Positions 1 to 64,000 of a stretch of DNA of 64,000 bases are shown here, one piece after another. Numbering within the stretch: position 1 is the stretch's first letter; the number at the start of each line of letters is the position of its first letter. Under the pieces are notes generated by a model. The model was not told where the DNA came from. It searched no databases and saw only the letters and a program-made list of their open reading frames with translations. Made by a program: the position numbers and the translations under genes. This DNA is from Thermoanaerobaculia bacterium (GTDB lineage Bacteria; Acidobacteriota; Thermoanaerobaculia; Multivoradales; J023): assembly GCA_030431255.1 (NCBI GenBank), contig JAUIJL010000006.1, positions 281,850 to 345,849 on the forward strand, written 5' to 3'.

Positions 1-1683
1 ACCGCAGCCGCGGGGCTCGGTGAGTTTCGACACTTCAACGGCATGACCGGCGCGCGCCTCTACTCGGAGATGATGGGCTCCGGGCTCGCCTGGATCGACT
101 ACGACCAGGACGGCGATCTCGACCTTTATGTGGTCCAAGGCACCATGGTCGACCCCAATCAAGACCCTGAGTCGGCGGTCTTCGCGCCCCCTGAGCCCCC
201 CTGGATCGACCGTCTCTATCGCAACGACCTCGAACCCGGCGGCGAGCCGATGTTTACCGACGTCACCGAAAGCTCGGGCATCGTGGCCGACGGTTACGGC
301 ATGGGGGTCGTGGTGGGGGATGTGGACAACGACGGCTTTCCGGATCTCTATGTGATGAACGACGGCGCCGATCAGCTGTGGCGCAATCGGGGCGACGGCA
401 CCTTTGAAGACTCGACCGAGAAGGCCGGCTTGGGCTCTCCGAAGTGGTCGGTTTCCGGCGCATTCTTCGACTATGACCGAGACGGCGACCTCGATCTCTT
501 CGTGGTCCACTACGTGGAATTCAGCGTGGCCAGAGCGAAGCCGTGCAAATCGCTCACCGGAATGCTCGACTACTGCGGCCCATTGAGCCATCCGGCCGTG
601 GCCGACCGCCTCTACCGCAATCGCGGCGACGGCACCTTTGAAGACGTGACCCGCGAGCTCGGAATCGTGGCGGAGGCCGCCGCCGGACTCGGCGTCGCGG
701 TGCTCGACTTCGACGACGACGGCCGCTTGGATCTGGCGGTCGCCAACGACGGCATGCCCAACCACCTCTGGCACAACCAGGTGTCGACGGGTCCCAACGG
801 GGCCGGCGGTTTCGTCGAGATGGCCGTGCCGGCCGGTGTCTCCGTGAACCAAGAGGGTCAAGCGGAGGCCGGCATGGGCATCGTCGCGGGTGATCCCGAC
901 GGTGACGGCGACGACGATCTATTGCTCACTCACCTGGAGCTGGAAACCCACACCTTCTATGCCAACGACGGTAGCGGCGGTTTCATCGACCGTAGCCGGT
1001 CCAGCGGCCTGGGTGGGCCGAGCTGGGATTCCACCGGTTTTGGTGTGGCTTTCCTCGACGCCGACATGGACGGCCTATTGGACGTGGTGGCGGTGGCCGG
1101 AGCGGTGAAGGTCATCCCCGAGCAACTCGAAGCCGATGAGCCGCACCCCCTCAAGATGCACAAACAGCTGTACAGAAACACCGGATCGGGTTTCGTGCTC
1201 GTAGATCCCGATGTCGCGGGTCCGGCCTTCCGTCGAAAATCCGTGGGCAGGGGACTGGCGGTCGGCGATGTGGACAACGATGGCGATTCCGATGTGGCGA
1301 TTTCCAACAATGCTGGAGCCGTGGAGCTGCTGATCAACCGCGCGGCCGAGCATCTCACGGCCGAAACCCCCGCTTCCCGATGGCTCGGCCTACGCCTTCT
1401 GGATGCCCACGGAAAGGATGCCCTAGGCGCCACCGTGGTGTCCCCGAGCAGGGTGCGCATCGGCACCGACGGCAGCTATGGCAGCTCTCGGGATCCACGT
1501 CGGGTCTTCGTCCTCAAAGGCGGCCCTGACGACACCGAGGCCCCGTCGGTCGAGATTCGCTGGGTCGACGGCACACGAGAGATTTTCCGGTCGTTGAAGA
1601 CCGGTCGATATACGACCCTTCTTCAAGGCCGAGGGCAAGCCGTGCGAGATCCCGATGAAACCACCCGAGGTGACGGAGCATGA
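1..1683 (+). CDS. CRTAC1-like FG-GAP/ASPIC-UnbV repeat protein, 5' partial
   Basis: The reading frame is already open at base 1 and gives AAAGLGEFRHFNG before the first internal ATG at 43. The same stretch (FHHFNGATG) occurs near the N-terminus of the paralogue at 12530-14359, so the gene starts left of the window. The protein is a chain of FG-GAP/VCBS-type repeats with calcium-loop motifs (DYDQDGDLDLY, DVDNDGFPDLY, DYDRDGDLDLF), expected to fold as an extracytoplasmic beta-propeller. The last ~90 residues match the ASPIC/UnbV C-terminal domain (WLGLRLLD through VEIRWVDG). Its stop overlaps the start of the following TPR lipoprotein gene in an ATGA, so the two are probably translationally coupled. 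The molecular function is unknown. Family assignment is firm; the ligand and role are not. Confidence 0.9.
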   Translation, partial: TAAAGLGEFRHFNGMTGARLYSEMMGSGLAWIDYDQDGDLDLYVVQGTMVDPNQDPESAVFAPPEPPWIDRLYRNDLEPGGEPMFTDVTESSGIVADGYGMGVVVGDVDNDGFPDLYVMNDGADQLWRNRGDGTFEDSTEKAGLGSPKWSVSGAFFDYDRDGDLDLFVVHYVEFSVARAKPCKSLTGMLDYCGPLSHPAVADRLYRNRGDGTFEDVTRELGIVAEAAAGLGVAVLDFDDDGRLDLAVANDGMPNHLWHNQVSTGPNGAGGFVEMAVPAGVSVNQEGQAEAGMGIVAGDPDGDGDDDLLLTHLELETHTFYANDGSGGFIDRSRSSGLGGPSWDSTGFGVAFLDADMDGLLDVVAVAGAVKVIPEQLEADEPHPLKMHKQLYRNTGSGFVLVDPDVAGPAFRRKSVGRGLAVGDVDNDGDSDVAISNNAGAVELLINRAAEHLTAETPASRWLGLRLLDAHGKDALGATVVSPSRVRIGTDGSYGSSRDPRRVFVLKGGPDDTEAPSVEIRWVDGTREIFRSLKTGRYTTLLQGRGQAVRDPDETTRGDGA

Positions 1684-3356
1684 TGGTTTCCGGCCGGCGC
1701 GGGATCGGGCTCGGGTTTCTGGTGCTGTCGCTCGTCGCTTGTGGCCAGGGCACGAGCCCAAAAGAGACAAGCCCGTCCGCGGGCTCCGATTCCGCTCCTG
1801 CGCCTGCGGCCGCCGAGGTGCCGACCGCCGGAAACGCCGGAAACAAGGTCCGGCTCAGCGGAGACGACCTTCCCAATCCGGACCTTTCTCAAATGGACCC
1901 CGCGGTTCGCCTTCAGCTTTCCGATGCCCGCGAGGTCGCTCTTGGACATCTCGAAGCCGGGGCGAAGGGACCGAACCTGGGAGCCGAGCTCGGCGACTTG
2001 GCCATGCTCTACCACGCTTACGATCTCCTGCCGGCTGCCGAGCAGGCTTACGGTCTGGCTCGACGCTTGGAGCCTCAGTCCGTTCAGTGGAGCTATTACG
2101 CTGGAGCGGTCGCCCAGCGATTGGGTCGCTTGGACGAAGCTATCGAGCTCTTCGAGAACGCTTGGCGGCTAGCCGGCTCGGCCTCAGACTCCGATCGAAG
2201 CGAGGAGATCCGCACTTCCATCGCCTGGCGCCTGGGGCGGGTGTTGCGACAGGCGAATCAAGGAGACCCGGCGAAAGCCTGGCTCGAACGGGCGGAGCCC
2301 AACGCTCAACAATGTCCCGCCGCTCTATTCGAGCTCGGTCAGCTCGCTCTATCCGAGGACCGCCCCGAAGAGGCGGTGAGATTTCTCGAGCGGGCCTTGG
2401 AGATACAAAGCGACGCATTGCAGGTGCTCTTTCCCCTGGGACAGGCATTGAGGCGTGCCGGACGGACAGATGAGGCCCAGGTTTACCTACGACGGAGCGC
2501 GGAGCGGGAGCAGAGCATCGGCGGGCGTGCCCGTTGTGTCGATCCCCTGGACGCTCGCCTCGGTGAGCGCACTACCGGCGCCGCGGCTCTCATCACCCGT
2601 GGCCAACACGCGCGATTCGCCGGCGATCTCGATGCTGCCATCGAAGAATTCAAACGAGCTGTAGAGCTGGCCCCTGACGACCCGATCGCCCATCAGGCCC
2701 TGGCGAGGGGCTGGGCGGAGAAGGGTGATCTAGCCGCGGCGGTCGAGCACTTCCGCCGGGCCTCGCAGCTGGATCCCGAATCACCGACCCTCGCCAACGA
2801 TCTGGCGATCCTCCTAGCCCAATCCGGACGAGCCTCGGAAGCAGCCGACGTGCTGCACGGGGTGCTGGCCCGTCATCCGACTTTTTTTCCGTCTTGGCTC
2901 GCTTTAGCCAACACCCAATTGGTCCAGGGGGCTTCCGCCGAGGCGTTGCGGAGCATCGATCAAGCTCTCTCCTTGGAGCCCGGCCATCCAAAAGCTCGGG
3001 GCAGACGCGCTCAAATATTGATGGCCTTGGGACGCCGCGAGGAAGCGGCGACGGAGATGGCACTCCTCCTCAAAGAGCATCCACCGGAGGATCCCAACGA
3101 GCGGATTCGCATGGCGGGCGCACTGGTCCAGCTGGGCGACACCCAGACCGCCGCTTCCTTATTGGCTGCGATGGTTGATGACGTCTCCATTCCGGCTCCG
3201 TCCAGGGCACGAGCCCATCTGGGCCTAGCCGGATTGGACCTTCAGCGGGGAAACGTCGACGGAGCTAGAAGCCGGTTGAGCTCAGCCCTTGAGCTGGACC
3301 CGAGTCTCCAGCCCGCGAGAGAAATGATGCGCCGGCTGTCCGACCCTGGTCGCTGA
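1680..3356 (+). CDS. TPR-repeat lipoprotein
   Basis: 558 residues. The N-terminus is a lipoprotein signal (hydrophobic LGFLVLSLVAC, lipobox LVAC with Cys21), followed by an Ala/Pro/Ser-rich linker and then many tetratricopeptide repeats to the end (for example the A..EF..A..L.P.D..AH..LA pattern). It should be a membrane-anchored protein-interaction scaffold outside the cytoplasm. It overlaps the upstream CRTAC1-like gene by ATGA. The start of the mature part (LPNPDLSQMD, then LAMLYHAYDLL and VQWSYYAGAV) resembles the TPR lipoprotein at 10402-12507 (LPDRDLDQFD, VRWPYLNGFL), which also follows a CRTAC1-like gene. The two operons are therefore paralogous. The specific partner is unknown. Confidence 0.88.
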   Translation: MMVSGRRGIGLGFLVLSLVACGQGTSPKETSPSAGSDSAPAPAAAEVPTAGNAGNKVRLSGDDLPNPDLSQMDPAVRLQLSDAREVALGHLEAGAKGPNLGAELGDLAMLYHAYDLLPAAEQAYGLARRLEPQSVQWSYYAGAVAQRLGRLDEAIELFENAWRLAGSASDSDRSEEIRTSIAWRLGRVLRQANQGDPAKAWLERAEPNAQQCPAALFELGQLALSEDRPEEAVRFLERALEIQSDALQVLFPLGQALRRAGRTDEAQVYLRRSAEREQSIGGRARCVDPLDARLGERTTGAAALITRGQHARFAGDLDAAIEEFKRAVELAPDDPIAHQALARGWAEKGDLAAAVEHFRRASQLDPESPTLANDLAILLAQSGRASEAADVLHGVLARHPTFFPSWLALANTQLVQGASAEALRSIDQALSLEPGHPKARGRRAQILMALGRREEAATEMALLLKEHPPEDPNERIRMAGALVQLGDTQTAASLLAAMVDDVSIPAPSRARAHLGLAGLDLQRGNVDGARSRLSSALELDPSLQPAREMMRRLSDPGR

Positions 3357-3729
3357 AGACCGGATTCCCTGGAGAATCCCGGTATAGACCCGATCGCTGG
3401 TCGCCAAAGGCTTCCAGTTCTACCGTCAAGACATTTTATTTATTCTCACTGTTATCTTGGGCCGGTATGCTGATGGTATTCGTCGGTTAATTTCTGTCGA
3501 TGGATAAGCTCGGTTTCGATGTGCTCACGTGTGTTATGCCTTGAAGAAGATGACTCTCGGTGGCCCGCACGCCACACGACCGGCTCCGAAGCGATGACTT
3601 GAGCTCTCCGGAAATTTCGAGCGTTTTCCGGAATTTGCTCTCGGGTCTACCCTGGTTCATTGAATCAGATGGCGATGGACCTGAACCGTTGGGCGGCCGT
3701 GTATAGGTTCCACCCCCGGCGAGACCTTG
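3357..3729. other. Intergenic region before the histidine kinase
   Basis: No convincing gene in 373 bases. It includes an AT-rich stretch at about 3430-3460 and an 8-bp inverted repeat, TCCGGAAA at 3607-3614 and TTTCCGGA at 3625-3632, with a 10-base loop and no following T-run. The inverted repeat is a possible operator or mRNA hairpin about 100 bases before the kinase start. No clear promoter was identified. Confidence 0.5.
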
Positions 3730-6480
3730 ATGCTCAAACCCACCTCACCAGAGCATGAACATCGCGTAGCCGGCCAAGCCAAAGCCGGCTCCGGCGAACG
3801 AGCGCTGCTCTCGTCGGCGATGGAGGCATCGAACATTCAGCTGGGCATCGTGGAGTTGGGGCCTCCCGATCATCTCCGTTTGGTGACCTGCACCTCCGCC
3901 TTCGCCGAGCTGCTCGAGCTGGGATCCCCACCGACTACCGACAGCGGTTGCGACCTGTCTTCCTGTCTGGGCCAAGATCTCATGGGCCTGTGGCAGGAAA
4001 GCTGTCTAGATGCTTGGCGCAATGACGGCACGACCCGATTTCAATATCTGGATACCAGCACCCAGCCCGCTCGCCGATTGGGCTTTGCCGTGTCTCCGCT
4101 GCCGGCCATGGAAGGCTCCGAGGATTGCGACACCCGGAAACATAGATGCAGCGTGCGCATCGAGCACCTCTCCGAGAGCTTCCCACCGCCGGTCGAGGTC
4201 GAAGGCGAGGCTCGCGACTCCCAATTCCGTCACTTGATCGATAGCCTTCCGGCATTGATCTGGACCTCGGGCACCGACGGCGAACGCGACTACTTCAACA
4301 AATCTTGGGCGGCGTTCACCGGTCGACCGGTTGAAGAGGACCTGGGCTTGGGTTGGACCGCCCACATTCACCGGGACGACCTAGACGGCTATTTGGAAGC
4401 TTTCCGCGACGCATTGCATGCCCGCCAAGGGTTCAAGATCGAATATCGCTTGGCAGCCCAAGACGGCACTTTCCACTGGATGCTCGACGAAGGAGTTCCC
4501 CGGTTCCGTTCCGATGGCGAGCTGCTGGGATTCGTCGCGACCTGCACCGACATCACCGAGCGCCGCAACACCGAGCACCGCCTCACCTCCAGTGAGCAGT
4601 GGCATCGGGAGTTGATCGAAGGTACCGACAATCTCGTGCTTCAGATCGATCCCGAAGGGCGTTTGGTCTTTGCCAATCCTATTTGCCGAGAAATCTTGGG
4701 CTCCGAGCCGGAGGAGTGCATCGGTTTTCCGTTCCTCCATTTCGTGCACACCGAGGATCGCGAGCGGACCCAAAGGCAGCTCGAGATCTGGCGCATGGGA
4801 ACGACGAGCGATGTCCACTTCGAGAACCGGCTGGTCAGCCGACAAGGCGAGATCCACGATCTGTTGTGGACCGTCAACGCCCATCTCGATGGCGGTGACC
4901 TGATCTCCCTCAGCTGCATCGGCCAGGACATTACCGAGCGAAAACGCTCCGAGCGAATCCACAAGATCCAATCACAGGTTTTGGAAAGCATGATCGAGGG
5001 CGTCACCCTCGCCAACCAAGGCGGATTCGTGCTTTACACCAACCGTGCCTTGGACGAGATGTTCGGTTACGGACCGGGGGAGCTGATCGGTCAACACCTC
5101 AGCGAGCTTCACGGCACCCCCAAGGAGCTGACCCTCAGCGAGCTGACCCAACAGCTGAAGGACCAAGGCACCTATGTGGGTGAGTTCACCCACCAGCGCA
5201 AGAGCGGCGCCTCTTTCCACACCATCGCCCGCATGCAGAGCCTCGATATCGAAGGTGCGGTGCATTGGGTATCGGTGATCGAGGACGTCAACGAGAAGCG
5301 ATTGGCGGAGGAAGATCGCGAGCGGCTCGATGCCAGGGTTCGGCAGGCTCAGAAATTGGAGAGCCTGGGTGTGCTGGCCGGCGGCATTGCTCACGACTTC
5401 AACAACCTGCTGATGGTTATCCTGGGCAACGCCAGCTTGGTGTTACAGGATTTGGATCCCGCCTCGTCGTCGTACAAGGACCTCGAGCAGATCGAAACGG
5501 CCGCGGTTCGAGCCTCGGATCTCACCAAGCAGATGCTGGCCTATTCCGGACGCGGCCAATTCTTGGTCGAGCCCACGGATCTCTCCGTGATGATCGAGGA
5601 GATCGACCACCTTTTGGACAGCTCGATCGGTAAAAACGCGATCCTCAACTTCCATCTGCCGAAGGGCTTGAGGCGCGTGGAAGGGGATATCTCTCAGCTC
5701 CGCCAGGTCATCATGAGCTTGGTCAACAACGCGTCCGAGGCCTTGGACGATCATGGCGGCGTGATTCTGGTGCGCACGGGTACCGGCTTCTATGAGCAGG
5801 ACGACCTGAAGGACACCTTCCTGGCCGACGATCTACCCCAAGGCCACTACGCCTACATCGAGGTTTCCGACAACGGCATCGGCATGGCCGAGGAAATTCA
5901 ATCGAAGATTTTCGATCCTTTCTTCACCACCAAATTCACCGGACGTGGCCTCGGTCTGGCCGCTGTGCTCGGCATTGTGCGCGGCCATCGCGGCGGTATC
6001 AAAGTGCAGAGTGAGCCCGGCGAAGGCTCCACCTTCACGGTCCTGCTGCCCTGCGTGGACGAAGCCGAAGCGGAAGAGGATGCGGCAGAAGCGGACGCCG
6101 GGAGCCTGTTGATGCAGGGCACGGTGCTGTTGGTCGACGACGACCACAGTGTCAGGCATATGGCCCGCAGAATGCTGGAAAGGCTGGGCATGGCGGTCCT
6201 CGACGCGGAAGGCGGCGAGCAGGCCTTGGAGGTCTACGGCACCCACGCCGGCCAGATCTCTGTGGTCATTTTGGACCTGACCATGCCGAAAATTGACGGA
6301 TTGGAAACCTTCCGTCGGCTCAAGCTGATCGATCCGTCCGTGAAGGTGGTGCTTTCCAGCGGTTATAGCGAGCAAATCGCTGCCGAGCGGTTCGACAACG
6401 AGGCCCTGGCTGGCTTCCTACAAAAGCCCTATCGCCAAGTCGAGCTGGTGCTCTGCCTCAAAAGCGTCCTCGGTTTCTAG
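3730..6480 (+). CDS. Hybrid sensor histidine kinase, three PAS domains plus receiver
   Basis: About 916 residues with no evident signal peptide or membrane helix, so probably a cytoplasmic sensor. After an unassigned ~160-residue N-terminus come three PAS/PAC modules: about 165-285 (WTSGTDGERDYFNKSW ... ITERR), 290-410 and 415-530. The dimerisation/phosphoacceptor segment reads AGGIAHDFNNLL, with His at ~555. The HATPase_c domain follows (N box VNNASEAL, G1 DNGIGMAEE, then FFTTKFTGRGLGL). A C-terminal receiver has the acidic patch VDDD, phosphoacceptor Asp ~849 in ILDLTMP, and the conserved Lys in LQKPYR. I use ATG 3730; TTG 3727 is also in frame. No cognate regulator is adjacent. It ends 6 bases from the convergent helicase gene. 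Signal and output are unknown. Confidence 0.93.
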   Translation: MLKPTSPEHEHRVAGQAKAGSGERALLSSAMEASNIQLGIVELGPPDHLRLVTCTSAFAELLELGSPPTTDSGCDLSSCLGQDLMGLWQESCLDAWRNDGTTRFQYLDTSTQPARRLGFAVSPLPAMEGSEDCDTRKHRCSVRIEHLSESFPPPVEVEGEARDSQFRHLIDSLPALIWTSGTDGERDYFNKSWAAFTGRPVEEDLGLGWTAHIHRDDLDGYLEAFRDALHARQGFKIEYRLAAQDGTFHWMLDEGVPRFRSDGELLGFVATCTDITERRNTEHRLTSSEQWHRELIEGTDNLVLQIDPEGRLVFANPICREILGSEPEECIGFPFLHFVHTEDRERTQRQLEIWRMGTTSDVHFENRLVSRQGEIHDLLWTVNAHLDGGDLISLSCIGQDITERKRSERIHKIQSQVLESMIEGVTLANQGGFVLYTNRALDEMFGYGPGELIGQHLSELHGTPKELTLSELTQQLKDQGTYVGEFTHQRKSGASFHTIARMQSLDIEGAVHWVSVIEDVNEKRLAEEDRERLDARVRQAQKLESLGVLAGGIAHDFNNLLMVILGNASLVLQDLDPASSSYKDLEQIETAAVRASDLTKQMLAYSGRGQFLVEPTDLSVMIEEIDHLLDSSIGKNAILNFHLPKGLRRVEGDISQLRQVIMSLVNNASEALDDHGGVILVRTGTGFYEQDDLKDTFLADDLPQGHYAYIEVSDNGIGMAEEIQSKIFDPFFTTKFTGRGLGLAAVLGIVRGHRGGIKVQSEPGEGSTFTVLLPCVDEAEAEEDAAEADAGSLLMQGTVLLVDDDHSVRHMARRMLERLGMAVLDAEGGEQALEVYGTHAGQISVVILDLTMPKIDGLETFRRLKLIDPSVKVVLSSGYSEQIAAERFDNEALAGFLQKPYRQVELVLCLKSVLGF

Positions 6481-6486
6481 CTGTCT

Positions 6487-9400
6487 CTAGCTGAGCAAGA
6501 CTTTGAGATCGTCGGCGGAGAGGTCGCCGATCAGGCTCTTGTCCGCGGACAAAATGGCGTCTGCGAGCTGTTTCTTCGAGCCCTGAAGCTCCATGATTTT
6601 CTCTTCCACTGTGCCTCGGCTGATCAAGCGATAAGCAAAAACCGGCCGGGTTTGACCGATGCGGTGGGCACGATCCACGGCTTGCGCTTCGACCGCGGGG
6701 TTCCACCACGGATCCAAGATGAAGACGTAATCCGCGGCGGTGAGGTTCAAACCCACGCCGCCCGCTTTCAAGCTGATCAGGAAGAGTCGGCAATCGGGAT
6801 CTGTCTGGAATCGCTCCACCTTCTCTTGCCGACGCCGGGTACGACCATCGAGATATTCGTAGGTCACACCTTTGGGGTCCAATCGCTGTCGCAAAATCGA
6901 CAATAGGGACGTGAATTGGGAGAAGACCAACGCCTTGTGGCCCTCGTCCAGAACCTCTTCCAGATGCTCCAAAAGGGTGTCGATCTTGGCGCTCGGCTCT
7001 TCCGACAATTCGCTGTCGATCAGACCCGGATGACAAGCGGCCTGGCGAAGCCGTAGCAACGCTTCGAGCACCTGGATCTTGGACTTTCTCAAACCCACCT
7101 GCTCGATTCGCTCGTTGAGGGAAATGCGGTAGTGATCCCGCAGCTCGTCGTAGAGCTTCAGCTGCCGGCCGTCCAGCTCGCAGTAGAGAGTCAGCTCGGT
7201 CTTGGCCGGCAGATCCTTTAGCACCTGCTCCTTGGTACGGCGGAAGATGAACGGCTTGAGCGCCGAGGAGATCGCGGCCAATTGCTCGCTGTCGGCATCG
7301 GCACCGACCAAGTCCTTGAGCACCGATTGGCTGAGCATGCCCGGATTCAAGAATTCAAAAATCGACCACAGCTCGCCCAGGTGATTTTCCACCGGCGTGC
7401 CGGTGAGCGCCAGACGGTGGTGGGACCGAATTTGTCGACACGCTTTGGCCGCTTGAGAGGAAGAATTCTTGATCGCCTGGGCTTCGTCGAGAATCGCGTA
7501 ATCGAATTCGATCTTTTGCAGCTCTTCGATGTCTCGTCGCAACGTGCCGTAGGTGGTCACGATGACATCGTATTCATCGAAGAAGTCCAGGAATTCCTCG
7601 CGCCCGGGACCGGTGTAGTTCAACAAGCGCAGCTTCGGGGTGAAGCCGGCCGCCTCCTCGATCCAGTTGTGGACCAAGCTTCGGGGCACCACGATCACCG
7701 ATGGCAACCGCTCCCAGGCCGGCACCGGGCGAGCTCTCCTCAGCTGCAGCAAAGCCAGCACCTGAACGGTTTTTCCGAGGCCCATATCGTCCGCGAGGCA
7801 ACCGCCGAAGCCGTTGTCTTTCAAGAATTTGAGCCAACCCAAACCTTCTTGTTGGTAGGTCCGAAGGGTGCCTTTGAAACCCCGCGGCTCCTTGGCGGCC
7901 TCTACGGACTCAAAGGCCTGTAGCTGGGAACGGACTTTTTCGAAGTCCCGGCCCAGCTCGACATCCTCGCCCTTGAGGAGATTGTCCAACAACAGGGTCT
8001 GCGAGGGTAAGAATCTCACCGCTTCTTCGGATTCGGTCGGCTCGACGATGCTCGCCGCCAAGGCGGCATAGCGCTCGATCCACTCCTCGGGCAGCAAACC
8101 ATGGGTGCCGTCGTCCAGCCGGACGAAGAACTCACCACGTCGGATCGCGGAGAGGATGGCCGGCAGGCTTGCGGTGGTGTTGCCGTATTCCACCTCGCCT
8201 TCGAGCTCGAACCAATCGACGCTCGAAGAAACACTGAGACTGAGCTGTGGCTTGCTGATCCGGCGCAAACGCTGACCTTCGGCATCCACCAACCATCCAT
8301 GGTCGATCAAGCGGGTCGCGATCTCGGGGAAGTCCCGTAGCCGGGCTCGGTATTTCGCTTTTTTAGCTTTCGAGCCTTCCTCTGGTTGGAAGATCAACAA
8401 ACCGTGCTCTTTGAGATCTTCCCGCAGGTCCTTTTCCCGCTCGAGATCCCGGAAGATCAAGCGACCGTGGGGCCGATCGACGATTCGGTCTTTGGACCCG
8501 GCTCGTTTCTCGTATTTGTCGTCCACCAAGAAGCCGTCGTAGTCGAACCAGATATTGCCTTCGAGCATCGGCGGCAGCTGATCGCTACCCATGGTTCGGA
8601 AGGTGATTCCGGGGGTCGGGTCGACAAAAATCTCGTCCAACAGCCATTGGACGGGGATGTCGAGGGGCGGTAGGACCGGCATGCTCCAGAGATCTTCGAG
8701 CATGGCGTCGATCTCCGACTCGGGGATTTTGATCTCTCCGTCCCGCCGGATCATGGAGATCCACGAGAAGTGTCGGTCGGTTTCCAGGCGCGCGACCCGC
8801 TCGCGGAATACGACAATGCCCTCGAGCAAGAGCAGAGGTTGGGAAAGCTCGCAGACCTCGCTTTCGCGCTCCAATCGTCCGGAGATCCGAGTGAGCACCT
8901 GCTCACCGCTTTCCTCGCGCTCCACCTCGAGCACAAACTCCCAAGGTGAGCCCATATCCCATTCCAGGTCGTGGTGCTCCACGTGGGCTTCGTCCACTCC
9001 GTGAATCCAGCCGAATCGCCCGGTGGCGGAAAGCCGAGGGATGATGCTCTCGTAGAGCACCGGTGGCACCACTCCGCTGAGATATGCCTCGGATCGCTCG
9101 GAAGCCGCCGTTCCTCCCGAGCGCGGCATGGCGAGCAACACCTTGAGGAATTCTCGGTCCTCGGAAAATAGCGCGCCGTTCTCCCAATCGCTGACGCCCA
9201 TGCGCCGAAGCGTGGCCCCCTCTTCCTTGCCCATGGGCTGAAAGACGTCGACCACCAGCTGATTGGAATTCATGCTCTTCAGCACATTGATCCGATAGTG
9301 AGCGAAACGGCGAGGGTCTGACGTGTCTTTCCCGGCTTGCGGAAGCTCTTCTTCGATTTGCTCGCGCAAGCTCCTGAATTTCTGCCGCCAGGACAGTTTT

Positions 9401-9798
9401 TCTATCTGGGCCACGGCCGGTTGACCGATGCGCACATCCTCGTCGTCGATCAATGCCTCGGCATCGCTCGACTCCAGGAATACTTGGAGCTGGCCGTTGC
9501 CCGCGACCTTCTTTCCCAATCCCCGCTGGTCGGCGGTCAAGAGGGTCGCCCAGATGTGCTTGCACAAACGGCCGGCCATGTACCGAGGGCATTGACAAGA
9601 AGCCGTCAGAATTCCTGAGTGCTCCGAATCGAACCAATCGATTTGAACCTCATAGGTTCTGCCCGCTCCACGAACGGTCGCGTTGAGGCCGTAGTCGTCG
9701 CTGGCATCGATTCTTATGCGACGTTGCTCGAAATAGAGCTTTCCTCGCTCTCGATCATTCGTTGCTATCTCGTGGGAACATCTCTTCTCAAAGGACAC
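6487..9798 (-). CDS. SWIM zinc-finger SNF2-family helicase
   Basis: 1103 residues. An N-terminal SWIM zinc finger is visible (Cys68-x-Cys70-x8-Cys79-x-His81). A long middle region of unassigned fold follows, then a SNF2_N ATPase: Walker A DDMGLGKT at ~668-676, DEAQAIKN, LTGTPVENHLGELWSIFEF. The C-terminal helicase lobe ends with VDRAHRIGQTRPVFAYRLI. Bacterial SWIM/SNF2 proteins are DNA-dependent translocases thought to remodel nucleoprotein or RNA polymerase complexes; the exact job is unknown. The start is GTG at 9798, with a weak AAGG about 9 bases upstream. The 3' end of a small ORF (9788-9892) overlaps this start by 11 bases. Confidence 0.92.
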   Translation of the reverse strand: MSFEKRCSHEIATNDRERGKLYFEQRRIRIDASDDYGLNATVRGAGRTYEVQIDWFDSEHSGILTASCQCPRYMAGRLCKHIWATLLTADQRGLGKKVAGNGQLQVFLESSDAEALIDDEDVRIGQPAVAQIEKLSWRQKFRSLREQIEEELPQAGKDTSDPRRFAHYRINVLKSMNSNQLVVDVFQPMGKEEGATLRRMGVSDWENGALFSEDREFLKVLLAMPRSGGTAASERSEAYLSGVVPPVLYESIIPRLSATGRFGWIHGVDEAHVEHHDLEWDMGSPWEFVLEVEREESGEQVLTRISGRLERESEVCELSQPLLLLEGIVVFRERVARLETDRHFSWISMIRRDGEIKIPESEIDAMLEDLWSMPVLPPLDIPVQWLLDEIFVDPTPGITFRTMGSDQLPPMLEGNIWFDYDGFLVDDKYEKRAGSKDRIVDRPHGRLIFRDLEREKDLREDLKEHGLLIFQPEEGSKAKKAKYRARLRDFPEIATRLIDHGWLVDAEGQRLRRISKPQLSLSVSSSVDWFELEGEVEYGNTTASLPAILSAIRRGEFFVRLDDGTHGLLPEEWIERYAALAASIVEPTESEEAVRFLPSQTLLLDNLLKGEDVELGRDFEKVRSQLQAFESVEAAKEPRGFKGTLRTYQQEGLGWLKFLKDNGFGGCLADDMGLGKTVQVLALLQLRRARPVPAWERLPSVIVVPRSLVHNWIEEAAGFTPKLRLLNYTGPGREEFLDFFDEYDVIVTTYGTLRRDIEELQKIEFDYAILDEAQAIKNSSSQAAKACRQIRSHHRLALTGTPVENHLGELWSIFEFLNPGMLSQSVLKDLVGADADSEQLAAISSALKPFIFRRTKEQVLKDLPAKTELTLYCELDGRQLKLYDELRDHYRISLNERIEQVGLRKSKIQVLEALLRLRQAACHPGLIDSELSEEPSAKIDTLLEHLEEVLDEGHKALVFSQFTSLLSILRQRLDPKGVTYEYLDGRTRRRQEKVERFQTDPDCRLFLISLKAGGVGLNLTAADYVFILDPWWNPAVEAQAVDRAHRIGQTRPVFAYRLISRGTVEEKIMELQGSKKQLADAILSADKSLIGDLSADDLKVLLS

Positions 9799-9892
9799 GC
9801 TCGAGACCTTTCACTGTCTTCACCATCTCCACAGCCATGGCGTTCTGTGGAGATTTCTTGGTCACCATGCTCGCAAGCTCATCGTCGTTCAT
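9788..9892 (-). CDS. Candidate 34-residue small ORF overlapping the helicase start
   Basis: ATG at 9892 opens a 35-codon frame whose product begins MNDDELASMVTKK and ends VKGLERVL. Its TGA at 9788-9790 lies 11 bases past the GTG of the SNF2 gene, so its translation could couple to that gene. The composition (amphipathic, Val/Lys/Glu-rich) looks protein-like. There is no strong ribosome-binding site (GCCGGG lies about 8 bases upstream), and I recognise no family. It may be a chance ORF or leader peptide. Confidence 0.3.
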   Translation of the reverse strand: MNDDELASMVTKKSPQNAMAVEMVKTVKGLERVL

Positions 9893-10401
9893 CGACTCAA
9901 CCCGGCTCGAGATCCAGAACCCTCGGCTCAACGACCCTCGTAGTGCCTGGCTCTGGTTTATGCTTCAAGATCTCTCCTGGGCTAAAACTGAATGATCCTA
10001 GCTTCTAGCATTTCATATTCGGAAGGTTAATGGGTCATACGACTGAACACGGCCATCCGGTCTGGCCTAAGACCGCGGTTACCAATCCGGCTCCACGACC
10101 GAGTGCTGAACGGTTTCCTATGTCTGCTTCCGAATGGTCCGAGACCGGGGGGGACTGAGCAGGTGGTGTCGATCGGCTTCTATGAGAAGCGTCGTCAGAG
10201 GGCGGGAAACCTATTTCACAGGATAGATCTTCAGCTATTCCTCAGTTGAGGCAGGATCTATCCAGGATCTCTCGATTGTATGCCAATTGCGTATCGATCG
10301 GCTCAAAAATGCCATGGTTGAACATGGAAAACAGAAGAATCTCGGCCCCTGCATTCCATCCGGGCGCCGGACTTCCCAGAAGCCGGCATCCCGCTGAAAC
10401 G
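9893..10401. other. Non-coding region between TPR and helicase genes
   Basis: About 500 bases without a supportable gene. A 9-bp inverted repeat, GGATAGATC at 10221-10229 and GATCTATCC at 10255-10263, encloses a smaller CTCA/TGAG stem. It lies about 140 bases past the end of the minus-strand TPR gene and could be part of its 3' end, although no T-run follows. On the minus strand near 9970-9985 there is an AGGAGAG followed by a TTG-started 23-codon frame, which I do not call. Confidence 0.4.
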
Positions 10402-12507
10402 CTACCCGTTCCCAGGCGCGAAGATCGCAGCCGGCGTCGCCGGCCGCCAGACCTCGCCTTTGCGGTAGGCCTCGAGCTGTCCCTCCAGCCACTGAGTCCA
10501 CGACTCTCCTAGATCCGCGGTATCGGCGATCAATCCAGCATGCCATTGCGCCGCCTGCTCGAGCCGGCCCGCGGCCGCCAAAGCCATGCCCAGCGTCGCC
10601 GCGTGCTCTGGGGTTCGGCGTGCATTGAAGACCTCGTTGGCGATCTGCAAGGCTCGATCGGGCTCGCCCACGGGTGAAGGCGCCACTGCCAAAAGACGGG
10701 CCAATAAATGCAGCAGACGACCACTTTGGGTCGAGCGCACCTTCTCTTCCAATTTCAGCTTGGCGGCAGCCCAGTCACCTTCGCCGATCAGGCACCGGAT
10801 CTCGCCGAATTGAGCGTCTTTATTCTCAGGGTCCGCCGCTACCGCGGCTTGAAATAAGGCCTTGGCTTCGCCGAAAGCCTGACGTTCCACCAAGACATCT
10901 GCGAGATTCATTCTCAAATCGGTCGTTTCGGGCACCGGCTCCAGGGCCAGTCGATAACCGAGCTCCGCCGCTTCCAGCTGGCCGTAGCGGCGCAGCTTGT
11001 GGGCCAGATGGGTGAGCAACACGGTTCGAGCCCGCGAGGCTTTGGGCGGTGTGGCCACCAGTTGCCGCCCCAGCTCCACCACTGCCCGGCGAGCTTCTTG
11101 CTCCGTGCCCAACCGCTCCTGAGCCTCGATCCAACGCAGGTGCAGATCGAAATCGTCGGGTTGCAGATCCAGGGCCTTACGCAAGTCGCGGAGACCCGCA
11201 TCTTTCTTTTCGAGGCTCAGAAGCGCCATGCCACGCTGGATCAAAGCCTGCCGATGGTCGCTGTGCTCAGGTCGCTGAAGCACGAAATCGTAGTGCTCGA
11301 TCGCCTGCTCGGCACGACCCGCACGCATTGCCAGCTCCCCCAAGGCGAGGGTGGCGGAGACGTGGGAAGGATCTTGCTCGAGAGCCCGCCGCTGATTCGC
11401 TTCCGCTCGATCGAGCTCTCCCGCCTCGGCGTATAGCATGCCCAGGCGATGGAAGGCCTCCGCCCTTTGGGTGCCGGACAGGTCGGGCTCCGTCAGTCGG
11501 GTGGCCGCCTCCAATTGCTCGATGGCACCCGGACGATCACCGCTTTGATGCAAAGCAAAGGCATAGGCCATGCGCATCCTGAAGCCTTCGTCCCCCAGCT
11601 CGACCGCTTTTCCGAAATGGCCCGCGGCGTCTGCCAACCGTCCTTCGGCCAACGCCCGCTCCGCACGCATACGGTAGAACTCCACCGTGACCCCGAGCTC
11701 CGCCAGCTCACCCAGGAGCGGATCGGCGAAAACGACGGGCTGCTCGTCGGCTTTTTCGAGGGCCGCCTTGGCCTCCTCCGTATCCCCTCGTCGGCGCAGG
11801 GCCTGGCCAAGGGCGTAATGGGCCGCTCCGGCGTCGGGCTGGTCGGCGACCACCGAGGAAAGCAGATCTACCGCTTCGTCCAATCGGCCTTGGTCGAGCC
11901 GCAGACGACCGAGCTCGTAGCGGGCCATGGCTTGATCCGGGTGCTCGGCGAGAATATCTCGGAATTGCCGGTCGGCTTCCTCCTGACGACCGAGCTCGAC
12001 CCACGCCGAGCCGAGCCGAAGGCGGGCACCCATATTCTTAGGATCGATTCTCAATGCGGTTTCGAAGTCCTCGGCGGCGGCCTCGAATTGGTCCTGAATC
12101 TGATGCAGAAACCCGTTCAGGTAAGGCCACCTCACCTCGTCTGGATCGATGGTCTGGGCATAGTCGAAACAAACCGTTGCCATGTCCACGAGGTGATGGG
12201 CCATGTAGTGCTGACCCAGGGCTCCGAACGCATGCCCCACCTCCTTGGGGTCCATGGGCTCGGCGCTCATCGCTTTTTCGATACCGGCTTCCAGCTCCTT
12301 GACCCTGGCGTGCCAACGCTCGTCGAATTGATCGAGGTCGCGATCGGGCAAATTGAGCATGCTCGAGGCCGTGCTGCCCTCGGATGCGGACTCAGCCGCT
12401 GGGTCGGAAGCCGGGGTTTGGGTGGGGGAGGCTTGGCAGCCCGAGGCCCAAAAGGCGGCCCACAGCGGGCTCACCAACAGAAAATTCGTGAGCAAGCGAG
12501 ATCTCAT
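10402..12507 (-). CDS. TPR-repeat lipoprotein
   Basis: 701 residues. The lipoprotein signal ends WASGC (Cys24). A Ser/Thr/Pro-rich linker follows, then tetratricopeptide repeats along nearly the whole length (GRLDEAVDLLSSVVADQPDA type units). It starts 22 bases after the CRTAC1-like gene, with GAGGG before the ATG, and is the third gene of the operon 16110 to 10402. The mature N-terminus resembles the TPR lipoprotein at 1680-3356, so the pair CRTAC1-like plus TPR lipoprotein is duplicated in this window. It is probably an extracytoplasmic scaffold; partner unknown. Confidence 0.9.
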   Translation of the reverse strand: MRSRLLTNFLLVSPLWAAFWASGCQASPTQTPASDPAAESASEGSTASSMLNLPDRDLDQFDERWHARVKELEAGIEKAMSAEPMDPKEVGHAFGALGQHYMAHHLVDMATVCFDYAQTIDPDEVRWPYLNGFLHQIQDQFEAAAEDFETALRIDPKNMGARLRLGSAWVELGRQEEADRQFRDILAEHPDQAMARYELGRLRLDQGRLDEAVDLLSSVVADQPDAGAAHYALGQALRRRGDTEEAKAALEKADEQPVVFADPLLGELAELGVTVEFYRMRAERALAEGRLADAAGHFGKAVELGDEGFRMRMAYAFALHQSGDRPGAIEQLEAATRLTEPDLSGTQRAEAFHRLGMLYAEAGELDRAEANQRRALEQDPSHVSATLALGELAMRAGRAEQAIEHYDFVLQRPEHSDHRQALIQRGMALLSLEKKDAGLRDLRKALDLQPDDFDLHLRWIEAQERLGTEQEARRAVVELGRQLVATPPKASRARTVLLTHLAHKLRRYGQLEAAELGYRLALEPVPETTDLRMNLADVLVERQAFGEAKALFQAAVAADPENKDAQFGEIRCLIGEGDWAAAKLKLEEKVRSTQSGRLLHLLARLLAVAPSPVGEPDRALQIANEVFNARRTPEHAATLGMALAAAGRLEQAAQWHAGLIADTADLGESWTQWLEGQLEAYRKGEVWRPATPAAIFAPGNG

Positions 12508-12529
12508 GCTTTTCCCTCAGGCCTCGAGG

Positions 12530-14359
12530 TCATTGGACCCCGCCGGCGGCCTGGACGATCGTGTTGTATGCGTTGCGTTGTAAGGTTCCACCGGCGTGGG
12601 TTTCGATGCTGCCGTCGGGCCAGATCACCTCGACTTTTACCACCTCGGCGGTTTCCCCCGGACCTAGGCCCACTGAGATCCTGGGATCGTTGGAGCCGGC
12701 GAAGCTGCCGTCCCGTCGAGCTCGACGCCAAAGGTTTCGCCCATCGCTCAGCTCCAACCGGAGGCGGGCGCCGACCGCGGGGCGTCGGCCATCAGCGTTT
12801 TCGGTCTCCAGCCTGAACCCTATCCAGGGTGTGTCTTGACCCACTCGATTGATCAATACCCGGGCGGGACCATTGTTGTTGACCACCACCAGATCCGCAT
12901 CTCCATCGTTGTCCAAATCTCCCACCGCCGCGCCCCGGCTGACTTCTGAACGGGCCAACGCCTCACCCGCTGCCTCCGGCTTCACTTCCTCGAATTCTGT
13001 TTTCTGACCCCGGAGCACATTTCGAAAGAGCTGATTCGGATGGTGGTAGGGGAACGGGTCGCGGTCGAGCATCAATTGCTCGATCGCCTTGACGGCACCG
13101 TTGGCCACGAAGAGATCCAGCCGTCCGTCGTGGTCGAAGTCCAGCCAGGCCGTGCCGAAGGCCGTATAGAGCCGGCTCGGTGACGCCAAACCCACATCCA
13201 AGGTGCGGTCGATGAAGGTTCCCGATCCTTCGTTCTCGTAGAGGGTATTGGTTTCGCCGATGAGGTGGGTCATGAAGAGATCGTCGTCGCCGTCGCCGTC
13301 GAAATCACCGGCGTCGACACCCATCGAAGCCTCGGCTCGCCCACGGGCGTTGACCGCCGAGCCGGACAAAAGGGCCTCGTCCTCGAAAGTTCCGTCACCC
13401 CTCTGGATCCACATTTGGTTGTTCGCCTGGTCGTTGGCGACGTAGAGATCCAGCAGCCCATCGCCGTTGAGGTCCACGGCCACGGCGCCCAAAGCCGGGC
13501 CGAAACCCGATCGCAAACCCGCCGACCAGGTGACGTCCCCAAAGGTACCGTCACCCCGATTGTGGAAGAGTCGATCGGGAATCGGAGGATAGGCCGAAGG
13601 TCCACAATAGTCTTGGGCACCGGTGATGCCGCGACAGAGCTTGGGATTGTCGATCTCGGCGGCGATGTAGTTGCCGACGAAGAGGTCGTCGTGACCGTCA
13701 TGGTCGTAGTCCAAGAAAACCGCAGGAACGCTCCAGCGATCCTCCTCCAAACCCGCCTTTTCCGTCACATCCTCAAAGGTGCCGTCACCCCGGTTACGCC
13801 ACATTTGGTTGGCACCCATCTGGGTCAGATAGATGTCGGGCCAGCCGTCGGAGTCGATGTCTCCCACCGCCGCCCCCATGCCGTAACCCTCGCCGCGAAT
13901 GCCGCTCTGCTCGGTCACGTCGGTGAATCGCAGCTCGCCGGAATCGAGCTCGTTGCGGAAGATCCGATCGATCGCCTGGTCATGGAGCAGGGGAAATTGT
14001 GCGTCGCTCGGCGTTTTGCCGGGCTCCAGAACACTTCCTTGCACGAAGTAGACGTCCAAATCACCGTCGCGGTCATAGTCTAGGAGGGCGACCCCGGAGC
14101 CCGTCACCTCGGCCATGTAGAAACGTCCCGTGGCGCCGTTGAAATGGTGGAAGCTCAACCCGGCTTCGGCATTCAGCTCTTCAAACACCGGGCTCTGGAA
14201 CCTCGGAGCCGTTTCGCTGGTGCCGTTTTCTGGAGAGGGTGACCCCGAAGCGCGAGAGTCCGAGGGTGGTCCATCGGTGGTCCGTGGGGCACAGGCACAG
14301 AAGGCACATAGGACGATGCCCAATAGGGCGAGCCGTCCGGCATTCCGGGATCGGGTCAT
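12530..14359 (-). CDS. CRTAC1-like FG-GAP/ASPIC-UnbV repeat protein
   Basis: 609 residues. The N-terminal export signal is hydrophobic (LALLGIVLCAFCAC), possibly lipidated at Cys23, though the lipobox is imperfect. Repeated FG-GAP/VCBS units carry integrin-like calcium loops (DYDRDGDLDVY, DIDSDGWPDIY, DFDGDGDDDLF). The ASPIC/UnbV domain is at the C-terminus (GFRLETENADGRRPAVGARL ... VEVIWPDGS). The start overlaps the VWA gene stop as ATGA, and the TPR lipoprotein follows 22 bases downstream. It is closely related to the partial gene at 1-1683. It should fold as a calcium-binding beta-propeller on the cell surface or in the periplasm. Function not established. Confidence 0.92.
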   Translation of the reverse strand: MTRSRNAGRLALLGIVLCAFCACAPRTTDGPPSDSRASGSPSPENGTSETAPRFQSPVFEELNAEAGLSFHHFNGATGRFYMAEVTGSGVALLDYDRDGDLDVYFVQGSVLEPGKTPSDAQFPLLHDQAIDRIFRNELDSGELRFTDVTEQSGIRGEGYGMGAAVGDIDSDGWPDIYLTQMGANQMWRNRGDGTFEDVTEKAGLEEDRWSVPAVFLDYDHDGHDDLFVGNYIAAEIDNPKLCRGITGAQDYCGPSAYPPIPDRLFHNRGDGTFGDVTWSAGLRSGFGPALGAVAVDLNGDGLLDLYVANDQANNQMWIQRGDGTFEDEALLSGSAVNARGRAEASMGVDAGDFDGDGDDDLFMTHLIGETNTLYENEGSGTFIDRTLDVGLASPSRLYTAFGTAWLDFDHDGRLDLFVANGAVKAIEQLMLDRDPFPYHHPNQLFRNVLRGQKTEFEEVKPEAAGEALARSEVSRGAAVGDLDNDGDADLVVVNNNGPARVLINRVGQDTPWIGFRLETENADGRRPAVGARLRLELSDGRNLWRRARRDGSFAGSNDPRISVGLGPGETAEVVKVEVIWPDGSIETHAGGTLQRNAYNTIVQAAGGVQ

Positions 14360-16110
14360 TTACGATTTCCTATCCATGCGGTGCGAGTCACGAAGCTCTG
14401 ACGGCCCGTGATCTCGTCGCGCAAACCGACGGCCACTTTCTGCTTGCCCGGACGTACCTGAAGGGTCGCGCTATATACGTAATATTTCGTCCGCGCGATT
14501 TCGAGATCTTGCTCTGGAATTTGAATCGGAACCGTAGACATTTCCACTGGAGAGATCTCATTCTCTTCGTCCATCACCGCAAGGGACACCCGGACTTTGC
14601 CCGAATGCATTTGTTCACCGGGCAATAGCGTCACATTGCCGATGGGAATTCGGACCTCGATCGGCAAGAAGGTGTTGCGTTTTCCATCGACTACCGGATC
14701 CATAAACTCGATGCCGGCGTTCAAAGGATTGGATCCTTGATCGAAAACCAGCGCGGCCAGTGTGCCTTCGCTGATCCGTGTCTCCAGGCTCTTATCCCGG
14801 TAGCCGTCGCGATGGCGCACCTCCAGGCCCTTCTTGCGGACCTTGACCTCGATCCGATGAAAGCGACCGTCGCCGCTGTGAGAGGGAAGGTAGCCGAGGG
14901 AATAGTAGGAGCTGAAATCCTTGGCCATGGCGTCCAACGCGCCGGCGAAGTTGTTGGTGTTGATCGACGCCAAACCACCGGTATCGTCCGCCAGCATCAG
15001 CAGCGTCTCCTGACGATTCAGCTGGTAGGTGAAGTCCACCTCGATGGTCGACACACCTCCGGAACGCTCGGCGGAGAGCGAGGAGTGGCTGCGTAGGCCC
15101 GCGGCTTCCAAGGTGTAGAAAGTCACCCGATTGGCGTTGGCGTGAGAGATCAACACCTGATAGCGTCGCCGCGCGTCGTAACGGTTCGCCTGGAGCGAGA
15201 TTCCACCCCGATTTTGCAGGTTCGGATGCTCCTGGGCCGCCAGCTGGAAGAGATCCTCGCCCGCTCGCATCTCAAGGCCGTCGCTGACGTAGAGCAAGGC
15301 TTTCCGGCCCGGCAAACCCGCCACTGTGCTGACCATCTCCCGCATACCTCGAATCGACATCTCGACATCGTTGTAGACCGACTTGGCATAGAAATCCGCA
15401 TGGGATTCCGCTTCGAGAGAATCGTCCGTCCGCAGAATTCGCTTGATGATGTTGTCGCGCTCCGTTTCTCGCTGAACCGTGAACGCCGACAAGTCCTCGA
15501 GCTCGTAGGTTTCCTCCACGATGTCGTTGACGTCCCGGGTAAACGGATGCCTGACTTTCAGCGAGCGCTCGAAGGTCACCAACATGACCTGGCTGTCCTC
15601 GGGCATCTTGGTGTTCAGGAAGGTGCGCACCTTGGCCATCACCTTGTTGCGGTTGAACGGACGGATATGCAGGTTGTCTATATAGACAATGAGGTGCAGA
15701 CGCTGATCTTCCGGTATCTCGGCCACGGGCTCGGGTGTTTCCGGAGTCTCCACTTGGGGGCGCTCGAGGGTGCTCAGCTGCTCCCGAGCCGGGCGCCCGT
15801 CGGCCACTGCATAGAAATTCGTAACTCGAACCGGACGGCCATCTTCGAAGAGCTCGAAGTCGTCGACGGTCAGGCCGTGAATTCTATTTCCTTCTTTGTC
15901 GCTGACGTAGACATCCACATTGACCAGATTCACATCCTGAGCTTCGATGAAGAATCCGGCCTCCGAGGGGTCTTGCTCGCCCGTATCGGCCTGGGCAAAT
16001 GCCGGCAAAGCTGCTGATAGCCACATCCACGGGAGCAAAATCGTCGTAGATATAAGCAATCGTAGGGAGTGTCTCGCAGCCGGCCGTGACGAGCCGTATC
16101 GATCCAACAT
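14356..16110 (-). CDS. VWFA-related acidobacterial-type exported protein
   Basis: 584 residues with a signal peptide (LLISTTILLPWMWLSAALPAFA, cleavage near residue 40). The next ~60 residues form the characteristic N-terminal part (VDVYVSDKEGNRIHGLTVDDFELFEDGRPV). A von Willebrand factor A-like fold runs from about 120 to 440. The MIDAS motif DxSxS is absent; in its place is IDNLHIRPFNRN, matched by VDNAHVAPQNRN in the paralogue at 23676. The C-terminal ~150 residues form a beta-rich domain shared by both. An AGGAGA lies before the ATG. It is the first gene of the VWA - CRTAC1-like - TPR operon, divergent from the TonB-dependent receptor. Probably a protein-binding envelope component; function unknown. 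Confidence 0.9.
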   Translation of the reverse strand: MLDRYGSSRPAARHSLRLLISTTILLPWMWLSAALPAFAQADTGEQDPSEAGFFIEAQDVNLVNVDVYVSDKEGNRIHGLTVDDFELFEDGRPVRVTNFYAVADGRPAREQLSTLERPQVETPETPEPVAEIPEDQRLHLIVYIDNLHIRPFNRNKVMAKVRTFLNTKMPEDSQVMLVTFERSLKVRHPFTRDVNDIVEETYELEDLSAFTVQRETERDNIIKRILRTDDSLEAESHADFYAKSVYNDVEMSIRGMREMVSTVAGLPGRKALLYVSDGLEMRAGEDLFQLAAQEHPNLQNRGGISLQANRYDARRRYQVLISHANANRVTFYTLEAAGLRSHSSLSAERSGGVSTIEVDFTYQLNRQETLLMLADDTGGLASINTNNFAGALDAMAKDFSSYYSLGYLPSHSGDGRFHRIEVKVRKKGLEVRHRDGYRDKSLETRISEGTLAALVFDQGSNPLNAGIEFMDPVVDGKRNTFLPIEVRIPIGNVTLLPGEQMHSGKVRVSLAVMDEENEISPVEMSTVPIQIPEQDLEIARTKYYVYSATLQVRPGKQKVAVGLRDEITGRQSFVTRTAWIGNRK

Positions 16111-16668
16111 GATGGGTCTCCTGAAATTCGGTGCTCGCGGGCAGAGGGCCGCGACAAGCGGCCGAGAGTATATCGAAGGAGCTCAGCGTCGACCGGAGGA
16201 TGGGGCGACCGGCACATCAGAGCTTACGGAACGCTCGAGCCTACGGAAGCGCAGACGGGGCTATGTGGGCTCACAAGACGGATTGGCGGGACGAAGGACC
16301 GCCTAAAAGCCCAAAAAATCGATATGATCATCGGTTCAGGTGCACCGCGAACAACGGCTTATGGGGTCCCTACCGACCGCCTCCGGATTCAGTCACCTGT
16401 TGCGAGCTCAACGGATTGATTCAAAATTTTCGATTCAGGCTTATTCCGCAGCCGTTGAGTTTTCAAAGTGATCTCGATAACTACTGATTTAATTAAGCTT
16501 ATGGCGTAAACCGCCATCACCCGGCACCTTGGTCCGATTCTTGCTGTTACTAAGGTTGACGGGTTCTTATCACCGTTCATCTCGGCTCTGAGGAGCCGGA
16601 CCGAAACGGTGTTCAGCAGAAACCGCTTCCTTGAGGAGAAGAGGAAGCAATCACAGAGGAGTCTTCGA
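16111..16668. other. Divergent intergenic region, VWA operon / TonB receptor
   Basis: About 558 bases without a supportable gene. It must hold promoters for both the minus-strand VWA operon and the plus-strand receptor, and implies a long 5' leader for one of them. An AT-rich stretch occurs at about 16425-16500. A small hairpin (CGGCTC TGAG GAGCCG) lies about 80 bases before the receptor start. The SD AGAGGAG precedes ATG 16669. No confident -35/-10 pair was assigned. Confidence 0.45.
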
Positions 16669-19611
16669 ATGAGGACCAACCAAATCGCTCGGGTTTTGGG
16701 GATCGGGCTGGCGGCAGTGCTGCTGCTGGCGCCCACTCTCTTTGCCCAGCTACCGACCGGTACGGCTACCGGTCGCGTTATCGATGCCGACGGCGGCGGC
16801 CTTCCCGGCGTCACCGTAACGGCCAGCTCGGATGCCCTTCAGGGTAGCCGTGTTGCCGTCACCGGCACCAATGGCGACTTTAAGCTCGCTTTCCTGCCGC
16901 CCGGTACCTACAAGCTCACCTATGAGCTCGAAGGTTTCGCCACCGCTGTTCAAGAAGTGGTGATCTCCGGCTCGCAGACCCAAAACGTCAACGTCTCCAT
17001 GAAAGTGGCTGAGGTTGTTGAAGAAATCGTCGTCACCTCCGCTCTCGAGGTTATCTCCGAGGGAACGGGTGCCAAGACCACTTACGGTATCGACGAAATC
17101 GAGGATCTTCCGGTCGCCCGTAACATCCGTTCGGCTACCCTCCTGACCCCCGGCGTCGCCGCCACCGGTCCGAAGCAGTCGAGCAGCCGTTCGCCTGCCC
17201 TGGCCATCGCCGGCGCCATGTCGTTCGAGAGCCTCTACCTGGTCAACGGTGTGGTGGTCAACGAGAACATCCGTGGACAATCCTTGGATCTGTTCATTGA
17301 GGACGCGATCCAAGAGTTCACCACCATCACCAATGGTGCCTCGGCCGAGTACGGTCGTTTCACCGGTGGTGTGATCAACGTGCTGACCAAATCCGGTGGT
17401 AACGAGTTCAGCGGCTCGATCCGTCGCTCCTACACCCAGGACGATTGGACGGACCCGACCGAGTTCTTCGACGAAGAGCTCGACGACACCCTGAACGAGA
17501 CCGACGAGCTGACCTTGGGCGGCCCGTTCTGGAAGGACCACATCTGGTTCTTCGCCGCTTTCCGCGACATCGGTGAGAGCTCCTCCACCCGTACCACGGC
17601 TGCTCCCACGAGCATCTCCTACAACCGGGTGTCCACTCAGGAGCGTCAAGAGGGCAAGCTGACCCTCACGCCGCACCCGAGTCACTCTCTGGTCGCCAAC
17701 TACCTCGAGATCGAGCAGACCACGACCAACAGCTCGTTCGGTAACGTGCTCGACTTGGCCAGCCTCTCGGATCGTAACGATCCGCAAGAGCTGACCGCGG
17801 CTCACTACACCGGTATCTTCGGCTCCAACTTCTTCGTTGAAGCTCAGTACTCGGAGCGTGAGTTCTTGCTCGGCGACGGTAGCGGCTCTCAGTTCCGCGA
17901 CCTGATCGGCGGCACCTTGATCCGTCACTCCCTGGTCAACACCCGGTACCACACCGGTACCTTCTGCGGTGTTTGCCCGGCGGAGCTTCGCAACAACGAC
18001 AACACCCTGGCCAAGGCGTCTTACTTCTTGACCACGGATAGCGGCTCGCACGACATCGTCTTCGGTTACGATTCGTTCACCGACATTCGTCAATCCGACA
18101 ACCATCAATCCGGCTCCGGTTTCCAACTCTGGCACGGTCCGGATCCAATCATCCAGGGCAACGAGATCTTCCCCGTCGTGGGCAACGGTCAGTTCGACTG
18201 GGTGGTTTGGTTCCCGATTCTCGAAGGCTCGAAGGGCACGGATCTCGTGACCAACTCGGCCTATGTCAACGACACTTGGCAGATCAACGAGAAGATGAGC
18301 CTCAGCCTCGGCTTGCGCTACGACGAAAACGATGGTCGTGACGCCGAAGGCAAGCTGATTGCCGATGACAACCGCATCAGCCCTCGTTTGGGCCTGAACT
18401 ACGACCTCAAGGGCGACGGTGATTGGATCATCAACGCTACCGCTGGTCGTTACGTGGCTGCCATCAACAACGGCGCCGCCGACCAGACCTCGGCTGCCGG
18501 TACCCCGGCGACCTTCGTCTCCTTCTACGGCGGTCCGGAGATCAACACCAACGGTGCGACCCAGAACCAGGATCAAGCTCTGCAAACCGTCTTTGATTGG
18601 TGGTTCGCCAACGGCGGAACCGACGATCCGAGCGGTGACCTGAGCAACCTGCCGGGTCTCTTCTACGCCAACATTCCGGGCGCCACCGCGGTGATCGAAA
18701 ACACGTTGGCTTCGCCTTACGTGGACGAGCTCACCTTTGGTGTCAGCAAGCGACTGGGCAACAAAGGTATCGTGCGCGCGGATCTCGTATTCCGCGAGTT
18801 CGGTGATTTCTATGCCCAGGAAACCTCTTTGCGCACCGGTCAGGTCACGATTCCCTCCGGTACTTTCGATCGCACGGTCATTTACAACGAAAACGACTTG
18901 CTGAACCGTGAGTACATGGGTCTCTTGACCAACTTCCGTTATCGCGCTACCGATCGTCTGCGGATCAACGGTAACTACACGTTGTCCAAGTCGGAAGGTA
19001 ACTTCAACGGTGAAACCGCCGGCTCCGGCTCCATCAACGGTAACCCCCTGGCTTATCCGGAGTACCGCGAGGCCCGCTGGAACTTCCCCGAGGGTGACCT
19101 CAGCACCGACCAACGTCACAACCTGCGGTTGTGGGCGATCTACGACATCTTCAACACGGATCATCACTCGCTCAACACGAGTGTCTTGCTCAACTACGCT
19201 TCGGGCACGCCCTACAGTGGGGTAGCGAGCATCAATCCGACTCCTTTCGTCAACAACCCGGGTTATTTGACGCCCACCACTTCGGTCAACTACTTCGTAA
19301 CCGAACGTGGCGCGTTCAAAACCGACGACATCACCCGCGTGGATGTGTCGCTCAACTACTCGTTCAAGTGGAACCTCTGGAACCGGGACTTCGAAGTCTT
19401 CATCCAGCCGGAGATGCTGAACGTATTTGACGAACAGTCCTTCACCCGGGTCGACCAAACCGTCAACAATGAGGCAGCGTTCAATCCGTTCACCACCACC
19501 CCGGTGGAGGGCGTGAACTACACGTTCGACGACGACTTTGGCCAGCCTCTGACCCCTGAGGACATCACCTTGCCGCGGACCTACCGCTTCTCGGTCGGTT
19601 TCCGCTTCTGA
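16669..19611 (+). CDS. TonB-dependent receptor with carboxypeptidase-regulatory-like domain
   Basis: 980 residues from ATG 16669, chosen because AGAGGAG lies 7-8 bases upstream and a signal peptide starts there (cleavage LFA|Q near residue 26). An earlier in-frame start at 16609 would place 20 residues before the signal. Residues ~30-115 form a CarboxypepD_reg-like beta domain (GRVIDADGGGLPGVTVTA). A TonB plug follows (SAEYGRFTGGVINVLTKSGG), then a large outer-membrane barrel ending in the aromatic YRFSVGFRF. The protein should import an unknown ligand across the outer membrane using TonB energy. Codon use is much more biased than in neighbours (CGT, GGT, AAC, ACC, GAC), suggesting high expression. 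A strong terminator follows. Confidence 0.93.
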   Translation: MRTNQIARVLGIGLAAVLLLAPTLFAQLPTGTATGRVIDADGGGLPGVTVTASSDALQGSRVAVTGTNGDFKLAFLPPGTYKLTYELEGFATAVQEVVISGSQTQNVNVSMKVAEVVEEIVVTSALEVISEGTGAKTTYGIDEIEDLPVARNIRSATLLTPGVAATGPKQSSSRSPALAIAGAMSFESLYLVNGVVVNENIRGQSLDLFIEDAIQEFTTITNGASAEYGRFTGGVINVLTKSGGNEFSGSIRRSYTQDDWTDPTEFFDEELDDTLNETDELTLGGPFWKDHIWFFAAFRDIGESSSTRTTAAPTSISYNRVSTQERQEGKLTLTPHPSHSLVANYLEIEQTTTNSSFGNVLDLASLSDRNDPQELTAAHYTGIFGSNFFVEAQYSEREFLLGDGSGSQFRDLIGGTLIRHSLVNTRYHTGTFCGVCPAELRNNDNTLAKASYFLTTDSGSHDIVFGYDSFTDIRQSDNHQSGSGFQLWHGPDPIIQGNEIFPVVGNGQFDWVVWFPILEGSKGTDLVTNSAYVNDTWQINEKMSLSLGLRYDENDGRDAEGKLIADDNRISPRLGLNYDLKGDGDWIINATAGRYVAAINNGAADQTSAAGTPATFVSFYGGPEINTNGATQNQDQALQTVFDWWFANGGTDDPSGDLSNLPGLFYANIPGATAVIENTLASPYVDELTFGVSKRLGNKGIVRADLVFREFGDFYAQETSLRTGQVTIPSGTFDRTVIYNENDLLNREYMGLLTNFRYRATDRLRINGNYTLSKSEGNFNGETAGSGSINGNPLAYPEYREARWNFPEGDLSTDQRHNLRLWAIYDIFNTDHHSLNTSVLLNYASGTPYSGVASINPTPFVNNPGYLTPTTSVNYFVTERGAFKTDDITRVDVSLNYSFKWNLWNRDFEVFIQPEMLNVFDEQSFTRVDQTVNNEAAFNPFTTTPVEGVNYTFDDDFGQPLTPEDITLPRTYRFSVGFRF

Positions 19612-19644
19612 TACTGGTCAGAGAGAACCCTTCTTAGGAAGGTG

Positions 19645-19672
19645 AAAACCCCGGCTTCGGCCGGGGTTTTTT
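19645..19672. terminator. Bidirectional intrinsic terminator
   Basis: An 11-bp stem, AAAACCCCGGC / GCCGGGGTTTT, closes on a TTCG tetraloop and ends in TTTTTT on the plus strand. The A-run on the other side also gives Ts on the minus strand. It sits between the convergent TonB receptor and SGNH/TPR genes and probably serves both. Confidence 0.92.
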
Positions 19673-19704
19673 GTTGCCCCGGGTTCTCTTCTCGACCCCG
19701 GTTC

Positions 19705-22098
19705 TTATTGAGCCAGGGCCCGCTGCAATCGGGCCAGCGCGGTTTTGAATCGTGGGTTCTCGGGCTCCAGCTCGAGCGCCGTTTGTAGACGCTCGAGGGA
19801 CTCCTCGAGACGCCCCCCGTTGCCGTAGATCAAGGCCAGGTTGAAGTGCGCCTCGGCGAAGCTCGGGGATATCTCGATGGCCTTCAAGAGCTCGCCCTCC
19901 GCTTCTTCCAGCCGATTCTGGCGGCCGAAAAGCACCCCGAGATCGTTGTGAATGCGGGCGACCACGGCGCGCGACGCCGCGTCGGAGGTGGCTTTGGGAG
20001 CGCCTTTGAGCTGATTGAGAGCCTGCTCATAGAGCGTTTGTGCTTCCGCAAAGCGTCCTTCTCGGCTCTCGGCTTGAGCCTTGTGGACGGTGATCAGAGC
20101 ATGCTGTCGACCGAGACCCGGATGGGTCCATCCGCCGGCCGACGCCTTCTCGAGCATCTGCTCGGCCGCCGCCGAATCACCCAGCTCCCGTAGGGCGATC
20201 GCCAGGTTGAAGCTCGCTTCCGGATAGTCGGGTTTCAGCTCGATCGCCTTCCGCAACGCGCTCGCGGAACGCTGCCACTGACCCACCTCCGCCAAGACGA
20301 CTCCGAGATTGAATTGGGATTCCGCAACGGCCGGCCCGAGCTCGACCGCCCGCTGATGGGCTTGCAGCGCATCTCCGATTCGTCCCATTTTTTGGTACAC
20401 GATCCCAAGATTTCGAAACACCTCGGGCTCGTCGTAAAGCTGGCTCGCGGCCCTTTCCAAGGGCTCGAGGGCTTCGTCGAATTTTCCCGCCCAACCCAAT
20501 ACCTTGGCCAAATTCAAATCCCGGCGCGCGTAATAGGCTTCGTCTAGGGTCGACAGATGCTCGACGATCAGAGCCTCGCGGGTGGTGTCCTCCAGCGGAC
20601 GAAGGCTTACGATACCGAGCCCTGAAAGGGTGCCGAGGACTTCCTGCGCGATCCACTGGTGAGCTTCGAGGGTGGGGTGGACGTGGTCCAACAACACTTC
20701 GTTGCCGGGAATACCGTGGCCGAGCCGGGCTTGTAGCCGCCGCTCTATGATTTCCGGCAGATCCACCCATGGGGTTGACGTCTCCGATGCCACTTCTCGG
20801 ATGATTCGATCGGTCGCTTCGAGCGCTCGCAGGGGACACACGTCGAGGTCTTTGGCACGAGCAAACGCCTCGGCAGCGAGCTTCTCTCGACCGGAAGCCA
20901 GCAGGGCTCGGCCAAGTCGATACGCGGACTCGGCAAATAGGGGATCCAATGCCGTTGCGGCCCGGAGCTCCTCGATGGCAGCTTCAGCGACTGAGTCAGT
21001 CGCGGCACTGTCGGCCGCGGCGCTGTCGGTCGTGGAGCTGTCGGTCGTGGCATCTGCTGCCTCGAGACCCTTGAGCAGCTCAACACCTCGTTCGAGATGG
21101 CGGTCATGTTGCTCGATCACGGCGTCCGTCAGGCCGTCTGAGCGTTGCGACTTGAAGGGTGAGAAGTCTTTGAGGTTCGAGATCGGCCGGACTAGAACGA
21201 CCGGAATGTCGTGGGCTTCGGCCAGCGCGATCATTTGCCGAAGGTTGTGCTCGAAGTGGGTGAGCACTGAGGCTTGGAGCTCGAGATCTCGCTCGAATAG
21301 GTCCAGGCCGTTCCATACATCGAGCTTGGCTTCGACCTCGCTCGCCAGGAGATCGCGACCAACCGCGGGTTCTCCGCTGTCGCCGGCTTTCCCGTTGTCG
21401 GCAGAGGGCTGCTGCGACGCGCCGGACACCGGGGTCTCTGGGGTCAAACCCAGCAGGCTCCGGGCAAGGTTCAAGAACCTGAGCCCATTGGACCAAACCC
21501 GTAGCTCGCGACGCCAGATCGGCTCGTGGATGATGTCGGAGTAGGTTCGTTCTTCGAGAAATTCGTTGTGGCCGGTGTAAATGACGAATACGTCCGGCTG
21601 ATATCGAACCAGCTCCTTCATCAGCACCGTGATCCGATAGCTGGCATAGGAGATACCCCCCGCGTTGATCACCTCAAGGGGCCGATCGCTCACCGCATTG
21701 CCGAATACCTCCAGCCATTTCGGAAAGGCGACCCGCCAATCGTAGGGCCGACCCGCAGTGGTGGAACCGCCGAGGGCAAAGATCCTCAAGGCCTCCGGAT
21801 CTTTATCCCCACCGAAGCTTTGATCGTTGAAGAATCCGAGTTTTTGTGGGCGTGTGCGAAAGACCTTTTTCCCGGATATTTGAACAGGCTCGAAGAGATC
21901 GTTGCCTTCCACAAACCCCACATAGGGATCCTCGACGGCATAGGGATCGCCGATTCCGAAGACCTCGAGAAGGCCTTCGACGACCACCAAACCCACCAAA
22001 AACAGCGCAAAACCGAAGAAGACCAGCAGGGCTTTTTGGGCCCTGCTGGTCTCGATCGAATCCCTTACGGCCGGGCTTCGGGAGTCCTGATCGATCAC
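19705..22098 (-). CDS. Membrane-anchored SGNH-hydrolase-like domain with C-terminal TPRs
   Basis: 797 residues. One N-terminal transmembrane segment (about 22-45) would leave the rest outside the cytoplasm. Residues ~100-480 look like an SGNH/GDSL-type hydrolase: ALGGSTTAG with candidate nucleophile Ser112, INAGGISYASYR, YTGHNEF (block III-like), and DHVHPTLEAH supplying the Asp/His pair. A TPR array follows from about 490 to the end. A low-complexity Thr/Asp/Ser/Ala segment (TDSSTTDSAAADSAATDS) interrupts the hydrolase part. The start overlaps the stop of the upstream TPR gene (ATGA). Such proteins may deacylate or acetyl-modify envelope glycans, but the substrate is unknown. Confidence 0.85.
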   Translation of the reverse strand: MIDQDSRSPAVRDSIETSRAQKALLVFFGFALFLVGLVVVEGLLEVFGIGDPYAVEDPYVGFVEGNDLFEPVQISGKKVFRTRPQKLGFFNDQSFGGDKDPEALRIFALGGSTTAGRPYDWRVAFPKWLEVFGNAVSDRPLEVINAGGISYASYRITVLMKELVRYQPDVFVIYTGHNEFLEERTYSDIIHEPIWRRELRVWSNGLRFLNLARSLLGLTPETPVSGASQQPSADNGKAGDSGEPAVGRDLLASEVEAKLDVWNGLDLFERDLELQASVLTHFEHNLRQMIALAEAHDIPVVLVRPISNLKDFSPFKSQRSDGLTDAVIEQHDRHLERGVELLKGLEAADATTDSSTTDSAAADSAATDSVAEAAIEELRAATALDPLFAESAYRLGRALLASGREKLAAEAFARAKDLDVCPLRALEATDRIIREVASETSTPWVDLPEIIERRLQARLGHGIPGNEVLLDHVHPTLEAHQWIAQEVLGTLSGLGIVSLRPLEDTTREALIVEHLSTLDEAYYARRDLNLAKVLGWAGKFDEALEPLERAASQLYDEPEVFRNLGIVYQKMGRIGDALQAHQRAVELGPAVAESQFNLGVVLAEVGQWQRSASALRKAIELKPDYPEASFNLAIALRELGDSAAAEQMLEKASAGGWTHPGLGRQHALITVHKAQAESREGRFAEAQTLYEQALNQLKGAPKATSDAASRAVVARIHNDLGVLFGRQNRLEEAEGELLKAIEISPSFAEAHFNLALIYGNGGRLEESLERLQTALELEPENPRFKTALARLQRALAQ

Positions 22099-23366
22099 AG
22101 AAAGCTCATCATTTCCTTGGCGGTCGCCGCATTCTCATGGTCGGGCATCAAGGCGATGAAGCGCTCGAAATGGGATTTAGCATCGGCGTTCTTGCCCATG
22201 TTGACGTAACAAAGACCCAGCAGGTAATGGGTCATTCCATGGTCGGGATCGATGTCTAAAATCTGCTTGAACGAGCTGACCGCGGAATCCATATCACCGC
22301 CGTTGAATTGCTCTTGGCCGCCCTTGAATAGACCCGAGATCATCGCCGTGGGATCCGCGTCGGCGACGGCTTGGAAGGCCTCGTCGGCCTTGGCCGTGTC
22401 TCCGAGGCCGCGGTAGGCGTCGAGCCTGACTTTCTTCATGGTCAGGTCCTCCGGATCGACCGCAATCACCTTCTCAGCGAATTCAGCGGCTTTTTGGAAT
22501 TCCTGGCTATCGAGATAGACCAATGCCAGGAGGCGTACCGCTTGGTTCAGCTCCGGGTCCAAGGAATAGGCTTTCTCCAGCCGCTCCCGAGCCCGTTCCA
22601 GGTCACCCATGCGCATGGCTTCGGCGCCCTCGTTATAGATCAAAGGTACAGCGTCTGCGCTGGATTCCAGCTGAGAGATCTTCTCGAAGACCTCGTCCGC
22701 AGCTTCCTGATCACCCAGACCGGAGAGGGCTTCGTAGAGCATCCTATAGGCGCGACCGTTTCCCGGCTCCTTCGCGATCACGAATTCCGCGCTCGCTTTA
22801 GCGTTCTGGAAATCCTTCTCATCCAAATAGATCGCCGCCAGGGCCGAATGGGCCTGATAGAGCTCGGGATCCATTTCATAGGCCTTGAGGAAACTGGCTT
22901 TGGCGGTCGCCAAGTCTTCAGCTTTGAGCGCGGTCACGCCTTCATTGAAGGTTTCCTGGGCGGGGGTCAGGGGAATCTCGCGGGTTCCACCTTCGCCGCT
23001 CGGCACCGACTTACGCGTATTGGTCTTATAAAGAGTGTAGGTCTGGTAGCTGACCGCGCCGACAGTCGGCTTGAGCGACGTCGAAGCTGGATCGTAACCC
23101 TCCAAAGAGAGGCTGAGTGCATAGGCCAGGCTGCTGTCACGGAAGACAAGAGTCGTCTTGCCTTTCTTGTTGGTGGTTCCTTCGATCACCAAACCCGTGT
23201 GTGGGTGGGTCGCCGAAATCTTGACGTCGGGTAACGGATTATCGGCCTCGTCTTTGACCGTGAAGCCGACCCGAGAGACCGACTGCGCGGATACAGAGGC
23301 GGCAAGCAAACAAAGAAGCGTTGTCACCGCGGTCGACACGAGGCCGATATGTAATCGTCTTTTCAT
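22095..23366 (-). CDS. Exported TPR protein with N-terminal carboxypeptidase-regulatory-like domain
   Basis: I place the start at ATG 23366, with SD AGGAGG 5-6 bases before it, giving 423 residues; a longer frame from 23510 lacks a signal sequence at its beginning. The signal peptide ends VSA|Q near residue 27. Residues ~30-115 form a beta-sandwich-like domain (FTVKDEADNPLPDVKISATHP) like that at the N-terminus of the TonB receptor. TPR units fill the remainder (AYEMDPELYQAHSALAAIYL). It is the first gene of a two-gene operon with the SGNH/TPR protein, overlapping it by ATGA. Probably a periplasmic scaffold; function unknown. Confidence 0.87.
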   Translation of the reverse strand: MKRRLHIGLVSTAVTTLLCLLAASVSAQSVSRVGFTVKDEADNPLPDVKISATHPHTGLVIEGTTNKKGKTTLVFRDSSLAYALSLSLEGYDPASTSLKPTVGAVSYQTYTLYKTNTRKSVPSGEGGTREIPLTPAQETFNEGVTALKAEDLATAKASFLKAYEMDPELYQAHSALAAIYLDEKDFQNAKASAEFVIAKEPGNGRAYRMLYEALSGLGDQEAADEVFEKISQLESSADAVPLIYNEGAEAMRMGDLERARERLEKAYSLDPELNQAVRLLALVYLDSQEFQKAAEFAEKVIAVDPEDLTMKKVRLDAYRGLGDTAKADEAFQAVADADPTAMISGLFKGGQEQFNGGDMDSAVSSFKQILDIDPDHGMTHYLLGLCYVNMGKNADAKSHFERFIALMPDHENAATAKEMMSFL

Positions 23367-23675
23367 GATTTCCTCCTGAAACGGGGATGGAGAACGGGGT
23401 GATTGCTCAAGCGGCTTACCGCTCGGCCAGGAGCTGATTGACCTGGATCCCCAAAGGATGCCCCGCTGGCCTATTATCCCATGGACGGCACGATGGTTCA
23501 GCACCTTCAATGACTCGGCTCTCCCTTGCGTCCGACGATAGGACGCATGTTGGTGACAGATCGCTACGAGCTGGGGTCGAGGAGCATGCTGTTGATACTA
23601 GGTATGCCTTAGGATATCGAGGCCGATCTTTTTTCTTCGGGACCTATTTTCGAATCCTGTCTGAAGGAGACATCC
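23367..23675. other. Divergent intergenic region, TPR operon / VWA-TPR-VWA operon
   Basis: 309 bases with no supportable gene. It should hold both promoters. TTGATA at about 23592, followed by an AT-rich GGATAT at about 23612, is a possible plus-strand promoter, but the hexamers are weak. AAGGAGA precedes ATG 23676 and AGGAGG precedes the minus-strand start. Confidence 0.4.
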
Positions 23676-25454
23676 ATGCAGAAGCTCGCGCTGATCCCGC
23701 TCACCCTCCTATATTTATACGGCTCGAGCCTGGCCGCCGATTCATCGGACAGCAATCTCTTCTTCGATACGGTCGATGTTCAAGTCGTCAACATCGAAGC
23801 GGTGGTGCTCGATAAAGAAGGCCAACCGGTGCTCGGCTTGGGGCCGGACGACTTTGAGCTATTCGAGAACGGCGAGCCGGTGGAGATCTCCAACTTCTTC
23901 GCGGTCGAAGGCTCCACCCGCACGGCGGATCCGGACCCGGGATCGACCCTAGCGCCGGCCAGGGAACCGGAAACCCAAAATCTCAATCTGGTGGTCGTGG
24001 TCGACAATGCCCATGTGGCGCCCCAGAATCGCAATCAGATCTTCGCCAATCTACGCGACTTCGTGGATCGCAGCCTCAAACCCGACGATCAAATCCTGAT
24101 CGTCAGTGTGGGTGACAGCCTGAAGCTGGAAACGGAATTCACCCGAGATCCGGAAACGGTCGGCCGAGTGCTCGACCGTCTGGAAAAGGAAACCGGACCC
24201 AGCACCCGCACCCATGCCGCCCTGCAGCAGCTGTTGCGTAACATCCAATCCGCTCGTTTGGTGGCTGCATCCCAGGGATTTCGCGACAACAGCGCCGAGC
24301 TGGAGCGGGTTCGGCTCGAAGCCACCGACTATGCGACCCAAATACGTGCTTTTTCCGAAGAGCGGATGAAGAGATCCAAAGCGACTCTGGAAGCCATGGC
24401 CCGATTCGTCAGCTCTTTGGCCGGTATGAAGGGCAGAAAAGCGCTGCTGTACATCAGCGACGGTATGTCGATGAACCCCGCCGATGCCCTGATGCAAGCC
24501 TGGCAGGACAAGTTCGTCAATTGGATGATCCAAAACGGCTTCAGCGACGATCAGCTCAATATGGCCACCATCAGCTCGGCGAATTACTCCTTAACCAAGG
24601 AGCTGGACCAATTCGTTCAACATGCCGCGGCCACGAAAGTCGCCATCTATCCGATTTCTCCGGGTAGCCGTCTCGCTCGATCCGTTGGCTCCGCCGAATC
24701 CCAAGGCAGCTTTGCCACCAACGGCTCCGGCAGCGCTTCGAGATTGGTCGGATCCTTGGAGCAATTCTCGTTGGATGAATCGCTGCTGCGCATGGCCGAC
24801 GAAACCGGCGGCACGGCCTTCACTCGAAGCTCCAACATCGAAGGGTTGTTGGAGCAAGTTCGCACCGATTTCTCGACTTTCTACTCTCTCGGCTACCAGC
24901 CGAATGTCATCAGCAACGAACGCCGAGACTTGGAAATCAAGGTCAAAAACGAGGATTGGACGGTTCGGTACGGCAAGAGCGTGCGGGAAAAGGATCCCCT
25001 GGACAACCTTCAAGACAGGATATTGTCGTCGCTTTTCTACGACCTGGGAGACAATCCCCTCCATATCGCCATGACCTCGATGAAGCAGGAGCCGACCAGC
25101 GCAGGCACCTTCCAAGTTTCGATCATGGTGCAAATACCGTTTGAGAAGATTCTCCTGCTCCCGGAGGAGAACCACCATTCCGGCCGCTTGACCCTTTTCG
25201 TGGTCGTTCGCGATGAAAACAACCAGAATCTCTCTCCGTTCCGGCGGGTGGAAATTCCCCTCGAGATTCCCAACGATCAAATTCTCCAAGTGATGGCCCA
25301 AAGCGCCGGTTATCCCCTGGAGCTGAATATGCAACCCGGGCCTAAGCGCATCGCCATCGGCATTCGGGATCGTCTCGCACAGCTGGATTCCACCACTCAT
25401 CTCGATCTCAATGTCGGCAGCGGAACCGATACGGCCCAAGTCAACAGCCCATGA
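23676..25454 (+). CDS. VWFA-related acidobacterial-type exported protein
   Basis: 592 residues with a signal peptide (LIPLTLLYLYGSSLA). Same architecture as the protein at 14356-16110: an N-terminal VEAVVLDKEGQPVLGLGPDDFELFENGEPV-type beta unit, a VWA-like fold, and a C-terminal beta domain (RLTLFVVVRDENN ... PKRIAIGIRD). The MIDAS DxSxS is replaced by VDNAHVAPQNRN, the same replacement as in its paralogue. AAGGAGA lies before the ATG. It is the first gene of a three-gene operon in which each junction is a 4-base ATGA overlap. Probably an envelope protein-interaction module; ligand unknown. Confidence 0.9.
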   Translation: MQKLALIPLTLLYLYGSSLAADSSDSNLFFDTVDVQVVNIEAVVLDKEGQPVLGLGPDDFELFENGEPVEISNFFAVEGSTRTADPDPGSTLAPAREPETQNLNLVVVVDNAHVAPQNRNQIFANLRDFVDRSLKPDDQILIVSVGDSLKLETEFTRDPETVGRVLDRLEKETGPSTRTHAALQQLLRNIQSARLVAASQGFRDNSAELERVRLEATDYATQIRAFSEERMKRSKATLEAMARFVSSLAGMKGRKALLYISDGMSMNPADALMQAWQDKFVNWMIQNGFSDDQLNMATISSANYSLTKELDQFVQHAAATKVAIYPISPGSRLARSVGSAESQGSFATNGSGSASRLVGSLEQFSLDESLLRMADETGGTAFTRSSNIEGLLEQVRTDFSTFYSLGYQPNVISNERRDLEIKVKNEDWTVRYGKSVREKDPLDNLQDRILSSLFYDLGDNPLHIAMTSMKQEPTSAGTFQVSIMVQIPFEKILLLPEENHHSGRLTLFVVVRDENNQNLSPFRRVEIPLEIPNDQILQVMAQSAGYPLELNMQPGPKRIAIGIRDRLAQLDSTTHLDLNVGSGTDTAQVNSP

Positions 25455-27673
25455 ATCGATATCTCGGCCTCGTCGTTTTTGTTCCGTTCCTTCTTTTTCT
25501 AAGCTCCGCGACTCCGGCCCAAGAGGTTCCCGATCCGTTTGGGCCGACCACCTTACAAGCTCGGGCCCTGAGGGGTCTGACCGGTGAAATCGCTACCTTG
25601 ATCCTAAAGGCCGACCCCGGTGGGGAATTGGCCATGGAAGCCTTGGCCGTACCCCTGCTACAAAGCGCGGAGGTCGGAGACGAGCCGGGCACCGAGAAAC
25701 AACGGGTGGCTGTCGTCGTGGAAATCGACGGCACCAGTTTCTTGGAGATGAATCAAAGCGATCTCACTCGGCTCGAGATCTATGTCTACGCCCTTCGCGA
25801 CCAAGGTTTCGAAATCGGTGACTATCGTGCGGAGGTGGTCGCTGTGGATGTCGCAAACCTCGGTGAGGTGGTGTGGCAAAGCGGTCTCAAATATTTCGGC
25901 GAGCTCGCGCTCGAGCCGGGCACCTATCGTCTGAGGGCATTGATCCGAAATTTTCAGAGCAAAGCCGCAGGTTTGCGCGAGATCCCTCTGGTTGTTCCAG
26001 CGGCATCGGACGGCCCACAGCTCTCGACACCCTTGCTGACCGATCCTGAATTCCGCGAGCCTTGGGTTCCCATTCGTCCGTGGAGCAAGGACTTAATCGC
26101 CGGCCTGGTCGACGAGCCCCTGGAGGGGTTGAAGACGCGGACCCGGAAACCTTATCCATTCAGCATGGGCGAGCAGGTCATCCGCCCCGCGGCCAGGAGA
26201 GTTCTGGTGCCGGGCCATGCTTCGACCGTCTACCTCCACGGACGGTTCCCGGCCTCAGACAACGGCTTCAGGGTTCAGCTCATGGATGCCTCTATCGAGC
26301 CGGCCAAGCTCCTGGGCCACCTGCCCTTGAGCTTCGTGGACCGAGTCGAGCAGGGGGATCGCGCTTTTGTGGAAGCGACTTTCATGCCACCCGAGGACCT
26401 GCCAGCGGGTCTCGTCGAGCTGAGGGTGGAGTATCCAATCGGCCACCAAGCAGCCAATCAAGGTGCGGCCGGCCAAGGTGCGGCCGGCCAAGGTGCGGCC
26501 GGATCGCGAGCCATGTCTCCTCCGGTAGCGGTCCACCTCATGGACTCGAGCGTCCGTGAGCAAAACCTCCTGTGGTCGGATCTCCGATGGCGGGGGACCG
26601 GAGAAGCACCGTCGGAACGCCCTGCCTCGGCTCGAGTGGAAAACACCCCGAGCCGCGAAAAAGGAGGGCGGAAGGTCGGCAAGCTGACCCGTCAGTACGA
26701 GGAAATCTTGGCCGGAGTCGACCAGCTGGGCACCACCACGACCATGAGCGACTTGTTGGACTTCGAAACCAGAACTCTCAACGAGGGCTCTCGCAAAGCG
26801 GCCGGGCTCCTGCAGACCGCTGAATACAAGCTCGCTGAATCGCTGTCCGAATCCGATCCCGAAAGCCTGGTTCCACTGATCCAGCTCCATCAAGACCTCT
26901 ATCTCGCTTATCGCGGTCGACGAATGTTCTCCCTCGGCACCCATAGCCGGGTGCTCATGGAACGGATCGCGGAGCTTTACGCTGAGAAGGGATCTGGGCA
27001 GGGCTCGAAGATCGTCGCCGCTCGGGCTTTGACCAGTCTTGCCGGTTATCTGCAGGCCGGTGGTTTGGCGTCCACCAGCCAGCGACTCTACCGTCGCGCC
27101 CTCGAGCTGGACCCCACGTCGAAAACAGCGATGTTGGCCTTGGCCTGTGGTTACGAACGGCTGGGTGCGTATGACCGGGCCAAGGAGACTCTGCAGCAGC
27201 TCACCTCTCAATACCCGAAGATGTCCGAGGCCTGGCTTCGATTGGCCATGAGCACCACGCGCTTGGGGCAGCGGGTCCAATCCCGGAAAATTTTGGAGCA
27301 GGTCGTCGAGTTGGACGGACCCCATTGGATTCGTTCTCTAGCTTACGAAGAGCTGGCCCGGATTCATCTCTTTTTGGACCAAACCGAATCCGCTCTGGCT
27401 CTCCTGGAGCAGGTCCAAGAGCCCAGCGAAGGAACCCTCTTCTTAATGGCATTTCTCTACGACCGCTCGGGTAAGCCCAATCGATCCCTAGAAATGCTCA
27501 ATCAGGTACAAGCCAAATCCGGTCGAGCACCCTCTCCACGCAAGAAATACGACGGCTGGCCGGAGCAGGCCCTCGCCGAGACTCGAAAACATCTCCTGGA
27601 AGCTGCCGGAATCCGCCTCTCCAGGCTGCAGGATGCCGTTGCGGGATCCCGGAAGCCCGGAGGTAAATCATGA
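25451..27673 (+). CDS. Exported protein with TPRs, middle gene of VWA operon
   Basis: 740 residues. The signal peptide is LGLVVFVPFLLFLSSATPAQ. The N-terminal ~380 residues contain beta-rich modules I cannot name (RVAVVVEIDGTSFLEMNQ; LEIYVYALRDQGFEIGDYRAEV) that may be VWFA-protein-associated. From about 490 to the end are TPR units (LYRRALELDPTSKTAMLALACGYERLG). A Gln-Gly-Ala-Ala-Gly triplet encoded by a 15-bp tandem repeat lies near residues 337-351. It overlaps both neighbours by ATGA, so all three proteins are probably made in fixed proportion and may form one complex. Function unknown. Confidence 0.82.
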   Translation: MNRYLGLVVFVPFLLFLSSATPAQEVPDPFGPTTLQARALRGLTGEIATLILKADPGGELAMEALAVPLLQSAEVGDEPGTEKQRVAVVVEIDGTSFLEMNQSDLTRLEIYVYALRDQGFEIGDYRAEVVAVDVANLGEVVWQSGLKYFGELALEPGTYRLRALIRNFQSKAAGLREIPLVVPAASDGPQLSTPLLTDPEFREPWVPIRPWSKDLIAGLVDEPLEGLKTRTRKPYPFSMGEQVIRPAARRVLVPGHASTVYLHGRFPASDNGFRVQLMDASIEPAKLLGHLPLSFVDRVEQGDRAFVEATFMPPEDLPAGLVELRVEYPIGHQAANQGAAGQGAAGQGAAGSRAMSPPVAVHLMDSSVREQNLLWSDLRWRGTGEAPSERPASARVENTPSREKGGRKVGKLTRQYEEILAGVDQLGTTTTMSDLLDFETRTLNEGSRKAAGLLQTAEYKLAESLSESDPESLVPLIQLHQDLYLAYRGRRMFSLGTHSRVLMERIAELYAEKGSGQGSKIVAARALTSLAGYLQAGGLASTSQRLYRRALELDPTSKTAMLALACGYERLGAYDRAKETLQQLTSQYPKMSEAWLRLAMSTTRLGQRVQSRKILEQVVELDGPHWIRSLAYEELARIHLFLDQTESALALLEQVQEPSEGTLFLMAFLYDRSGKPNRSLEMLNQVQAKSGRAPSPRKKYDGWPEQALAETRKHLLEAAGIRLSRLQDAVAGSRKPGGKS
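26459..26503 (+). repeat. 15-bp tandem repeat, three copies, in frame
   Basis: Three consecutive copies of CAAGGTGCGGCCGGC (the last ending in A) encode QGAAG three times. Copy-number change by slippage would add or remove five residues without breaking the frame of the TPR protein. Confidence 0.9.
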
Positions 27674-28938
27674 GCTCTCATCTTTCGTCCGGCGTTTACT
27701 CGCGGCGAGAGCCGGCCCGGGATCGATCCCGTCGGGTGGTTTCATTCAGGGTCGTCCCCATCTGGGCCGTGTGGATATCTCTTGCCCTCATTGTGTCGGC
27801 TCTCGACGTGTTTACCGTCAAGGTATTCGCCGAGCCCCCGACGGTGACCATCACCTCGCCCCCGGCCGGCCAGCCGGCGTTCGGAGAGGTCGAGCTGAGC
27901 GCGGACATCGTGGAGGGGGAGGCGACGATCGTTCGTTTTCTTTTCGATGGCCGGGTGGTGGGGGAGCTTGAAGCTCCTCCTTACCGAGCCACCGTCGACG
28001 CAGGCCAGGAGAACCGGCCTCATCGCTTCGAGGTTCAAGCCATCTCGGCGGACGGCGAGGTGGGCACGGCGCTGATGGTGACACCGGCCATTCGGATCGA
28101 CGACGAAATCGAGGCCGAGCTCCAGCAGCTCTATATCACCGTGACCCGCCAAGATCAGCGCATCCTCAATCTCGAGCAAGAGGACTTTCGGATCTATGAC
28201 GATCAATTCCGCCAGCAGATTGTGACGTTTGCCCGCGGGGATGTTCGGCTCACCGCCGCCTTGTTGATCGACTCGAGCACGAGCATGAAAGGGCGAAGGT
28301 TGCGCTTCGCCCTGCGCGGAGCGACCGCATTCCTAAACGGCTTGCGAGAAATCGACGATGCCAGTCTGTTGCTTTTCGCCGATCGGCTCCTTCATTCGAC
28401 ACCCTTCTCCAACGATGTCGGAATCTTGACCGAAGGGCTCAGCAAGGCCAATGCCGACGGCGGCACCTCGTTGAACGATCATTTGTATCTGGCACTGAAA
28501 AAGCTGGAGAGTCAGCAGGGCCGGCGGGTGGTGATCGTGCTCTCCGACGGCATCGACAGCCACAGCTCTTTGCGCATGGCCGACGTCCATTGGCTCGCCC
28601 GCCGCAGCCGCGCCCTCATCTATTGGATTCGAATCAATCCCGGCGGCGGCGATCCCACCAAACGGCTCTCGGCTTGGAAGAATCCTGAGACCTACAAAGA
28701 GGAGTATCGGCTGCTGACGCGAACCGTGGAGTCCAGCGGCGGCCGCATCGTGGATTTAGACAACCTCCAAGCGGCCGAGCAGGCCTTCCAAGGTATTTTG
28801 GACGAGCTTCGCGAGCAATACGTCATCGGCTACTACCCGTCGATTTCGAGAAACGACGGCAGCTGGCACGATGTGAAGGTCGAGGTGGACGGCGGAAATC
28901 TCAATATCCGAGCCCAAAAAGGGTACGTCGACTACTGA
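27670..28938 (+). CDS. VWFA protein with intact MIDAS and N-terminal Ig-like domain
   Basis: 422 residues. A signal anchor or uncleaved signal lies at about 27-53 (VVPIWAVWISLALIVSALDVF). An Ig-like beta domain follows at about 55-145 (VTITSPPAGQPAFGEVELSADIV and VRFLFDGRVVGELEAPPY). The next VWFA-related segment (LYITVTRQDQRILNLEQEDF) leads into a VWA domain with a complete MIDAS start, DSSTSMKG, then GGTSLNDHL and VLSDGIDSHSS. It therefore probably binds a divalent cation and a protein ligand, unlike the first VWA protein of the operon. The start overlaps the previous stop by ATGA. Third gene of the operon. Confidence 0.9.
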   Translation: MSSHLSSGVYSRREPARDRSRRVVSFRVVPIWAVWISLALIVSALDVFTVKVFAEPPTVTITSPPAGQPAFGEVELSADIVEGEATIVRFLFDGRVVGELEAPPYRATVDAGQENRPHRFEVQAISADGEVGTALMVTPAIRIDDEIEAELQQLYITVTRQDQRILNLEQEDFRIYDDQFRQQIVTFARGDVRLTAALLIDSSTSMKGRRLRFALRGATAFLNGLREIDDASLLLFADRLLHSTPFSNDVGILTEGLSKANADGGTSLNDHLYLALKKLESQQGRRVVIVLSDGIDSHSSLRMADVHWLARRSRALIYWIRINPGGGDPTKRLSAWKNPETYKEEYRLLTRTVESSGGRIVDLDNLQAAEQAFQGILDELREQYVIGYYPSISRNDGSWHDVKVEVDGGNLNIRAQKGYVDY

Positions 28939-28959
28939 ATTTACCGATTGGGATCACCG

Positions 28960-28975
28960 TGTTTCCCGTGAAACG
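28960..28975. promoter_or_regulatory. Near-match to parS between convergent genes
   Basis: TGTTTCCCGTGAAACG differs from the perfect parS at 56375 (TGTTTCACGTGAAACA) at two of 16 positions. It lies in the 69-base gap between convergent genes. It could instead be a transcription-end hairpin, since ACCG/CGGT flanks extend the pairing with one bulge, although there is no T-run. Confidence 0.35.
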
Positions 28976-29007
28976 GTCGACGTTTAACCCGGCTATGTTT
29001 CGAGGCG

Positions 29008-30063
29008 TCAGAGATCTAACGGTGTGTAAACCAGATCACCCATGCTCGACTCCCCGGGACCGAGCTCGTGCTGTTTGTCGAATCGGTTGATCATCCGTTT
29101 CTCGATGTTGGACGCCGGCGCCAGCACCACCCCCGGACCGACGATGCTGTCCTTGATTCGACAGCCTTCGCCGATTCGAGCACCCTCCAGCAGTAGGGAG
29201 CTCTGAATCGTCGAGCCTCGAGCGATCTGCACATGTTGCTCGACCAGGGCTCGGCTCAGGGGGGCGTTGCGAGAGACCTCGGCCAGGGCGGACACCTTGT
29301 TACCCCGCCACATGGAACCCGGAAGCCGGCCGCCGGCCCAATCTAGGGACGCTTCCAAATATCGAGTCGCGGTGCCGAGGTCATGCCAAGCCCTGCCGGT
29401 CACCACGCTCGAGATCAACGCGCCTTCATCGAGAAGCGGTTGGTAAAGATCTGTAATGATATCTCCCGGCCGATTCTCGATTCGATTGAGCAGCTGAGGA
29501 GAAAGAATATGCACCCCGGCAAAGACATGGCCTCGGCTCGAGACCCCCTGGGATGTCTCTCCCCGAAGCCTATGGTCTCGAATCCGAACCACCCTACCGG
29601 AGGAGCTGATGCCCACACCGCCCCCCAAAGTGTCTTCAGGGCGTCTGCGGTGGAGTAGGAGCGTCGCTGCGGCTCCGGATTTGAAATGTTTGCGAATCAG
29701 AGATTTTAGGGGCCAACGGCACAGGCTATCGCCGTTGACCATGATCACCGCATCCGCTTTGGAGAGAACCGAGAGGGGCGCAAAAAGGGCGCCGTAGGTG
29801 CCTTGAATCTCCGGCTCGTGGCTGTACCGTAGGGGGAGGCCGTAGTAGCTCTTCCCGAAATATTCGGGGATTTTTGGGGCGAGGTAATGGGTGTTGAGCA
29901 CCGCAACCTCACATCCGATCCTTCCCAAGCTTCGCAGGGTTCGTCCGGTGACCGGCTCACCACAAACCGGCAACAAGGGTTTCGGCACGAAGCACGTCAG
30001 GGGGCGTAGCCGGGTGCCGAAACCGGCCGTCAACACCAAGGCACGTAAGCGGTATTTCTTCAC
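29008..30063 (-). CDS. Sugar-phosphate nucleotidyltransferase (NDP-sugar pyrophosphorylase)
   Basis: 351 residues. The N-terminal Rossmann-like nucleotidyltransferase domain carries the signature TAGFGTRLRPLT followed by KPLLPVCGEPV (about 11-32). The metal/nucleotide motif VNGDSLCRW is at about 108-116. A C-terminal left-handed beta-helix of hexapeptide repeats follows (ARIGEGCRIKDSIVGPGVVL). Enzymes of this type join NTP and sugar-1-phosphate to make NDP-sugars; many such relatives are mannose-1-phosphate guanylyltransferases, but sugar and base cannot be read here. Cytoplasmic. Downstream of the CYTH protein on the same strand, 80 bases apart. Confidence 0.88.
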   Translation of the reverse strand: MKKYRLRALVLTAGFGTRLRPLTCFVPKPLLPVCGEPVTGRTLRSLGRIGCEVAVLNTHYLAPKIPEYFGKSYYGLPLRYSHEPEIQGTYGALFAPLSVLSKADAVIMVNGDSLCRWPLKSLIRKHFKSGAAATLLLHRRRPEDTLGGGVGISSSGRVVRIRDHRLRGETSQGVSSRGHVFAGVHILSPQLLNRIENRPGDIITDLYQPLLDEGALISSVVTGRAWHDLGTATRYLEASLDWAGGRLPGSMWRGNKVSALAEVSRNAPLSRALVEQHVQIARGSTIQSSLLLEGARIGEGCRIKDSIVGPGVVLAPASNIEKRMINRFDKQHELGPGESSMGDLVYTPLDL

Positions 30064-30143
30064 TGAGCTTTTCCCGCGCCGAATATCTTCCCAACCTCGG
30101 ACCGACCCTACTCAGATCTTCGAGACCACAGGCTTTTGAAACC

Positions 30144-30698
30144 TCAGGTTTTGAAGATCATATCCTCGGGCACGTCTTCGTTCTCTCGACGATAGTCTGC
30201 GTAGAGGCGTAGATAGTTCCGCCGTTCAGCGTCTTCAGGTGCCAATCCGAATCGTTTGGCCACGGCCTCACAGCCATCGCCCTCGAGCTCGACAAAATCT
30301 CCGATGGGCGTGTGATCCAGGGAGATCACGATCGAGCCCAACAACCATTCCTCCCGATACTTCTGGTACCGGTAGATTTGCCGATAACCTAGGGCATCGA
30401 GGATTCCGCGCATGGCATCGATATCGTTGACCGGGGTCTCGATCTCGCTCCGAACTTTGACCGAGCCTTCGTAGCTGGCAGGGCCTTTGAACGTGATCCA
30501 ATTTCCGCTTCTGTCCACTCGCAACCGCAAGATGCTTCCGGTATCGACCAGCTCGCTGTCCCGATCAAAGACCCAATTGTCTTCCAACCGTCTGGGACCT
30601 TGGGGCTCGGCCTCTAGGCTTTTCAGCCTTTCCCTCAAGTCATGGTGATCTACGCCCGCGAATTTGAGCTCGCGTTCCATCCGAGATGACTGACTCAT
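30144..30698 (-). CDS. CYTH-domain protein (class IV adenylate cyclase / triphosphatase family)
   Basis: 184 residues, a typical length for a single CYTH tunnel fold. The N-terminal signature ERELKF corresponds to the ExExK metal/triphosphate motif. Further charged strands are typical of the fold: ILRLRVDR, WITFKGP, RSEIETPV, RYQKYREEW, ISLDHTPIGDFVELEG. Family members hydrolyse or cyclise nucleoside triphosphates, thiamine triphosphate or polyphosphate. I cannot separate these activities from sequence. The start MSQSSRMERELKF could also be at the second Met. Confidence 0.85.
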   Translation of the reverse strand: MSQSSRMERELKFAGVDHHDLRERLKSLEAEPQGPRRLEDNWVFDRDSELVDTGSILRLRVDRSGNWITFKGPASYEGSVKVRSEIETPVNDIDAMRGILDALGYRQIYRYQKYREEWLLGSIVISLDHTPIGDFVELEGDGCEAVAKRFGLAPEDAERRNYLRLYADYRRENEDVPEDMIFKT

Positions 30699-30736
30699 GA
30701 TGATTTAGAACCTCGTGCTCACCCGGCAGCGAGTGA

Positions 30737-32128
30737 TCACTGATGGATCGAGCCGAGCCTGTCGAGAAAGCGCACGACGGCTCGGATACCTCCATAGAAA
30801 TTATCGACATCGAATTTTTCGTTCGGGGAGTGGAGACGATCGTCGGAGAGACCGAAACCAGCCAACATCGTGGGTACCTTCAAGACCTCGGAGAAGGTAG
30901 CGACAATGGGAATAGATCCTCCTTCACGGACCCGAACCGGTTTTTGCCACACATCTTCCAAGGCTCCGAGAGCAGCTTCAACAATGGGGCCGTCCGTGGA
31001 GACCAGCACCGGCGCTCCCCCGTGATGGGATTTCACCGTGACCTTAACTCCTTTGGGCGCCAGGGATTCCACGTATTCGGCAAATTTCCGAGCGATGTCC
31101 TCCGGATCTTGGTCCGGAACCAGCCTCATCGAAACCTTCGCGCCCGCCCAGGCCGGCAGGATGGTTTTGGCACCTTCTCCACCATAACCGCCGAAGATTC
31201 CGTTGACGTCGCACGTGGGTCGCGCCCAAACCCGTTCCAGGGTGGAGTACCCTTCCTCGCCGAAGACTTCTTCGATGCCCAGCTCTTTTTTGTAGGCCTC
31301 TTCATCGAAAGGCAGGCTGGCGAATTCTTTCCGTTCCCAATCCTCGATGGGTCGTACCGCGTCGTAGAAACCCGGGATCTTGATCTTGCCGGTCTCGGGA
31401 TCCAAGAGCTGAGACACGATGTAGGCCAGGGCATTCCCTGGATTAGCGACTCCACCGCCGAAGCTGCCGGAATGGAGATCGCGATTCGGGCCATCGACCC
31501 GAACCTCCATATACGCCATGCCCTTGAGCCCGTAGATGAGGGACGGCTGACCGGGCGAGTACATGGACGAGTCGGAGATGAAAACACCGTCACAGGCGAG
31601 CAGCTCACCGTCGTCCGTCCGGACAAAGGTTTCGATCGCCTCACCGCCGGACTCCTCTTCGCCCTCAACGATGAATTTGACGTTGACCGGCAGCTCACCC
31701 CGCTCCGCCAACAGGGCGGCAACCGCTTTGAGATGGGCGTAGCTTTGGCCCTTGTCGTCCGTGGCACCGCGGGCCACCAGGTGTTTGCCATCGTTTTCCA
31801 GGGTGGGCTCAAACGGCGGATTCCGCCATTCCTCCAACGGATCCGCCGGCTGCACGTCGTAGTGGCCATAGAAGAGGATCGTCGGTTTGCCCTCGGCACC
31901 GAGCCATTCCCCGTAAACCAGCGGTTTGCCTTCGGTCTGGATCAACCGGGCATCTAGGCCGGCTTGGCGCATTTTCTCCAGCACGAACTCGGCGCAGCGT
32001 CGGACGTCGGGATCATAGGCCGGGTCGGTGGAAATGGAGGGGATTCGCAAATAATCCTTGAGCTCCTCGAGGTACCCCTCCTGCTCTCTATCAATGCGGG
32101 AAAAAACATCCTGGCTATCGCGCGACAT
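30737..32128 (-). CDS. M20-family dipeptidase/metallopeptidase
   Basis: 463 residues, usual for M20 dipeptidases. Metal-binding motifs are YGHYDVQP (about 87-94), the Asp in GATDDKGQ (~119) and catalytic GEEESGG (~156-162); a dimerisation domain is inserted before the C-terminal metal His region. These cytoplasmic zinc enzymes cleave dipeptides or N-acyl amino acids; the substrate here is unknown. It is 75 bases from the CPBP gene upstream on the same strand. Confidence 0.9.
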   Translation of the reverse strand: MSRDSQDVFSRIDREQEGYLEELKDYLRIPSISTDPAYDPDVRRCAEFVLEKMRQAGLDARLIQTEGKPLVYGEWLGAEGKPTILFYGHYDVQPADPLEEWRNPPFEPTLENDGKHLVARGATDDKGQSYAHLKAVAALLAERGELPVNVKFIVEGEEESGGEAIETFVRTDDGELLACDGVFISDSSMYSPGQPSLIYGLKGMAYMEVRVDGPNRDLHSGSFGGGVANPGNALAYIVSQLLDPETGKIKIPGFYDAVRPIEDWERKEFASLPFDEEAYKKELGIEEVFGEEGYSTLERVWARPTCDVNGIFGGYGGEGAKTILPAWAGAKVSMRLVPDQDPEDIARKFAEYVESLAPKGVKVTVKSHHGGAPVLVSTDGPIVEAALGALEDVWQKPVRVREGGSIPIVATFSEVLKVPTMLAGFGLSDDRLHSPNEKFDVDNFYGGIRAVVRFLDRLGSIHQ

Positions 32129-32203
32129 AGTCGGTCTCCTCGGCCTTCGCCGGCAACTTCTTACGGAACGAACGCAGCATAGCAGGTCCGGATGATGGAC
32201 CTT

Positions 32204-32818
32204 TCAGCGATCGAGCAGCCCCTCGGCTTCGGATTTCCTCATCAATAGGCTGAGATTCAATCCGTTCACCGTGATGTGGGCGACGATCGCCGGCAATAAA
32301 TTTCCCCTCCAATCGGTCAAAAAAGAGAAGGACCCGCCCGCTAGTAGGGCGAAAAAAGTCCAAAAAAGAAAGACGCGACCTGGCCCGGTATGGAGCAGGG
32401 TAAAAATTCCCAGTGACCAAACCCATCCCCAAGCGGATTGAATCGCTCCTCTAAAGAGAAGCTCTTCCGAGAACCCGGAAATCAAGGCGAGAGCAAAGAT
32501 CTCCGAAGCGTTCAACGGCCCGATGGCTCGGCACATCCAGGATTCCAAGCTCCGCATCGCCGGGAACCAGATCCGCGCCCCGTGCCAGGCACCCACCAGC
32601 ACCAATCCCGTGCCGATCCCGAGCAAACCATCGAGCCACCAATCGGCTGGATCGATGAAGAGATCCAAGCCGATCTCGCCATGATGGTGGCCGAGGCCGA
32701 GGACCCCGATGATCGCCAAAATTAAGTAAACGATCCAGGCCGACCGATAGAAGGCACTCGGTGAGTCGCCCGGCGCCGAACCGGGCGACCTCGATTCAGA
32801 CGCCGGATCAGTCGTCAA
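32204..32818 (-). CDS. CPBP-family intramembrane metalloprotease
   Basis: 204 residues, mostly hydrophobic with about five to six membrane segments. The CPBP/Abi motifs are present: EELLFRG (EExxxR) around 116-122, a His in FTLLHTG, and HITVN near the C-terminus. Relatives include Rce1-type proteases and bacteriocin-immunity proteins; the substrate is unknown. The start overlaps the 3' end of the aldolase gene by 11 bases, suggesting cotranscription. Confidence 0.88.
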
Positions 32819-33464
32819 ACGACTTACCCGTAGCCTCCCAATCCGCCAGGAATTGGGCCAACCCTTTATCGGTCATGGGATGGCGGTAGAGCTGCTCGAG
32901 CACCTTGAAAGGAATGGTCGCCACTCCCGCACCCAGGCGGGCGGCCATGGTGACATGTAGCGGGCTGCGTACCGAGGCCACCAGCACCTCGGTGTCGAAG
33001 CCGAAATTGTCGTAGATCTCGACAATCTCTTCGATCAAGCTCATGCCGTCCTGCCCGAGATCGTCCAACCGGCCGACGAACGGAGAGATATAGGTGGCAC
33101 CCGCTTTTGCCGCCAAGAGGGCTTGATTGGCGGAAAAACACAGGGTGACGTTGGTCTTGATACCTTGATCCGCCAGCGATCGCGCGGCACGTAGGCCATC
33201 GGGCAGCAGAGGTAACTTGATCACCACGTTGTCGGCGAGATCCGAAAGCCGAGCGGCTTGCTCCATCATGCCGTCATAGTCCGTGGCCAGCACCTCGCCA
33301 CTAACCGGGCCCGGCACCAGCTCGGCGATCGCTTTCACCGTCGGCAGATAGGGCTTACCTTGCTTGGCGATCAGGCTCGGATTGGTGGTCACACCGTCGA
33401 CCATGCCCCATTCCAGACCTTTTTCAATTTGTGAAATGTCGGCGGTGTCCAAGAAAAACTGCAT
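32808..33464 (-). CDS. Transaldolase-like fructose-6-phosphate aldolase
   Basis: 218 residues, the short (TalC/Fsa) subclass of the transaldolase family. Motifs: [17 protein letters not shown] at the N-terminus, [12 protein letters not shown], and VIKLPLL with the Schiff-base Lys around 84. It is a TIM barrel in the cytoplasm, acting either as transaldolase in the pentose phosphate pathway or as fructose-6-phosphate aldolase; sequence alone does not decide. AAGGAAC lies before the ATG. Confidence 0.9.
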
Positions 33465-33551
33465 GTGCGTTCCTTTTCGGTATCTTGAAGTTACTGAGCT
33501 CGATGCATGGGCATGACCGTTCGCGGTCTTCCAGCGAAGATCCGATTTCGG

Positions 33552-36164
33552 TCAATTTACCTCTTCATCGAAAGGATCGGTCGGTTCTTCAGATGAAGAT
33601 TCACCGACCTCGCCGGCAGGGGCCGAGCCCTCATCGACCCCGTCGGCGGCCGCGGCCGAGGCGGTCTCTTCGACCTCTTCCATCTCCTCGTCGTCGTTCT
33701 CGACGATTTTGGCTACCGCGACCACCCGATCCTGGTTGCCACCGAGGTGCATGAGCCGAACACCTTGGGTGGAGCGACCGATTCGGCTGACGCCGTCGAC
33801 AGTGGTGCGAATCAGCTTGCCGCTCTGGGCGATCAACATGACACCGTCGTCGTCCCGTACGTGTTTGACCCCAACCACAGGCCCCGTTTTCTCGCTGACT
33901 TTGAGATTGATGATGCCCAATCCACCACGGCTTTGACGCCGATACTCTTCCACGTCCGTGCGCTTGCCGTAACCATTGGCGCTCACCGAGAGCAGATCGC
34001 CGTCGTTGTCGAGAATCGCCATGCCCACCACCCGGTCTCCGGGCCGCAGACGGATACCCCGAACACCACGTGCCGCACGGCCCATGGCCCGAATACCCGT
34101 TAGGGTGCTGCCGTCCTCTTGGGTCTCATCTCCTTCCGGGAAGCGGATGGAGTAGCCGTCGGCGGTGGCGAGCAGCACGTCCTGCTCACCGTCCGTGACC
34201 CGGACGTCCAGCAGCTGATCGTCCTCGTCGATGGTCAAGGCGATAATGCCGCCGACCCGAGGGCGGGAGTAGGCCGAAAGCTCGGTTTTCTTGACCGTGC
34301 CGTTGGCTGTGGCAAAGACCAAATAGCCGTCGCCGAATTCTTTGACCGCCGCGGTGGTGGCGATTTGCTCGTCGCGACCGAGCTCGAGAAGATTGACTAT
34401 CGAGCGGCCGAGGGAAGCCGGGCCTGCCTCGGGAATTCCATAGACTTTCTGCCAATGCACCTTGCCGCTGGTGGTGAAGACCAAGACGTAGCTGTGGGCC
34501 GACGCGATGTAGAGATGCTCGACGAAATCGCCCTCTTTGGTCTCCAAGCCCTTGCGCCCTTTTCCACCACGACCTTGCTCGCGATAGACCGAGAGCGGAG
34601 TGCGCTTGATGTAGCCGGACTTGGTGACCGTGATCACCATATCCTCATCGGCGATCATGTCTTCAAGGGTGATATCCGCTGTCTCACCGATAATCTCGGT
34701 GCGGCGATCCTCACCGTAGGTCTCCTTGATCTGCAGCAGCTCTTCTTTGATCACCTCGAGCAATAGCTGGTCGGAACCGAGGATAGAGCGCAGCTTTTCG
34801 ATCAGCGCCATGACCTCTCGATACTCTTCGAGAAGCTTTTCACGCTCCAGGCCGGTCAAGCGCTGCAAGCGCATGTCGAGGATGGCCTGGGCTTGGATTT
34901 GGCTGAATCCGAAACCTTCGATCAATCCCGCACGGGCCTCGTCGACGGTTTGACTGGCTCGGATGGTGGTGATGATCTCATCGATCAAGTCGAGGGCCTT
35001 GAGCAGGCCTTCCAAGATGTGGGCCCGGGCCTCGGCTTTGCGCAGGTCGAAGCGCACTCGGCGAATGACGATGGTCCGGCGATGATCGATGAAATGACCC
35101 AGAATCTGGGTCAGATTCAAGACCTGCGGCTGATTGTCGACAATCGCCAACATATTGATGCCGAAGCTGGTTTGCAGCTGCGTCATCTTGTAGAGCGTAT
35201 TGAGGATGACCTCGGGAACCTCGCCCCGTTTGAGCTCGATCACCACCCGGATGCCGCGACGATCGGACTCGTCCCGAAGGTCGGAGATACCTTCGATCTT
35301 CTTTTCGCGAACCAGCTCGGCGATCCGCTCGAGCAGCTTGGCTTTGTTGACCTGATACGGGATCTCGTTGACGATGATCGCTTGGCGATCTCGGCCGATA
35401 TCCTCGAATTCGGCGCGGGCTCGGATCTTGATCGAGCCACGACCGGTGGCGTAAGCCTGGTGGATGCCACCGACGCCGTAGATGAATCCAGCGGTGGGGA
35501 AATCCGGTCCCGGAACGACCTGGACGAGCTCACCCAGGGTCACGTCCGGGTTGTCGATCTTCATGATGCAGGCGTCGATCACTTCCACCAGGTTGTGGGG
35601 TGGAATATTCGTCGCCATGCCGACGGCGATGCCCGCGGAGCCGTTCACCAGGAGGTTCGGAATCCGCGCCGGCAGCACGGTCGGCTCCATTTCCGAGTTG
35701 TCGTAATTCGGAATCCAGTCGACGGTTTCCTTATCGATATCCTCGCGCAGCAACTCCTCAGCTAGACGGGTGAGGCGAACCTCGGTATAACGCATGGCCG
35801 CAGCGTTATCGCCATCGATCGAGCCGAAGTTTCCTTGACCGTCCACCAAGGTATAACGCATGGAGAACGGCTGGGCCAATCGAACCACGGTGTCGTAAAT
35901 CGCACTATCGCCGTGGGGATGATATTTACCCATGACGTCACCCACGATGCGGGCAGATTTTTTATAGGCGCGGCCGGCTCGATTGCCGCTCTCCCACATG
36001 CCGTAAAGCACACGACGATGAACGGGTTTGAGCCCATCTCGAACGTCCGGGAGGGCACGTCCGATGATCACGCTCATGGCGTAATCGAGATAGCTCTTTT
36101 TCATCTCCTCTTCGATGTCCACGGGCGCAATGCCGCGGTCGAAGATTTGGCTGTCGTCAGTCAT
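33552..36164 (-). CDS. gyrA: DNA gyrase subunit A
   Basis: 870 residues. Breakage-reunion domain with catalytic Tyr126 in AAMRYTE. The quinolone-determining region reads [10 protein letters not shown], with Ser87 and Asp91 at the positions equivalent to E. coli Ser83 and Asp87 (wild-type, sensitive-type residues). The GyrA-box appears as [10 protein letters not shown] around 540 at the start of the C-terminal beta-pinwheel that wraps DNA. The last ~50 residues are very acidic ([12 protein letters not shown]). With GyrB it introduces negative supercoils. It lies 89 bases after gyrB on the same strand. Confidence 0.97.
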
Positions 36165-36253
36165 TGGGGCGTGCTTCCTTAAGGCTTATTCAGTCATCGA
36201 CGGGAGATCGGGCTTGGACGTCAGAAGCTGGACAGACCGGACGGTCCACAGAT

Positions 36254-38803
<2,550 letters not shown>

Positions 38804-39026
38804 TCACGAAAATTGAAGGTCGGGCGGTTGTTTGTGGAGAAATTCAAGAAGCTCTGTCTTGAAGCGCGGGCCTTTTCGTTCGGGTCCGGCATTGCCGGGG
38901 AATGAACCCGCCGGAGCGCTGATTTCAACGGTTGGGCGCAGCTCCGCGAGCACAAATCCTATCACAGGCGACCCACTCGGTACAGACCTAGGCTGTCCGG
39001 GTCAATTATCTGAAAACAAAGGCTTT

Positions 39027-40106
39027 TTAGGCTTCTCTCTCAATCGAGCCCGAGTTGCATTTGAAACGGTGGGGAACCGCGAGATCTCGCCAGACCACTG
39101 GACGGTTTGAAGTCGCGAATACCTGCTCCACAGCGCCGAAAAATTGCCATAAGGACGCCAGTCGACCGGCGTCCAGCTCGGTGTCGACGTCGTCGAGCAA
39201 GTAGACGGGTCGCACGGACGACGCTTCGAGCACCCGTCCGTGGGCCGCGGTGAGAGCCAAACCCAAGGCCTTGCGCTCGCCGGCCGAGGCCACCTGGCGA
39301 ACGGGCAACCCCTTCCAGTGGATTTCGAGATCATCTCGATGACTACCTATGACCGGTTGTTGCGATGCGACTTCCCGTGGCAGGGCCGATTGAAGTTTGT
39401 CATAAATTTTATCTTGCCCTTCCAACGCTTCTTTCGGCGAAGGTTTATACCGAAGACTCACCGAAGGGAGCTCCAAGCCACAAACCTCGATCACTTCCAG
39501 AAGCTCTCGCTCCAAAGCCTCGACATAGTCGGAGCGCAGCTTCGAAAGCTCGGCCGCGGCGGAGGCCACCAAGTGATTCCAAGGGTCGATGAGGTCTACC
39601 AGATGCTCGTCGAAGGGTCTGGCCTTCTGCAGGAGCTTGCGCTTTTCTTGTAGGGCACGTCGATAGCGCGAAATGACCGAAATTGCCGCCGACTTGCGGC
39701 CGATCACCCCGCGGTCGATAAATTTCCGCCGGGCTTGGGGAGGGCCTATCAACACCTCCAGATCGGCTTGGGTCCACGAGACCACCGGCAAGACCGACAA
39801 GTGGTCGGCTAAGGAGGCCCGAGCACCACGGGTACGGCGGATCCGTTCCCCTTCGACCCAAGCCACCTCCAATTGGGCTCGATCATCGGTTTCTCCGGAG
39901 AGAAAAAACGAACCCTCTCCGTGCCGAAGGCAGTCTTGAATTCGAGGGGTTCTAAAGCTCCGGGTAGTGGCCAGCAAATAGACCCCCTCGATGAAGCTGG
40001 TCTTACCGGCTCCATTGTCGCCGAGCAGAAGGTGGCCACCGCTTTCGAGCTCGAGGCCCGCGGATTCGAGGTTGCGAAAGCCGCGGGATTCGAATCGAGT
40101 CAACAA
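39027..40106 (-). CDS. recF: DNA replication and repair protein RecF
   Basis: 359 residues, standard length. SMC-like ATPase with Walker A LLGDNGAGKTSFIEGV near residues 31-46, signature region QQPVIGSHRDDLEIHW/ASAGERKALGLAL, and Walker B YLLDDVDTELD. It helps load RecA at gaps with RecO and RecR (recR is at 47543). It starts 10 bases after dnaN. The 292-base gap to gyrB on its other side holds no gene and probably the gyrB promoter. Confidence 0.96.
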   Translation of the reverse strand: MLTRFESRGFRNLESAGLELESGGHLLLGDNGAGKTSFIEGVYLLATTRSFRTPRIQDCLRHGEGSFFLSGETDDRAQLEVAWVEGERIRRTRGARASLADHLSVLPVVSWTQADLEVLIGPPQARRKFIDRGVIGRKSAAISVISRYRRALQEKRKLLQKARPFDEHLVDLIDPWNHLVASAAAELSKLRSDYVEALERELLEVIEVCGLELPSVSLRYKPSPKEALEGQDKIYDKLQSALPREVASQQPVIGSHRDDLEIHWKGLPVRQVASAGERKALGLALTAAHGRVLEASSVRPVYLLDDVDTELDAGRLASLWQFFGAVEQVFATSNRPVVWRDLAVPHRFKCNSGSIEREA

Positions 40107-40116
40107 AAGAACCGTC

Positions 40117-41208
40117 TTAAAGCCGGATCGGCATGATCACGCAGACGTATCGCGTGTCGGCACCGTCGACGGGGTAGCAGACACATTGGGAGTTCTCATC
40201 CTTCAGCTCGAGTCGGACTTTCTCCGTATCTCCGGCGCCCAGGAATTGAACCAAATAGTCGGGATTCAAACCCATGGAGAGATCCACGTTGTCGTACTCG
40301 CAGGGCACGTCCTCGCGGGCTTCGCCGAGGTCTGGGTTGGCGGCGGAGAATTCCAATTTGCCACTTTCGATCTGCAAGCGGATCGCCCGCGAGCGATCTC
40401 CAGTCAGTAAGCTGACGCGCTGGATCACACCCATCAGCAGCTTGCGATCCACCACCACGTGGCGGTCGTTGTCGGTGGCGATGACCCGCTCGTAGTCGGG
40501 GAAGGTGCCTTCCAGAATCCGACAGATCAACCGGCGACGGCCGATGGTGAAGGAGAGGTGGTGCTCACCTCTTCGGAAGGACAGATCTTCACCTTCGAAG
40601 CGTTGGATCTCTTGCAGGGCTTTTCGCGGAACCAGCACCCCTTCGGCTTCCTCGAGGCCTTCCACTTGGGTTTCCACCAGTGCCAGACGGTGACCATCGG
40701 TCGCCACCAGGGCAAGGGAATCCTCCCGGACCTCCAACAAAGCCCCCGATAGTTGGAAACGAGACTCCTCGCTCGAGATGGCGAAGAAGATCTTGCTGAC
40801 CATGCCGCGGAAAGTTCCAAACGGGATCTCCACGGGATCCTCGTCCACCTGCGGCAGGGTCGGAAAGTCCTCGGCCGGCAAGCCACGGATTTTGAAGAGG
40901 GATTGACCGACCAGAATCGTCAAGACCCCGTCTTGATCCAACCTCAAGGTGACCTCGTCGCCTTCCGCGGCGCGCATGATCTCCAAGAGCTTCTTGGCTT
41001 GAATGGCGATCGCCCCTTCTTCCTGGACCTCGCCTTCACAGGAAGAGGTCAGCGACACCTCCAAATCGGTTGCGGCTATCTGCAGGGCATCACCCTCGGC
41101 TTTCAACAGCAGGTGGCTGAGGACCGGAATTGTCGTCCGGCGCTCTACGATGCCTTGCATGGGAACGAGCTCGCTCAGGAGCTCGGATCGGTTCAGGCGG
41201 ATTTCCAT
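40117..41208 (-). CDS. dnaN: DNA polymerase III sliding clamp (beta subunit)
   Basis: 363 residues, three repeated clamp domains. N-terminal LLSELVPMQGIVERRTTIPVLS and C-terminal YPVDGADTRYVCVIMPIRL are typical. It forms the ring that tethers the replicase to DNA. GAAGGAG is 8-9 bases before ATG. It is transcribed away from the candidate origin at 41220-41530. Unusually, mutY separates it from dnaA and the two genes are not co-oriented. Confidence 0.97.
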   Translation of the reverse strand: MEIRLNRSELLSELVPMQGIVERRTTIPVLSHLLLKAEGDALQIAATDLEVSLTSSCEGEVQEEGAIAIQAKKLLEIMRAAEGDEVTLRLDQDGVLTILVGQSLFKIRGLPAEDFPTLPQVDEDPVEIPFGTFRGMVSKIFFAISSEESRFQLSGALLEVREDSLALVATDGHRLALVETQVEGLEEAEGVLVPRKALQEIQRFEGEDLSFRRGEHHLSFTIGRRRLICRILEGTFPDYERVIATDNDRHVVVDRKLLMGVIQRVSLLTGDRSRAIRLQIESGKLEFSAANPDLGEAREDVPCEYDNVDLSMGLNPDYLVQFLGAGDTEKVRLELKDENSQCVCYPVDGADTRYVCVIMPIRL

Positions 41209-41219
41209 CGGGTGCTCTC

Positions 41220-41530
41220 CTTCTCTTGGGAGGGGAAATTATCATATGTAGTAAGAATAGTAGGAGTCCTTAGGCTCGGTGGATCTCTGCGGAAAAGCGG
41301 GTCAAGAGCCGATGTTTAAAGGCTTTCAGGGTATGGAAAACCAGCGGAAACGATTGTGGAAAGGGGTGGATGATTTGCGGGAAAAATCGGCGATTTCGGA
41401 TTCGCTCCGAAATTCCGCAGAATCTCCACAATGGAGTCCGCCGAGTTGTCCACAACTTTTCCAGACGGCTTTCTCACAGCTTTTCCAGGGGATCTTCTCA
41501 GCTTTCCCACAGAGTATCCACAAGCGCTGA
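41220..41530. other. Candidate replication origin (oriC): DnaA-box cluster and AT-rich element
   Basis: The gene-free dnaN-mutY gap contains several DnaA-box-like 9-mers (consensus TTATCCACA): TTTCCACAA on the minus strand at 41354-41362, TCTCCACAA 41423-41431, TTGTCCACA 41446-41454, TTTCCCACA 41503-41511, and GTATCCACA 41514-41522. An AT-rich stretch at 41236-41260 may be the unwinding element. It continues as 3-base steps TAG TAA GAA TAG TAG GAG at 41249-41266, reminiscent of DnaA-trios. Gene context (dnaA, dnaN, recF, gyrB/A, parAB) supports an origin here. The exact unwinding site is inference. Confidence 0.7.
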
Positions 41531-41556
41531 ATCCGCGCTCCACTGCATCACCGAGA

Positions 41557-42762
41557 TCAAGGCCAGCCCAAGGACTTCTTGAGAATCTTCTGCACCGCCG
41601 AGGAGAGGGCGAATTGTTGCCGTTGCTCGGCGGTGATCCAAGCTGCTTCTCGGCATCTCTGCCGAACGGTGGAGCGATCGCTGCCGGAAGGACCATCGAG
41701 TGAGCTGCCGCCGCTGTGCAAAGCACCGAGGTGGATCTGAAAGGTGATGCTACGGTGAGTGATGCTGTGCTTCACCGAGTGTTTCGCGGGCTCCAGCAGC
41801 CAAAAACCACCGTAAATCTCCCCCAACCGGCCGCCGATCAGCGCTAGGGTGTCAGGTAAGACACCGGCGTTCTCGGGTCGGCTCTCGAGGGCGACATTCG
41901 GAAGCTCCCAAATACCCGGTAGGAGCTCGCTGTTTTCGGGACGACGAAAAAGCAGCACTCGACCGTCTTCTCGCTGCACCAAAACAACGGCTACTCGAAC
42001 CCGCTGTGTCTTGCGCCGCGGTTTGAGCCGCGGGAAATTCTCCGGCGAGGACTTTCCTTCGCAAATCTCCGACAATGGACAGATCAGGCATTTCGGGGCT
42101 TTCGGTCGGCACACTGTGGCCCCGAGCTCCATCAAGGCTTGATTGCCGTCACCCGGCCGCGACTCTGAAACCAGAGCGAGGGCGAGCTCGGTCAGCTTTC
42201 TTTTCGCGGCGCTCGTTTTCGGATCCTCGGCAAAGGCGATGAGCCGCGAGATGACCCTTTCCACGTTTCCGTCGAGCACGGCAACGTGCTCGCCAAACGC
42301 GATGCTGGCGATGGCAGCCGCCGTATAGGGGCCGATACCGGGAAGCTCGAGCAGCTCTTTGGAGGTGGTCGGCAGCTCCTTACCTTCTTCCTGTAATTGG
42401 CGTGCGGCGGCATGGAGCATTCGAGCTCGTCGGTAATAGCCGAGACCGGACCACCGAGATAGGACCTTATCGAGCGGCGCTCTAGCCAAAGCCTCGACGT
42501 TGGGGAAGGCTTCGACGAAGGCCTCAAAGTAGGGTTGGGCGGTCGCGACCTGCGTCTGCTGAAGCATGATCTCGGAGATCCAGATGAAATACGGATCCCG
42601 GCTCCGACGCCAAGGTAGATCCCTCTTCTGTCGGTCGTACCAGTCGAGCAGGGGACCGGCACCATCGCTCAGAATGGTTTGCCTCTCTTGGCGTCGAGTC
42701 GATTTTCCTTCGCTCGGATTGATTTCTTCACCGGTCTTTTTAGTCTTGGTGGGGTGGGTCAT
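41557..42762 (-). CDS. mutY: A/G-specific adenine glycosylase
   Basis: 401 residues. HhH-GPD glycosylase with catalytic Glu in SEIMLQQTQV (~65), helix-hairpin-helix LPGIGPYTAAAI, catalytic Asp in LDGNVERV, and a 4Fe-4S cluster C-x6-C-x2-C-x5-C (CRPKAPKCLICPLSEIC). A C-terminal NUDIX-like MutT-related domain (VRVAVVLVQREDGRVLLFRR) reads 8-oxoG. It removes A opposite 8-oxoguanine. The N-terminus has a ~30-residue Lys/Thr/Glu-rich extension. Its insertion between dnaN and dnaA, on the dnaN strand, is unusual. Confidence 0.95.
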   Translation of the reverse strand: MTHPTKTKKTGEEINPSEGKSTRRQERQTILSDGAGPLLDWYDRQKRDLPWRRSRDPYFIWISEIMLQQTQVATAQPYFEAFVEAFPNVEALARAPLDKVLSRWSGLGYYRRARMLHAAARQLQEEGKELPTTSKELLELPGIGPYTAAAIASIAFGEHVAVLDGNVERVISRLIAFAEDPKTSAAKRKLTELALALVSESRPGDGNQALMELGATVCRPKAPKCLICPLSEICEGKSSPENFPRLKPRRKTQRVRVAVVLVQREDGRVLLFRRPENSELLPGIWELPNVALESRPENAGVLPDTLALIGGRLGEIYGGFWLLEPAKHSVKHSITHRSITFQIHLGALHSGGSSLDGPSGSDRSTVRQRCREAAWITAEQRQQFALSSAVQKILKKSLGWP

Positions 42763-43201
42763 GGGCAGTCGGTGGTGGTCTCAAATCCTGAGGCTGACAA
42801 AAATTTTCCGTTCACGGGGTCCGACCACACAATTAATGTCATCTTTGAGACAGCTTGGGCGAGCGGATCGGGTTGCCGGCCAAGAGTCCCAAATACGACA
42901 ATGCCGCCCGGCGAACCGGGCGGCAAATCCAGGAAACGGCAAGTCGAGGTCTTGGATGGCGTTCTATCTAAAGGATTTACCCCTGTATCTAATAGGGGAT
43001 AGCGGGAGAGAGCATCAGATGGAAAGAGGAGTTGATCTCCTAGTTCATGGTGAGAGCTGATGATTGGAAAGCAACTTACCGTATCTATAGTTCCAGGTAG
43101 CGAATTTAACAGCAAAATTCATGCCTAACAGAGAATGATCTCGGAATTGAGATTTGAACGCGGATTCAGAAAAACTGCTCCTTCCCAATTCGCCGGGTCC
43201 T

Positions 43202-43209
43202 GGTACACT
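43202..43209 (+). promoter_or_regulatory. Candidate dnaA promoter, extended -10
   Basis: TGGTACACT at 43201-43209 reads as an extended -10 (TGn then TACACT) about 78 bases before the dnaA ATG. The -35 region 17 bases upstream (CTTCCC) is poor, consistent with an extended -10 promoter. The DnaA-box palindrome at 43234-43256 would lie just downstream of the start site. Confidence 0.4.
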
Positions 43210-43233
43210 AGTCGCCCTGCTCTGAAATCGCTT

Positions 43234-43256
43234 GTTTTCCACAGCCTGTGGAAAAC
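43234..43256. promoter_or_regulatory. Head-to-head DnaA-box palindrome upstream of dnaA
   Basis: Two 11-base arms, GTTTTCCACAG and CTGTGGAAAAC, are perfect inverted repeats with a single C between them. Each contains TTTTCCACA, one base from the DnaA-box consensus. The site ends 30 bases before the dnaA start, an ideal position for DnaA to repress its own transcription. Confidence 0.75.
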
Positions 43257-43286
43257 TTGCGGAATTCCCCACTTGGATAGGACCCT

Positions 43287-44573
43287 ATGCTTGTGTCTTT
43301 TTGGACCCGATTGCGTCAACAGTTAGAGGTGAGCCTCGATCCCGAAGAGCTCGCGACTTGGTTCAGCCCCTTAGAGGTGCACTCGGAGGACGACCATCGA
43401 TTGGTGCTTTCCGCCCCGAACGAGCATTTCGTACACACCTTGGAGCAAAGCTATCGTCCAGCCATCGATCGGGCGTTGGATGCATTGGGCTCCGAGCGAG
43501 TCGAGGTGCTTTTTACCGTCGAGACCGACGAGCAGCTTCCCGATCGGGAGCCGCCCCAATCCCATCAATTCGATCCGCGCTACCGATTCGAGAATTTCGT
43601 CGTCGGCAACAGCAATCAATTTTGCCACGCGGCGGCCAGAGCTGTGGCTGAAGGGCCTTCCACCAGTTACAACCCTCTCTTTCTCTACGGTGGGGTGGGT
43701 TTGGGCAAGACCCACTTGATGCACGCGATCGGCCAGCACATCTTGGAGCACCATTCTGAGCTGCGGGTGATCTATGTGCCGACGGAGCAATTCGTCAATG
43801 AGCTGATCAACTCGATTCGCTTCGATCGTATGCAGCAATTCCGCGAACGGTATCGGACTATCGATGTGCTGCTGATCGACGATATTCAATTCATCGCCAA
43901 TAAAGAGCGGACCCAAGAAGAGTTCTTCCACACCTTCAACGCGCTCTACACCAATCAGAAGCAGATCATTTTGTCGTCGGACTCGTCGCCGCGGAATATC
44001 CCCACTTTGGAGGAGCGCCTGCGCAGCCGTTTCGAATGGGGGCTGATCGCCGACATCACACCTCCGGAGCTGGAAACCAAGGTCGCCATCCTTCGGCGCA
44101 AGGCGGCGGTCGAGGACCTCGATGTACCGGACGAGGTGAATCTATTCATCGCCCAGAACGTGAAGACCAATATCCGTGAGCTCGAAGGCATGCTCAATCG
44201 GGTGGTGGCGTTTTCATCGCTGACCGGCCGATCCATCTCCCTCGAGCTGGCGAAGGACACGCTCAAGGATATTCTTCCCCACGATAAAACGGTGGGTCCG
44301 GCGGACATCATCAAATTCGTGTCCAGGCACTACGGTCTGAAGGTCAGCGAGATCAAGAGCCGCAACAACTCGAAGCACATCGCTTTTCCCCGCCAGGTGG
44401 CGATGTACCTATGCAAGCAGCTGACGCCGCTTTCGTTTCCCGACATCGGCAAACAATTCAACGGCAAGCATCACTCCACGGTGATGTACTCGGTGGAAAA
44501 AATCGATGAGCTGCGATCGAAAGAGACCGAGATCGACCGCACCATTCAAGGGCTGATCGACCACTTCATGTAG
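43287..44573 (+). CDS. dnaA: Chromosomal replication initiator DnaA
   Basis: 428 residues, on the short side because linker domain II is brief. Domain I is at about 1-80. AAA+ domain: Walker A GGVGLGKTHLMHAIG (~135-149), Walker B VLLIDDIQF, sensor ILSSDSSPR, arginine-finger region LRSRFEWGL. The C-terminal DNA-binding domain has the signature SKHIAFPRQVAMYL and NGKHHSTVMYSVEKI. GGATAGGA precedes ATG 43287. It diverges from mutY, with a DnaA-box palindrome upstream. It converges on the cNMP-binding gene 11 bases away. Confidence 0.97.
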   Translation: MLVSFWTRLRQQLEVSLDPEELATWFSPLEVHSEDDHRLVLSAPNEHFVHTLEQSYRPAIDRALDALGSERVEVLFTVETDEQLPDREPPQSHQFDPRYRFENFVVGNSNQFCHAAARAVAEGPSTSYNPLFLYGGVGLGKTHLMHAIGQHILEHHSELRVIYVPTEQFVNELINSIRFDRMQQFRERYRTIDVLLIDDIQFIANKERTQEEFFHTFNALYTNQKQIILSSDSSPRNIPTLEERLRSRFEWGLIADITPPELETKVAILRRKAAVEDLDVPDEVNLFIAQNVKTNIRELEGMLNRVVAFSSLTGRSISLELAKDTLKDILPHDKTVGPADIIKFVSRHYGLKVSEIKSRNNSKHIAFPRQVAMYLCKQLTPLSFPDIGKQFNGKHHSTVMYSVEKIDELRSKETEIDRTIQGLIDHFM

Positions 44574-44584
44574 GAGTCGACGGG

Positions 44585-45580
44585 TCAGGTGGTGGGAGCG
44601 CCGAGGGAGACGCCCGAGCCGGCGTCGAAGATGTACCAACCGACCAATTTGTCGTCGATTTCTCGCAGGCGCTTGGCCACCAAACCGCAGAGAATTTTGA
44701 GCAAGCGCAGGGACGAGACTTTCTGGATGTCGAGGATCCCCTCCAGGACCTTGCTCGAAATCATCAAGACCACGGCTCCGTCGCTGTGGGCCTTGGCCGC
44801 GGCCGACCGGGGCTGTTTGTCGATCAACGCCATTTCGCCGAAGTAATCGCCCCGCTCGAGGAAAGCAAGAGCTTCCTCGCCGGCTCCGACGATGTCCTTG
44901 GCGATCATCACCCGACCTTCGAGCACCACATAGAGGTGATCCCCCGGTTCCCCCTCGCGGAAGATGTATTCGTCGGGTTGATATTTCTTCTCTTTCGACA
45001 GGGTCGCCAGGAAGTTGATCTCCATCGGCGACAGGACTTGCTCGCGAAATAGATCCTTCTTAGCGTGGATACCGACCTTGAAATCTTTGGCCGGCTGAGC
45101 GATCGAGGTGTCGTTGGCTTTGGCCTCTCCGCCTTTGGCGAAGAATTGGGCCAGAACCTCATTGGTGGTTCGCAGCTTCATCGACAAGCTCTTCCACAAT
45201 GCCCAATAGAGCACCATGGCGAACCTTTGATTGGACTCGATGACCGGGGCCAGCTGGTTGGCCTGGATTTGATAGAGAATCGCTCCGTTGCGGGCTTTGA
45301 CGTCTCCGGAACGGGCGTTCCGATCGATGAAGCTGGTTTCCCCAAAGAGCTCCCCGGATCCCAGGGTCGCCAACGAATAAACCCCATAGGGAGTATTTCG
45401 CTCGATATTCACCTCACCGGAATCGACCAGATAGAAATCTTGCGATTCCTCCCCTTCATTGAGAATCGCCGCTCCATCTTCATAAGAAACCCGTCCTAAG
45501 CATTCGCATAGGATGTCCAGCTGTTCTCCATCGAAGTGGGACAGGATCTCGAATTGACGCAGGCGATCAAAAGTATCCAC
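44585..45580 (-). CDS. Protein with two cyclic-nucleotide-binding domains
   Basis: 331 residues with two Crp-like cNMP-binding beta-barrels, about 10-125 (LGSGELFGETSFIDRNARSGDV) and 185-310 (LERGDYFGEMALIDKQPRSAAA), and no recognisable DNA-binding helix-turn-helix or enzyme domain. It is therefore probably a cytoplasmic regulatory or adaptor protein that senses cAMP, cGMP or another ligand. The second domain keeps the FGEMALI...PRSA phosphate-binding cassette; the first has FGETSFI..NARSG. The start is GTG 45580. A TACAAT lies only 7 bases before it and no Shine-Dalgarno is visible, so a leaderless mRNA is possible. Confidence 0.88.
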   Translation of the reverse strand: MDTFDRLRQFEILSHFDGEQLDILCECLGRVSYEDGAAILNEGEESQDFYLVDSGEVNIERNTPYGVYSLATLGSGELFGETSFIDRNARSGDVKARNGAILYQIQANQLAPVIESNQRFAMVLYWALWKSLSMKLRTTNEVLAQFFAKGGEAKANDTSIAQPAKDFKVGIHAKKDLFREQVLSPMEINFLATLSKEKKYQPDEYIFREGEPGDHLYVVLEGRVMIAKDIVGAGEEALAFLERGDYFGEMALIDKQPRSAAAKAHSDGAVVLMISSKVLEGILDIQKVSSLRLLKILCGLVAKRLREIDDKLVGWYIFDAGSGVSLGAPTT

Positions 45581-45638
45581 GATATATATTGTACCGATTT
45601 TGTCGACAGGATGCCTACCGCGCCTCGGCGACTGTAGA

Positions 45639-46214
45639 TTACGGTTGCAACAGCTCGAGCTGGCCGGGACGGAGCGTGTCCTTGACGTAGTGCTCGACTC
45701 GGTCTAGCCACTCCTCCCGGGGTAGCCCTTCCAGCTCCAAGACCGCGACTTCCCGCCGGCTGATTTCTTGATTCAATCGGTCGTGTACTGCGCGTTGAAA
45801 AATCGGGTCGGTGGATCGCAGGCCGTCCGCCCGTGGATCATCGAGCACCGGTACATGGACGAGAAGATCGTAGGTACGGGTCCATGAGCTGACCAATTGC
45901 TCCATTTCAGGTTGGGGCCCCGAGGAGAGCAGGAGGTAGACGAAGTTGTCGAGCACGCTGCGGTCGCAGATCACCACGTCGTATCGAGAGCCGGCGACAA
46001 TTTCATCGGCGATCTGCGAGTGCAGGATCCAGGATTGTGCTTCCAGAGTCGTGCCCTTATTGATGGGTAAGGGGCAACGTCGCGCCACCTCGCCGACCAC
46101 ATCGAGTGAGGTATCGGCCGCTTTGAGCCGAGCAGCCAGACCGTAACAGAGGGTGGTTTTGCCGACCCCATGGCTTCCGATAAACGCGATCTTGAATGAG
46201 TTTGGGAAGATCAT
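45639..46214 (-). CDS. P-loop ATPase/kinase, NadR-like (AAA_28 type)
   Basis: 191 residues. Walker A GSHGVGKTT at about 13-21, then VVGEVARRCPLPIN and VICDRSVLDNFVYLLL, the pattern of NadR ribosylnicotinamide-kinase-like and AAA_28 proteins. The C-terminal half (YDLLVHVPVLDDPRADGLRS) fits a small-molecule kinase lid. It lies 7 bases after the class III aminotransferase gene on the same strand, so it is probably its operon partner. The true substrate is unknown. Confidence 0.8.
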   Translation of the reverse strand: MIFPNSFKIAFIGSHGVGKTTLCYGLAARLKAADTSLDVVGEVARRCPLPINKGTTLEAQSWILHSQIADEIVAGSRYDVVICDRSVLDNFVYLLLSSGPQPEMEQLVSSWTRTYDLLVHVPVLDDPRADGLRSTDPIFQRAVHDRLNQEISRREVAVLELEGLPREEWLDRVEHYVKDTLRPGQLELLQP

Positions 46215-46221
46215 GGGGCGG

Positions 46222-47541
46222 CTAGGGTCCGGAGAGTTGATGGAAAACGTCTTCGAGCACTTTCAGACTATAGTCGAGCTGATCTTCGGTGATCGTCAGC
46301 GGCGGCACCAATTGGGCAACCCTTCCTTCAGGACCTCCGACCAACAAGAGAATACCGTGACTCCATGCCTCTGCGCCGAATCGAGAGCCCGCCTCCGAGC
46401 TCTTGAGCTCGAGGCCCCACAGCAGACCTCGACCACGGACGGCTTCCAGCTCTCGGAATCGAGCGGGCCAATGACGGATCCGATCGTAGATCATGGGGCC
46501 GAGACGATCGGCCCGCTGGGGTAGCTTCTCTTTTTCGAGGGTATCGAGAGTGGCCGCGGCCGCCGCACAGGCCAAGGGATGGGCCACGAAAGTAGCGGTG
46601 TGTCGGGCCTCACCGGGAGCTTTCCAAGCCTGCATCAGCTCTTCGGCTCCGAGCACGGCGGCGATGGGCATGCCGTTCGCCATCGCTTTTCCGCAGCAGA
46701 TGAGATCCGGAACCGTGGACTCATGTTCCATGGCCCACCATCGACCAGTGCGGCCGAATCCGGTGAAAATTTCGTCGGCGATCAACAAGACCTCATGACG
46801 GCGGCAAGTTTCCGCCAGATCCGCCAACCAATTGGCCTCCGGGACGAGGATGCCCTCACGCCCGACGATGGGCTCGAGGATCACGGCGGCGAAATCTCCG
46901 AATTGCCGAAAGAGCGAGTCGACAGTCTCACAGGCCGTGCCGAAAGGGAGCCGCTGCACCTGAGGATGAAGGTGTGTGGAAAACGGATCCTTAAAGGCCT
47001 GCCGTGAGCTCAAGTTGAGAGCTCCGAACGTGAGGCCGTGGTAGGAGGGGTCGAAGGCCAGAATTCGATTGGCAGGTTTCGCCCGTCGGCTCCTAGCGGA
47101 CTGGTAGAGCAGGGCTGTTTTGACGGCGATTTCGACCGCGTCCGATCCGGAAACAGCGAAGTAGACCCTGGTGTTCTCGATGGGAGAGATCCGCTTCAAA
47201 CGGCTCGAGGCTGCCAATCGCCCGGGGTGACCGATGGCATCCCCGAGACCGTGGACCAAGACTTTCGATTGGTCATAGATGGCCTGCACGATTTTTGGAT
47301 GACGATGACCCAGGGCCGCCACACCGAAACCCGAAGTGAGATCGACGTAACGATTGCCGTCCACATCGAGCACGTTGGATCCCAAGGCGGAGTGCCAAAA
47401 GATGTTCGGTTGATCGTTGTAGAGGGTGTTGATGCCGGGGGCTTCTAGCCCACGAATCTGCTCGGAGAGCGTGGATGATTTCGGGCCGGGAACTGAGGTC
47501 GACATGCTCGGCAGGAGGTCTCCCCGCTCCAATGGATCCAC
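46222..47541 (-). CDS. Class III PLP-dependent aminotransferase
   Basis: 439 residues from GTG 47541, which follows the recR stop by one base and has GGGAG about 9 bases upstream; ATG 47505 is an alternative. Fold-type I motifs: VSGSDAVEIAVKTAL, LIADEIFTGFGRTG (PLP-contacting Asp), and the Schiff-base Lys in CCGKAMANGMP (~280). Relatives include acetylornithine, ornithine, 4-aminobutyrate and glutamate-1-semialdehyde aminotransferases. The substrate cannot be told. Cytoplasmic. Cotranscribed with recR upstream and the P-loop kinase downstream. Confidence 0.9.
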   Translation of the reverse strand: MDPLERGDLLPSMSTSVPGPKSSTLSEQIRGLEAPGINTLYNDQPNIFWHSALGSNVLDVDGNRYVDLTSGFGVAALGHRHPKIVQAIYDQSKVLVHGLGDAIGHPGRLAASSRLKRISPIENTRVYFAVSGSDAVEIAVKTALLYQSARSRRAKPANRILAFDPSYHGLTFGALNLSSRQAFKDPFSTHLHPQVQRLPFGTACETVDSLFRQFGDFAAVILEPIVGREGILVPEANWLADLAETCRRHEVLLIADEIFTGFGRTGRWWAMEHESTVPDLICCGKAMANGMPIAAVLGAEELMQAWKAPGEARHTATFVAHPLACAAAAATLDTLEKEKLPQRADRLGPMIYDRIRHWPARFRELEAVRGRGLLWGLELKSSEAGSRFGAEAWSHGILLLVGGPEGRVAQLVPPLTITEDQLDYSLKVLEDVFHQLSGP

Positions 47542-47542
47542 T

Positions 47543-48127
47543 TCAAAGCTCCCGTCGACCAGCCAGCGATCTTCCCAACGTCACCTCATCGGTGAATTCG
47601 ATGTCGCCGCCCACAGGCATGCCGAATGCCAACCTGGTGACCTTGATGTCCAAAGCCTTGATCTGACGAGCCAAGTAGAGAGCGGTGGCTTCGCCTTCTA
47701 CATCGGGATTGGTGGCGACGATGACTTCCTCTACCCCTTCGAGTCTTTTCATCAATGAGTCGATGGTCAGCTCGCGGGGGCCGACTCCGCGCTGGGGAGA
47801 AAGGGTGCCGTGCAGCACATGGTAAAGGCCTAGATGCTCACGGGTTCTTTCGATGGGTGGGATGTTGAAAGGCTCTTCGACAATGCAGATACGGGTCCGA
47901 TCCCGACGGGGATCATCGCAGAAAGAGCATGGATCCCGGTCGGTAATGGAGTGGCAAATACTGCAATGAAAGAGCTTCTCCTTCACGTCGAGGATCGCGG
48001 CGGAGAGTCTTTGTGCCTCGTCTTTGGAAATTCGGAGCAGGTGATGGGCGAGCCGGGTCGCGGTTTTCGGACCGACTCCCGGGAGACGGGAGAGCTCTCC
48101 GACGAGCTGATTGAGGGGATCGGACAT
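47543..48127 (-). CDS. recR: Recombination mediator RecR
   Basis: 194 residues, standard length. Helix-hairpin-helix LSRLPGVGPKTATRLAHHLL, a four-cysteine zinc finger (CSICHSITDRDPCSFC, 16 residues), and a TOPRIM domain (ICIVEEPFNI ... VATNPDVEGEATALYL). With RecO and RecF it loads RecA on SSB-coated DNA. Third gene of the dnaX-ybaB-recR set, an order conserved in many bacteria. Confidence 0.96.
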   Translation of the reverse strand: MSDPLNQLVGELSRLPGVGPKTATRLAHHLLRISKDEAQRLSAAILDVKEKLFHCSICHSITDRDPCSFCDDPRRDRTRICIVEEPFNIPPIERTREHLGLYHVLHGTLSPQRGVGPRELTIDSLMKRLEGVEEVIVATNPDVEGEATALYLARQIKALDIKVTRLAFGMPVGGDIEFTDEVTLGRSLAGRREL

Positions 48128-48173
48128 ATTCGAGCCGGCCCTTGGGAAGGTATTCGATCGAAAGCCGGGGAGC

Positions 48174-48467
48174 TCAGAAGAGACCCGGTAGACCCGCGGT
48201 GAGATTTCCGACTTTGCTTTGGAGCGCCTCGTCGACTTTGCGGCTCGCCTCGTTGACCGCGGCCACTACCAAATCCTCGAGCATGGAAATGTCGTCGGGG
48301 TCGATGGTTTCGGGATCGATGCTCACTTTGAGGACCCGTTTGTGCCCGTCCATCTTGACGGCCACGAGACCGCCACCCACGGATGAATCGACGACTGTCT
48401 CGCCGAGCTCCTTCCGCATTTTCTCCTGCATGTCCTGGGCTTGTTTGAGCAGCTTCTGCATATTCAT
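48174..48467 (-). CDS. ybaB: YbaB/EbfC nucleoid-associated protein
   Basis: 97 residues. MNMQKLLKQAQDMQEKMRKE forms the N-terminal helix, followed by VVDSSVGGGLVAVKMDGHKRVLKV and the SKVGNLTAGLPGLF tail of the family. It is a small dimeric DNA-binding protein. The start overlaps the dnaX stop by ATGA, and recR follows, the classic arrangement. Confidence 0.93.
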   Translation of the reverse strand: MNMQKLLKQAQDMQEKMRKELGETVVDSSVGGGLVAVKMDGHKRVLKVSIDPETIDPDDISMLEDLVVAAVNEASRKVDEALQSKVGNLTAGLPGLF

Positions 48468-50392
48468 GACGCGGTTTCCTCTGGCTGTAAAGCTTGTGCC
48501 TCGATGCTTCGAATCTTGCCACCGAAGATCTTCAAAGCAGACTTGACGGCAGGCAAATTTGCGGCAGCTTCCAAATCCGCTTTGGAGGTTTGGAAGCCCT
48601 CGGTTTCGATCTGAGTGGGGCGGTGAGCCGGGGTGGGCTCGGGGCCCGTGGATGAGCTAGTCCAGGGTCCAGCGGGAGGCTCGGAGGCTCGCGAAGGAGA
48701 CTTTGCGGCTCGCCGGGGTGGAGAGGAGGGATCGGGCCCGAGATCTTTTGAGGTGACGTCGTCCGGCCCGGGCGCTCCTTGGGCGATGATCCAGCTCGCG
48801 CCGTGACCCCAAACCTCGACCATGGCCTGATCGAGGGCCTCGCGGTTGCGTGGGCGGTCTAGTGCTTTTTGCAGGAGACTGTCCCCATTGGGGGAGAAGA
48901 TTTTCAACGTTGATCCGTTGACGGCCAGGCGAGCTTTGCGCAAATGCGCGGCAAGGGATTGGCGGCGCGAGCCCAGGATCTCCATGATGGCGGGAATTCG
49001 ATTGGGGGCCAAGGTTCCCCGATCCTCTTGTTGGACCGGTGGAGAGTGGACGGCTTTTCCGGCCGGTCTCGGTTCTGGCTCAGACACCGTAGGGGCTGGG
49101 GTCGTTACCGAGGGGGCTGGTTCCTTTGAGGCACCGAGGTCATTCCCTCGAAGGGTCGGTCCTCCAACGCCACGTACGCTCCGGCTCGGTAGGTCCGGGC
49201 TTCGGGCCTCGACCGGGGCGTGCTCCAATCTCCCCGGGCTTGCCGGTCCGGGATGGACGCTGGGTAAGGAGGCTTTGCCGGCTAGAAAGTCTTGCAGCTT
49301 TTGAACCTTCGGCAGCTCGGCAGCTCGGAGCCAGGCGATTTCCAACGCCAAGAGCCCAATCTCACTGCGTCGTACCATGCCTTCACTGGCGATCAGAAGT
49401 TGCAGCACCTGTAGGAGAGATTCATAGCCGAAGGGTTTGAGGATGTTTCCTAGGGCGACACGTTCTTCCTCGGGCAGGTCGACACTCTCCGGTTTGGCTC
49501 CGAGAATCAGGTGAAGCGCGTCTCTGGAGAAACCCAGGAATTGGGAATACACATTGTGTGGATCCCAACCGTTGGATTCGATGTCTCCCACCACTTCCAA
49601 AATCGGCTCATGGTTGCCGGAGAGAATTCCTTCGAGCAACTTCTGAAAGATCGCGGAGTCCAGTCCACCGAGTAGCTTCTTCGCGTCTTCGTCGCTGATG
49701 GCTCCACTGCCGAAGGTGGCCATTTGGTCCAACAAGGCCACGGAGTCCCTGACGCTGCCTTCGCCCGCCCGTGCGATCAAACGCAGGCCGACGTCGCTGA
49801 CTTCAATCGACTCCGCTTCACAGATCTTGCGCAAATGCTCGCTGAGCACCGGTGAAGGCACCCGGCGAAATTGGAACTCTTGGCAGCGGGAAAGAATAGT
49901 CGCCGGCACCGCATCGATTTCGGTGGTGGCGAAAATGAAGACCAGATGAGCCGGAGGCTCTTCGACGATCTTGAGCAGGGCGTCGAAGGCTTGTTTGGAA
50001 AGCCTATGGATCTCGTCGAGCACGACGACTTTGTATCGGCTTCGGGCGGGTCCGTAACGCAGGGTTTCCGTGAGCTCGCGGACTTGCTCGACTTTCGAGT
50101 AAGTGGCCGCGTCGACCTCGATCACATCCATCGTGTTGCCGGAGCCGATCTCCTGACAGGAGGGACATGCGTTGCAAGGGTCTCCGGTCTCACGACGCTC
50201 GCAGTTCAGCGCTTTAGCGAGAACCCTAGCTGCGGTCGTTTTGCCGACTCCACGGATTCCCGAGAATAAATAGGCCTGGGCGATTCGCCCTTCGGTCAGC
50301 GCATTGCGCAGCGCGGTGACGATCTGATCTTGGCCGACGAGACTTGCGAAATCTTGGGGGCGCCACTTGCGGGCGAGTACCTGATAAGTCAT
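48464..50392 (-). CDS. dnaX: DNA polymerase III subunit gamma/tau
   Basis: 642 residues. AAA+ clamp-loader ATPase with Walker A GIRGVGKTTAARVLAKALNC, a zinc module (CNACPSCQEI), Walker B VVLDEIHRLSKQA and sensor IFATTEIDAVPATILSRCQEF. Residues from about 370 on are a Pro/Ala/Ser-rich linker and a C-terminal tau-like part. It loads the beta clamp. Upstream on the same strand is the SRP RNA gene. I see no obvious slippery heptamer for a gamma frameshift but did not search exhaustively. Confidence 0.95.
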   Translation of the reverse strand: MTYQVLARKWRPQDFASLVGQDQIVTALRNALTEGRIAQAYLFSGIRGVGKTTAARVLAKALNCERRETGDPCNACPSCQEIGSGNTMDVIEVDAATYSKVEQVRELTETLRYGPARSRYKVVVLDEIHRLSKQAFDALLKIVEEPPAHLVFIFATTEIDAVPATILSRCQEFQFRRVPSPVLSEHLRKICEAESIEVSDVGLRLIARAGEGSVRDSVALLDQMATFGSGAISDEDAKKLLGGLDSAIFQKLLEGILSGNHEPILEVVGDIESNGWDPHNVYSQFLGFSRDALHLILGAKPESVDLPEEERVALGNILKPFGYESLLQVLQLLIASEGMVRRSEIGLLALEIAWLRAAELPKVQKLQDFLAGKASLPSVHPGPASPGRLEHAPVEARSPDLPSRSVRGVGGPTLRGNDLGASKEPAPSVTTPAPTVSEPEPRPAGKAVHSPPVQQEDRGTLAPNRIPAIMEILGSRRQSLAAHLRKARLAVNGSTLKIFSPNGDSLLQKALDRPRNREALDQAMVEVWGHGASWIIAQGAPGPDDVTSKDLGPDPSSPPRRAAKSPSRASEPPAGPWTSSSTGPEPTPAHRPTQIETEGFQTSKADLEAAANLPAVKSALKIFGGKIRSIEAQALQPEETAS

Positions 50393-50441
50393 CGGGTGTT
50401 GCCTCGTTTAGGAGAGTGGCTTGGGGGAGGAGGGGGTGGGG

Positions 50442-50570
50442 CGAGGCCCTGCGAAGGGTTCCGGCTGATCTGCGGCACCCGGCGCGAGTACCTTATCGCT
50501 GCTCCCTTCCGGGCCTGACGAGGTTCGATATCGGCCGGTGCACAGGACCCGAACCCTTCGCGGGGCCTCG
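50442..50570 (-). ncRNA. ffs: Signal recognition particle 4.5S-type RNA
   Basis: On the minus strand the sequence folds into one long hairpin whose ends pair (CGAGGCCCCGCGAAGGGTTC with GAACCCTTCGCAGGGCCTCG, one G-U). It contains the conserved apical SRP domain IV: GTCAGGCCCGGAAGGGAGCA, with the GGAA-type tetraloop and asymmetric AGCA loop. Length is about 129 bases, slightly long for 4.5S RNA. It binds Ffh in co-translational targeting. The tadA-ffs-dnaX arrangement matches that known in Bacillus subtilis. A good promoter lies directly upstream. Confidence 0.93.
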
Positions 50571-50581
50571 GCACGGGGGAG

Positions 50582-50610
50582 ATGCTAGTGGCGTCTCGAA
50601 GATTTGTAAA
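50582..50610 (-). promoter_or_regulatory. Promoter of the SRP RNA gene
   Basis: On the minus strand, TTTACA (-35, 50610-50605) and TAGCAT (-10, 50587-50582) are separated by exactly 17 bases. The predicted start at about 50575 is a few bases before the first paired base of the RNA. Confidence 0.7.
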
Positions 50611-50767
50611 GCTGGAGGTAGTCATTTGTTCCCGTCGAAGATGGGTAACCTGGTGTTTATCCTCGGTCGCCGCGGGATTTGACGAAAATTCGGCAGTGAG
50701 CAGGGTCGGTATTCAGGCTGGATCTCGCAAATATCCTAAAATACTGGCCGAATGACGTTTTTCGTAG

Positions 50768-50796
50768 TTTACCCCGAAGGATCCTTCGGCTAATAT
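50768..50796 (+). promoter_or_regulatory. Candidate tadA promoter with operator-like palindrome in the spacer
   Basis: A perfect 16-base palindrome, CCGAAGGATCCTTCGG (50774-50789), fills the 17-base interval between TTTACC (50768-50773) and TAATAT (50791-50796). It lies about 90 bases before the tadA ATG. A regulator binding there would occlude or reshape the promoter. The hexamers are only 4/6 matches, so promoter assignment is tentative; the palindrome is exact. Confidence 0.45.
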
Positions 50797-50884
50797 AGCG
50801 CGTCCTGGCCGCGGTGGTGTAGTCGAGGCGCGGACGCCCTAGGGTTATACCGAATCCACAGGAGCCGGAAGGACAATCAGCCAA

Positions 50885-51352
50885 ATGGATGATGACCATT
50901 GGATGTCCGAGGCCCTGAAAGAAGCGCAGAAAGCCGAGGCTCTAGGAGACGTACCTGTCGGAGCTGTGGTCGTAAAAGACGACCGAGCATTGGGCAGAGG
51001 ATACAATCGTCGAGAGATCGATGGAGATCCGCTAGCCCACGCGGAGCTCATCGCCCTTCGGCAAGCTTCTGAGACAGTTGAAGGTTGGCGTCTTGACGGT
51101 TGTACCCTGTACGTGACCCTTGAGCCTTGTGCCATGTGCGCGGGGGCATTGGTCAACAGCCGTGTCGATGCGTTAGTCTTCGGCGCTCGAGATCCCAAAG
51201 CTGGTTTTTGCGGCTCCCTGGGGAACCTGGCAACAGACGAACGGTTGAACCACCGGCTGTCGGTCAGGGAAGGCATTCGAAGTGACGAATGCGGGGCGAT
51301 TCTGAAGCGCTTCTTTAAGCAGCTTCGAACAGCTCGAAAAACCGCCGGATGA
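50885..51352 (+). CDS. tadA: tRNA-specific adenosine deaminase
   Basis: 155 residues, standard length. Cytidine-deaminase fold with zinc/catalytic motifs HAE (HAELIALRQ, Glu as proton shuttle) and PCAMC. GVNRRE-like N-terminus (RGYNRREIDGDPLAHAE). It converts A34 to inosine in tRNA-Arg(ACG). It precedes two tRNA-Ser genes. AGCCGGAAGGACAATC before the ATG supplies the ribosome-binding site. Confidence 0.94.
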   Translation: MDDDHWMSEALKEAQKAEALGDVPVGAVVVKDDRALGRGYNRREIDGDPLAHAELIALRQASETVEGWRLDGCTLYVTLEPCAMCAGALVNSRVDALVFGARDPKAGFCGSLGNLATDERLNHRLSVREGIRSDECGAILKRFFKQLRTARKTAG

Positions 51353-51401
51353 AGTGGCGGGGATCTTTGAAAGATTAGGTCTACATAGACCAAGACTCGA
51401 C

Positions 51402-51491
51402 GGAGAGATGACCGAGTGGCTGAAGGTGCACGCCTGGAAAGCGTGTGTAGGGGAAACTCTACCGAGGGTTCGAATCCCTCTCTCTCCGCCA
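51402..51491 (+). tRNA. tRNA-Ser (anticodon GGA)
   Basis: A 90-base class II tRNA with acceptor GGAGAGA/TCTCTCC, discriminator G and encoded CCA. The anticodon stem CACGC/GCGTG carries loop CTGGAAA (anticodon GGA). The long variable arm (GTAGGGGAAACTCTAC) and T-arm GGGTTCGAATCCC are clear. Confidence 0.96.
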
Positions 51492-51620
51492 AATTTTTGA
51501 CCCTATGAGATACCGAGCTGAGCCGCCGAAACAGATGGCGTGAATTCTAGTATCGGCCGGATCTCGTAGTAGCAACGTTGCTCGGTTGGTGATTTCCAGC
51601 CGGCCGAGCTCAAGAGCTTA

Positions 51621-51710
51621 GGAGAGGTGCCGGAGTGGTCGAACGGGGCGGTCTCGAAAACCGTTGATCGTGCAAGCGATCCGTGGGTTCGAATCCCACC
51701 CTCTCCGCCA
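51621..51710 (+). tRNA. tRNA-Ser (anticodon CGA)
   Basis: 90 bases, class II, acceptor GGAGAGG/CCTCTCC with encoded CCA. Anticodon loop CTCGAAA gives CGA. The long variable arm is GTTGATCGTGCAAGCGATC, and the T-arm is GGGTTCGAATCCC. It lies 129 bases after the first tRNA-Ser. No integrase or duplicated 3' end suggests an inserted element here. Confidence 0.96.
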
Positions 51711-51736
51711 ATCGTCCAGACCCAGGGACGGACTAT

Positions 51737-51777
51737 CGGGTAAAGACCCGTTTTCGGGGAAATACGATTTTCCCCGA
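51737..51777 (+). terminator. Tandem hairpins between tRNA-Ser and rpmH
   Basis: CGGGT AAAG ACCCG followed by TTTT (51737-51754) could weakly terminate the tRNA transcript. Immediately after, TCGGGGAAA/TTTCCCCGA (51754-51762 and 51769-51777) forms a 9-bp stem with no T-run, 72 bases before rpmH; this may be a leader hairpin of the rpmH operon. Confidence 0.45.
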
Positions 51778-51849
51778 GCTTGCGTGCATTCGTGAACGCA
51801 TGAGAATCCGTCGAGACATCAGACACAACACTCAAAAAGGTGTATCGCC

Positions 51850-51984
51850 GTGAAGCGTACATTCCAACCGAATAATCGTCGTCGTAAGAAGACCCACGGC
51901 TTCCGGACGCGGATGCAAACCCGCAGCGGTCGGGCTTTGATCTCCCGTCGCCGTCGCAAGGGACGGAAGCGTTTGAGCGCCTGA
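51850..51984 (+). CDS. rpmH: 50S ribosomal protein L34
   Basis: 44 residues starting [19 protein letters not shown] and ending RKRLSA, the complete L34 sequence pattern. The start is GTG 51850, with AAAAAGGTG about 8 bases upstream. It is the first gene of rpmH-rnpA-yidD-yidC-jag, the order conserved near many bacterial origins. Confidence 0.97.
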
Positions 51985-51986
51985 TC

Positions 51987-52409
51987 ATGTCCTCGCCTTC
52001 CTCATCGAAGGGTGAGGGGTTGGGTCGTGATCAGAGACTCAGACGAAGTGCCGACTATCTGAGCTGCTACCGACGAGGTCGGAAGCGGCACGGATCGTTG
52101 GCCTCATTGCATTTCTTTCCCAACGAGCTCCAAGAAGCCCGTCTTGGAATCACCGCCAGTCGCAAGGTCGGCAAGGCGGTGATTCGTCATAGGGTCAAAC
52201 GTCGGATAAGAAATATCTTCCGGCGTTGGCCTTCTAGAGGCGAGCTACCGTCGATAGATATCGTGGTTCATCTCAAACCGGCGGCCGGAGCAGCTGATTT
52301 CAAAAGTTTACGGCAAGAGGTCGAAGGCCTCTTGGCGCGTTTAGTCGTGTCCGAAGAAAAAGCTGGCCTTAGCAGATCCGGCTCACGCTCTAAAAAGGCC
52401 ACGAGATGA
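51987..52409 (+). CDS. rnpA: Ribonuclease P protein component
   Basis: 140 residues. The family core is present (LGITASRKVGKAVIRHRVKRR, with the RNR-like IRNIFRR). It is basic throughout and has a Ser/Arg/Lys tail. It assists the RNase P RNA in 5' tRNA maturation. Two bases separate it from rpmH, and its stop overlaps yidD by ATGA. Confidence 0.95.
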   Translation: MSSPSSSKGEGLGRDQRLRRSADYLSCYRRGRKRHGSLASLHFFPNELQEARLGITASRKVGKAVIRHRVKRRIRNIFRRWPSRGELPSIDIVVHLKPAAGAADFKSLRQEVEGLLARLVVSEEKAGLSRSGSRSKKATR

Positions 52410-52612
52410 AGCAGGTGGCCGTCCAAATACTGCTGTCCTATAAACGTTGGTTATCCCCTCTCCTACCCAGATCCTGTCGATTCTCTCCAACTTGCTCGGA
52501 GTACGCTCGATTGGCGATTTTGAAATACGGACTCTGGCGAGGTGTCTGGAAGACCCTGAATAGATTGTTGCGATGTCAGCCGTTCTGCCCGGGGGGCATA
52601 GATATTCCTTAG
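52406..52612 (+). CDS. yidD: Membrane protein insertion efficiency factor YidD
   Basis: 68 residues with the family signature RSCRFSPTCSEYARLAILKYG and GGIDIP at the end. It is a small membrane-associated helper of YidC-mediated insertion. It overlaps rnpA by 4 bases and precedes yidC by 76 bases. Confidence 0.95.
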   Translation: MKQVAVQILLSYKRWLSPLLPRSCRFSPTCSEYARLAILKYGLWRGVWKTLNRLLRCQPFCPGGIDIP

Positions 52613-52688
52613 GCGCGTACCACCAAAGCGTGCGCGGGACGACCTTGCGATATCGCAGCTTTAGAGATACTTAGAAAGGAACGAGTCT

Positions 52689-54452
52689 GTGGAAACTCGC
52701 CGACTGATGCTCGCCGCTGTTCTATCGGTGTTGATACTAGTGGTCTGGCAGTCGATGTTTCCGAACCCCCCTGTGCGACACCCCGATCAGGAGCCGACAG
52801 AGCTTCTGGAGGGAGCGGGCGGAAACACATCTGATACCCAGTCGAGCTCGACCGATCCATCCGGGGCTTCGGAACCATCCGGCATGGATGTGACCGACGT
52901 GGAATCCGACGGCGAGCCGGATGAGCCGGTTGAGGAAGCGGAGCCGGAGGCTCCTATTGAGCTCATTCAAGCCGCCGAAGAAGAAACCGTCGAGATTGAG
53001 ACCTCGAGAGCCAGAGCGGTCTTCTCCAACAAAGGAGCTGTGCTGCTGTCCTACCGCCTGAAGTCCCATGCAGCTTCGGAGGGTGGTGAGCTGGATCTGG
53101 TGAGACACCGTGGAACCGACCTCAGCCCATTTGGGATCGTGTCGGGACAAGGAGGGTCCTCTTTAAATTCCTCGCTCTTCGTATGGAAAAAGAAGGACCT
53201 TCCCGAAGGTGGCGCGGAGCTCCGATTCGAGCACAGCAGCGAAAATGGAATCGCCGAGAAGGTCTTCACTTGGGACGACTCCGGGTTTATGACTGTGAGA
53301 ATCCGAGTAGAGGGTACGCCGAATTGGGGAGTGCTGCTCGGTCCGGGTTTGAACAACGAAAGCGGAAAGGCGACCTATGGTCAGACCGTCGACAAAGTCG
53401 CCGGCTATAAACGCGGTGGCGAGCTCGAGGTCATCCGGGCGGACAAACAAGAAGACTCGACTTTCCTTTCAGCCAGATCTTTGGATTGGGTAACCCTGGA
53501 GGACAACTTCTTCTTGGTGGCCTCTATGCCGGTTTCTGGGGTTGCCGAAATCGAAGTCAGGCCGGTTTATCAGCGAGACGAGCTGAGAGACGGAAAGTCG
53601 CGGTTTCTTCCGATCGACACCAGCAGCCAAGAAGACGATCTCTCCAAAGAGCTACTGCTGATCGTTGGTGCCGAGGGTCGAGATCTCGAGATGGTGAGCT
53701 ACTTCGGAGCCAAGCAATACAGCTATCTTTCCGATAAGCCGTTCGGTTTGGAGAAGACGATTCGATGGGGAGCTTATCTCGGCGTCCTTGCGAAACCGCT
53801 CTATCTCGCCTTGGAATGGATTCACTCGAATATGGCCGTCAACTATGGTGTGGCCATTATGTTGGTGACCTTATTGCTGCGGCTGCTCTTTTTCCCTCTG
53901 ACCCATAAGAGCCAAGAATCCATGGGTAAGATGCAGGAGCTCAATCCCAAGGTTCAAGCTGTTCGCAATAAGTTCAGAAATAAGCTCAAGGACAAGCAGG
54001 GACGGCCGAACGTCGAAGCCCAGAAGCAAATGAATGAAGAGGTCATGGCGATCTACCGGAACGCCGGTGTGAATCCTGCCAGCGGCTGTTTGCCGATGCT
54101 TCTTCAGATGCCGGTATTCTTCGCCTTCTTCAGATTGCTGACCACTGCCGTAGAGCTTCGGGGAGCGGCATGGATACTCTGGATTCAGGATCTTTCTCAG
54201 CCGGATCCTTATTATCTGTTGCCGCTGTTAATGGGTGCGACGAGTTTGGGCATGCAGAAGATGATGCCTTCATCGCCGGATCCGATGCAGAAACGCATCA
54301 TGCAGATGATGCCCATCATGTTCACATTCTTCGCTTTTGCATTTCCTAGTGGATTGGTACTGTATTGGCTAACGAACAACATATTGACCATGGCGCAGCA
54401 ACTCTTGATTAACAAGATGAAAGCCCGAAAAGCTGCAGCAACAGCAGAGTGA
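52689..54452 (+). CDS. yidC: Membrane protein insertase YidC
   Basis: 587 residues, the Gram-negative form. TM1 is at about 5-22 (LMLAAVLSVLILVVWQSMF), followed by a long acidic, Ser/Pro-rich linker and the periplasmic beta-supersandwich domain (~75-330). The conserved C-terminal five-helix insertase core is about 370-580 (MAVNYGVAIMLVTLLLRLLFFPL; ASGCLPMLLQMPVFFAFF). GTG start 52689 with AAAGGAACG upstream. It inserts and folds inner-membrane proteins with or without SecYEG. Confidence 0.96.
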   Translation: METRRLMLAAVLSVLILVVWQSMFPNPPVRHPDQEPTELLEGAGGNTSDTQSSSTDPSGASEPSGMDVTDVESDGEPDEPVEEAEPEAPIELIQAAEEETVEIETSRARAVFSNKGAVLLSYRLKSHAASEGGELDLVRHRGTDLSPFGIVSGQGGSSLNSSLFVWKKKDLPEGGAELRFEHSSENGIAEKVFTWDDSGFMTVRIRVEGTPNWGVLLGPGLNNESGKATYGQTVDKVAGYKRGGELEVIRADKQEDSTFLSARSLDWVTLEDNFFLVASMPVSGVAEIEVRPVYQRDELRDGKSRFLPIDTSSQEDDLSKELLLIVGAEGRDLEMVSYFGAKQYSYLSDKPFGLEKTIRWGAYLGVLAKPLYLALEWIHSNMAVNYGVAIMLVTLLLRLLFFPLTHKSQESMGKMQELNPKVQAVRNKFRNKLKDKQGRPNVEAQKQMNEEVMAIYRNAGVNPASGCLPMLLQMPVFFAFFRLLTTAVELRGAAWILWIQDLSQPDPYYLLPLLMGATSLGMQKMMPSSPDPMQKRIMQMMPIMFTFFAFAFPSGLVLYWLTNNILTMAQQLLINKMKARKAAATAE

Positions 54453-54557
54453 CCCGATCGATCCCCGCACCGATAGAAGACATCACAGGGTGCGGATCGG
54501 AACAGACTTTCTAGCTCAATCTGAGATTTTCGAATCGAAGGCATTGCGGAGGCCGTT

Positions 54558-55955
54558 ATGCAAAGACAATTTTTTTCCGGCAATTCGATAGAGCAGGCTG
54601 TGATGGCCGCTGCTCGGCATTACAAAGTGGAACCTGAGAAGCTGGCGTACAAGCTCAGGGAGAAGAAACACGGATTCCTGAATGTGCGCAAACGAATCGT
54701 GATCGTCGTCGATCCAGATGCTCCTGCTCTCACAGATGAGCAGATCGCGGCCCAAAAGGCGGAAGCCCAACCGACGCCTCCGGCGAAGGATGAGAGGGCT
54801 TCTCGAAGCCGAGGTCGCAAGCCGAGGGAGGAAAGCTCCAAAGAGCCACAGGAGGCAGAAGAAGATATCTATCCCGATGATGTCGATGAAGATGAATCCG
54901 ATGAGGATCACGACTCGGAGTCTCGTCGGACTGAAAGATCGGGTCGGGGAAGGTCGAAAGATCGAGATGACCGCGGTCGAGGTGGTCGCCGAGGTCAGGA
55001 CCATCGTCATTCGTTCGATCGAGGTGAAGAAGACCGAGATGAAGACGGCCAGGAGGAAGACGGCCGGGACGAATACGATCGAGATGAAGACGACCAGGAC
55101 GACGAAGATCGCGGAAACCGTGGAGATCGAAGAAGGGATCACCGAGGAAGAGACAGTCGGCGAGATCAGGATAGTCGTGACCAAAATAGTCGGGACAGTC
55201 GCGGCAAAGGCGGCCGTGGTCGAGGCGGCCGTGATCAAGGCAGCCGAAATCAAGGCGGTCGAAATCAACGATCTCAGGGTGGCCGCGACCAAGGTCGTCA
55301 CGATCACGGCCACCGCGAGAAAAGCTCGAGCTCTGATCGCGATCAGAGGAGTGGACGCTCGTCGAGAGGTCGGGGTCGGAAGGACTCCAGGCGGGATAAG
55401 CGGAGGCCCGTGGAGATCAATGAATTCGAGTGGTTGGGAGTCGACTGGGACGAAACCGAAATCAAGGATGAGGTGGAACGGGATCTTGCGGCCTATGAGC
55501 TCGCCCTTGAGCAGGTGTTGGACGTCATGGATCTCGACATTGAATACTCTCTCGAGAGCGGCGAGGTCATGGAGTTGGATTTCGAAGGAGAAGACAGCGA
55601 AGTCTTGCTTGAGGACGATGGACGGGTTCTCAAGGCAATTGAGCACATTCTGCCCAGAATGGTGAGAAGCCTGGTCGACAAGTCCATTCCATGTAACGCG
55701 GATTGTGAGGGATTCCGCGCGAGTCATGAAAAACGACTTGAAGACATGGCCCACGATGCAGCAGAGACCGCGGTGGAAACCGGTCGGAAGAAGCTTCTCC
55801 CCCCGATGAATCCTGCAGATCGTCGAATCGTGCATCTCGCTTTGGTGGATCGAGAGGATGTAGAAACGGTCAGCGAGGGGCATGGATTCATGAAGAGGGT
55901 CAAAGTCCTGCCGGTGGATGATCCTGAAATGGACGACGATGACTATGACGATTGA
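54558..55955 (+). CDS. jag: RNA-binding protein KhpB/Jag with very long charged linker
   Basis: 465 residues, about twice the usual length. The Jag_N domain is at 1-52 (EQAVMAAARHYKVEPEKL). A low-complexity linker at about 78-283 is dominated by Arg, Asp, Glu, Gly, Ser and Gln (RGD/GGR/DRDED runs). A type II KH domain lies at about 305-385 and R3H at about 385-460 (MNPADRRIVHLAL). The KH loop reads LLEDDGRVL rather than the GxxG usual for RNA binding, so it may be weakened. It probably binds RNA and influences envelope growth, as KhpB does elsewhere. Follows yidC by 105 bases. Confidence 0.9.
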   Translation: MQRQFFSGNSIEQAVMAAARHYKVEPEKLAYKLREKKHGFLNVRKRIVIVVDPDAPALTDEQIAAQKAEAQPTPPAKDERASRSRGRKPREESSKEPQEAEEDIYPDDVDEDESDEDHDSESRRTERSGRGRSKDRDDRGRGGRRGQDHRHSFDRGEEDRDEDGQEEDGRDEYDRDEDDQDDEDRGNRGDRRRDHRGRDSRRDQDSRDQNSRDSRGKGGRGRGGRDQGSRNQGGRNQRSQGGRDQGRHDHGHREKSSSSDRDQRSGRSSRGRGRKDSRRDKRRPVEINEFEWLGVDWDETEIKDEVERDLAAYELALEQVLDVMDLDIEYSLESGEVMELDFEGEDSEVLLEDDGRVLKAIEHILPRMVRSLVDKSIPCNADCEGFRASHEKRLEDMAHDAAETAVETGRKKLLPPMNPADRRIVHLALVDREDVETVSEGHGFMKRVKVLPVDDPEMDDDDYDD

Positions 55956-55973
55956 TGTAATGGATGGGGGTAA

Positions 55974-55999
55974 TGATCGGCCGTGATGATCGGCCGTGA
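55974..55999. repeat. 13-bp direct tandem repeat
   Basis: TGATCGGCCGTGA occurs twice back to back just after the jag stop; each copy contains the palindrome CGGCCG. Related words (GATGATCAGCC) follow at 56023. Function unknown. Confidence 0.85.
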
Positions 56000-56053
56000 T
56001 GGCCAACATCGAAGATTGAGTCCGATGATCAGCCTTGATGATGGGAAAATTTG

Positions 56054-56078
56054 AAAGCCGCCTACGGGCGGCTTTTTT
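56054..56078 (+). terminator. Intrinsic terminator after jag
   Basis: A 9-bp stem, AAAGCCGCC / GGCGGCTTT, with loop TACG and a run of six Ts at 56073-56078. It ends the rpmH-jag transcription unit. Confidence 0.9.
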
Positions 56079-56374
56079 ATAACCACTTGATGACCCGAGG
56101 TCCTAAGGTCTATTTGCGGATTTGGAGAGTCTCGTGTGGATGACTTTTTCGAGTTTGGTTCCAAAAATACGGATATTTTTATGTAGGCTTCTGTACCTGA
56201 AGTCATCCACTGAAGTGATTCTCTGAAGCCGTCCACCCACGAAATCGTCCTTTGAGTTGTTGGTCGGACCAATGACTGATACGCAGTCCAAGTGGATCTT
56301 GGAGCCAAGAGAATCATGGAATCAAGGGAATCATCCAAGGAAAAAGGTTGGAAACGGATGAACAGTTGATCATC

Positions 56375-56390
56375 TGTTTCACGTGAAACA
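56375..56390. other. parS centromere site
   Basis: TGTTTCACGTGAAACA is a perfect 16-base palindrome identical to the bacterial parS consensus bound by ParB. It lies 7 bases before the rsmG start and about 0.7 kb before parA. ParB loaded here would spread over the parAB region and recruit SMC to the origin. Confidence 0.95.
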
Positions 56391-56396
56391 TGAAAC

Positions 56397-57059
56397 ATGG
56401 GAAGCAAGATATCTAGACTGACGAGACTCCGTTTCGAAGAAGAGCTGAGCCTGTTGATGATCGAGAGCACATCGTCGTTCAAGAATGTGTTGAGCTCCGA
56501 GACATTGGATGCCCTATGGGTTCACTATTCTGAGCTCTGCAGGTGGAACCAACGATTGTCGCTAATTGGACCAGGAACTGGATCTGAGGTGGTTCGACGA
56601 CATTATTGGGAATCCCTAGAAGGTCTTGAATTCCTGGAATCTTCAGATCGGCAACTGATGGATGTTGGAAGTGGAGGAGGATTTCCCGGTTGGGTGATTT
56701 CAGCTGCCTGCCCTTGGTTGGAGGTAACTTTGGTAGAGCCTCGAGAGAAGAAATGGGTCTTTCTCCAAGCTGCGATCCGAAAAGCGGGTTTGTTGTCCTC
56801 GAAGGCCCTGAATGCTAGAGTCGAAATTCCTCTTTCGCGTTCTCTGGAGCTTCCTGAGACCCTTGATGTTGTTACCTCCAGAGCCTTGGCCATTCCAGCG
56901 GGAACCCTACAAAAAATAGGGGACCATGCGCCCCGAGCACGTTTTCTTTTCTGGATAGGAAGAGAAGAGATTGATCTGCCTGAAGGGTTCGGGATCACCC
57001 GTGAGAAGCATCTACCGGGAAGCGATCATCGTCGTGTCGTAGAAGTCAAAAGGGTCTGA
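56397..57059 (+). CDS. rsmG: 16S rRNA (guanine527-N7)-methyltransferase
   Basis: 220 residues. SAM-binding motif LMDVGSGGGFPGWV at ~87-100, preceded by WNQRLSLIGPG, the family's conserved N-terminal pattern; LEVTLVEPREKKWVFLQAA follows. It methylates G527 of 16S rRNA. No Shine-Dalgarno is visible before ATG 56397, because parS occupies that position, so translation or the exact start may be unusual; an in-frame later Met (MIESTSS) is an alternative. The gene is more AT-rich than the genes left of dnaA. Confidence 0.93.
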   Translation: MGSKISRLTRLRFEEELSLLMIESTSSFKNVLSSETLDALWVHYSELCRWNQRLSLIGPGTGSEVVRRHYWESLEGLEFLESSDRQLMDVGSGGGFPGWVISAACPWLEVTLVEPREKKWVFLQAAIRKAGLLSSKALNARVEIPLSRSLELPETLDVVTSRALAIPAGTLQKIGDHAPRARFLFWIGREEIDLPEGFGITREKHLPGSDHRRVVEVKRV

Positions 57060-57130
57060 GATTGCTGAATTCCGATATCGCGAATTCGGATGCGAAGAAC
57101 TAGATTTTCAGAATCAGGAGCTCGATAGAG

Positions 57131-57889
57131 ATGGCTACATTCGTCGCAGTAGCGAATCAAAAAGGAGGGGTGGCCAAGACCACCACCTCCATAAATATCT
57201 CCGCTTCCCTGGGAGCCTTAGAAAAGAAGGTGCTGCTTGTGGATTGTGATCCACAGGGCAATGCGACGCGGGGGTTGGGATTAACCGCAGAGAGCCCACA
57301 TCTTTACGATCTTCTGTCCGGTGAATGCTCGTTGGCGGAGGCCGTGCGTCCCACGGAGTTTGCCGGGCTCAGCATGTTGCCGGCCGATCGCGAATTGGTT
57401 GGAGTAGAGGTTGAGCTCGTCAACGTAGAGGGTTGGGAATATAAGTTGAGAGAGGCCATCAGAGAGGGTGCCTCAAACTATGACTACGTCTTTCTCGATT
57501 GCCCTCCATCCCTCGGCCACTTGACGGTAAATGCTTTGGTGGCTGCGGATCAAATCTTGGTTCCTCTACAGGCGGAGTACTTTGCGCTTGAGGGTGTGAG
57601 CGAACTGGTAGCAACCATTCGCAGGGTTCAGAGCAGACTCAATCCAGACTTGCAGATTGGCGGAATTCTGCTGACCATGGTGGACGACCGAACGAATCTT
57701 TCCCAAGATGTAGCCACAGAGGTGAAAAGCTTCTTTGGGGATAAGGTGCTGGAAACCAAAATTCCGCGCAATATTCGATTGGCTGAAGCACCGAGTCATG
57801 GTCTGCCGATTCTTCAATATGACATCAAGAGCCGGGGTGCTCAGGCCTATTTATCCGCTGCCAGAGAGCTTCTTCAGATGAATCTCTAG
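57131..57889 (+). CDS. parA: Chromosome partitioning ATPase ParA/Soj
   Basis: 252 residues. Deviant Walker A NQKGGVAKTTTS at ~9-20 with the signature Lys, DCDPQGNATRGLGL, Walker B YVFLDCPPSLG. Short chromosomal (Soj-type) form without an N-terminal repressor domain. It forms DNA-bound ATP dimers that move ParB-parS complexes. Separated from parB by 128 bases with no gene, so parB may have its own signals. Confidence 0.96.
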   Translation: MATFVAVANQKGGVAKTTTSINISASLGALEKKVLLVDCDPQGNATRGLGLTAESPHLYDLLSGECSLAEAVRPTEFAGLSMLPADRELVGVEVELVNVEGWEYKLREAIREGASNYDYVFLDCPPSLGHLTVNALVAADQILVPLQAEYFALEGVSELVATIRRVQSRLNPDLQIGGILLTMVDDRTNLSQDVATEVKSFFGDKVLETKIPRNIRLAEAPSHGLPILQYDIKSRGAQAYLSAARELLQMNL

Positions 57890-58017
57890 GCGCCAAGGCG
57901 GTGAAAGCTCTTGGATCAGAGAACTCTGAAGAATCAATTCGATGGAACCACGGTTGAGTTGAAGCAGTTGAATCAAAGTAGTCGAATCATAGTTAACGGA
58001 TAGTTGAAGTTGAAAAT

Positions 58018-58911
58018 ATGAGCGCAAAACGAAGGGGATTGGGTAGAGGTCTAGATGCTCTCCTGGGCACAGAGCCGACCCAACCAAAAGCCGGCAATGA
58101 CGGCGCGGATCAAAGTGCAGGTGTCAAGGAGGTACTGGTTGAAAAACTAGAACCCAATCGCTTTCAGCCGCGATCACACTTTGACGAGTCCGGACTGGAG
58201 GATCTCGCCGAGTCGATCAAGGCCCAAGGGGTGGTGCAACCCATTGTTGTGACACCGAAGGGAGAGGATCACTACACGATTATCGCCGGCGAAAGGAGAT
58301 GGCGGGCTTCACAGAAAGCAGGCCTCAAGCTGGTACCGGTGGTGGTTCGTGAGGTTAATGACGATCAGCAGCTCCTGGAAATGGCTCTGGTTGAGAACAT
58401 TCAGCGTGCTGACCTCAATCCGGTGGAAGAAGCAGAGGCTTATCGTACTCTCGGTGAGAGCTTCGAGCTGTCCCAGGAAGAAATCGCCAAGCGCGTGGGA
58501 AAAGGCAGAACGACCATCACGAACTTCCTTCGGCTGTTGCGCCTACCTCAAGAAGTCCAAGATCTGATGCGAGAGGGACGGCTGACAGCGGGTCAAGCTC
58601 GACCGCTTCTGTCCTTTGGCGATACCCGCAAACAGGTCGAGCTGGCCGAACGCGCAGTGCTCGAAGGATTGACCGCCAGAGATCTCGAGAAGTTGGCGGC
58701 GGAGCCTCGGGAGTCGGCGAAAAAAGACGACACCAAGAAGGCGCCTGAGCAAGATGTCCACACTCGAGAAGCCGTTGACAAGCTGACCCATGTTCTGCAG
58801 ACCAAGGTGGAAATCCAGCGCAAGAAGAAAGGTGGTACCGTGCGCATCCACTTTCATTCTGAAGAGGAGCTCATTCGACTGTATGACCGTCTAACCGGTG
58901 AGGATTCCTGA
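58018..58911 (+). CDS. parB: Chromosome partitioning protein ParB (CTPase)
   Basis: 297 residues. N-terminal ParB/Srx domain with the CTP-binding box IIAGERRWRASQKAGL and the LVENIQRADLNPVEEAEAY segment. Helix-turn-helix SQEEIAKRVGKGRTTITNFLRLLRLP recognises parS. A Lys-rich linker leads to the C-terminal dimerisation domain. Its target parS lies at 56375. The TGA overlaps the ATG of the bactofilin gene (TGATG). Confidence 0.96.
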   Translation: MSAKRRGLGRGLDALLGTEPTQPKAGNDGADQSAGVKEVLVEKLEPNRFQPRSHFDESGLEDLAESIKAQGVVQPIVVTPKGEDHYTIIAGERRWRASQKAGLKLVPVVVREVNDDQQLLEMALVENIQRADLNPVEEAEAYRTLGESFELSQEEIAKRVGKGRTTITNFLRLLRLPQEVQDLMREGRLTAGQARPLLSFGDTRKQVELAERAVLEGLTARDLEKLAAEPRESAKKDDTKKAPEQDVHTREAVDKLTHVLQTKVEIQRKKKGGTVRIHFHSEEELIRLYDRLTGEDS

Positions 58912-59327
58912 TGTTTAAATCATCCAATTCCCAAAGCTCTGGTGGCTCAGGCAACCTCAACGGCCTCCTTGATGCCGGAAGCCATATGACCGGCGAGCTG
59001 CATTTTGAAGACTCCTTTCACATCCATGGAAAGCTAACCGGTAGTATTGTCTCCGAAGGTGAGCTCAGAATCGGAGAGAGGGGAGAAGTCGACGGCGAGA
59101 TCAAGGTGCGTTATGCCCTAGTCTCTGGAACGGTTCATGGTGTGCTCCGGGCCACTGATCGGGTCGAGATTACCGCCACGGGCAAAATATTCGCAGACAT
59201 TTCGGCGCCGATTGTCGTGATGGAGGAGGGCGCGTTTTTTGAGGGACGGTGCTCCATGAAACCGTCTGGGAAACGCTCCTCGGAACCAAGAGATAAAGTC
59301 GCGAAGATGCAGGTTGCTGGAAGCTGA
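58911..59327 (+). CDS. Bactofilin (cytoskeletal polymer-forming protein)
   Basis: 138 residues. Short Ser/Gly/Asn-rich N-terminus, then the right-handed beta-helical bactofilin core (HIHGKLTGSIVSEGELRIGERGEVDGEI ... ISAPIVVMEEGAFFEGRCSM, shown in part), then a basic tail. Translationally coupled to parB by TGATG. In Myxococcus, bactofilins act together with ParAB in subpolar segregation scaffolds, so a similar role is a reasonable inference here. Confidence 0.92.
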   Translation: MFKSSNSQSSGGSGNLNGLLDAGSHMTGELHFEDSFHIHGKLTGSIVSEGELRIGERGEVDGEIKVRYALVSGTVHGVLRATDRVEITATGKIFADISAPIVVMEEGAFFEGRCSMKPSGKRSSEPRDKVAKMQVAGS

Positions 59328-59431
59328 GATCTCTTTTATTTGAGGATTTGATCTCTCCTAATAAGAGAAACCTCTTTTAAGATTGCATCTTAGGTTAACG
59401 CTCGAAATTTTTAAAAATGACGAGCCGACTG

Positions 59432-59483
59432 GCCGGTTACCCGGACGATTCAGGAAATTTGGCGTTAAATGAACCGGCTTTTT
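59432..59483 (+). terminator. Possible terminator after the bactofilin gene
   Basis: GCCGGTT (59432-59438) pairs with AACCGGC (59472-59478) and is followed by TTTTT. The 33-base loop is long, so this is tentative. The preceding 59330-59430 is AT-rich without a gene. Confidence 0.35.
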
Positions 59484-59491
59484 CGGGTTGC

Positions 59492-61324
59492 TCAGGGCTT
59501 CAGAGCTGAGAACGCTTCGTAAGAAGGTACGAAGGATAGAGGTCGGTGGGCCATGAACGCTGGATCGTAGAGCTCGGTCAAAACGCTGCCGTCAGAATCC
59601 CTTGCAACTGGGAAACCGAGGCCATAGAGAAGAGTAGGCGGCAGATCCACCAATTGAGCAGCACGAATGTTTTCTGTCTTCTGCACTCCCTCACCGAGAA
59701 GCATCAAGATTCCCTCAGAGCCATCGTCGAGATCGCCACGGGTTGCTGGTTGGCGATAGATCAAACGTTGAGCTTCGGATAGACCCGTCATCCGTCCTAC
59801 CCCGTGGACCGAAACGAGCACCAAGAGCTTGGGCTGCTGGATGGAATCCCAGAATCCTCCGAGAAGCTCGTCGGTTTGGGCGTAGTAGGCCGAGAGGATA
59901 TGGGAGGCTCGGACTGACTCGTCGTCATGGATTCCACGGAACTGCACCGCGGAATACCCTCCGAAGTATTGTTCTGAGATGGATCGAAGTCCTGGCAAGA
60001 AGAGGAATATCGCGTCGGTAGCCGGATCTTGATCCAATAAGAAGGTGGCGAAGTCCTTTCGCCATTGGTCCTGCACCAGGGCATCGAGCACAATTTCTGG
60101 AGGCGAGGGACCAAATCTAGAAAGCAGCTCGGAGTCTAGGTCCTCTTTGGCAATCTGGAAGAGATTGGCCTTCTCAGCGGCCTCCGGTGGAAAGGCTGAT
60201 TGAGGATTGTAGTGCCGGGAGGATTGAAAGAATTTGTTGGTGAGGGTGAGGTGCTGACCTTCACTTGCTGGAAAAGTTCCCGGCCAGCCGATCAACGCCG
60301 AGGACATGCCGAGTCGATTCAAAATCTCCCAGAGTGGAAGCACCCGTAAATCCGACCGAGTTGTGGGATGTTTCCTTCCCCAAGCACCCCAATGCTCGAA
60401 ACCTACCGCCAGTGGTAGCAGGTTTAAGGTCGGTGTGGGTTGATTCTGTACCCCGGCTAAGAAACCCGCTTCAAATTTCGAGTCACCTACAATGCCGTGT
60501 TTGTAGGGATACTTTCCCGTACCCAATGTGGCCCACAAGGGTAGAGGTCTCGTGGGTTCCAAAGGAGCGAGCAAGGCCTGGGCCCCTTCGTCTAGGACCC
60601 GTCGAAAAAAGGGAAGCCTTCCCTGTTCGGCAAGCGGCAGAATCACGTCGAATGAGGCACTATCGATTCCGACCACACAAAGCAGAGGACGAGGGCTGCT
60701 TTCAAAAGTGGCTTCTCGGGGAGACGGCTCGATTCGAGGCTCGTAGGCCTCGCGGCGTTCCATCACCACATAGATAGACAGCAGGGCAAGAAGGCCGACG
60801 ATACCTAGAGCTCGGCCGCCATACCTTTTCCGCCGCATTCTGTGGAGTAGAAGGGTGTAGAAACCAATGACAGCCGCTAGGCTCAAAAACACAGCGGCTT
60901 TCAATAGTCGTTTGTTGATGCCCGGCGGGAGATAGAAGCCGAAATAGTAGGCGTGGGTCCAGAACATGAGGGCGCTGGACACCATCACCAGCGTCAGGGC
61001 GATCGGGAACCACTGGCCCATAGTCTGCTTGCGAATCCACGTGATCAGCAGCAGAGCGATGAGGCTTACCGGAGCCAAGAGAGCGCTGTAGAAAATGACC
61101 CCCCTCATCACCGGTTCAAAGGAGAAGGGGAGATGAGGATTGATGAAAAAAATTAAGCCGGCAATGTGAGTGCCGGCCAGTGCTCCGGGACAGAGCCCGG
61201 CTAGGATGATTTGGGTCTGAGTGAGCCGACCCTTGTTCAAGGAGGTCTTTTCCGTTATCTGGCTCAAAGTTTCGTGTTGCGACGATGCCTGTTCAGAGGT
61301 CGTCGGATGGAGGCGACTGGCCAA
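59492..61324 (-). CDS. Membrane protein with degenerate alkaline-phosphatase/phosphodiesterase-like domain
   Basis: 610 residues. About five transmembrane helices at 37-62, 73-96, 105-130, 140-162 and 170-188. A C-terminal soluble domain of the alkaline-phosphatase superfamily (type I phosphodiesterase-like) follows: VVGIDSASFD with Asp221, LWATLGTGKYPYKHGIVG, YYAQTDELLGGF, and the C-terminal LPPTLLYGLGFPV. Two usual metal ligands seem lost: the DHG motif reads SVHG, and the GxH before the GI(L/V) strand reads GDLDDGSEGIL. It may therefore be non-catalytic. The start is TTG 61324, without a good ribosome-binding site, 21 bases after the small membrane-protein gene. Substrate or partner unknown. 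Confidence 0.8.
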   Translation of the reverse strand: MASRLHPTTSEQASSQHETLSQITEKTSLNKGRLTQTQIILAGLCPGALAGTHIAGLIFFINPHLPFSFEPVMRGVIFYSALLAPVSLIALLLITWIRKQTMGQWFPIALTLVMVSSALMFWTHAYYFGFYLPPGINKRLLKAAVFLSLAAVIGFYTLLLHRMRRKRYGGRALGIVGLLALLSIYVVMERREAYEPRIEPSPREATFESSPRPLLCVVGIDSASFDVILPLAEQGRLPFFRRVLDEGAQALLAPLEPTRPLPLWATLGTGKYPYKHGIVGDSKFEAGFLAGVQNQPTPTLNLLPLAVGFEHWGAWGRKHPTTRSDLRVLPLWEILNRLGMSSALIGWPGTFPASEGQHLTLTNKFFQSSRHYNPQSAFPPEAAEKANLFQIAKEDLDSELLSRFGPSPPEIVLDALVQDQWRKDFATFLLDQDPATDAIFLFLPGLRSISEQYFGGYSAVQFRGIHDDESVRASHILSAYYAQTDELLGGFWDSIQQPKLLVLVSVHGVGRMTGLSEAQRLIYRQPATRGDLDDGSEGILMLLGEGVQKTENIRAAQLVDLPPTLLYGLGFPVARDSDGSVLTELYDPAFMAHRPLSFVPSYEAFSALKP

Positions 61325-61345
61325 GCGTTATGAGAATGAAGAACG

Positions 61346-61708
61346 CTAGAACAGGAAAATTTCTCGATCCAGGTGTATTTTTTGCTGGAGTGGATATTCC
61401 ATGAAGACCAGATCTAGGACGACTGTGTACCTAACGTCCATCACCACACGTTTCGAGGTCTTCTTGACCTGGATGTTCTTCTCCTCCACAGGGATGAATA
61501 AATCATCGGCGCGGCTCTTGATCCGCTGCTCGAACCAGCGTGCGTTCTTGCGAGGGCTGGTCATGGCCAGCTCTTTCATATGGTCTTTGAGCTGCATCTT
61601 GGAGACTTGAACCGGGACGACTTTAAAGGCCAAGAATGCGACGACCACCACTAAGAGACCGTAGAAAACGCATCCGGCCTTCCCCTCACCTTTGGCCATC
61701 CTTCTCAT
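61346..61708 (-). CDS. Small single-span membrane protein, unknown function
   Basis: 120 residues from ATG 61708, chosen because AGAAGGAGCAC directly precedes it; an upstream in-frame start at 61753 has none. One transmembrane segment (CVFYGLLVVVVAFLAFKVVPV, given here in part as VFYGLLVVVVAFLAF) near 12-30 is followed by a ~90-residue soluble domain of mixed charge (ARWFEQRIKSRADDLFIPV; KRVVMDVRYTVVLDLVF). It resembles DUF4845-type proteins often found beside lepB, but I cannot confirm that. It lies between lepB and the phosphodiesterase-like gene on the same strand. Confidence 0.75.
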   Translation of the reverse strand: MRRMAKGEGKAGCVFYGLLVVVVAFLAFKVVPVQVSKMQLKDHMKELAMTSPRKNARWFEQRIKSRADDLFIPVEEKNIQVKKTSKRVVMDVRYTVVLDLVFMEYPLQQKIHLDREIFLF

Positions 61709-61853
61709 ATGTGCTCCTTCTGGTTTCAATCCGTGATGGCTCTCACCATCCAAAGGTTGAGAAAGTCTTAATGAAGATCATTGTATCTTGCTCTCCGCTG
61801 AAACTCAGCCGGAAACCTGGATAGTTCCCTCCTGATTTCAGCTAAGACAAACC

Positions 61854-62546
61854 TCACCGCACGAGATGCATGGTTCGATCCCAGCGGGTCCGGCTAAAGA
61901 AACCCGTGGCGGTCCGGCCGATCTGACCGATCTTATGACCCCAGCTATGCCACTGCCCATCAGGGGTTTCACCGCCATAGGACCAATAGACCATCAGGGC
62001 TCGGCCCTTGATGTAGTGCCTCGGGACCGCTCCCCAAAAACGAGAATCGTAGGAGTGGTCTCGATTGTCCCCGAGGAAGAAGTAGTGCTCGTCGGGAACT
62101 TGGAACGGACCGAAGTTGTCTCGAAGGCGTTCCTGCCTTCGGATGAACTTCTTATTTGGGAAGGTTCTCGGGTCTTTGTGTTGGGTAAAGGTGTCGTCAT
62201 CGACCTCTTGATCGTTGACGAATAGCCGCTTCTCGACGATTTCGATCTTGTCACCCGGCAGACCGATACACCTTTTGACGAGATCGGTGGTCGGTTTTTC
62301 CAAAGACCTAAAAATCACCACGTCCCCCCGCCTCAAATCACGGCTCGGGGCCACCCCTTCGGTAGCGGTCGTGCCGTAAATGAATCGGTTGACAAAGAGA
62401 TGGTCACCGATCAACAGGGTGTTCTCCATCGATCCACTGGGAATATAGAAGGTCTTCACCAAGAAGGTGTTGCTGAATCCGAGGAAAATCCCAGCGATCA
62501 ATAGTGCCTCGACATACTCCCGCATCCAAAATCTTCGATTTTCCAT
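61854..62546 (-). CDS. lepB: Signal peptidase I
   Basis: 230 residues. An N-terminal membrane segment (YVEALLIAGIFLGFSNTFLV) is followed by the catalytic Ser in SGSMENTLLIGD (~38), the catalytic Lys in DLVKRCIGLPGD (~90), and the GDNRDHSYDSRFWG box. It cleaves signal peptides of exported proteins on the periplasmic side. GGAAGGAA lies about 12 bases before the ATG. Confidence 0.95.
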   Translation of the reverse strand: MENRRFWMREYVEALLIAGIFLGFSNTFLVKTFYIPSGSMENTLLIGDHLFVNRFIYGTTATEGVAPSRDLRRGDVVIFRSLEKPTTDLVKRCIGLPGDKIEIVEKRLFVNDQEVDDDTFTQHKDPRTFPNKKFIRRQERLRDNFGPFQVPDEHYFFLGDNRDHSYDSRFWGAVPRHYIKGRALMVYWSYGGETPDGQWHSWGHKIGQIGRTATGFFSRTRWDRTMHLVR

Positions 62547-62707
62547 TTAGCGCGCTATTCCTTCCACCCATTCTTCGATTCAGCTGCGGATTCAGCAGTC
62601 TTTGGACCCTCGGTTCCCGGGGGGTGCAAAAGATTGTGCCCCTGTCAGGATCTTTTGACAACCGTTGAAAGCTAATTTCTGGGCCTTATGGGGCCATTGC
62701 GTGGGGG

Positions 62708-62729
62708 GACGTCAAAATCTTTTGACGTC
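62708..62729. promoter_or_regulatory. Perfect palindrome, operator-like
   Basis: Arms GACGTCAAAA and TTTTGACGTC are exact reverse complements around a TC spacer. A partial copy, GTCAGGATCTTTTGACAAC, lies about 60 bases to the left (62644-62662). The position 160 bases upstream of lepB and 390 upstream of the ComEA-like gene suits a transcription-factor site. Confidence 0.55.
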
Positions 62730-63034
62730 AGGGTTCCTCCATAGCAAGCTGAGTTTCCATTAAGTCTATTGTTTTGAGCAATTAAATATTTTTCTCCAAC
62801 CTGGCAAGGGGTTTGAAATAAGAGATTCCCGTCAACGTGACAAGAATCGACAAGCACTCAACAAACCCGGAAAGGAGGCACGAGGACGGCATCCATGGCG
62901 GTGGAGGGAGCAGAGAGGGTCGCCGAATGTGACCTTTCCCAATCTAGCCAAGCCGAATCTAACCAGACCCACAAGATCAGCCCCTTGAAGGAATGGAATT
63001 CAGACGGGCCACCTTGTTGGGCATTTTCAAACCC

Positions 63035-63056
63035 CGGCTCGGCGTATGCCGAGCCG
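63035..63056 (+). other. 9-bp hairpin upstream of the ComEA-like gene
   Basis: CGGCTCGGC and GCCGAGCCG pair exactly around GTAT, 63 bases before the start codon. No T-run follows, so a leader hairpin is likelier than a terminator. Confidence 0.5.
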
Positions 63057-63118
63057 ACCACCAAGCTCAATCAAAGAAGAAACTAAAGGATCGACAGATC
63101 CACATCAGGAGAAGACCC

Positions 63119-63499
63119 ATGGAAACTCACAGCCATTTTTCTAAGCTAGCTATCGTTCTCGCTCTCATCGTCTCGGTGCTCAGCCCTCTGGCCGCCCAAG
63201 CTCAGTCCCAGAATAAAGAGGTCGTCAATATCAATACGGCCTCCGCGGAAGAGCTGGCTCAGTTGCCGAGAGTGGGTCCGTCGCTCTCGCAACGGATTGT
63301 CGCCTTCCGAAAAGAGAATGGCGACTTCAAGAAAACCGAGGACTTGATCTTGGTGAAGGGAATCGGGGAAAAAACGTTCAAGAACCTGGAACCATTCATC
63401 GCCGTGGAAGGCAAGACCACCCTTTCCCGCAAGCTCAGGACCGCTGATGTGGAAGCGGCTAGGGGCGGTGGAAAATCGAGCACCCAAGGCGGCAGCTGA
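63119..63499 (+). CDS. ComEA-like exported helix-hairpin-helix DNA-binding protein
   Basis: 126 residues from ATG 63119, chosen for AGGAGAAG 6 bases upstream; an in-frame ATG at 62993 would precede the signal peptide. The signal is LAIVLALIVSVLSPLAAQAQ (cleavage near residue 29). Residues ~34-95 form the paired helix-hairpin-helix motif (NINTASAEELAQLPRVGPS, then LVKGIGEKTFKNLEPF). A basic tail follows. Such proteins bind double-stranded DNA in the periplasm during transformation. A prepilin gene follows after a terminator. Confidence 0.9.
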   Translation: METHSHFSKLAIVLALIVSVLSPLAAQAQSQNKEVVNINTASAEELAQLPRVGPSLSQRIVAFRKENGDFKKTEDLILVKGIGEKTFKNLEPFIAVEGKTTLSRKLRTADVEAARGGGKSSTQGGS

Positions 63500-63520
63500 T
63501 CCCCTTCGACGACTCCTTCG

Positions 63521-63547
63521 CCCCGGAATTTCCGGGGCTCTTTTTTT
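63521..63547 (+). terminator. Intrinsic terminator after the ComEA-like gene
   Basis: CCCCGGA / TCCGGGG stem with an ATT loop, two bases, then seven Ts at 63541-63547. Confidence 0.9.
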
Positions 63548-63583
63548 GACCCGTCAATCGGAAGCAACAAGTAGGGAGCTCCT

Positions 63584-64000
63584 ATGCATCGCAATATGAT
63601 TTTTCCGAACAGGGGATCCTCGAGCCCGGGAAGGGGATTCACCGTCGTCGAGCTACTTTTGGTGTTGGCAATTCTGGGCTTGATGGCTGCCATCGCTTGG
63701 CCGCGGATCCACATGTGGGCCGGATATGTGCGGGTGCGCCTGGCCGCCGGCGAGGTGGCGGGTGCCTTAGCGGAAGCCAGGCTGAGCGCCATCAAACACA
63801 GCGCTAAAGTGGCGTTGCGGTTCGAGACCGCCGAGGACGGTGCCGTGACCATGACGCTCTATCGCGACACGGATGGTGATGGCGTCTTGAGCCGTGATAT
63901 CCGTCGCGGCACGGATCGAGTGGCGAAAGAACAGCGCCGGCTTCAAGGGTTCGACGAGAGAATCCATTTCGGATTTCCCTATGGGGAAGCGCCTAGAGAT
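63584..64000 (+). CDS. Type II/IV prepilin, GspH/FimT-like, 3' partial
   Basis: The frame from ATG 63584 (GGGAG upstream) stays open for 139 codons to the window edge. The N-terminus has a prepilin leader with cleavage at GRG|FTVVELLLVLAILG: Phe+1 and Glu+5, followed by the hydrophobic pilin helix. After it, the residues AAGEVAGALAEARLSAIKHS and VALRFETAEDG match the minor pseudopilin GspH/FimT pattern. The long basic leader (~18 residues) fits a type IV prepilin. It would be processed by prepilin peptidase and assembled as a minor pilin. The rest lies beyond the window. Confidence 0.9.
   Translation, partial: MHRNMIFPNRGSSSPGRGFTVVELLLVLAILGLMAAIAWPRIHMWAGYVRVRLAAGEVAGALAEARLSAIKHSAKVALRFETAEDGAVTMTLYRDTDGDGVLSRDIRRGTDRVAKEQRRLQGFDERIHFGFPYGEAPRD

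What the first reader, a model, noticed from the sequence alone, without database searches (positions are those of the whole stretch)
1..28938. Duplicated VWA / FG-GAP propeller / TPR gene sets around a TonB receptor: candidate undescribed envelope system
Three related sets occur: CRTAC1-like + TPR lipoprotein (1-3356, entering from the left), VWA + CRTAC1-like + TPR lipoprotein (16110-10402), and VWA + TPR + VWA (23676-28938). A TPR + SGNH/TPR pair and a highly biased TonB receptor sit between the last two. Members are joined by ATGA overlaps. VWA and calcium-loop FG-GAP propellers are the two folds that form the integrin head, here encoded side by side with TPR scaffolds. Inference: they form an extracytoplasmic multiprotein complex, possibly serving receptor uptake or surface attachment.
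Basis: partly seen in the sequence, partly recalled or inferred. Interest (0 to 1): 0.75.

Follow-up and report, generated by a model that had tools for sequence, protein, structure and literature searches.

The report
Conserved receptor-linked surface protein gene cluster
A group of genes for an outer-membrane uptake receptor, a propeller-shaped surface protein and its helical-repeat partner, and a three-gene set of "VWA" proteins sits together in several distantly related acidobacterial genomes, which suggests that they form one undescribed cell-surface machine, probably for nutrient capture.

Summary
The genes are real and mostly as described, but the proposed unit is wrong. There is no VWA gene left of base 1. 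The order there is TPR, sulfatase-fold/TPR, CRTAC1, TPR. The order VWA-CRTAC1-TPR is nearly private to this locus.

What is conserved is a neighbourhood of several units. (i) CRTAC1 followed by a TPR lipoprotein. (ii) A three-gene operon: VWA(long, MIDAS lost)-TPR protein-VWA(short, MIDAS intact). (iii) An Oar-type TonB receptor. (iv) A CarboxypepD_reg/TPR protein. The same set occurs in other families and in a different class of the phylum (complete genome G097). In six genomes 11 Oar receptors have both VWA and CRTAC1 within 10 kb (0.23 expected). The linked receptors concentrate in one fully supported clade. All nine full-length homologues of the middle gene with flanks available have VWA genes on both sides.

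Best reading: an outer-membrane uptake module that works like Bacteroidota SusCD/BtuBG systems, with CRTAC1 and TPR lipoproteins as capture proteins. Location and linkage are supported; physical complex, substrate and direction are inferred. SusD membership was tested and not met; the integrin analogy fails for the VWA beside CRTAC1. No paper on the set was found.

The parts
1..1683 (+). CRTAC1-family protein (FG-GAP/UnbV_ASPIC); its first possible start is 453 bp left of the window (L002:9397); upstream are a TPR gene and a sulfatase-fold/TPR gene, not a VWA
1680..3356 (+). TPR lipoprotein, 4-bp overlap with CRTAC1
   Evidence: N-terminus MMVSGRRGIGLGFLVLSLVAC
10402..12507 (-). TPR lipoprotein, partner of CRTAC1 12530 (22 bp gap)
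12530..14359 (-). CRTAC1-family protein: propeller with DxDxDG loops plus ASPIC/UnbV domain; probable lipoprotein; model matches murine CRTAC1
14356..16110 (-). long VWA protein (TIGR03436), signal peptide, MIDAS degenerate (DNLHI)
16609..19611 (+). Oar-type TonB-dependent receptor: CarboxypepD_reg, Plug, barrel; most biased codon usage in the window
22095..23366 (-). CarboxypepD_reg/TPR protein with signal peptide (ORF runs to 23510; likely start Met at 23366); recurs next to Oar/VWA in other genomes
19705..22098 (-). SGNH-hydrolase/TPR membrane-anchored protein; overlaps the previous gene but was not seen in the other module loci, so probably a local addition
23676..25454 (+). long VWA protein of the triplet, signal peptide, MIDAS degenerate (DNAHV)
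25451..27673 (+). middle protein of the triplet (P5 family): two beta-domains plus C-terminal TPR solenoid; first beta-domain related to the C-terminal domain of long VWA proteins
27670..28938 (+). short VWA protein of the triplet: Ig-like Big_7 domain plus VWA with intact MIDAS (DSSTS, GGT, SDG)

Best explanation
The region carries an outer-membrane capture-and-uptake module built on an Oar-type TonB-dependent receptor. CRTAC1 (a beta-propeller with calcium-type loops plus an ASPIC/UnbV domain) and the TPR protein encoded just after it are exported, mostly as lipoproteins, and probably sit at the outer membrane as the capture/lid part of the receptor, as SusD or the propeller BtuG do in Bacteroidota. 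The VWA(long)-TPR-VWA(short) operon makes a secreted three-protein accessory complex: the short VWA keeps a metal-dependent adhesion site, while the long VWA and the TPR protein share a beta-domain through which they may assemble. The CarboxypepD_reg/TPR protein shares its N-terminal domain type with the receptor and may couple the two on the periplasmic side. Shown: the domains, predicted export, the operon structure, and conserved linkage across families and one other class. Inferred: the physical complex, import rather than export, and that the ligand is a polymer or complex nutrient.
For: Linkage: in six genomes with full lists, 11 Oar receptors have both VWA and CRTAC1 within 10 kb against 0.23 expected. 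In lists not selected for proximity, 22 VWAs have a CRTAC1 within 15 kb against 3.5 expected. The same gene set appears in G001, G002, G003, G012, G020 and in the complete genome G097 of another class. The receptors so linked cluster on the tree: 8 of 11 in one 100/100 clade of 10, 1 of 500 shuffles as low. Operons: the VWA-P5-VWA triplet is found for 9 of 9 full-length P5 genes with both sides readable. CRTAC1 is followed on the same strand by TPR in 31 of 50 cases, 30 of them overlapping or within 30 bp. Biology: a receptor with Plug and CarboxypepD_reg. In Bacteroidota, CRTAC1 relatives follow SusC-SusD directly (L230) or SusD (L225). BtuG is a seven-bladed propeller lipoprotein lid on a TonB receptor (PMC10404256).
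Against: No interface was predicted: complexes could not be modelled here. Most VWA, CRTAC1 and Oar paralogues in these genomes are not in such clusters. VWA-CRTAC1 enrichment within 5 kb in the six genomes is not significant (7 against 4.5). The nearest relatives of VWA 14356 in other genomes lie in another context, beside a small membrane protein gene. Myxococcus Oar, the receptor type's namesake, is needed for secretion of a protease, not uptake (PMC6434023). The TPR lipoproteins do not match SusD families. No glycoside hydrolase or other substrate-defining enzyme is conserved in the cluster.
Confidence: 0.42

Rival explanations
1. The cluster is an export or surface-assembly module: the Oar receptor drives secretion of a protein, as Oar does for protease PopC in Myxococcus xanthus, and the CRTAC1, TPR and VWA proteins are cargo or surface structures (adhesion, matrix).
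For: Oar with the same N-terminal CarboxypepD_reg domain is required for PopC secretion (PMC6434023). VWA and propeller proteins are typical adhesive surface proteins (general knowledge); the short VWA keeps its MIDAS.
Against: The CRTAC1-SusC-SusD linkage in Bacteroidota points to uptake. No conserved cargo-like gene was found in the cluster.
Confidence: 0.22
2. Two or more independent functions share a neighbourhood: CRTAC1-TPR(-sulfatase-fold) units and VWA triplets are each functional operons, and their clustering with Oar receptors reflects shared regulation or island-like accumulation of large paralogous families rather than one machine.
For: Each unit occurs alone many times: CRTAC1-TPR without VWA in Planctomycetota, Poribacteria and others; triplets without Oar or CRTAC1 in G292, G000:C39, G010:C43, G022, G007; VWA arrays on C48. 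Order and strand between units vary.
Against: Linkage recurs in another class with the full set (L139) and is concentrated in one receptor clade; more distant Oar receptors show little VWA linkage (4 of 38 against 2.5 expected, though that ranking used a profile made of linked receptors).
Confidence: 0.28
3. Bat-like (MoxR-VWA-TPR) stress or assembly system: the VWA-TPR-VWA triplet resembles BatA-BatB-BatC.
For: VWA/TPR composition; weak BatA match for the short VWA (E 0.015).
Against: No MoxR ATPase near the triplet in the window. The VWAs carry signal peptides and belong to TIGR03436, far below the Bat model cut-off (14 against 380 bits).
Confidence: 0.04

Closest known systems
SusCD / RagAB utilisomes of Bacteroidota
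   Same: TonB receptor with N-terminal CarboxypepD_reg-type domain, a TPR-containing lipoprotein and further surface lipoproteins encoded together; CRTAC1 relatives even sit beside SusC-SusD in Bacteroidota.
   Different: The TPR lipoproteins here match no SusD family, the barrel matches OMP_b-brl_4 rather than PF00593, no glycan enzyme is conserved, and there is an added VWA-TPR-VWA operon and a second TPR protein.
BtuB-BtuG vitamin B12 transporter of Bacteroides (PMC10404256)
   Same: A propeller lipoprotein acts with a TonB receptor; a mechanistic precedent for CRTAC1 as a lid.
   Different: No sequence relation was tested; relation here is by analogy only.
Oar of Myxococcus xanthus (PMC6434023)
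   Same: CarboxypepD_reg plus Plug receptor architecture.
   Different: Required for secretion of PopC; whether that gene has CRTAC1 or VWA neighbours was not examined here.
CRTAC1 / ASPIC-UnbV family (murine CRTAC1 9etn)
   Same: Sequence profile match E 1e-32 and model match Z 40.7, rmsd 2.2 over 463 residues.
   Different: Bacterial, often lipoprotein, operonic with a TPR protein.
TIGR03436 acidobacterial VWA family
   Same: All three VWA proteins exceed the curated cut-off.
   Different: Two structural types with and without MIDAS, and the conserved triplet around a TPR protein, for which no description was found.
Integrin head (VWA/I-like domain plus alpha propeller)
   Same: Same two fold types encoded side by side.
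   Different: Propeller is CRTAC1, and the adjacent VWA lacks MIDAS serines; no evidence of contact.

Membership tests
CRTAC1 / ASPIC-UnbV family | FG-GAP/VCBS propeller repeats and UnbV_ASPIC domain | tested here: met
   12530-14359: PF13517 E 4e-46, PF07593 41.7 bits over cut-off 23.4; gene at 1-1683: 26.4 bits when read in the genome; best solved relative by sequence and by fold is murine CRTAC1
TIGR03436 acidobacterial VWA family | score above 81.25 bits | tested here: met
   209.8, 179.9 and 135.9 bits
Oar-type TonB-dependent transporter | N-terminal CarboxypepD_reg, Plug, outer-membrane barrel | tested here: met
   PF13620, PF07715, PF25183 all over cut-off
SusCD/RagAB system | SusD/RagB-family lipoprotein (PF07980 or PF14322) next to the receptor | tested here: not met
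   TPR lipoprotein 10402-12507: all 23 Pfam families at E 0.001 listed, none a SusD family; 1680-3356: best 25 of 29 listed, none a SusD family
SusCD/RagAB system | surface lid opening and closing over the receptor | not testable with these tools
   no complex modelling available
Integrin-like head | MIDAS (DxSxS...T...D) in the VWA domain paired with the propeller | tested here: not met
   14356-16110 has DNLHI; only the short VWA 27670 has DSSTS with GGT and SDG
Integrin-like head | direct contact of VWA and propeller | not testable with these tools
   no complex modelling available
Bat (MoxR-VWA-TPR) operon | adjacent MoxR AAA ATPase | tested here: not met
   Pfam scan of the genes from 1 to 36164 shows none

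The most novel reading that the evidence does not exclude
A SusD-independent, utilisome-like surface machine of Acidobacteriota, in which a CRTAC1 propeller and TPR lipoprotein cap an Oar-type TonB receptor and a secreted VWA-TPR-VWA complex with one intact metal-ion adhesion site works with it, giving these bacteria their own class of lipoprotein-assisted uptake and giving the CRTAC1/ASPIC-UnbV family a bacterial function.
Probability: 0.25. Interest if true: 0.75.

Novelty: new variant of a known kind. Interest (0 to 1): 0.52.

Why it matters
Acidobacteriota are abundant and poorly characterised, and their genomes carry tens of VWA and CRTAC1 paralogues for which no function was found in the literature searched. 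A defined, repeatedly conserved gene set gives a concrete handle: it predicts which receptor clade goes with which accessory proteins, and it links the CRTAC1/ASPIC-UnbV family to TonB-dependent transport in two phyla.

Tried and rejected
VWA left of base 1: absent. Conserved VWA-CRTAC1-TPR order: not found around 29 VWA relatives with 1.5 kb flanks; CRTAC1-TPR-VWA order once (L110). Integrin analogy: rejected for the adjacent VWA. Bat operon: no MoxR nearby. SusD membership of the TPR lipoproteins: no Pfam match. SGNH/TPR gene as a core part: its SGNH domain was found in no other locus then held. VWA in 80 CRTAC1 loci from many phyla: only two loci, so VWA linkage is not general to CRTAC1. 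Other conserved neighbours in the module loci: no further family recurred in more than four of 22 loci. Literature: no open-access paper found on this gene set; one paper lists TonB receptors, VWA and ASPIC/UnbV proteins as separate paralogue groups in Solibacter (PMC3174227). The beta-domains of the P5 protein were not searched alone; the list of structural matches is filled by its TPR part, so nothing is claimed on their fold. The high-score versus low-score Oar comparison is partly circular, because the profile was built from linked receptors; the tree is the fairer test.

Full report
CHECK OF THE OBSERVATION. The window is contig C53, 281850-345849, of a 10.19 Mb genome in 54 contigs. It is probably an acidobacterium: this is inferred from the VWA family TIGR03436 and from the named relatives of the CRTAC1 gene. 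The ORFs exist at the stated places and carry the stated domains. Five of the six within-set joints are 4-base overlaps; the joint between 12530 and 12507 is a 22-base gap. The TonB receptor has the strongest codon bias in the window. The prediction of a VWA gene left of base 1 fails: the genes there are a TPR protein and a sulfatase-fold/TPR protein, then CRTAC1.

PARALOGY. The genome holds 36 VWA genes above the TIGR03436 cut-off and 28 UnbV_ASPIC matches. The two CRTAC1 proteins of the window are 48% identical, and the long VWAs about 30%. These are old paralogues, not a fresh duplication.

IS THE ARRANGEMENT CONSERVED? The 29 nearest VWA relatives fetched from other genomes do not have CRTAC1 next door, and many lie in another context, beside a second VWA or a small membrane protein gene. 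At the scale of 10-15 kb the picture changes. From two ranked lists made without regard to position, 22 VWAs have a CRTAC1 within 15 kb (3.5 expected); at 3 kb it is 3 against 0.7. In six genomes with full lists, 54 Oar-type receptors, 142 VWAs and 135 CRTAC1 domains were placed: 11 receptors have both partners within 10 kb (0.23 expected); excluding the window's contig, receptor-VWA and receptor-CRTAC1 linkage remain (13 each, about 3.4 expected). The Poisson figures assume independence; the genomes are related and some had been chosen after seeing such loci, so they are guides only.

THE UNITS. (a) CRTAC1-TPR: the next gene is a same-strand TPR gene in 31 of 50 cases, 30 of them overlapping or within 30 bases. 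In an independent set of 80 CRTAC1 loci from named genomes, CRTAC1 has a TPR gene next to it or fused in 58 of 100 informative cases, against 24 of 514 downstream-TPR neighbours for other genes. This pair spans Acidobacteriota, Planctomycetota, Poribacteria, Gemmatimonadota and others. (b) The triplet VWA(long)-P5-VWA(short): every full-length P5 homologue with readable flanks, in nine genomes, has VWA genes on both sides. Of 11 triplets found in the phylum-wide search, six have Oar and/or CRTAC1 within about 10 kb (about one expected). (c) A CarboxypepD_reg/TPR protein of about 425 aa recurs beside Oar or VWA in G000:C29, G001, G012, G020 and G097.

SAME SET ELSEWHERE. G097 is a complete genome from another class: CRTAC1, TPR, TPR, then VWAshort, P5, VWAlong, CarboxypepD_reg/TPR on the other strand, then VWA and the Oar receptor (L139 with L300). 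G012: VWA, TPR, CRTAC1, Oar, VWA, P5, VWA (L087, L135). G001: TPR, CRTAC1, Oar, TPR, VWA, P5, VWA, VWA, CarboxypepD_reg/TPR (L096). G002, G003, G004 and G020 are similar. Order and strand between units vary; order inside units does not. On a tree of 41 Oar receptors from the six genomes, 8 of 11 linked receptors fall in one clade of 10 with full support, and only 1 of 500 label shuffles is as clustered.

ANATOMY. CRTAC1 12530: propeller with DxDxDG loops and ASPIC/UnbV domain, model pLDDT 83, closest to murine CRTAC1 by sequence (E 1e-32) and fold (Z 40.7, rmsd 2.2, 463 aligned). VWAs come in two types. The short ones carry DxSxS, GGT and SDG, hence an intact MIDAS, after an Ig-like domain. 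The long ones keep the aspartate but have N-x-H or similar in place of SxS and add a C-terminal beta-domain. P5 (25451) is two beta-domains and a TPR solenoid. Its first beta-domain is related to the C-terminal domain of the long VWA (hhalign E 5e-5), and in other genomes matching beta-domains are fused to VWA in one ORF. A simple N-terminal scan finds lipobox-like sites in half of the CRTAC1 genes and in 19 of the 31 TPR partners, and signal peptides in most of the rest and in the VWAs. This is a crude predictor and start codons were not curated.

MECHANISM. The receptor fixes the location (outer membrane). CRTAC1 and the TPR lipoprotein are exported and encoded near it. In Bacteroidota, CRTAC1 relatives directly follow SusC and SusD (L230) or SusD (L225), so the association of CRTAC1 with TonB-dependent uptake is found in two phyla. 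A propeller lipoprotein acting as lid on a TonB receptor is established for BtuG (PMC10404256), and utilisomes show that such lipoproteins form stable complexes with their receptor (PMC7618045). I therefore think lipoprotein-assisted uptake is the most likely function (0.42). Export in the manner of Myxococcus Oar (PMC6434023) and mere neighbourhood are the main rivals. The role of the VWA triplet is the weakest step: only the operon, the two VWA types and the shared beta-domain are shown.

NOVELTY. All families are known. No paper on the combination was found in the open-access library; most subscription papers are not in it. SusD membership is not met, so this is filed as a new variant of lipoprotein-assisted TonB-dependent systems, not as a SusCD system.

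Noticed in passing
L002:7199-9430 (just left of the window): The sulfatase-fold/TPR protein has TLPSH where sulfatases have C/S-x-P-x-R, so it is probably not a classical sulfatase; similar genes recur near CRTAC1-TPR or Oar genes in several genomes.
   Followed up: partly
G000:C48:130825-137662 (L105): Tandem array of four VWA genes of the TIGR03436 family; their context has neither CRTAC1 nor Oar.
   Followed up: no
L101, L109, L111, L117, L119: Close relatives of VWA 14356 in other contexts are followed by a conserved 145-160 aa protein with two likely membrane helices (holin-like), a second conserved VWA neighbourhood.
   Followed up: partly
L243, L250, L256, L259: Single ORFs of about 745 aa fuse a VWA domain to the P5-type beta-domains, often in tandem in one genus (g7).
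   Followed up: partly
L230 4745-16799 and L225 1068-13168: In Bacteroidota MAGs, SusC-SusD or SusD is followed by two or three CRTAC1-like proteins of about 1100 aa.
   Followed up: partly
G000:C29:138000-152000 (L141) and G001:C82 (L296): A second, apparently orthologous locus in two species of the genus: VWA, CarboxypepD_reg/TPR, VWA, Oar, TPR, CRTAC1, without the P5 gene.
   Followed up: partly
window 3727-6480 and 6487-9798: A PAS-rich hybrid histidine kinase and a SWIM/SNF2 helicase separate the first CRTAC1-TPR pair from the rest; they look like bystanders.
   Followed up: no

What the first reader, a model, noticed from the sequence alone, without database searches (positions are those of the whole stretch)
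14356..25454. Two VWA paralogues share a specific replacement of the MIDAS motif
Where MIDAS DxSxS is expected, the protein at 14356 reads IDNLHIRPFNRN and that at 23676 reads VDNAHVAPQNRN. The shared (I/V)DN-x-H-(I/V)-x-P-x-NRN pattern is too similar for random decay and suggests a subfamily with a new ligand or metal site. The third VWA (27670) keeps DSSTSMKG.
Basis: partly seen in the sequence, partly recalled or inferred. Interest (0 to 1): 0.6.

Follow-up and report, generated by a model that had tools for sequence, protein, structure and literature searches.

The report
MIDAS-less branch of acidobacterial VWA proteins
Two exported acidobacterial proteins have the adhesion-type VWA fold but without the usual metal-binding motif; the sequence that replaces it belongs to a large, already catalogued protein family in these bacteria rather than being a special feature of these two genes.

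Summary
At the MIDAS position, 14356-16110(-) reads DNLHIRPFNRN and 23676-25454(+) reads DNAHVAPQNRN. No DxSxS lies elsewhere in either VWA domain, and 27670 keeps DSSTSMKG. All three are TIGR03436 (acidobact_VWFA) proteins.

The exact motif occurs in just these two of 218 rows (216 distinct). The looser DN-x-H..P..R is not a clade: His alternates with Asn, Phe and Tyr among close relatives, needing 6 changes on the tree, at least 5 forced by well-supported branches. What is conserved is D0...P6..R9: D in 191 of 192 and R in 178 of 192 long-form rows (190 distinct).

The main finding is a two-way split of the family. A compact form keeps DxSxS (27/27) and the MIDAS Thr loop (25/27). A long form has extra helical sequence before beta4, no Thr loop (0/191), and no DxSxS in 183/191. 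AlphaFold2 gives a confident VWA fold plus an Ig-like C-terminal domain. The nearest solved folds include TFIIH p34, a MIDAS-less VWA protein.

Most likely these are exported, metal-independent scaffolds encoded beside FG-GAP/ASPIC, TPR, TonB-receptor and other VWA genes. A rewired metal site is less likely but not excluded.

The parts
14356..16110 (-). Protein 1, exported TIGR03436 VWA protein, long form without MIDAS (584 aa)
   Evidence: TIGR03436 209.8 bits; AF2 model mean pLDDT 89.8, VWA fold
15646..15678 (-). DNLHIRPFNRN, replacement of DxSxS at the end of beta1 (D145) running into helix alpha1 (from P151; R154 in its first turn)
   Evidence: secondary structure of the model; D145 and R154 invariant in 70 rows
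15319..15498 (-). Extra helical stretch before beta4 (helices 210-227 and 231-263) that takes the place of the MIDAS Thr loop
   Evidence: Thr-loop pattern in 0 of 191 long rows, 25 of 27 compact rows
15268..15285 (-). beta4 end SDGLEM; Asp at the fifth MIDAS position still present here
   Evidence: Asp in 127 of 192 long rows
14359..14802 (-). C-terminal Ig/FnIII-like beta-sandwich domain (residues 437-584)
   Evidence: AF2 pLDDT 95.2; pdb_via best Z 10.0, rmsd 2.2 over 97 residues, a domain of a GH2 enzyme
23676..25454 (+). Protein 2, second long-form TIGR03436 VWA protein without MIDAS (592 aa)
   Evidence: TIGR03436 179.9 bits
24003..24035 (+). DNAHVAPQNRN, replacement of DxSxS in protein 2
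24456..24473 (+). beta4 end SDGMSM of protein 2
25451..27673 (+). TPR protein between the two VWA genes; ATGA overlaps on both sides
   Evidence: relatives next to protein-2 relatives in L209, L213, L214, L216
27670..28938 (+). Protein 3, compact-form TIGR03436 VWA protein with complete MIDAS (DSSTSMKG, GGTSL, SDGI), overlapping run of genes with protein 2
12530..14359 (-). FG-GAP / ASPIC-UnbV protein, ATGA overlap with protein 1
   Evidence: ASPIC gene near 6 of 10 protein-1-group members including the window
10402..12507 (-). TPR protein downstream in the same run of genes
   Evidence: kept in L102, L104/L233, L230, L232
16609..19611 (+). TonB-dependent receptor-like outer-membrane protein, divergent from protein 1
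   Evidence: 906-bit relative in the same cluster in L233

Best explanation
Proteins 1 and 2 are members of the long, MIDAS-less form of the acidobacterial VWA family TIGR03436. Shown here: the beta1 Asp is kept, the two MIDAS serines and the Thr loop are gone, extra helical sequence sits before beta4, and an Arg nine residues after the Asp is nearly invariant. Inferred: the domain does not use a divalent cation for ligand binding. The Arg in the first turn of alpha1 probably pairs with the retained beta1 Asp (and, where present, the beta4 Asp) and neutralises the former metal site. The proteins would then act in the cell envelope as metal-independent protein-protein scaffolds, paired with neighbouring FG-GAP/ASPIC, TPR and TonB-receptor proteins or with a second VWA protein. 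His at D+3 is one of several interchangeable residues (Asn most often), not a defining ligand.
For: Membership: TIGR03436 209.8 and 179.9 bits. Split: DxSxS in 27 of 27 compact domains; no DxSxS in 183 of 191 long ones; Thr loop 25 of 27 against 0 of 191. The 5 compact rows of the 86-row tree form one side of a branch (97*). D145 and R154 invariant in 70 aligned rows; R9 in 178 of 192 long rows. Of the 14 rows without D plus R9, 5 carry R/K at +1 to +4, against 7 of 178 with it (Fisher p 0.0006, not corrected for kinship). VWA fold: mean pLDDT 89.8, pdb_via Z 14.5-16.4, top rows TFIIH p34/Tfb4. PMC4094531 (passages read) says p34 keeps the first Asp, loses the two serines through a helical insertion, has Ser for the last Asp and probably binds no metal. 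Neighbours: ATGA overlaps. ASPIC gene near 6 of 10 members of protein 1's group, the window counted. TPR25451 relatives next to protein-2 relatives in 4 of 19 other loci.
Against: N/H at +3 goes with Asp at beta4 (110 of 126 against 17 of 66), which could mean a surviving polar or metal site in that subgroup; independent pairs on the tree do not confirm it (7 pairs, median p 1). No experiment shows scaffolding. In this genome only one of 28 ASPIC matches (the window's own) lies directly beside a TIGR03436 match when the two lists are compared by eye, so the ASPIC link belongs to some orthologue groups only.
Confidence: 0.6

Rival explanations
1. The N/H subgroup keeps a rewired metal site: D0, N/D at +1, N/H at +3 and the beta4 Asp bind Ca2+, Mg2+ or Zn2+ in a new geometry.
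For: D0 in 191 of 192; N or D at +1 in 148 of 192; N/H at +3 goes with beta4 Asp in 110 of 126 against 17 of 66 without N/H.
Against: A near-invariant Arg at +9 (178 of 192); no Thr loop (0 of 191); His in only 17 of 192; the association follows kinship and independent pairs give median p 1. p34 keeps the first Asp and its authors think it binds no metal (PMC4094531, passages read).
Confidence: 0.2
2. The motif has no ligand role. D0-P6-R9 is a fold-stabilising helix cap and salt bridge, the real contact surface is the helical insert or the Ig-like domain, and tandem paralogues form heteromers through these.
For: Pro at +6 starts helix alpha1 in the model. Two kinds of long-form genes often stand in tandem: GGW-type directly upstream of DN-type flagged in 22 of 80 loci, 20 after leaving out L127 and L149, whose pattern hits look accidental. 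MIDAS and MIDAS-less genes adjoin in L123 and L227 and share the run of genes 23676-28938 in the window.
Against: No interface data; the conserved loop lies on the face that binds ligands in other VWA domains (established knowledge).
Confidence: 0.15
3. Simple decay: the MIDAS was lost in two pseudo-functional copies.
For: The genome carries 44 TIGR03436 matches, so redundancy is possible.
Against: Open frames without stops; D0 and R9 kept across genera; relatives of protein 1 at 52% in the same family of organisms; conserved neighbours.
Confidence: 0.03

Closest known systems
TIGR03436 acidobact_VWFA (NCBIfam)
   Same: All three window proteins pass its cut-off; many paralogues per genome (44 matches here; 59 of 60 phylum genomes with a match, 46 over the cut-off).
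   Different: The model lumps a compact MIDAS form and a long MIDAS-less form; proteins 1 and 2 are of the long form.
TFIIH p34/Tfb4 VWA domain (PDB 4wfq, 6nmi, 8ebu and others)
   Same: VWA fold, Z 15.8-16.3 for these three; first Asp kept and the serines lost next to a structural insertion (PMC4094531, passages read).
   Different: Eukaryotic nuclear protein, 9-13% identity; its insertion lies directly after the first Asp, here the extra helices lie before beta4; p34 seems to keep the Thr.
Integrin alpha-I and ANTXR1/2 VWA domains
   Same: VWA fold, Z about 15; extracellular.
   Different: They bind ligands through an intact MIDAS (established knowledge); proteins 1 and 2 lack it.
von Willebrand factor type A and ASPIC/UnbV paralogues of Solibacter usitatus
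   Same: PMC3174227 (search listing and passages read) lists von Willebrand type A and ASPIC UnbV among its paralogue groups and calls the VWA group too divergent for the saturation test.
   Different: The passages seen say nothing on MIDAS or on adjacency of the two gene types.

Membership tests
TIGR03436 acidobact_VWFA | Score over the curated cut-off (81.25 bits) | tested here: met
   209.8, 179.9 and 135.9 bits for proteins 1, 2 and 3
VWA fold | Alternating beta/alpha fold of the VWA type | tested here: met
   Protein 1 model pLDDT 89.8; pdb_via Z up to 16.4 over 172 residues, rmsd 2.7. Protein 2 not modelled; by sequence only
MIDAS-type VWA domain | DxSxS after beta1 | tested here: not met
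   D kept, both serines replaced in proteins 1 and 2; no DxSxS elsewhere in either domain
MIDAS-type VWA domain | Thr loop before beta4 | tested here: not met
   Pattern absent in all 191 long rows, proteins 1 and 2 included
MIDAS-type VWA domain | Asp after beta4 | tested here: met
   SDG in both; Asp in 127 of 192 long rows
   9 H-type rows need 6 changes, at least 5 forced; 6 rows need 5, at least 4 forced, on the 187-row tree
   No coordinates and no binding data

The most novel reading that the evidence does not exclude
The long form of TIGR03436 is an envelope adhesion/scaffold module in which a conserved arginine replaces the metal ion of the VWA MIDAS. Multiplied into dozens of paralogues per genome, it builds heteromeric envelope complexes, in some lineages with an FG-GAP beta-propeller protein encoded by an overlapping gene: a bacterial pairing of propeller and VWA domain that recalls the integrin head, but without the cation.
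Probability: 0.12. Interest if true: 0.65.

Novelty: new variant of a known kind. Interest (0 to 1): 0.32.

Why it matters
A family annotated only as 'VWA domain-containing protein' is one of the large paralogue sets of Acidobacteriota and its function is unknown. Showing that it splits into a MIDAS form and a MIDAS-less form with its own D...P..R signature tells annotators not to assume metal-dependent adhesion. It also gives a small set of residues (D145, R154, the +3 position, the beta4 Asp) for a direct metal-binding and partner-binding test.

Tried and rejected
A two-paralogue subfamily defined by His: rejected by counts and trees. Asp at beta4 and N/H at +3 as a proven joint metal site: strong raw association, but independent pairs on starred branches (7) gave median p 1, so left as a rival. 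Compensating basic residue where R9 is missing: 5 of 14 against 7 of 178, but several of the 14 are sister rows, so weak. ASPIC next to VWA as a genome-wide rule: rejected for this genome, since only the window's own ASPIC gene lies directly beside a TIGR03436 match among 28 (lists compared by eye); it holds in protein 1's own group. A sequence search of the PDB with the 70-row profile gave one meaningless hit (E 0.39). Pfam recognised only 14 of 70 members as VWA_2 and 1 as VWA, so Pfam alone would miss most of the family.

Literature: ten searches. None of the listings showed TIGR03436, or MIDAS loss in acidobacterial VWA proteins. The library holds open-licence papers only, so this is not proof of absence. 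The description of TIGR03436 as an acidobacterial paralogue expansion is recalled; one search agrees with it.

Counting notes: the 218 rows are 187 distinct domains from L001-L178 plus 31 from L179-L207; two of the latter (L195, L206) repeat L061 and L079, so 216 are distinct, and the 192 long rows are 190 distinct. 'Long' means more than 105 residues from the beta1 Asp to the beta4 Ser. The DxSxS test was loose (D.[ST].[STG]); 8 of 191 long rows match it (such as DLSFS, DESST and DLTAG) with no Thr loop. In this genome 38 of 44 matches had a domain complete enough to align. The 192 long rows leave out the long rows from the phylum-wide other than L195 and L206. One of the two related-loci search patterns contained the letters DN, so the N share at +1 is inflated. 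Genomes and loci are not independent samples.
Full report
What was checked. The two proteins carry the motif exactly as reported, at the end of the first beta strand, where MIDAS DxSxS is expected. Protein 3 in the same window keeps DSSTSMKG, a GGTSL loop and SDGI. No other DxSxS lies in the VWA domains of proteins 1 and 2. All three pass the TIGR03436 cut-off. Pfam finds no domain in protein 1.

How wide the family is. The genome in which the window lies (10.19 Mb, 54 contigs) has 44 TIGR03436 matches. In an even sample of 60 genomes of the phylum, 59 have a match and 46 have one over the cut-off. Relatives of protein 1 at E 1e-20 or better are in 20 of 20 genomes searched among the near relatives, its own included; at E 1e-60 or better in 16 of 149 phylum genomes, mostly of the same order and class. 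The named contigs that encode close relatives are mostly labelled Acidobacteriota/Acidobacteria, Thermoanaerobaculia and Holophagales.

Two forms of the domain. Domains from the fetched loci were aligned (187 rows, 218, 236). The distance from the beta1 Asp to beta4 splits them cleanly. In the 218-row set, 27 compact rows (90-94 residues in those printed) all have DxSxS and 25 of 27 have the Thr-loop pattern; 191 long rows (over 105 residues) have the Thr loop in none and no DxSxS in 183. The 8 long rows that match the loose DxSxS regex have strings such as DLSFS or DESST without the Thr loop. In this genome 13 of 38 alignable domains are compact and 25 long. On the 187-row tree the long/compact label needs 2 changes; on the 86-row tree the 5 compact rows form one side of a branch with 97* support. 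Long rows from other classes (for example DAINTPFKDQ, DDLHTNFTN, DDLSLSFES) have different replacement strings, so the D...P..R signature marks the lineage of the window's class rather than the whole long form.

What is conserved in the replacement. In 192 long rows related to the window proteins (190 distinct), position 0 is Asp in 191; +1 is N 96, D 52, H 12, E 11; +3 is N 109, F 41, H 17, S 9; +6 is Pro in 149; +9 is Arg in 178; +10 is N in 96. In the 70-row alignment used for folding, D145 and R154 are invariant.

Is the motif a clade? Trees were built with the motif columns left out. On 187 rows, the six DN-x-H rows need 5 changes, at least 4 forced by starred branches. After adding relatives of protein 2, nine H-type rows among 86 (a chosen subset of the 236) need 6 changes, at least 5 forced. 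Protein 1 sits in a starred group of 9 (DNLF, DNVF, DNLY, DNLH), and protein 2 pairs with L209 DENNIDPRNRN (98*) in a starred group of 12 that includes DNLN, DNGN and DNLH. Even tandem copies in one genome switch between H and N (L221, L224 and L226). His has come and gone several times.

Structure. AlphaFold2 on protein 1 with 70 rows gives mean pLDDT 89.8 and pTM 0.86. Strand beta1 ends at D145; helix alpha1 starts at P151, so R154 lies in its first turn; two helices (210-227, 231-263) fill the stretch before beta4 (269-276). pdb_via ranks TFIIH p34/Tfb4 VWA domains first (Z up to 16.4, rmsd 2.7, 172 residues), then ANTXR, integrin I, Rpn10, Sec23 and INTS13/14 VWA domains at Z 14.5-15.3; rows within 1 Z are tied. 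A shared fold shows no function, but p34 is a useful precedent: it keeps the first Asp, loses the serines through an insertion, and its authors conclude that it probably binds no metal (PMC4094531, passages read). The C-terminal domain (residues 437-584, pLDDT 95.2) is an Ig/FnIII-like sandwich by modest matches (Z 10.0 to 8.8).

Neighbourhood. Genes overlap by ATGA at 14356-14359 (VWA to ASPIC), 25451-25454 (VWA to TPR) and 27670-27673 (TPR to VWA), which suggests co-translated genes. Of the 50 loci L099-L148, 8 hold an ASPIC relative. In protein 1's own ten-member group of the tree, the window counted, 6 have an ASPIC relative in the stretch read (window, L228, L230, L232, L233, L102) and 4 do not (L229, L231, L100, L123), with stretches of unequal length. 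L233 repeats the whole set (TonB receptor 906 bits, ASPIC 457, TPR 195, VWA 493). Relatives of TPR25451 lie beside protein-2 relatives in L209, L213, L214 and L216, 4 of 19 loci other than the window's own. MIDAS and MIDAS-less genes adjoin in L123 and L227, and share one run of overlapping genes in the window. GGW-type and DN-type long forms stand in tandem in 20 to 22 of 80 loci.

Mechanism. Shown: replacement, conservation, fold, and gene neighbours; export is read by eye from the hydrophobic N-termini. Inferred: the Arg pairs with the retained Asp and takes the place of the cation; the domain binds protein partners without metal. The alternative of a changed metal site in the N/H subgroup is left open, because N/H at +3 and Asp at beta4 go together (110 of 126 against 17 of 66), although the tree-aware test does not support it.

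Verdict. The stronger claim, a new subfamily with a new ligand or metal site defined by DN-H-P-NRN, fails its own test. What remains is a clear division of a known family into a MIDAS form and a MIDAS-less form with a conserved Asp-Arg signature, which I did not find described in ten searches of an open-licence library (listed under Tried and rejected).

Noticed in passing
   Followed up: partly
L101, L107, L111, L113, L116, L118-L121, L124, L125, L128, L129, L148 and others: A second MIDAS-less VWA type (D[DEN]xF..., beta4 GGW) stands directly upstream of the DN-type gene in about a quarter of the loci, suggesting a conserved two-protein unit.
   Followed up: partly
G000 (own genome): 28 ASPIC/UnbV matches and at least 150 FG-GAP_3 repeat matches in one genome: a second large paralogue set beside the VWA set.
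   Followed up: no
window 19705-22098 (-): GDSL-like lipase domain fused to TPR repeats; a relative stands next to protein-1 relatives in L099 and L105 and near one in L123.
   Followed up: no
window 22095-23510 (-): Carboxypeptidase-regulatory-like domain (below Pfam's cut-off) plus TPR repeats, divergent from protein 2.
   Followed up: no
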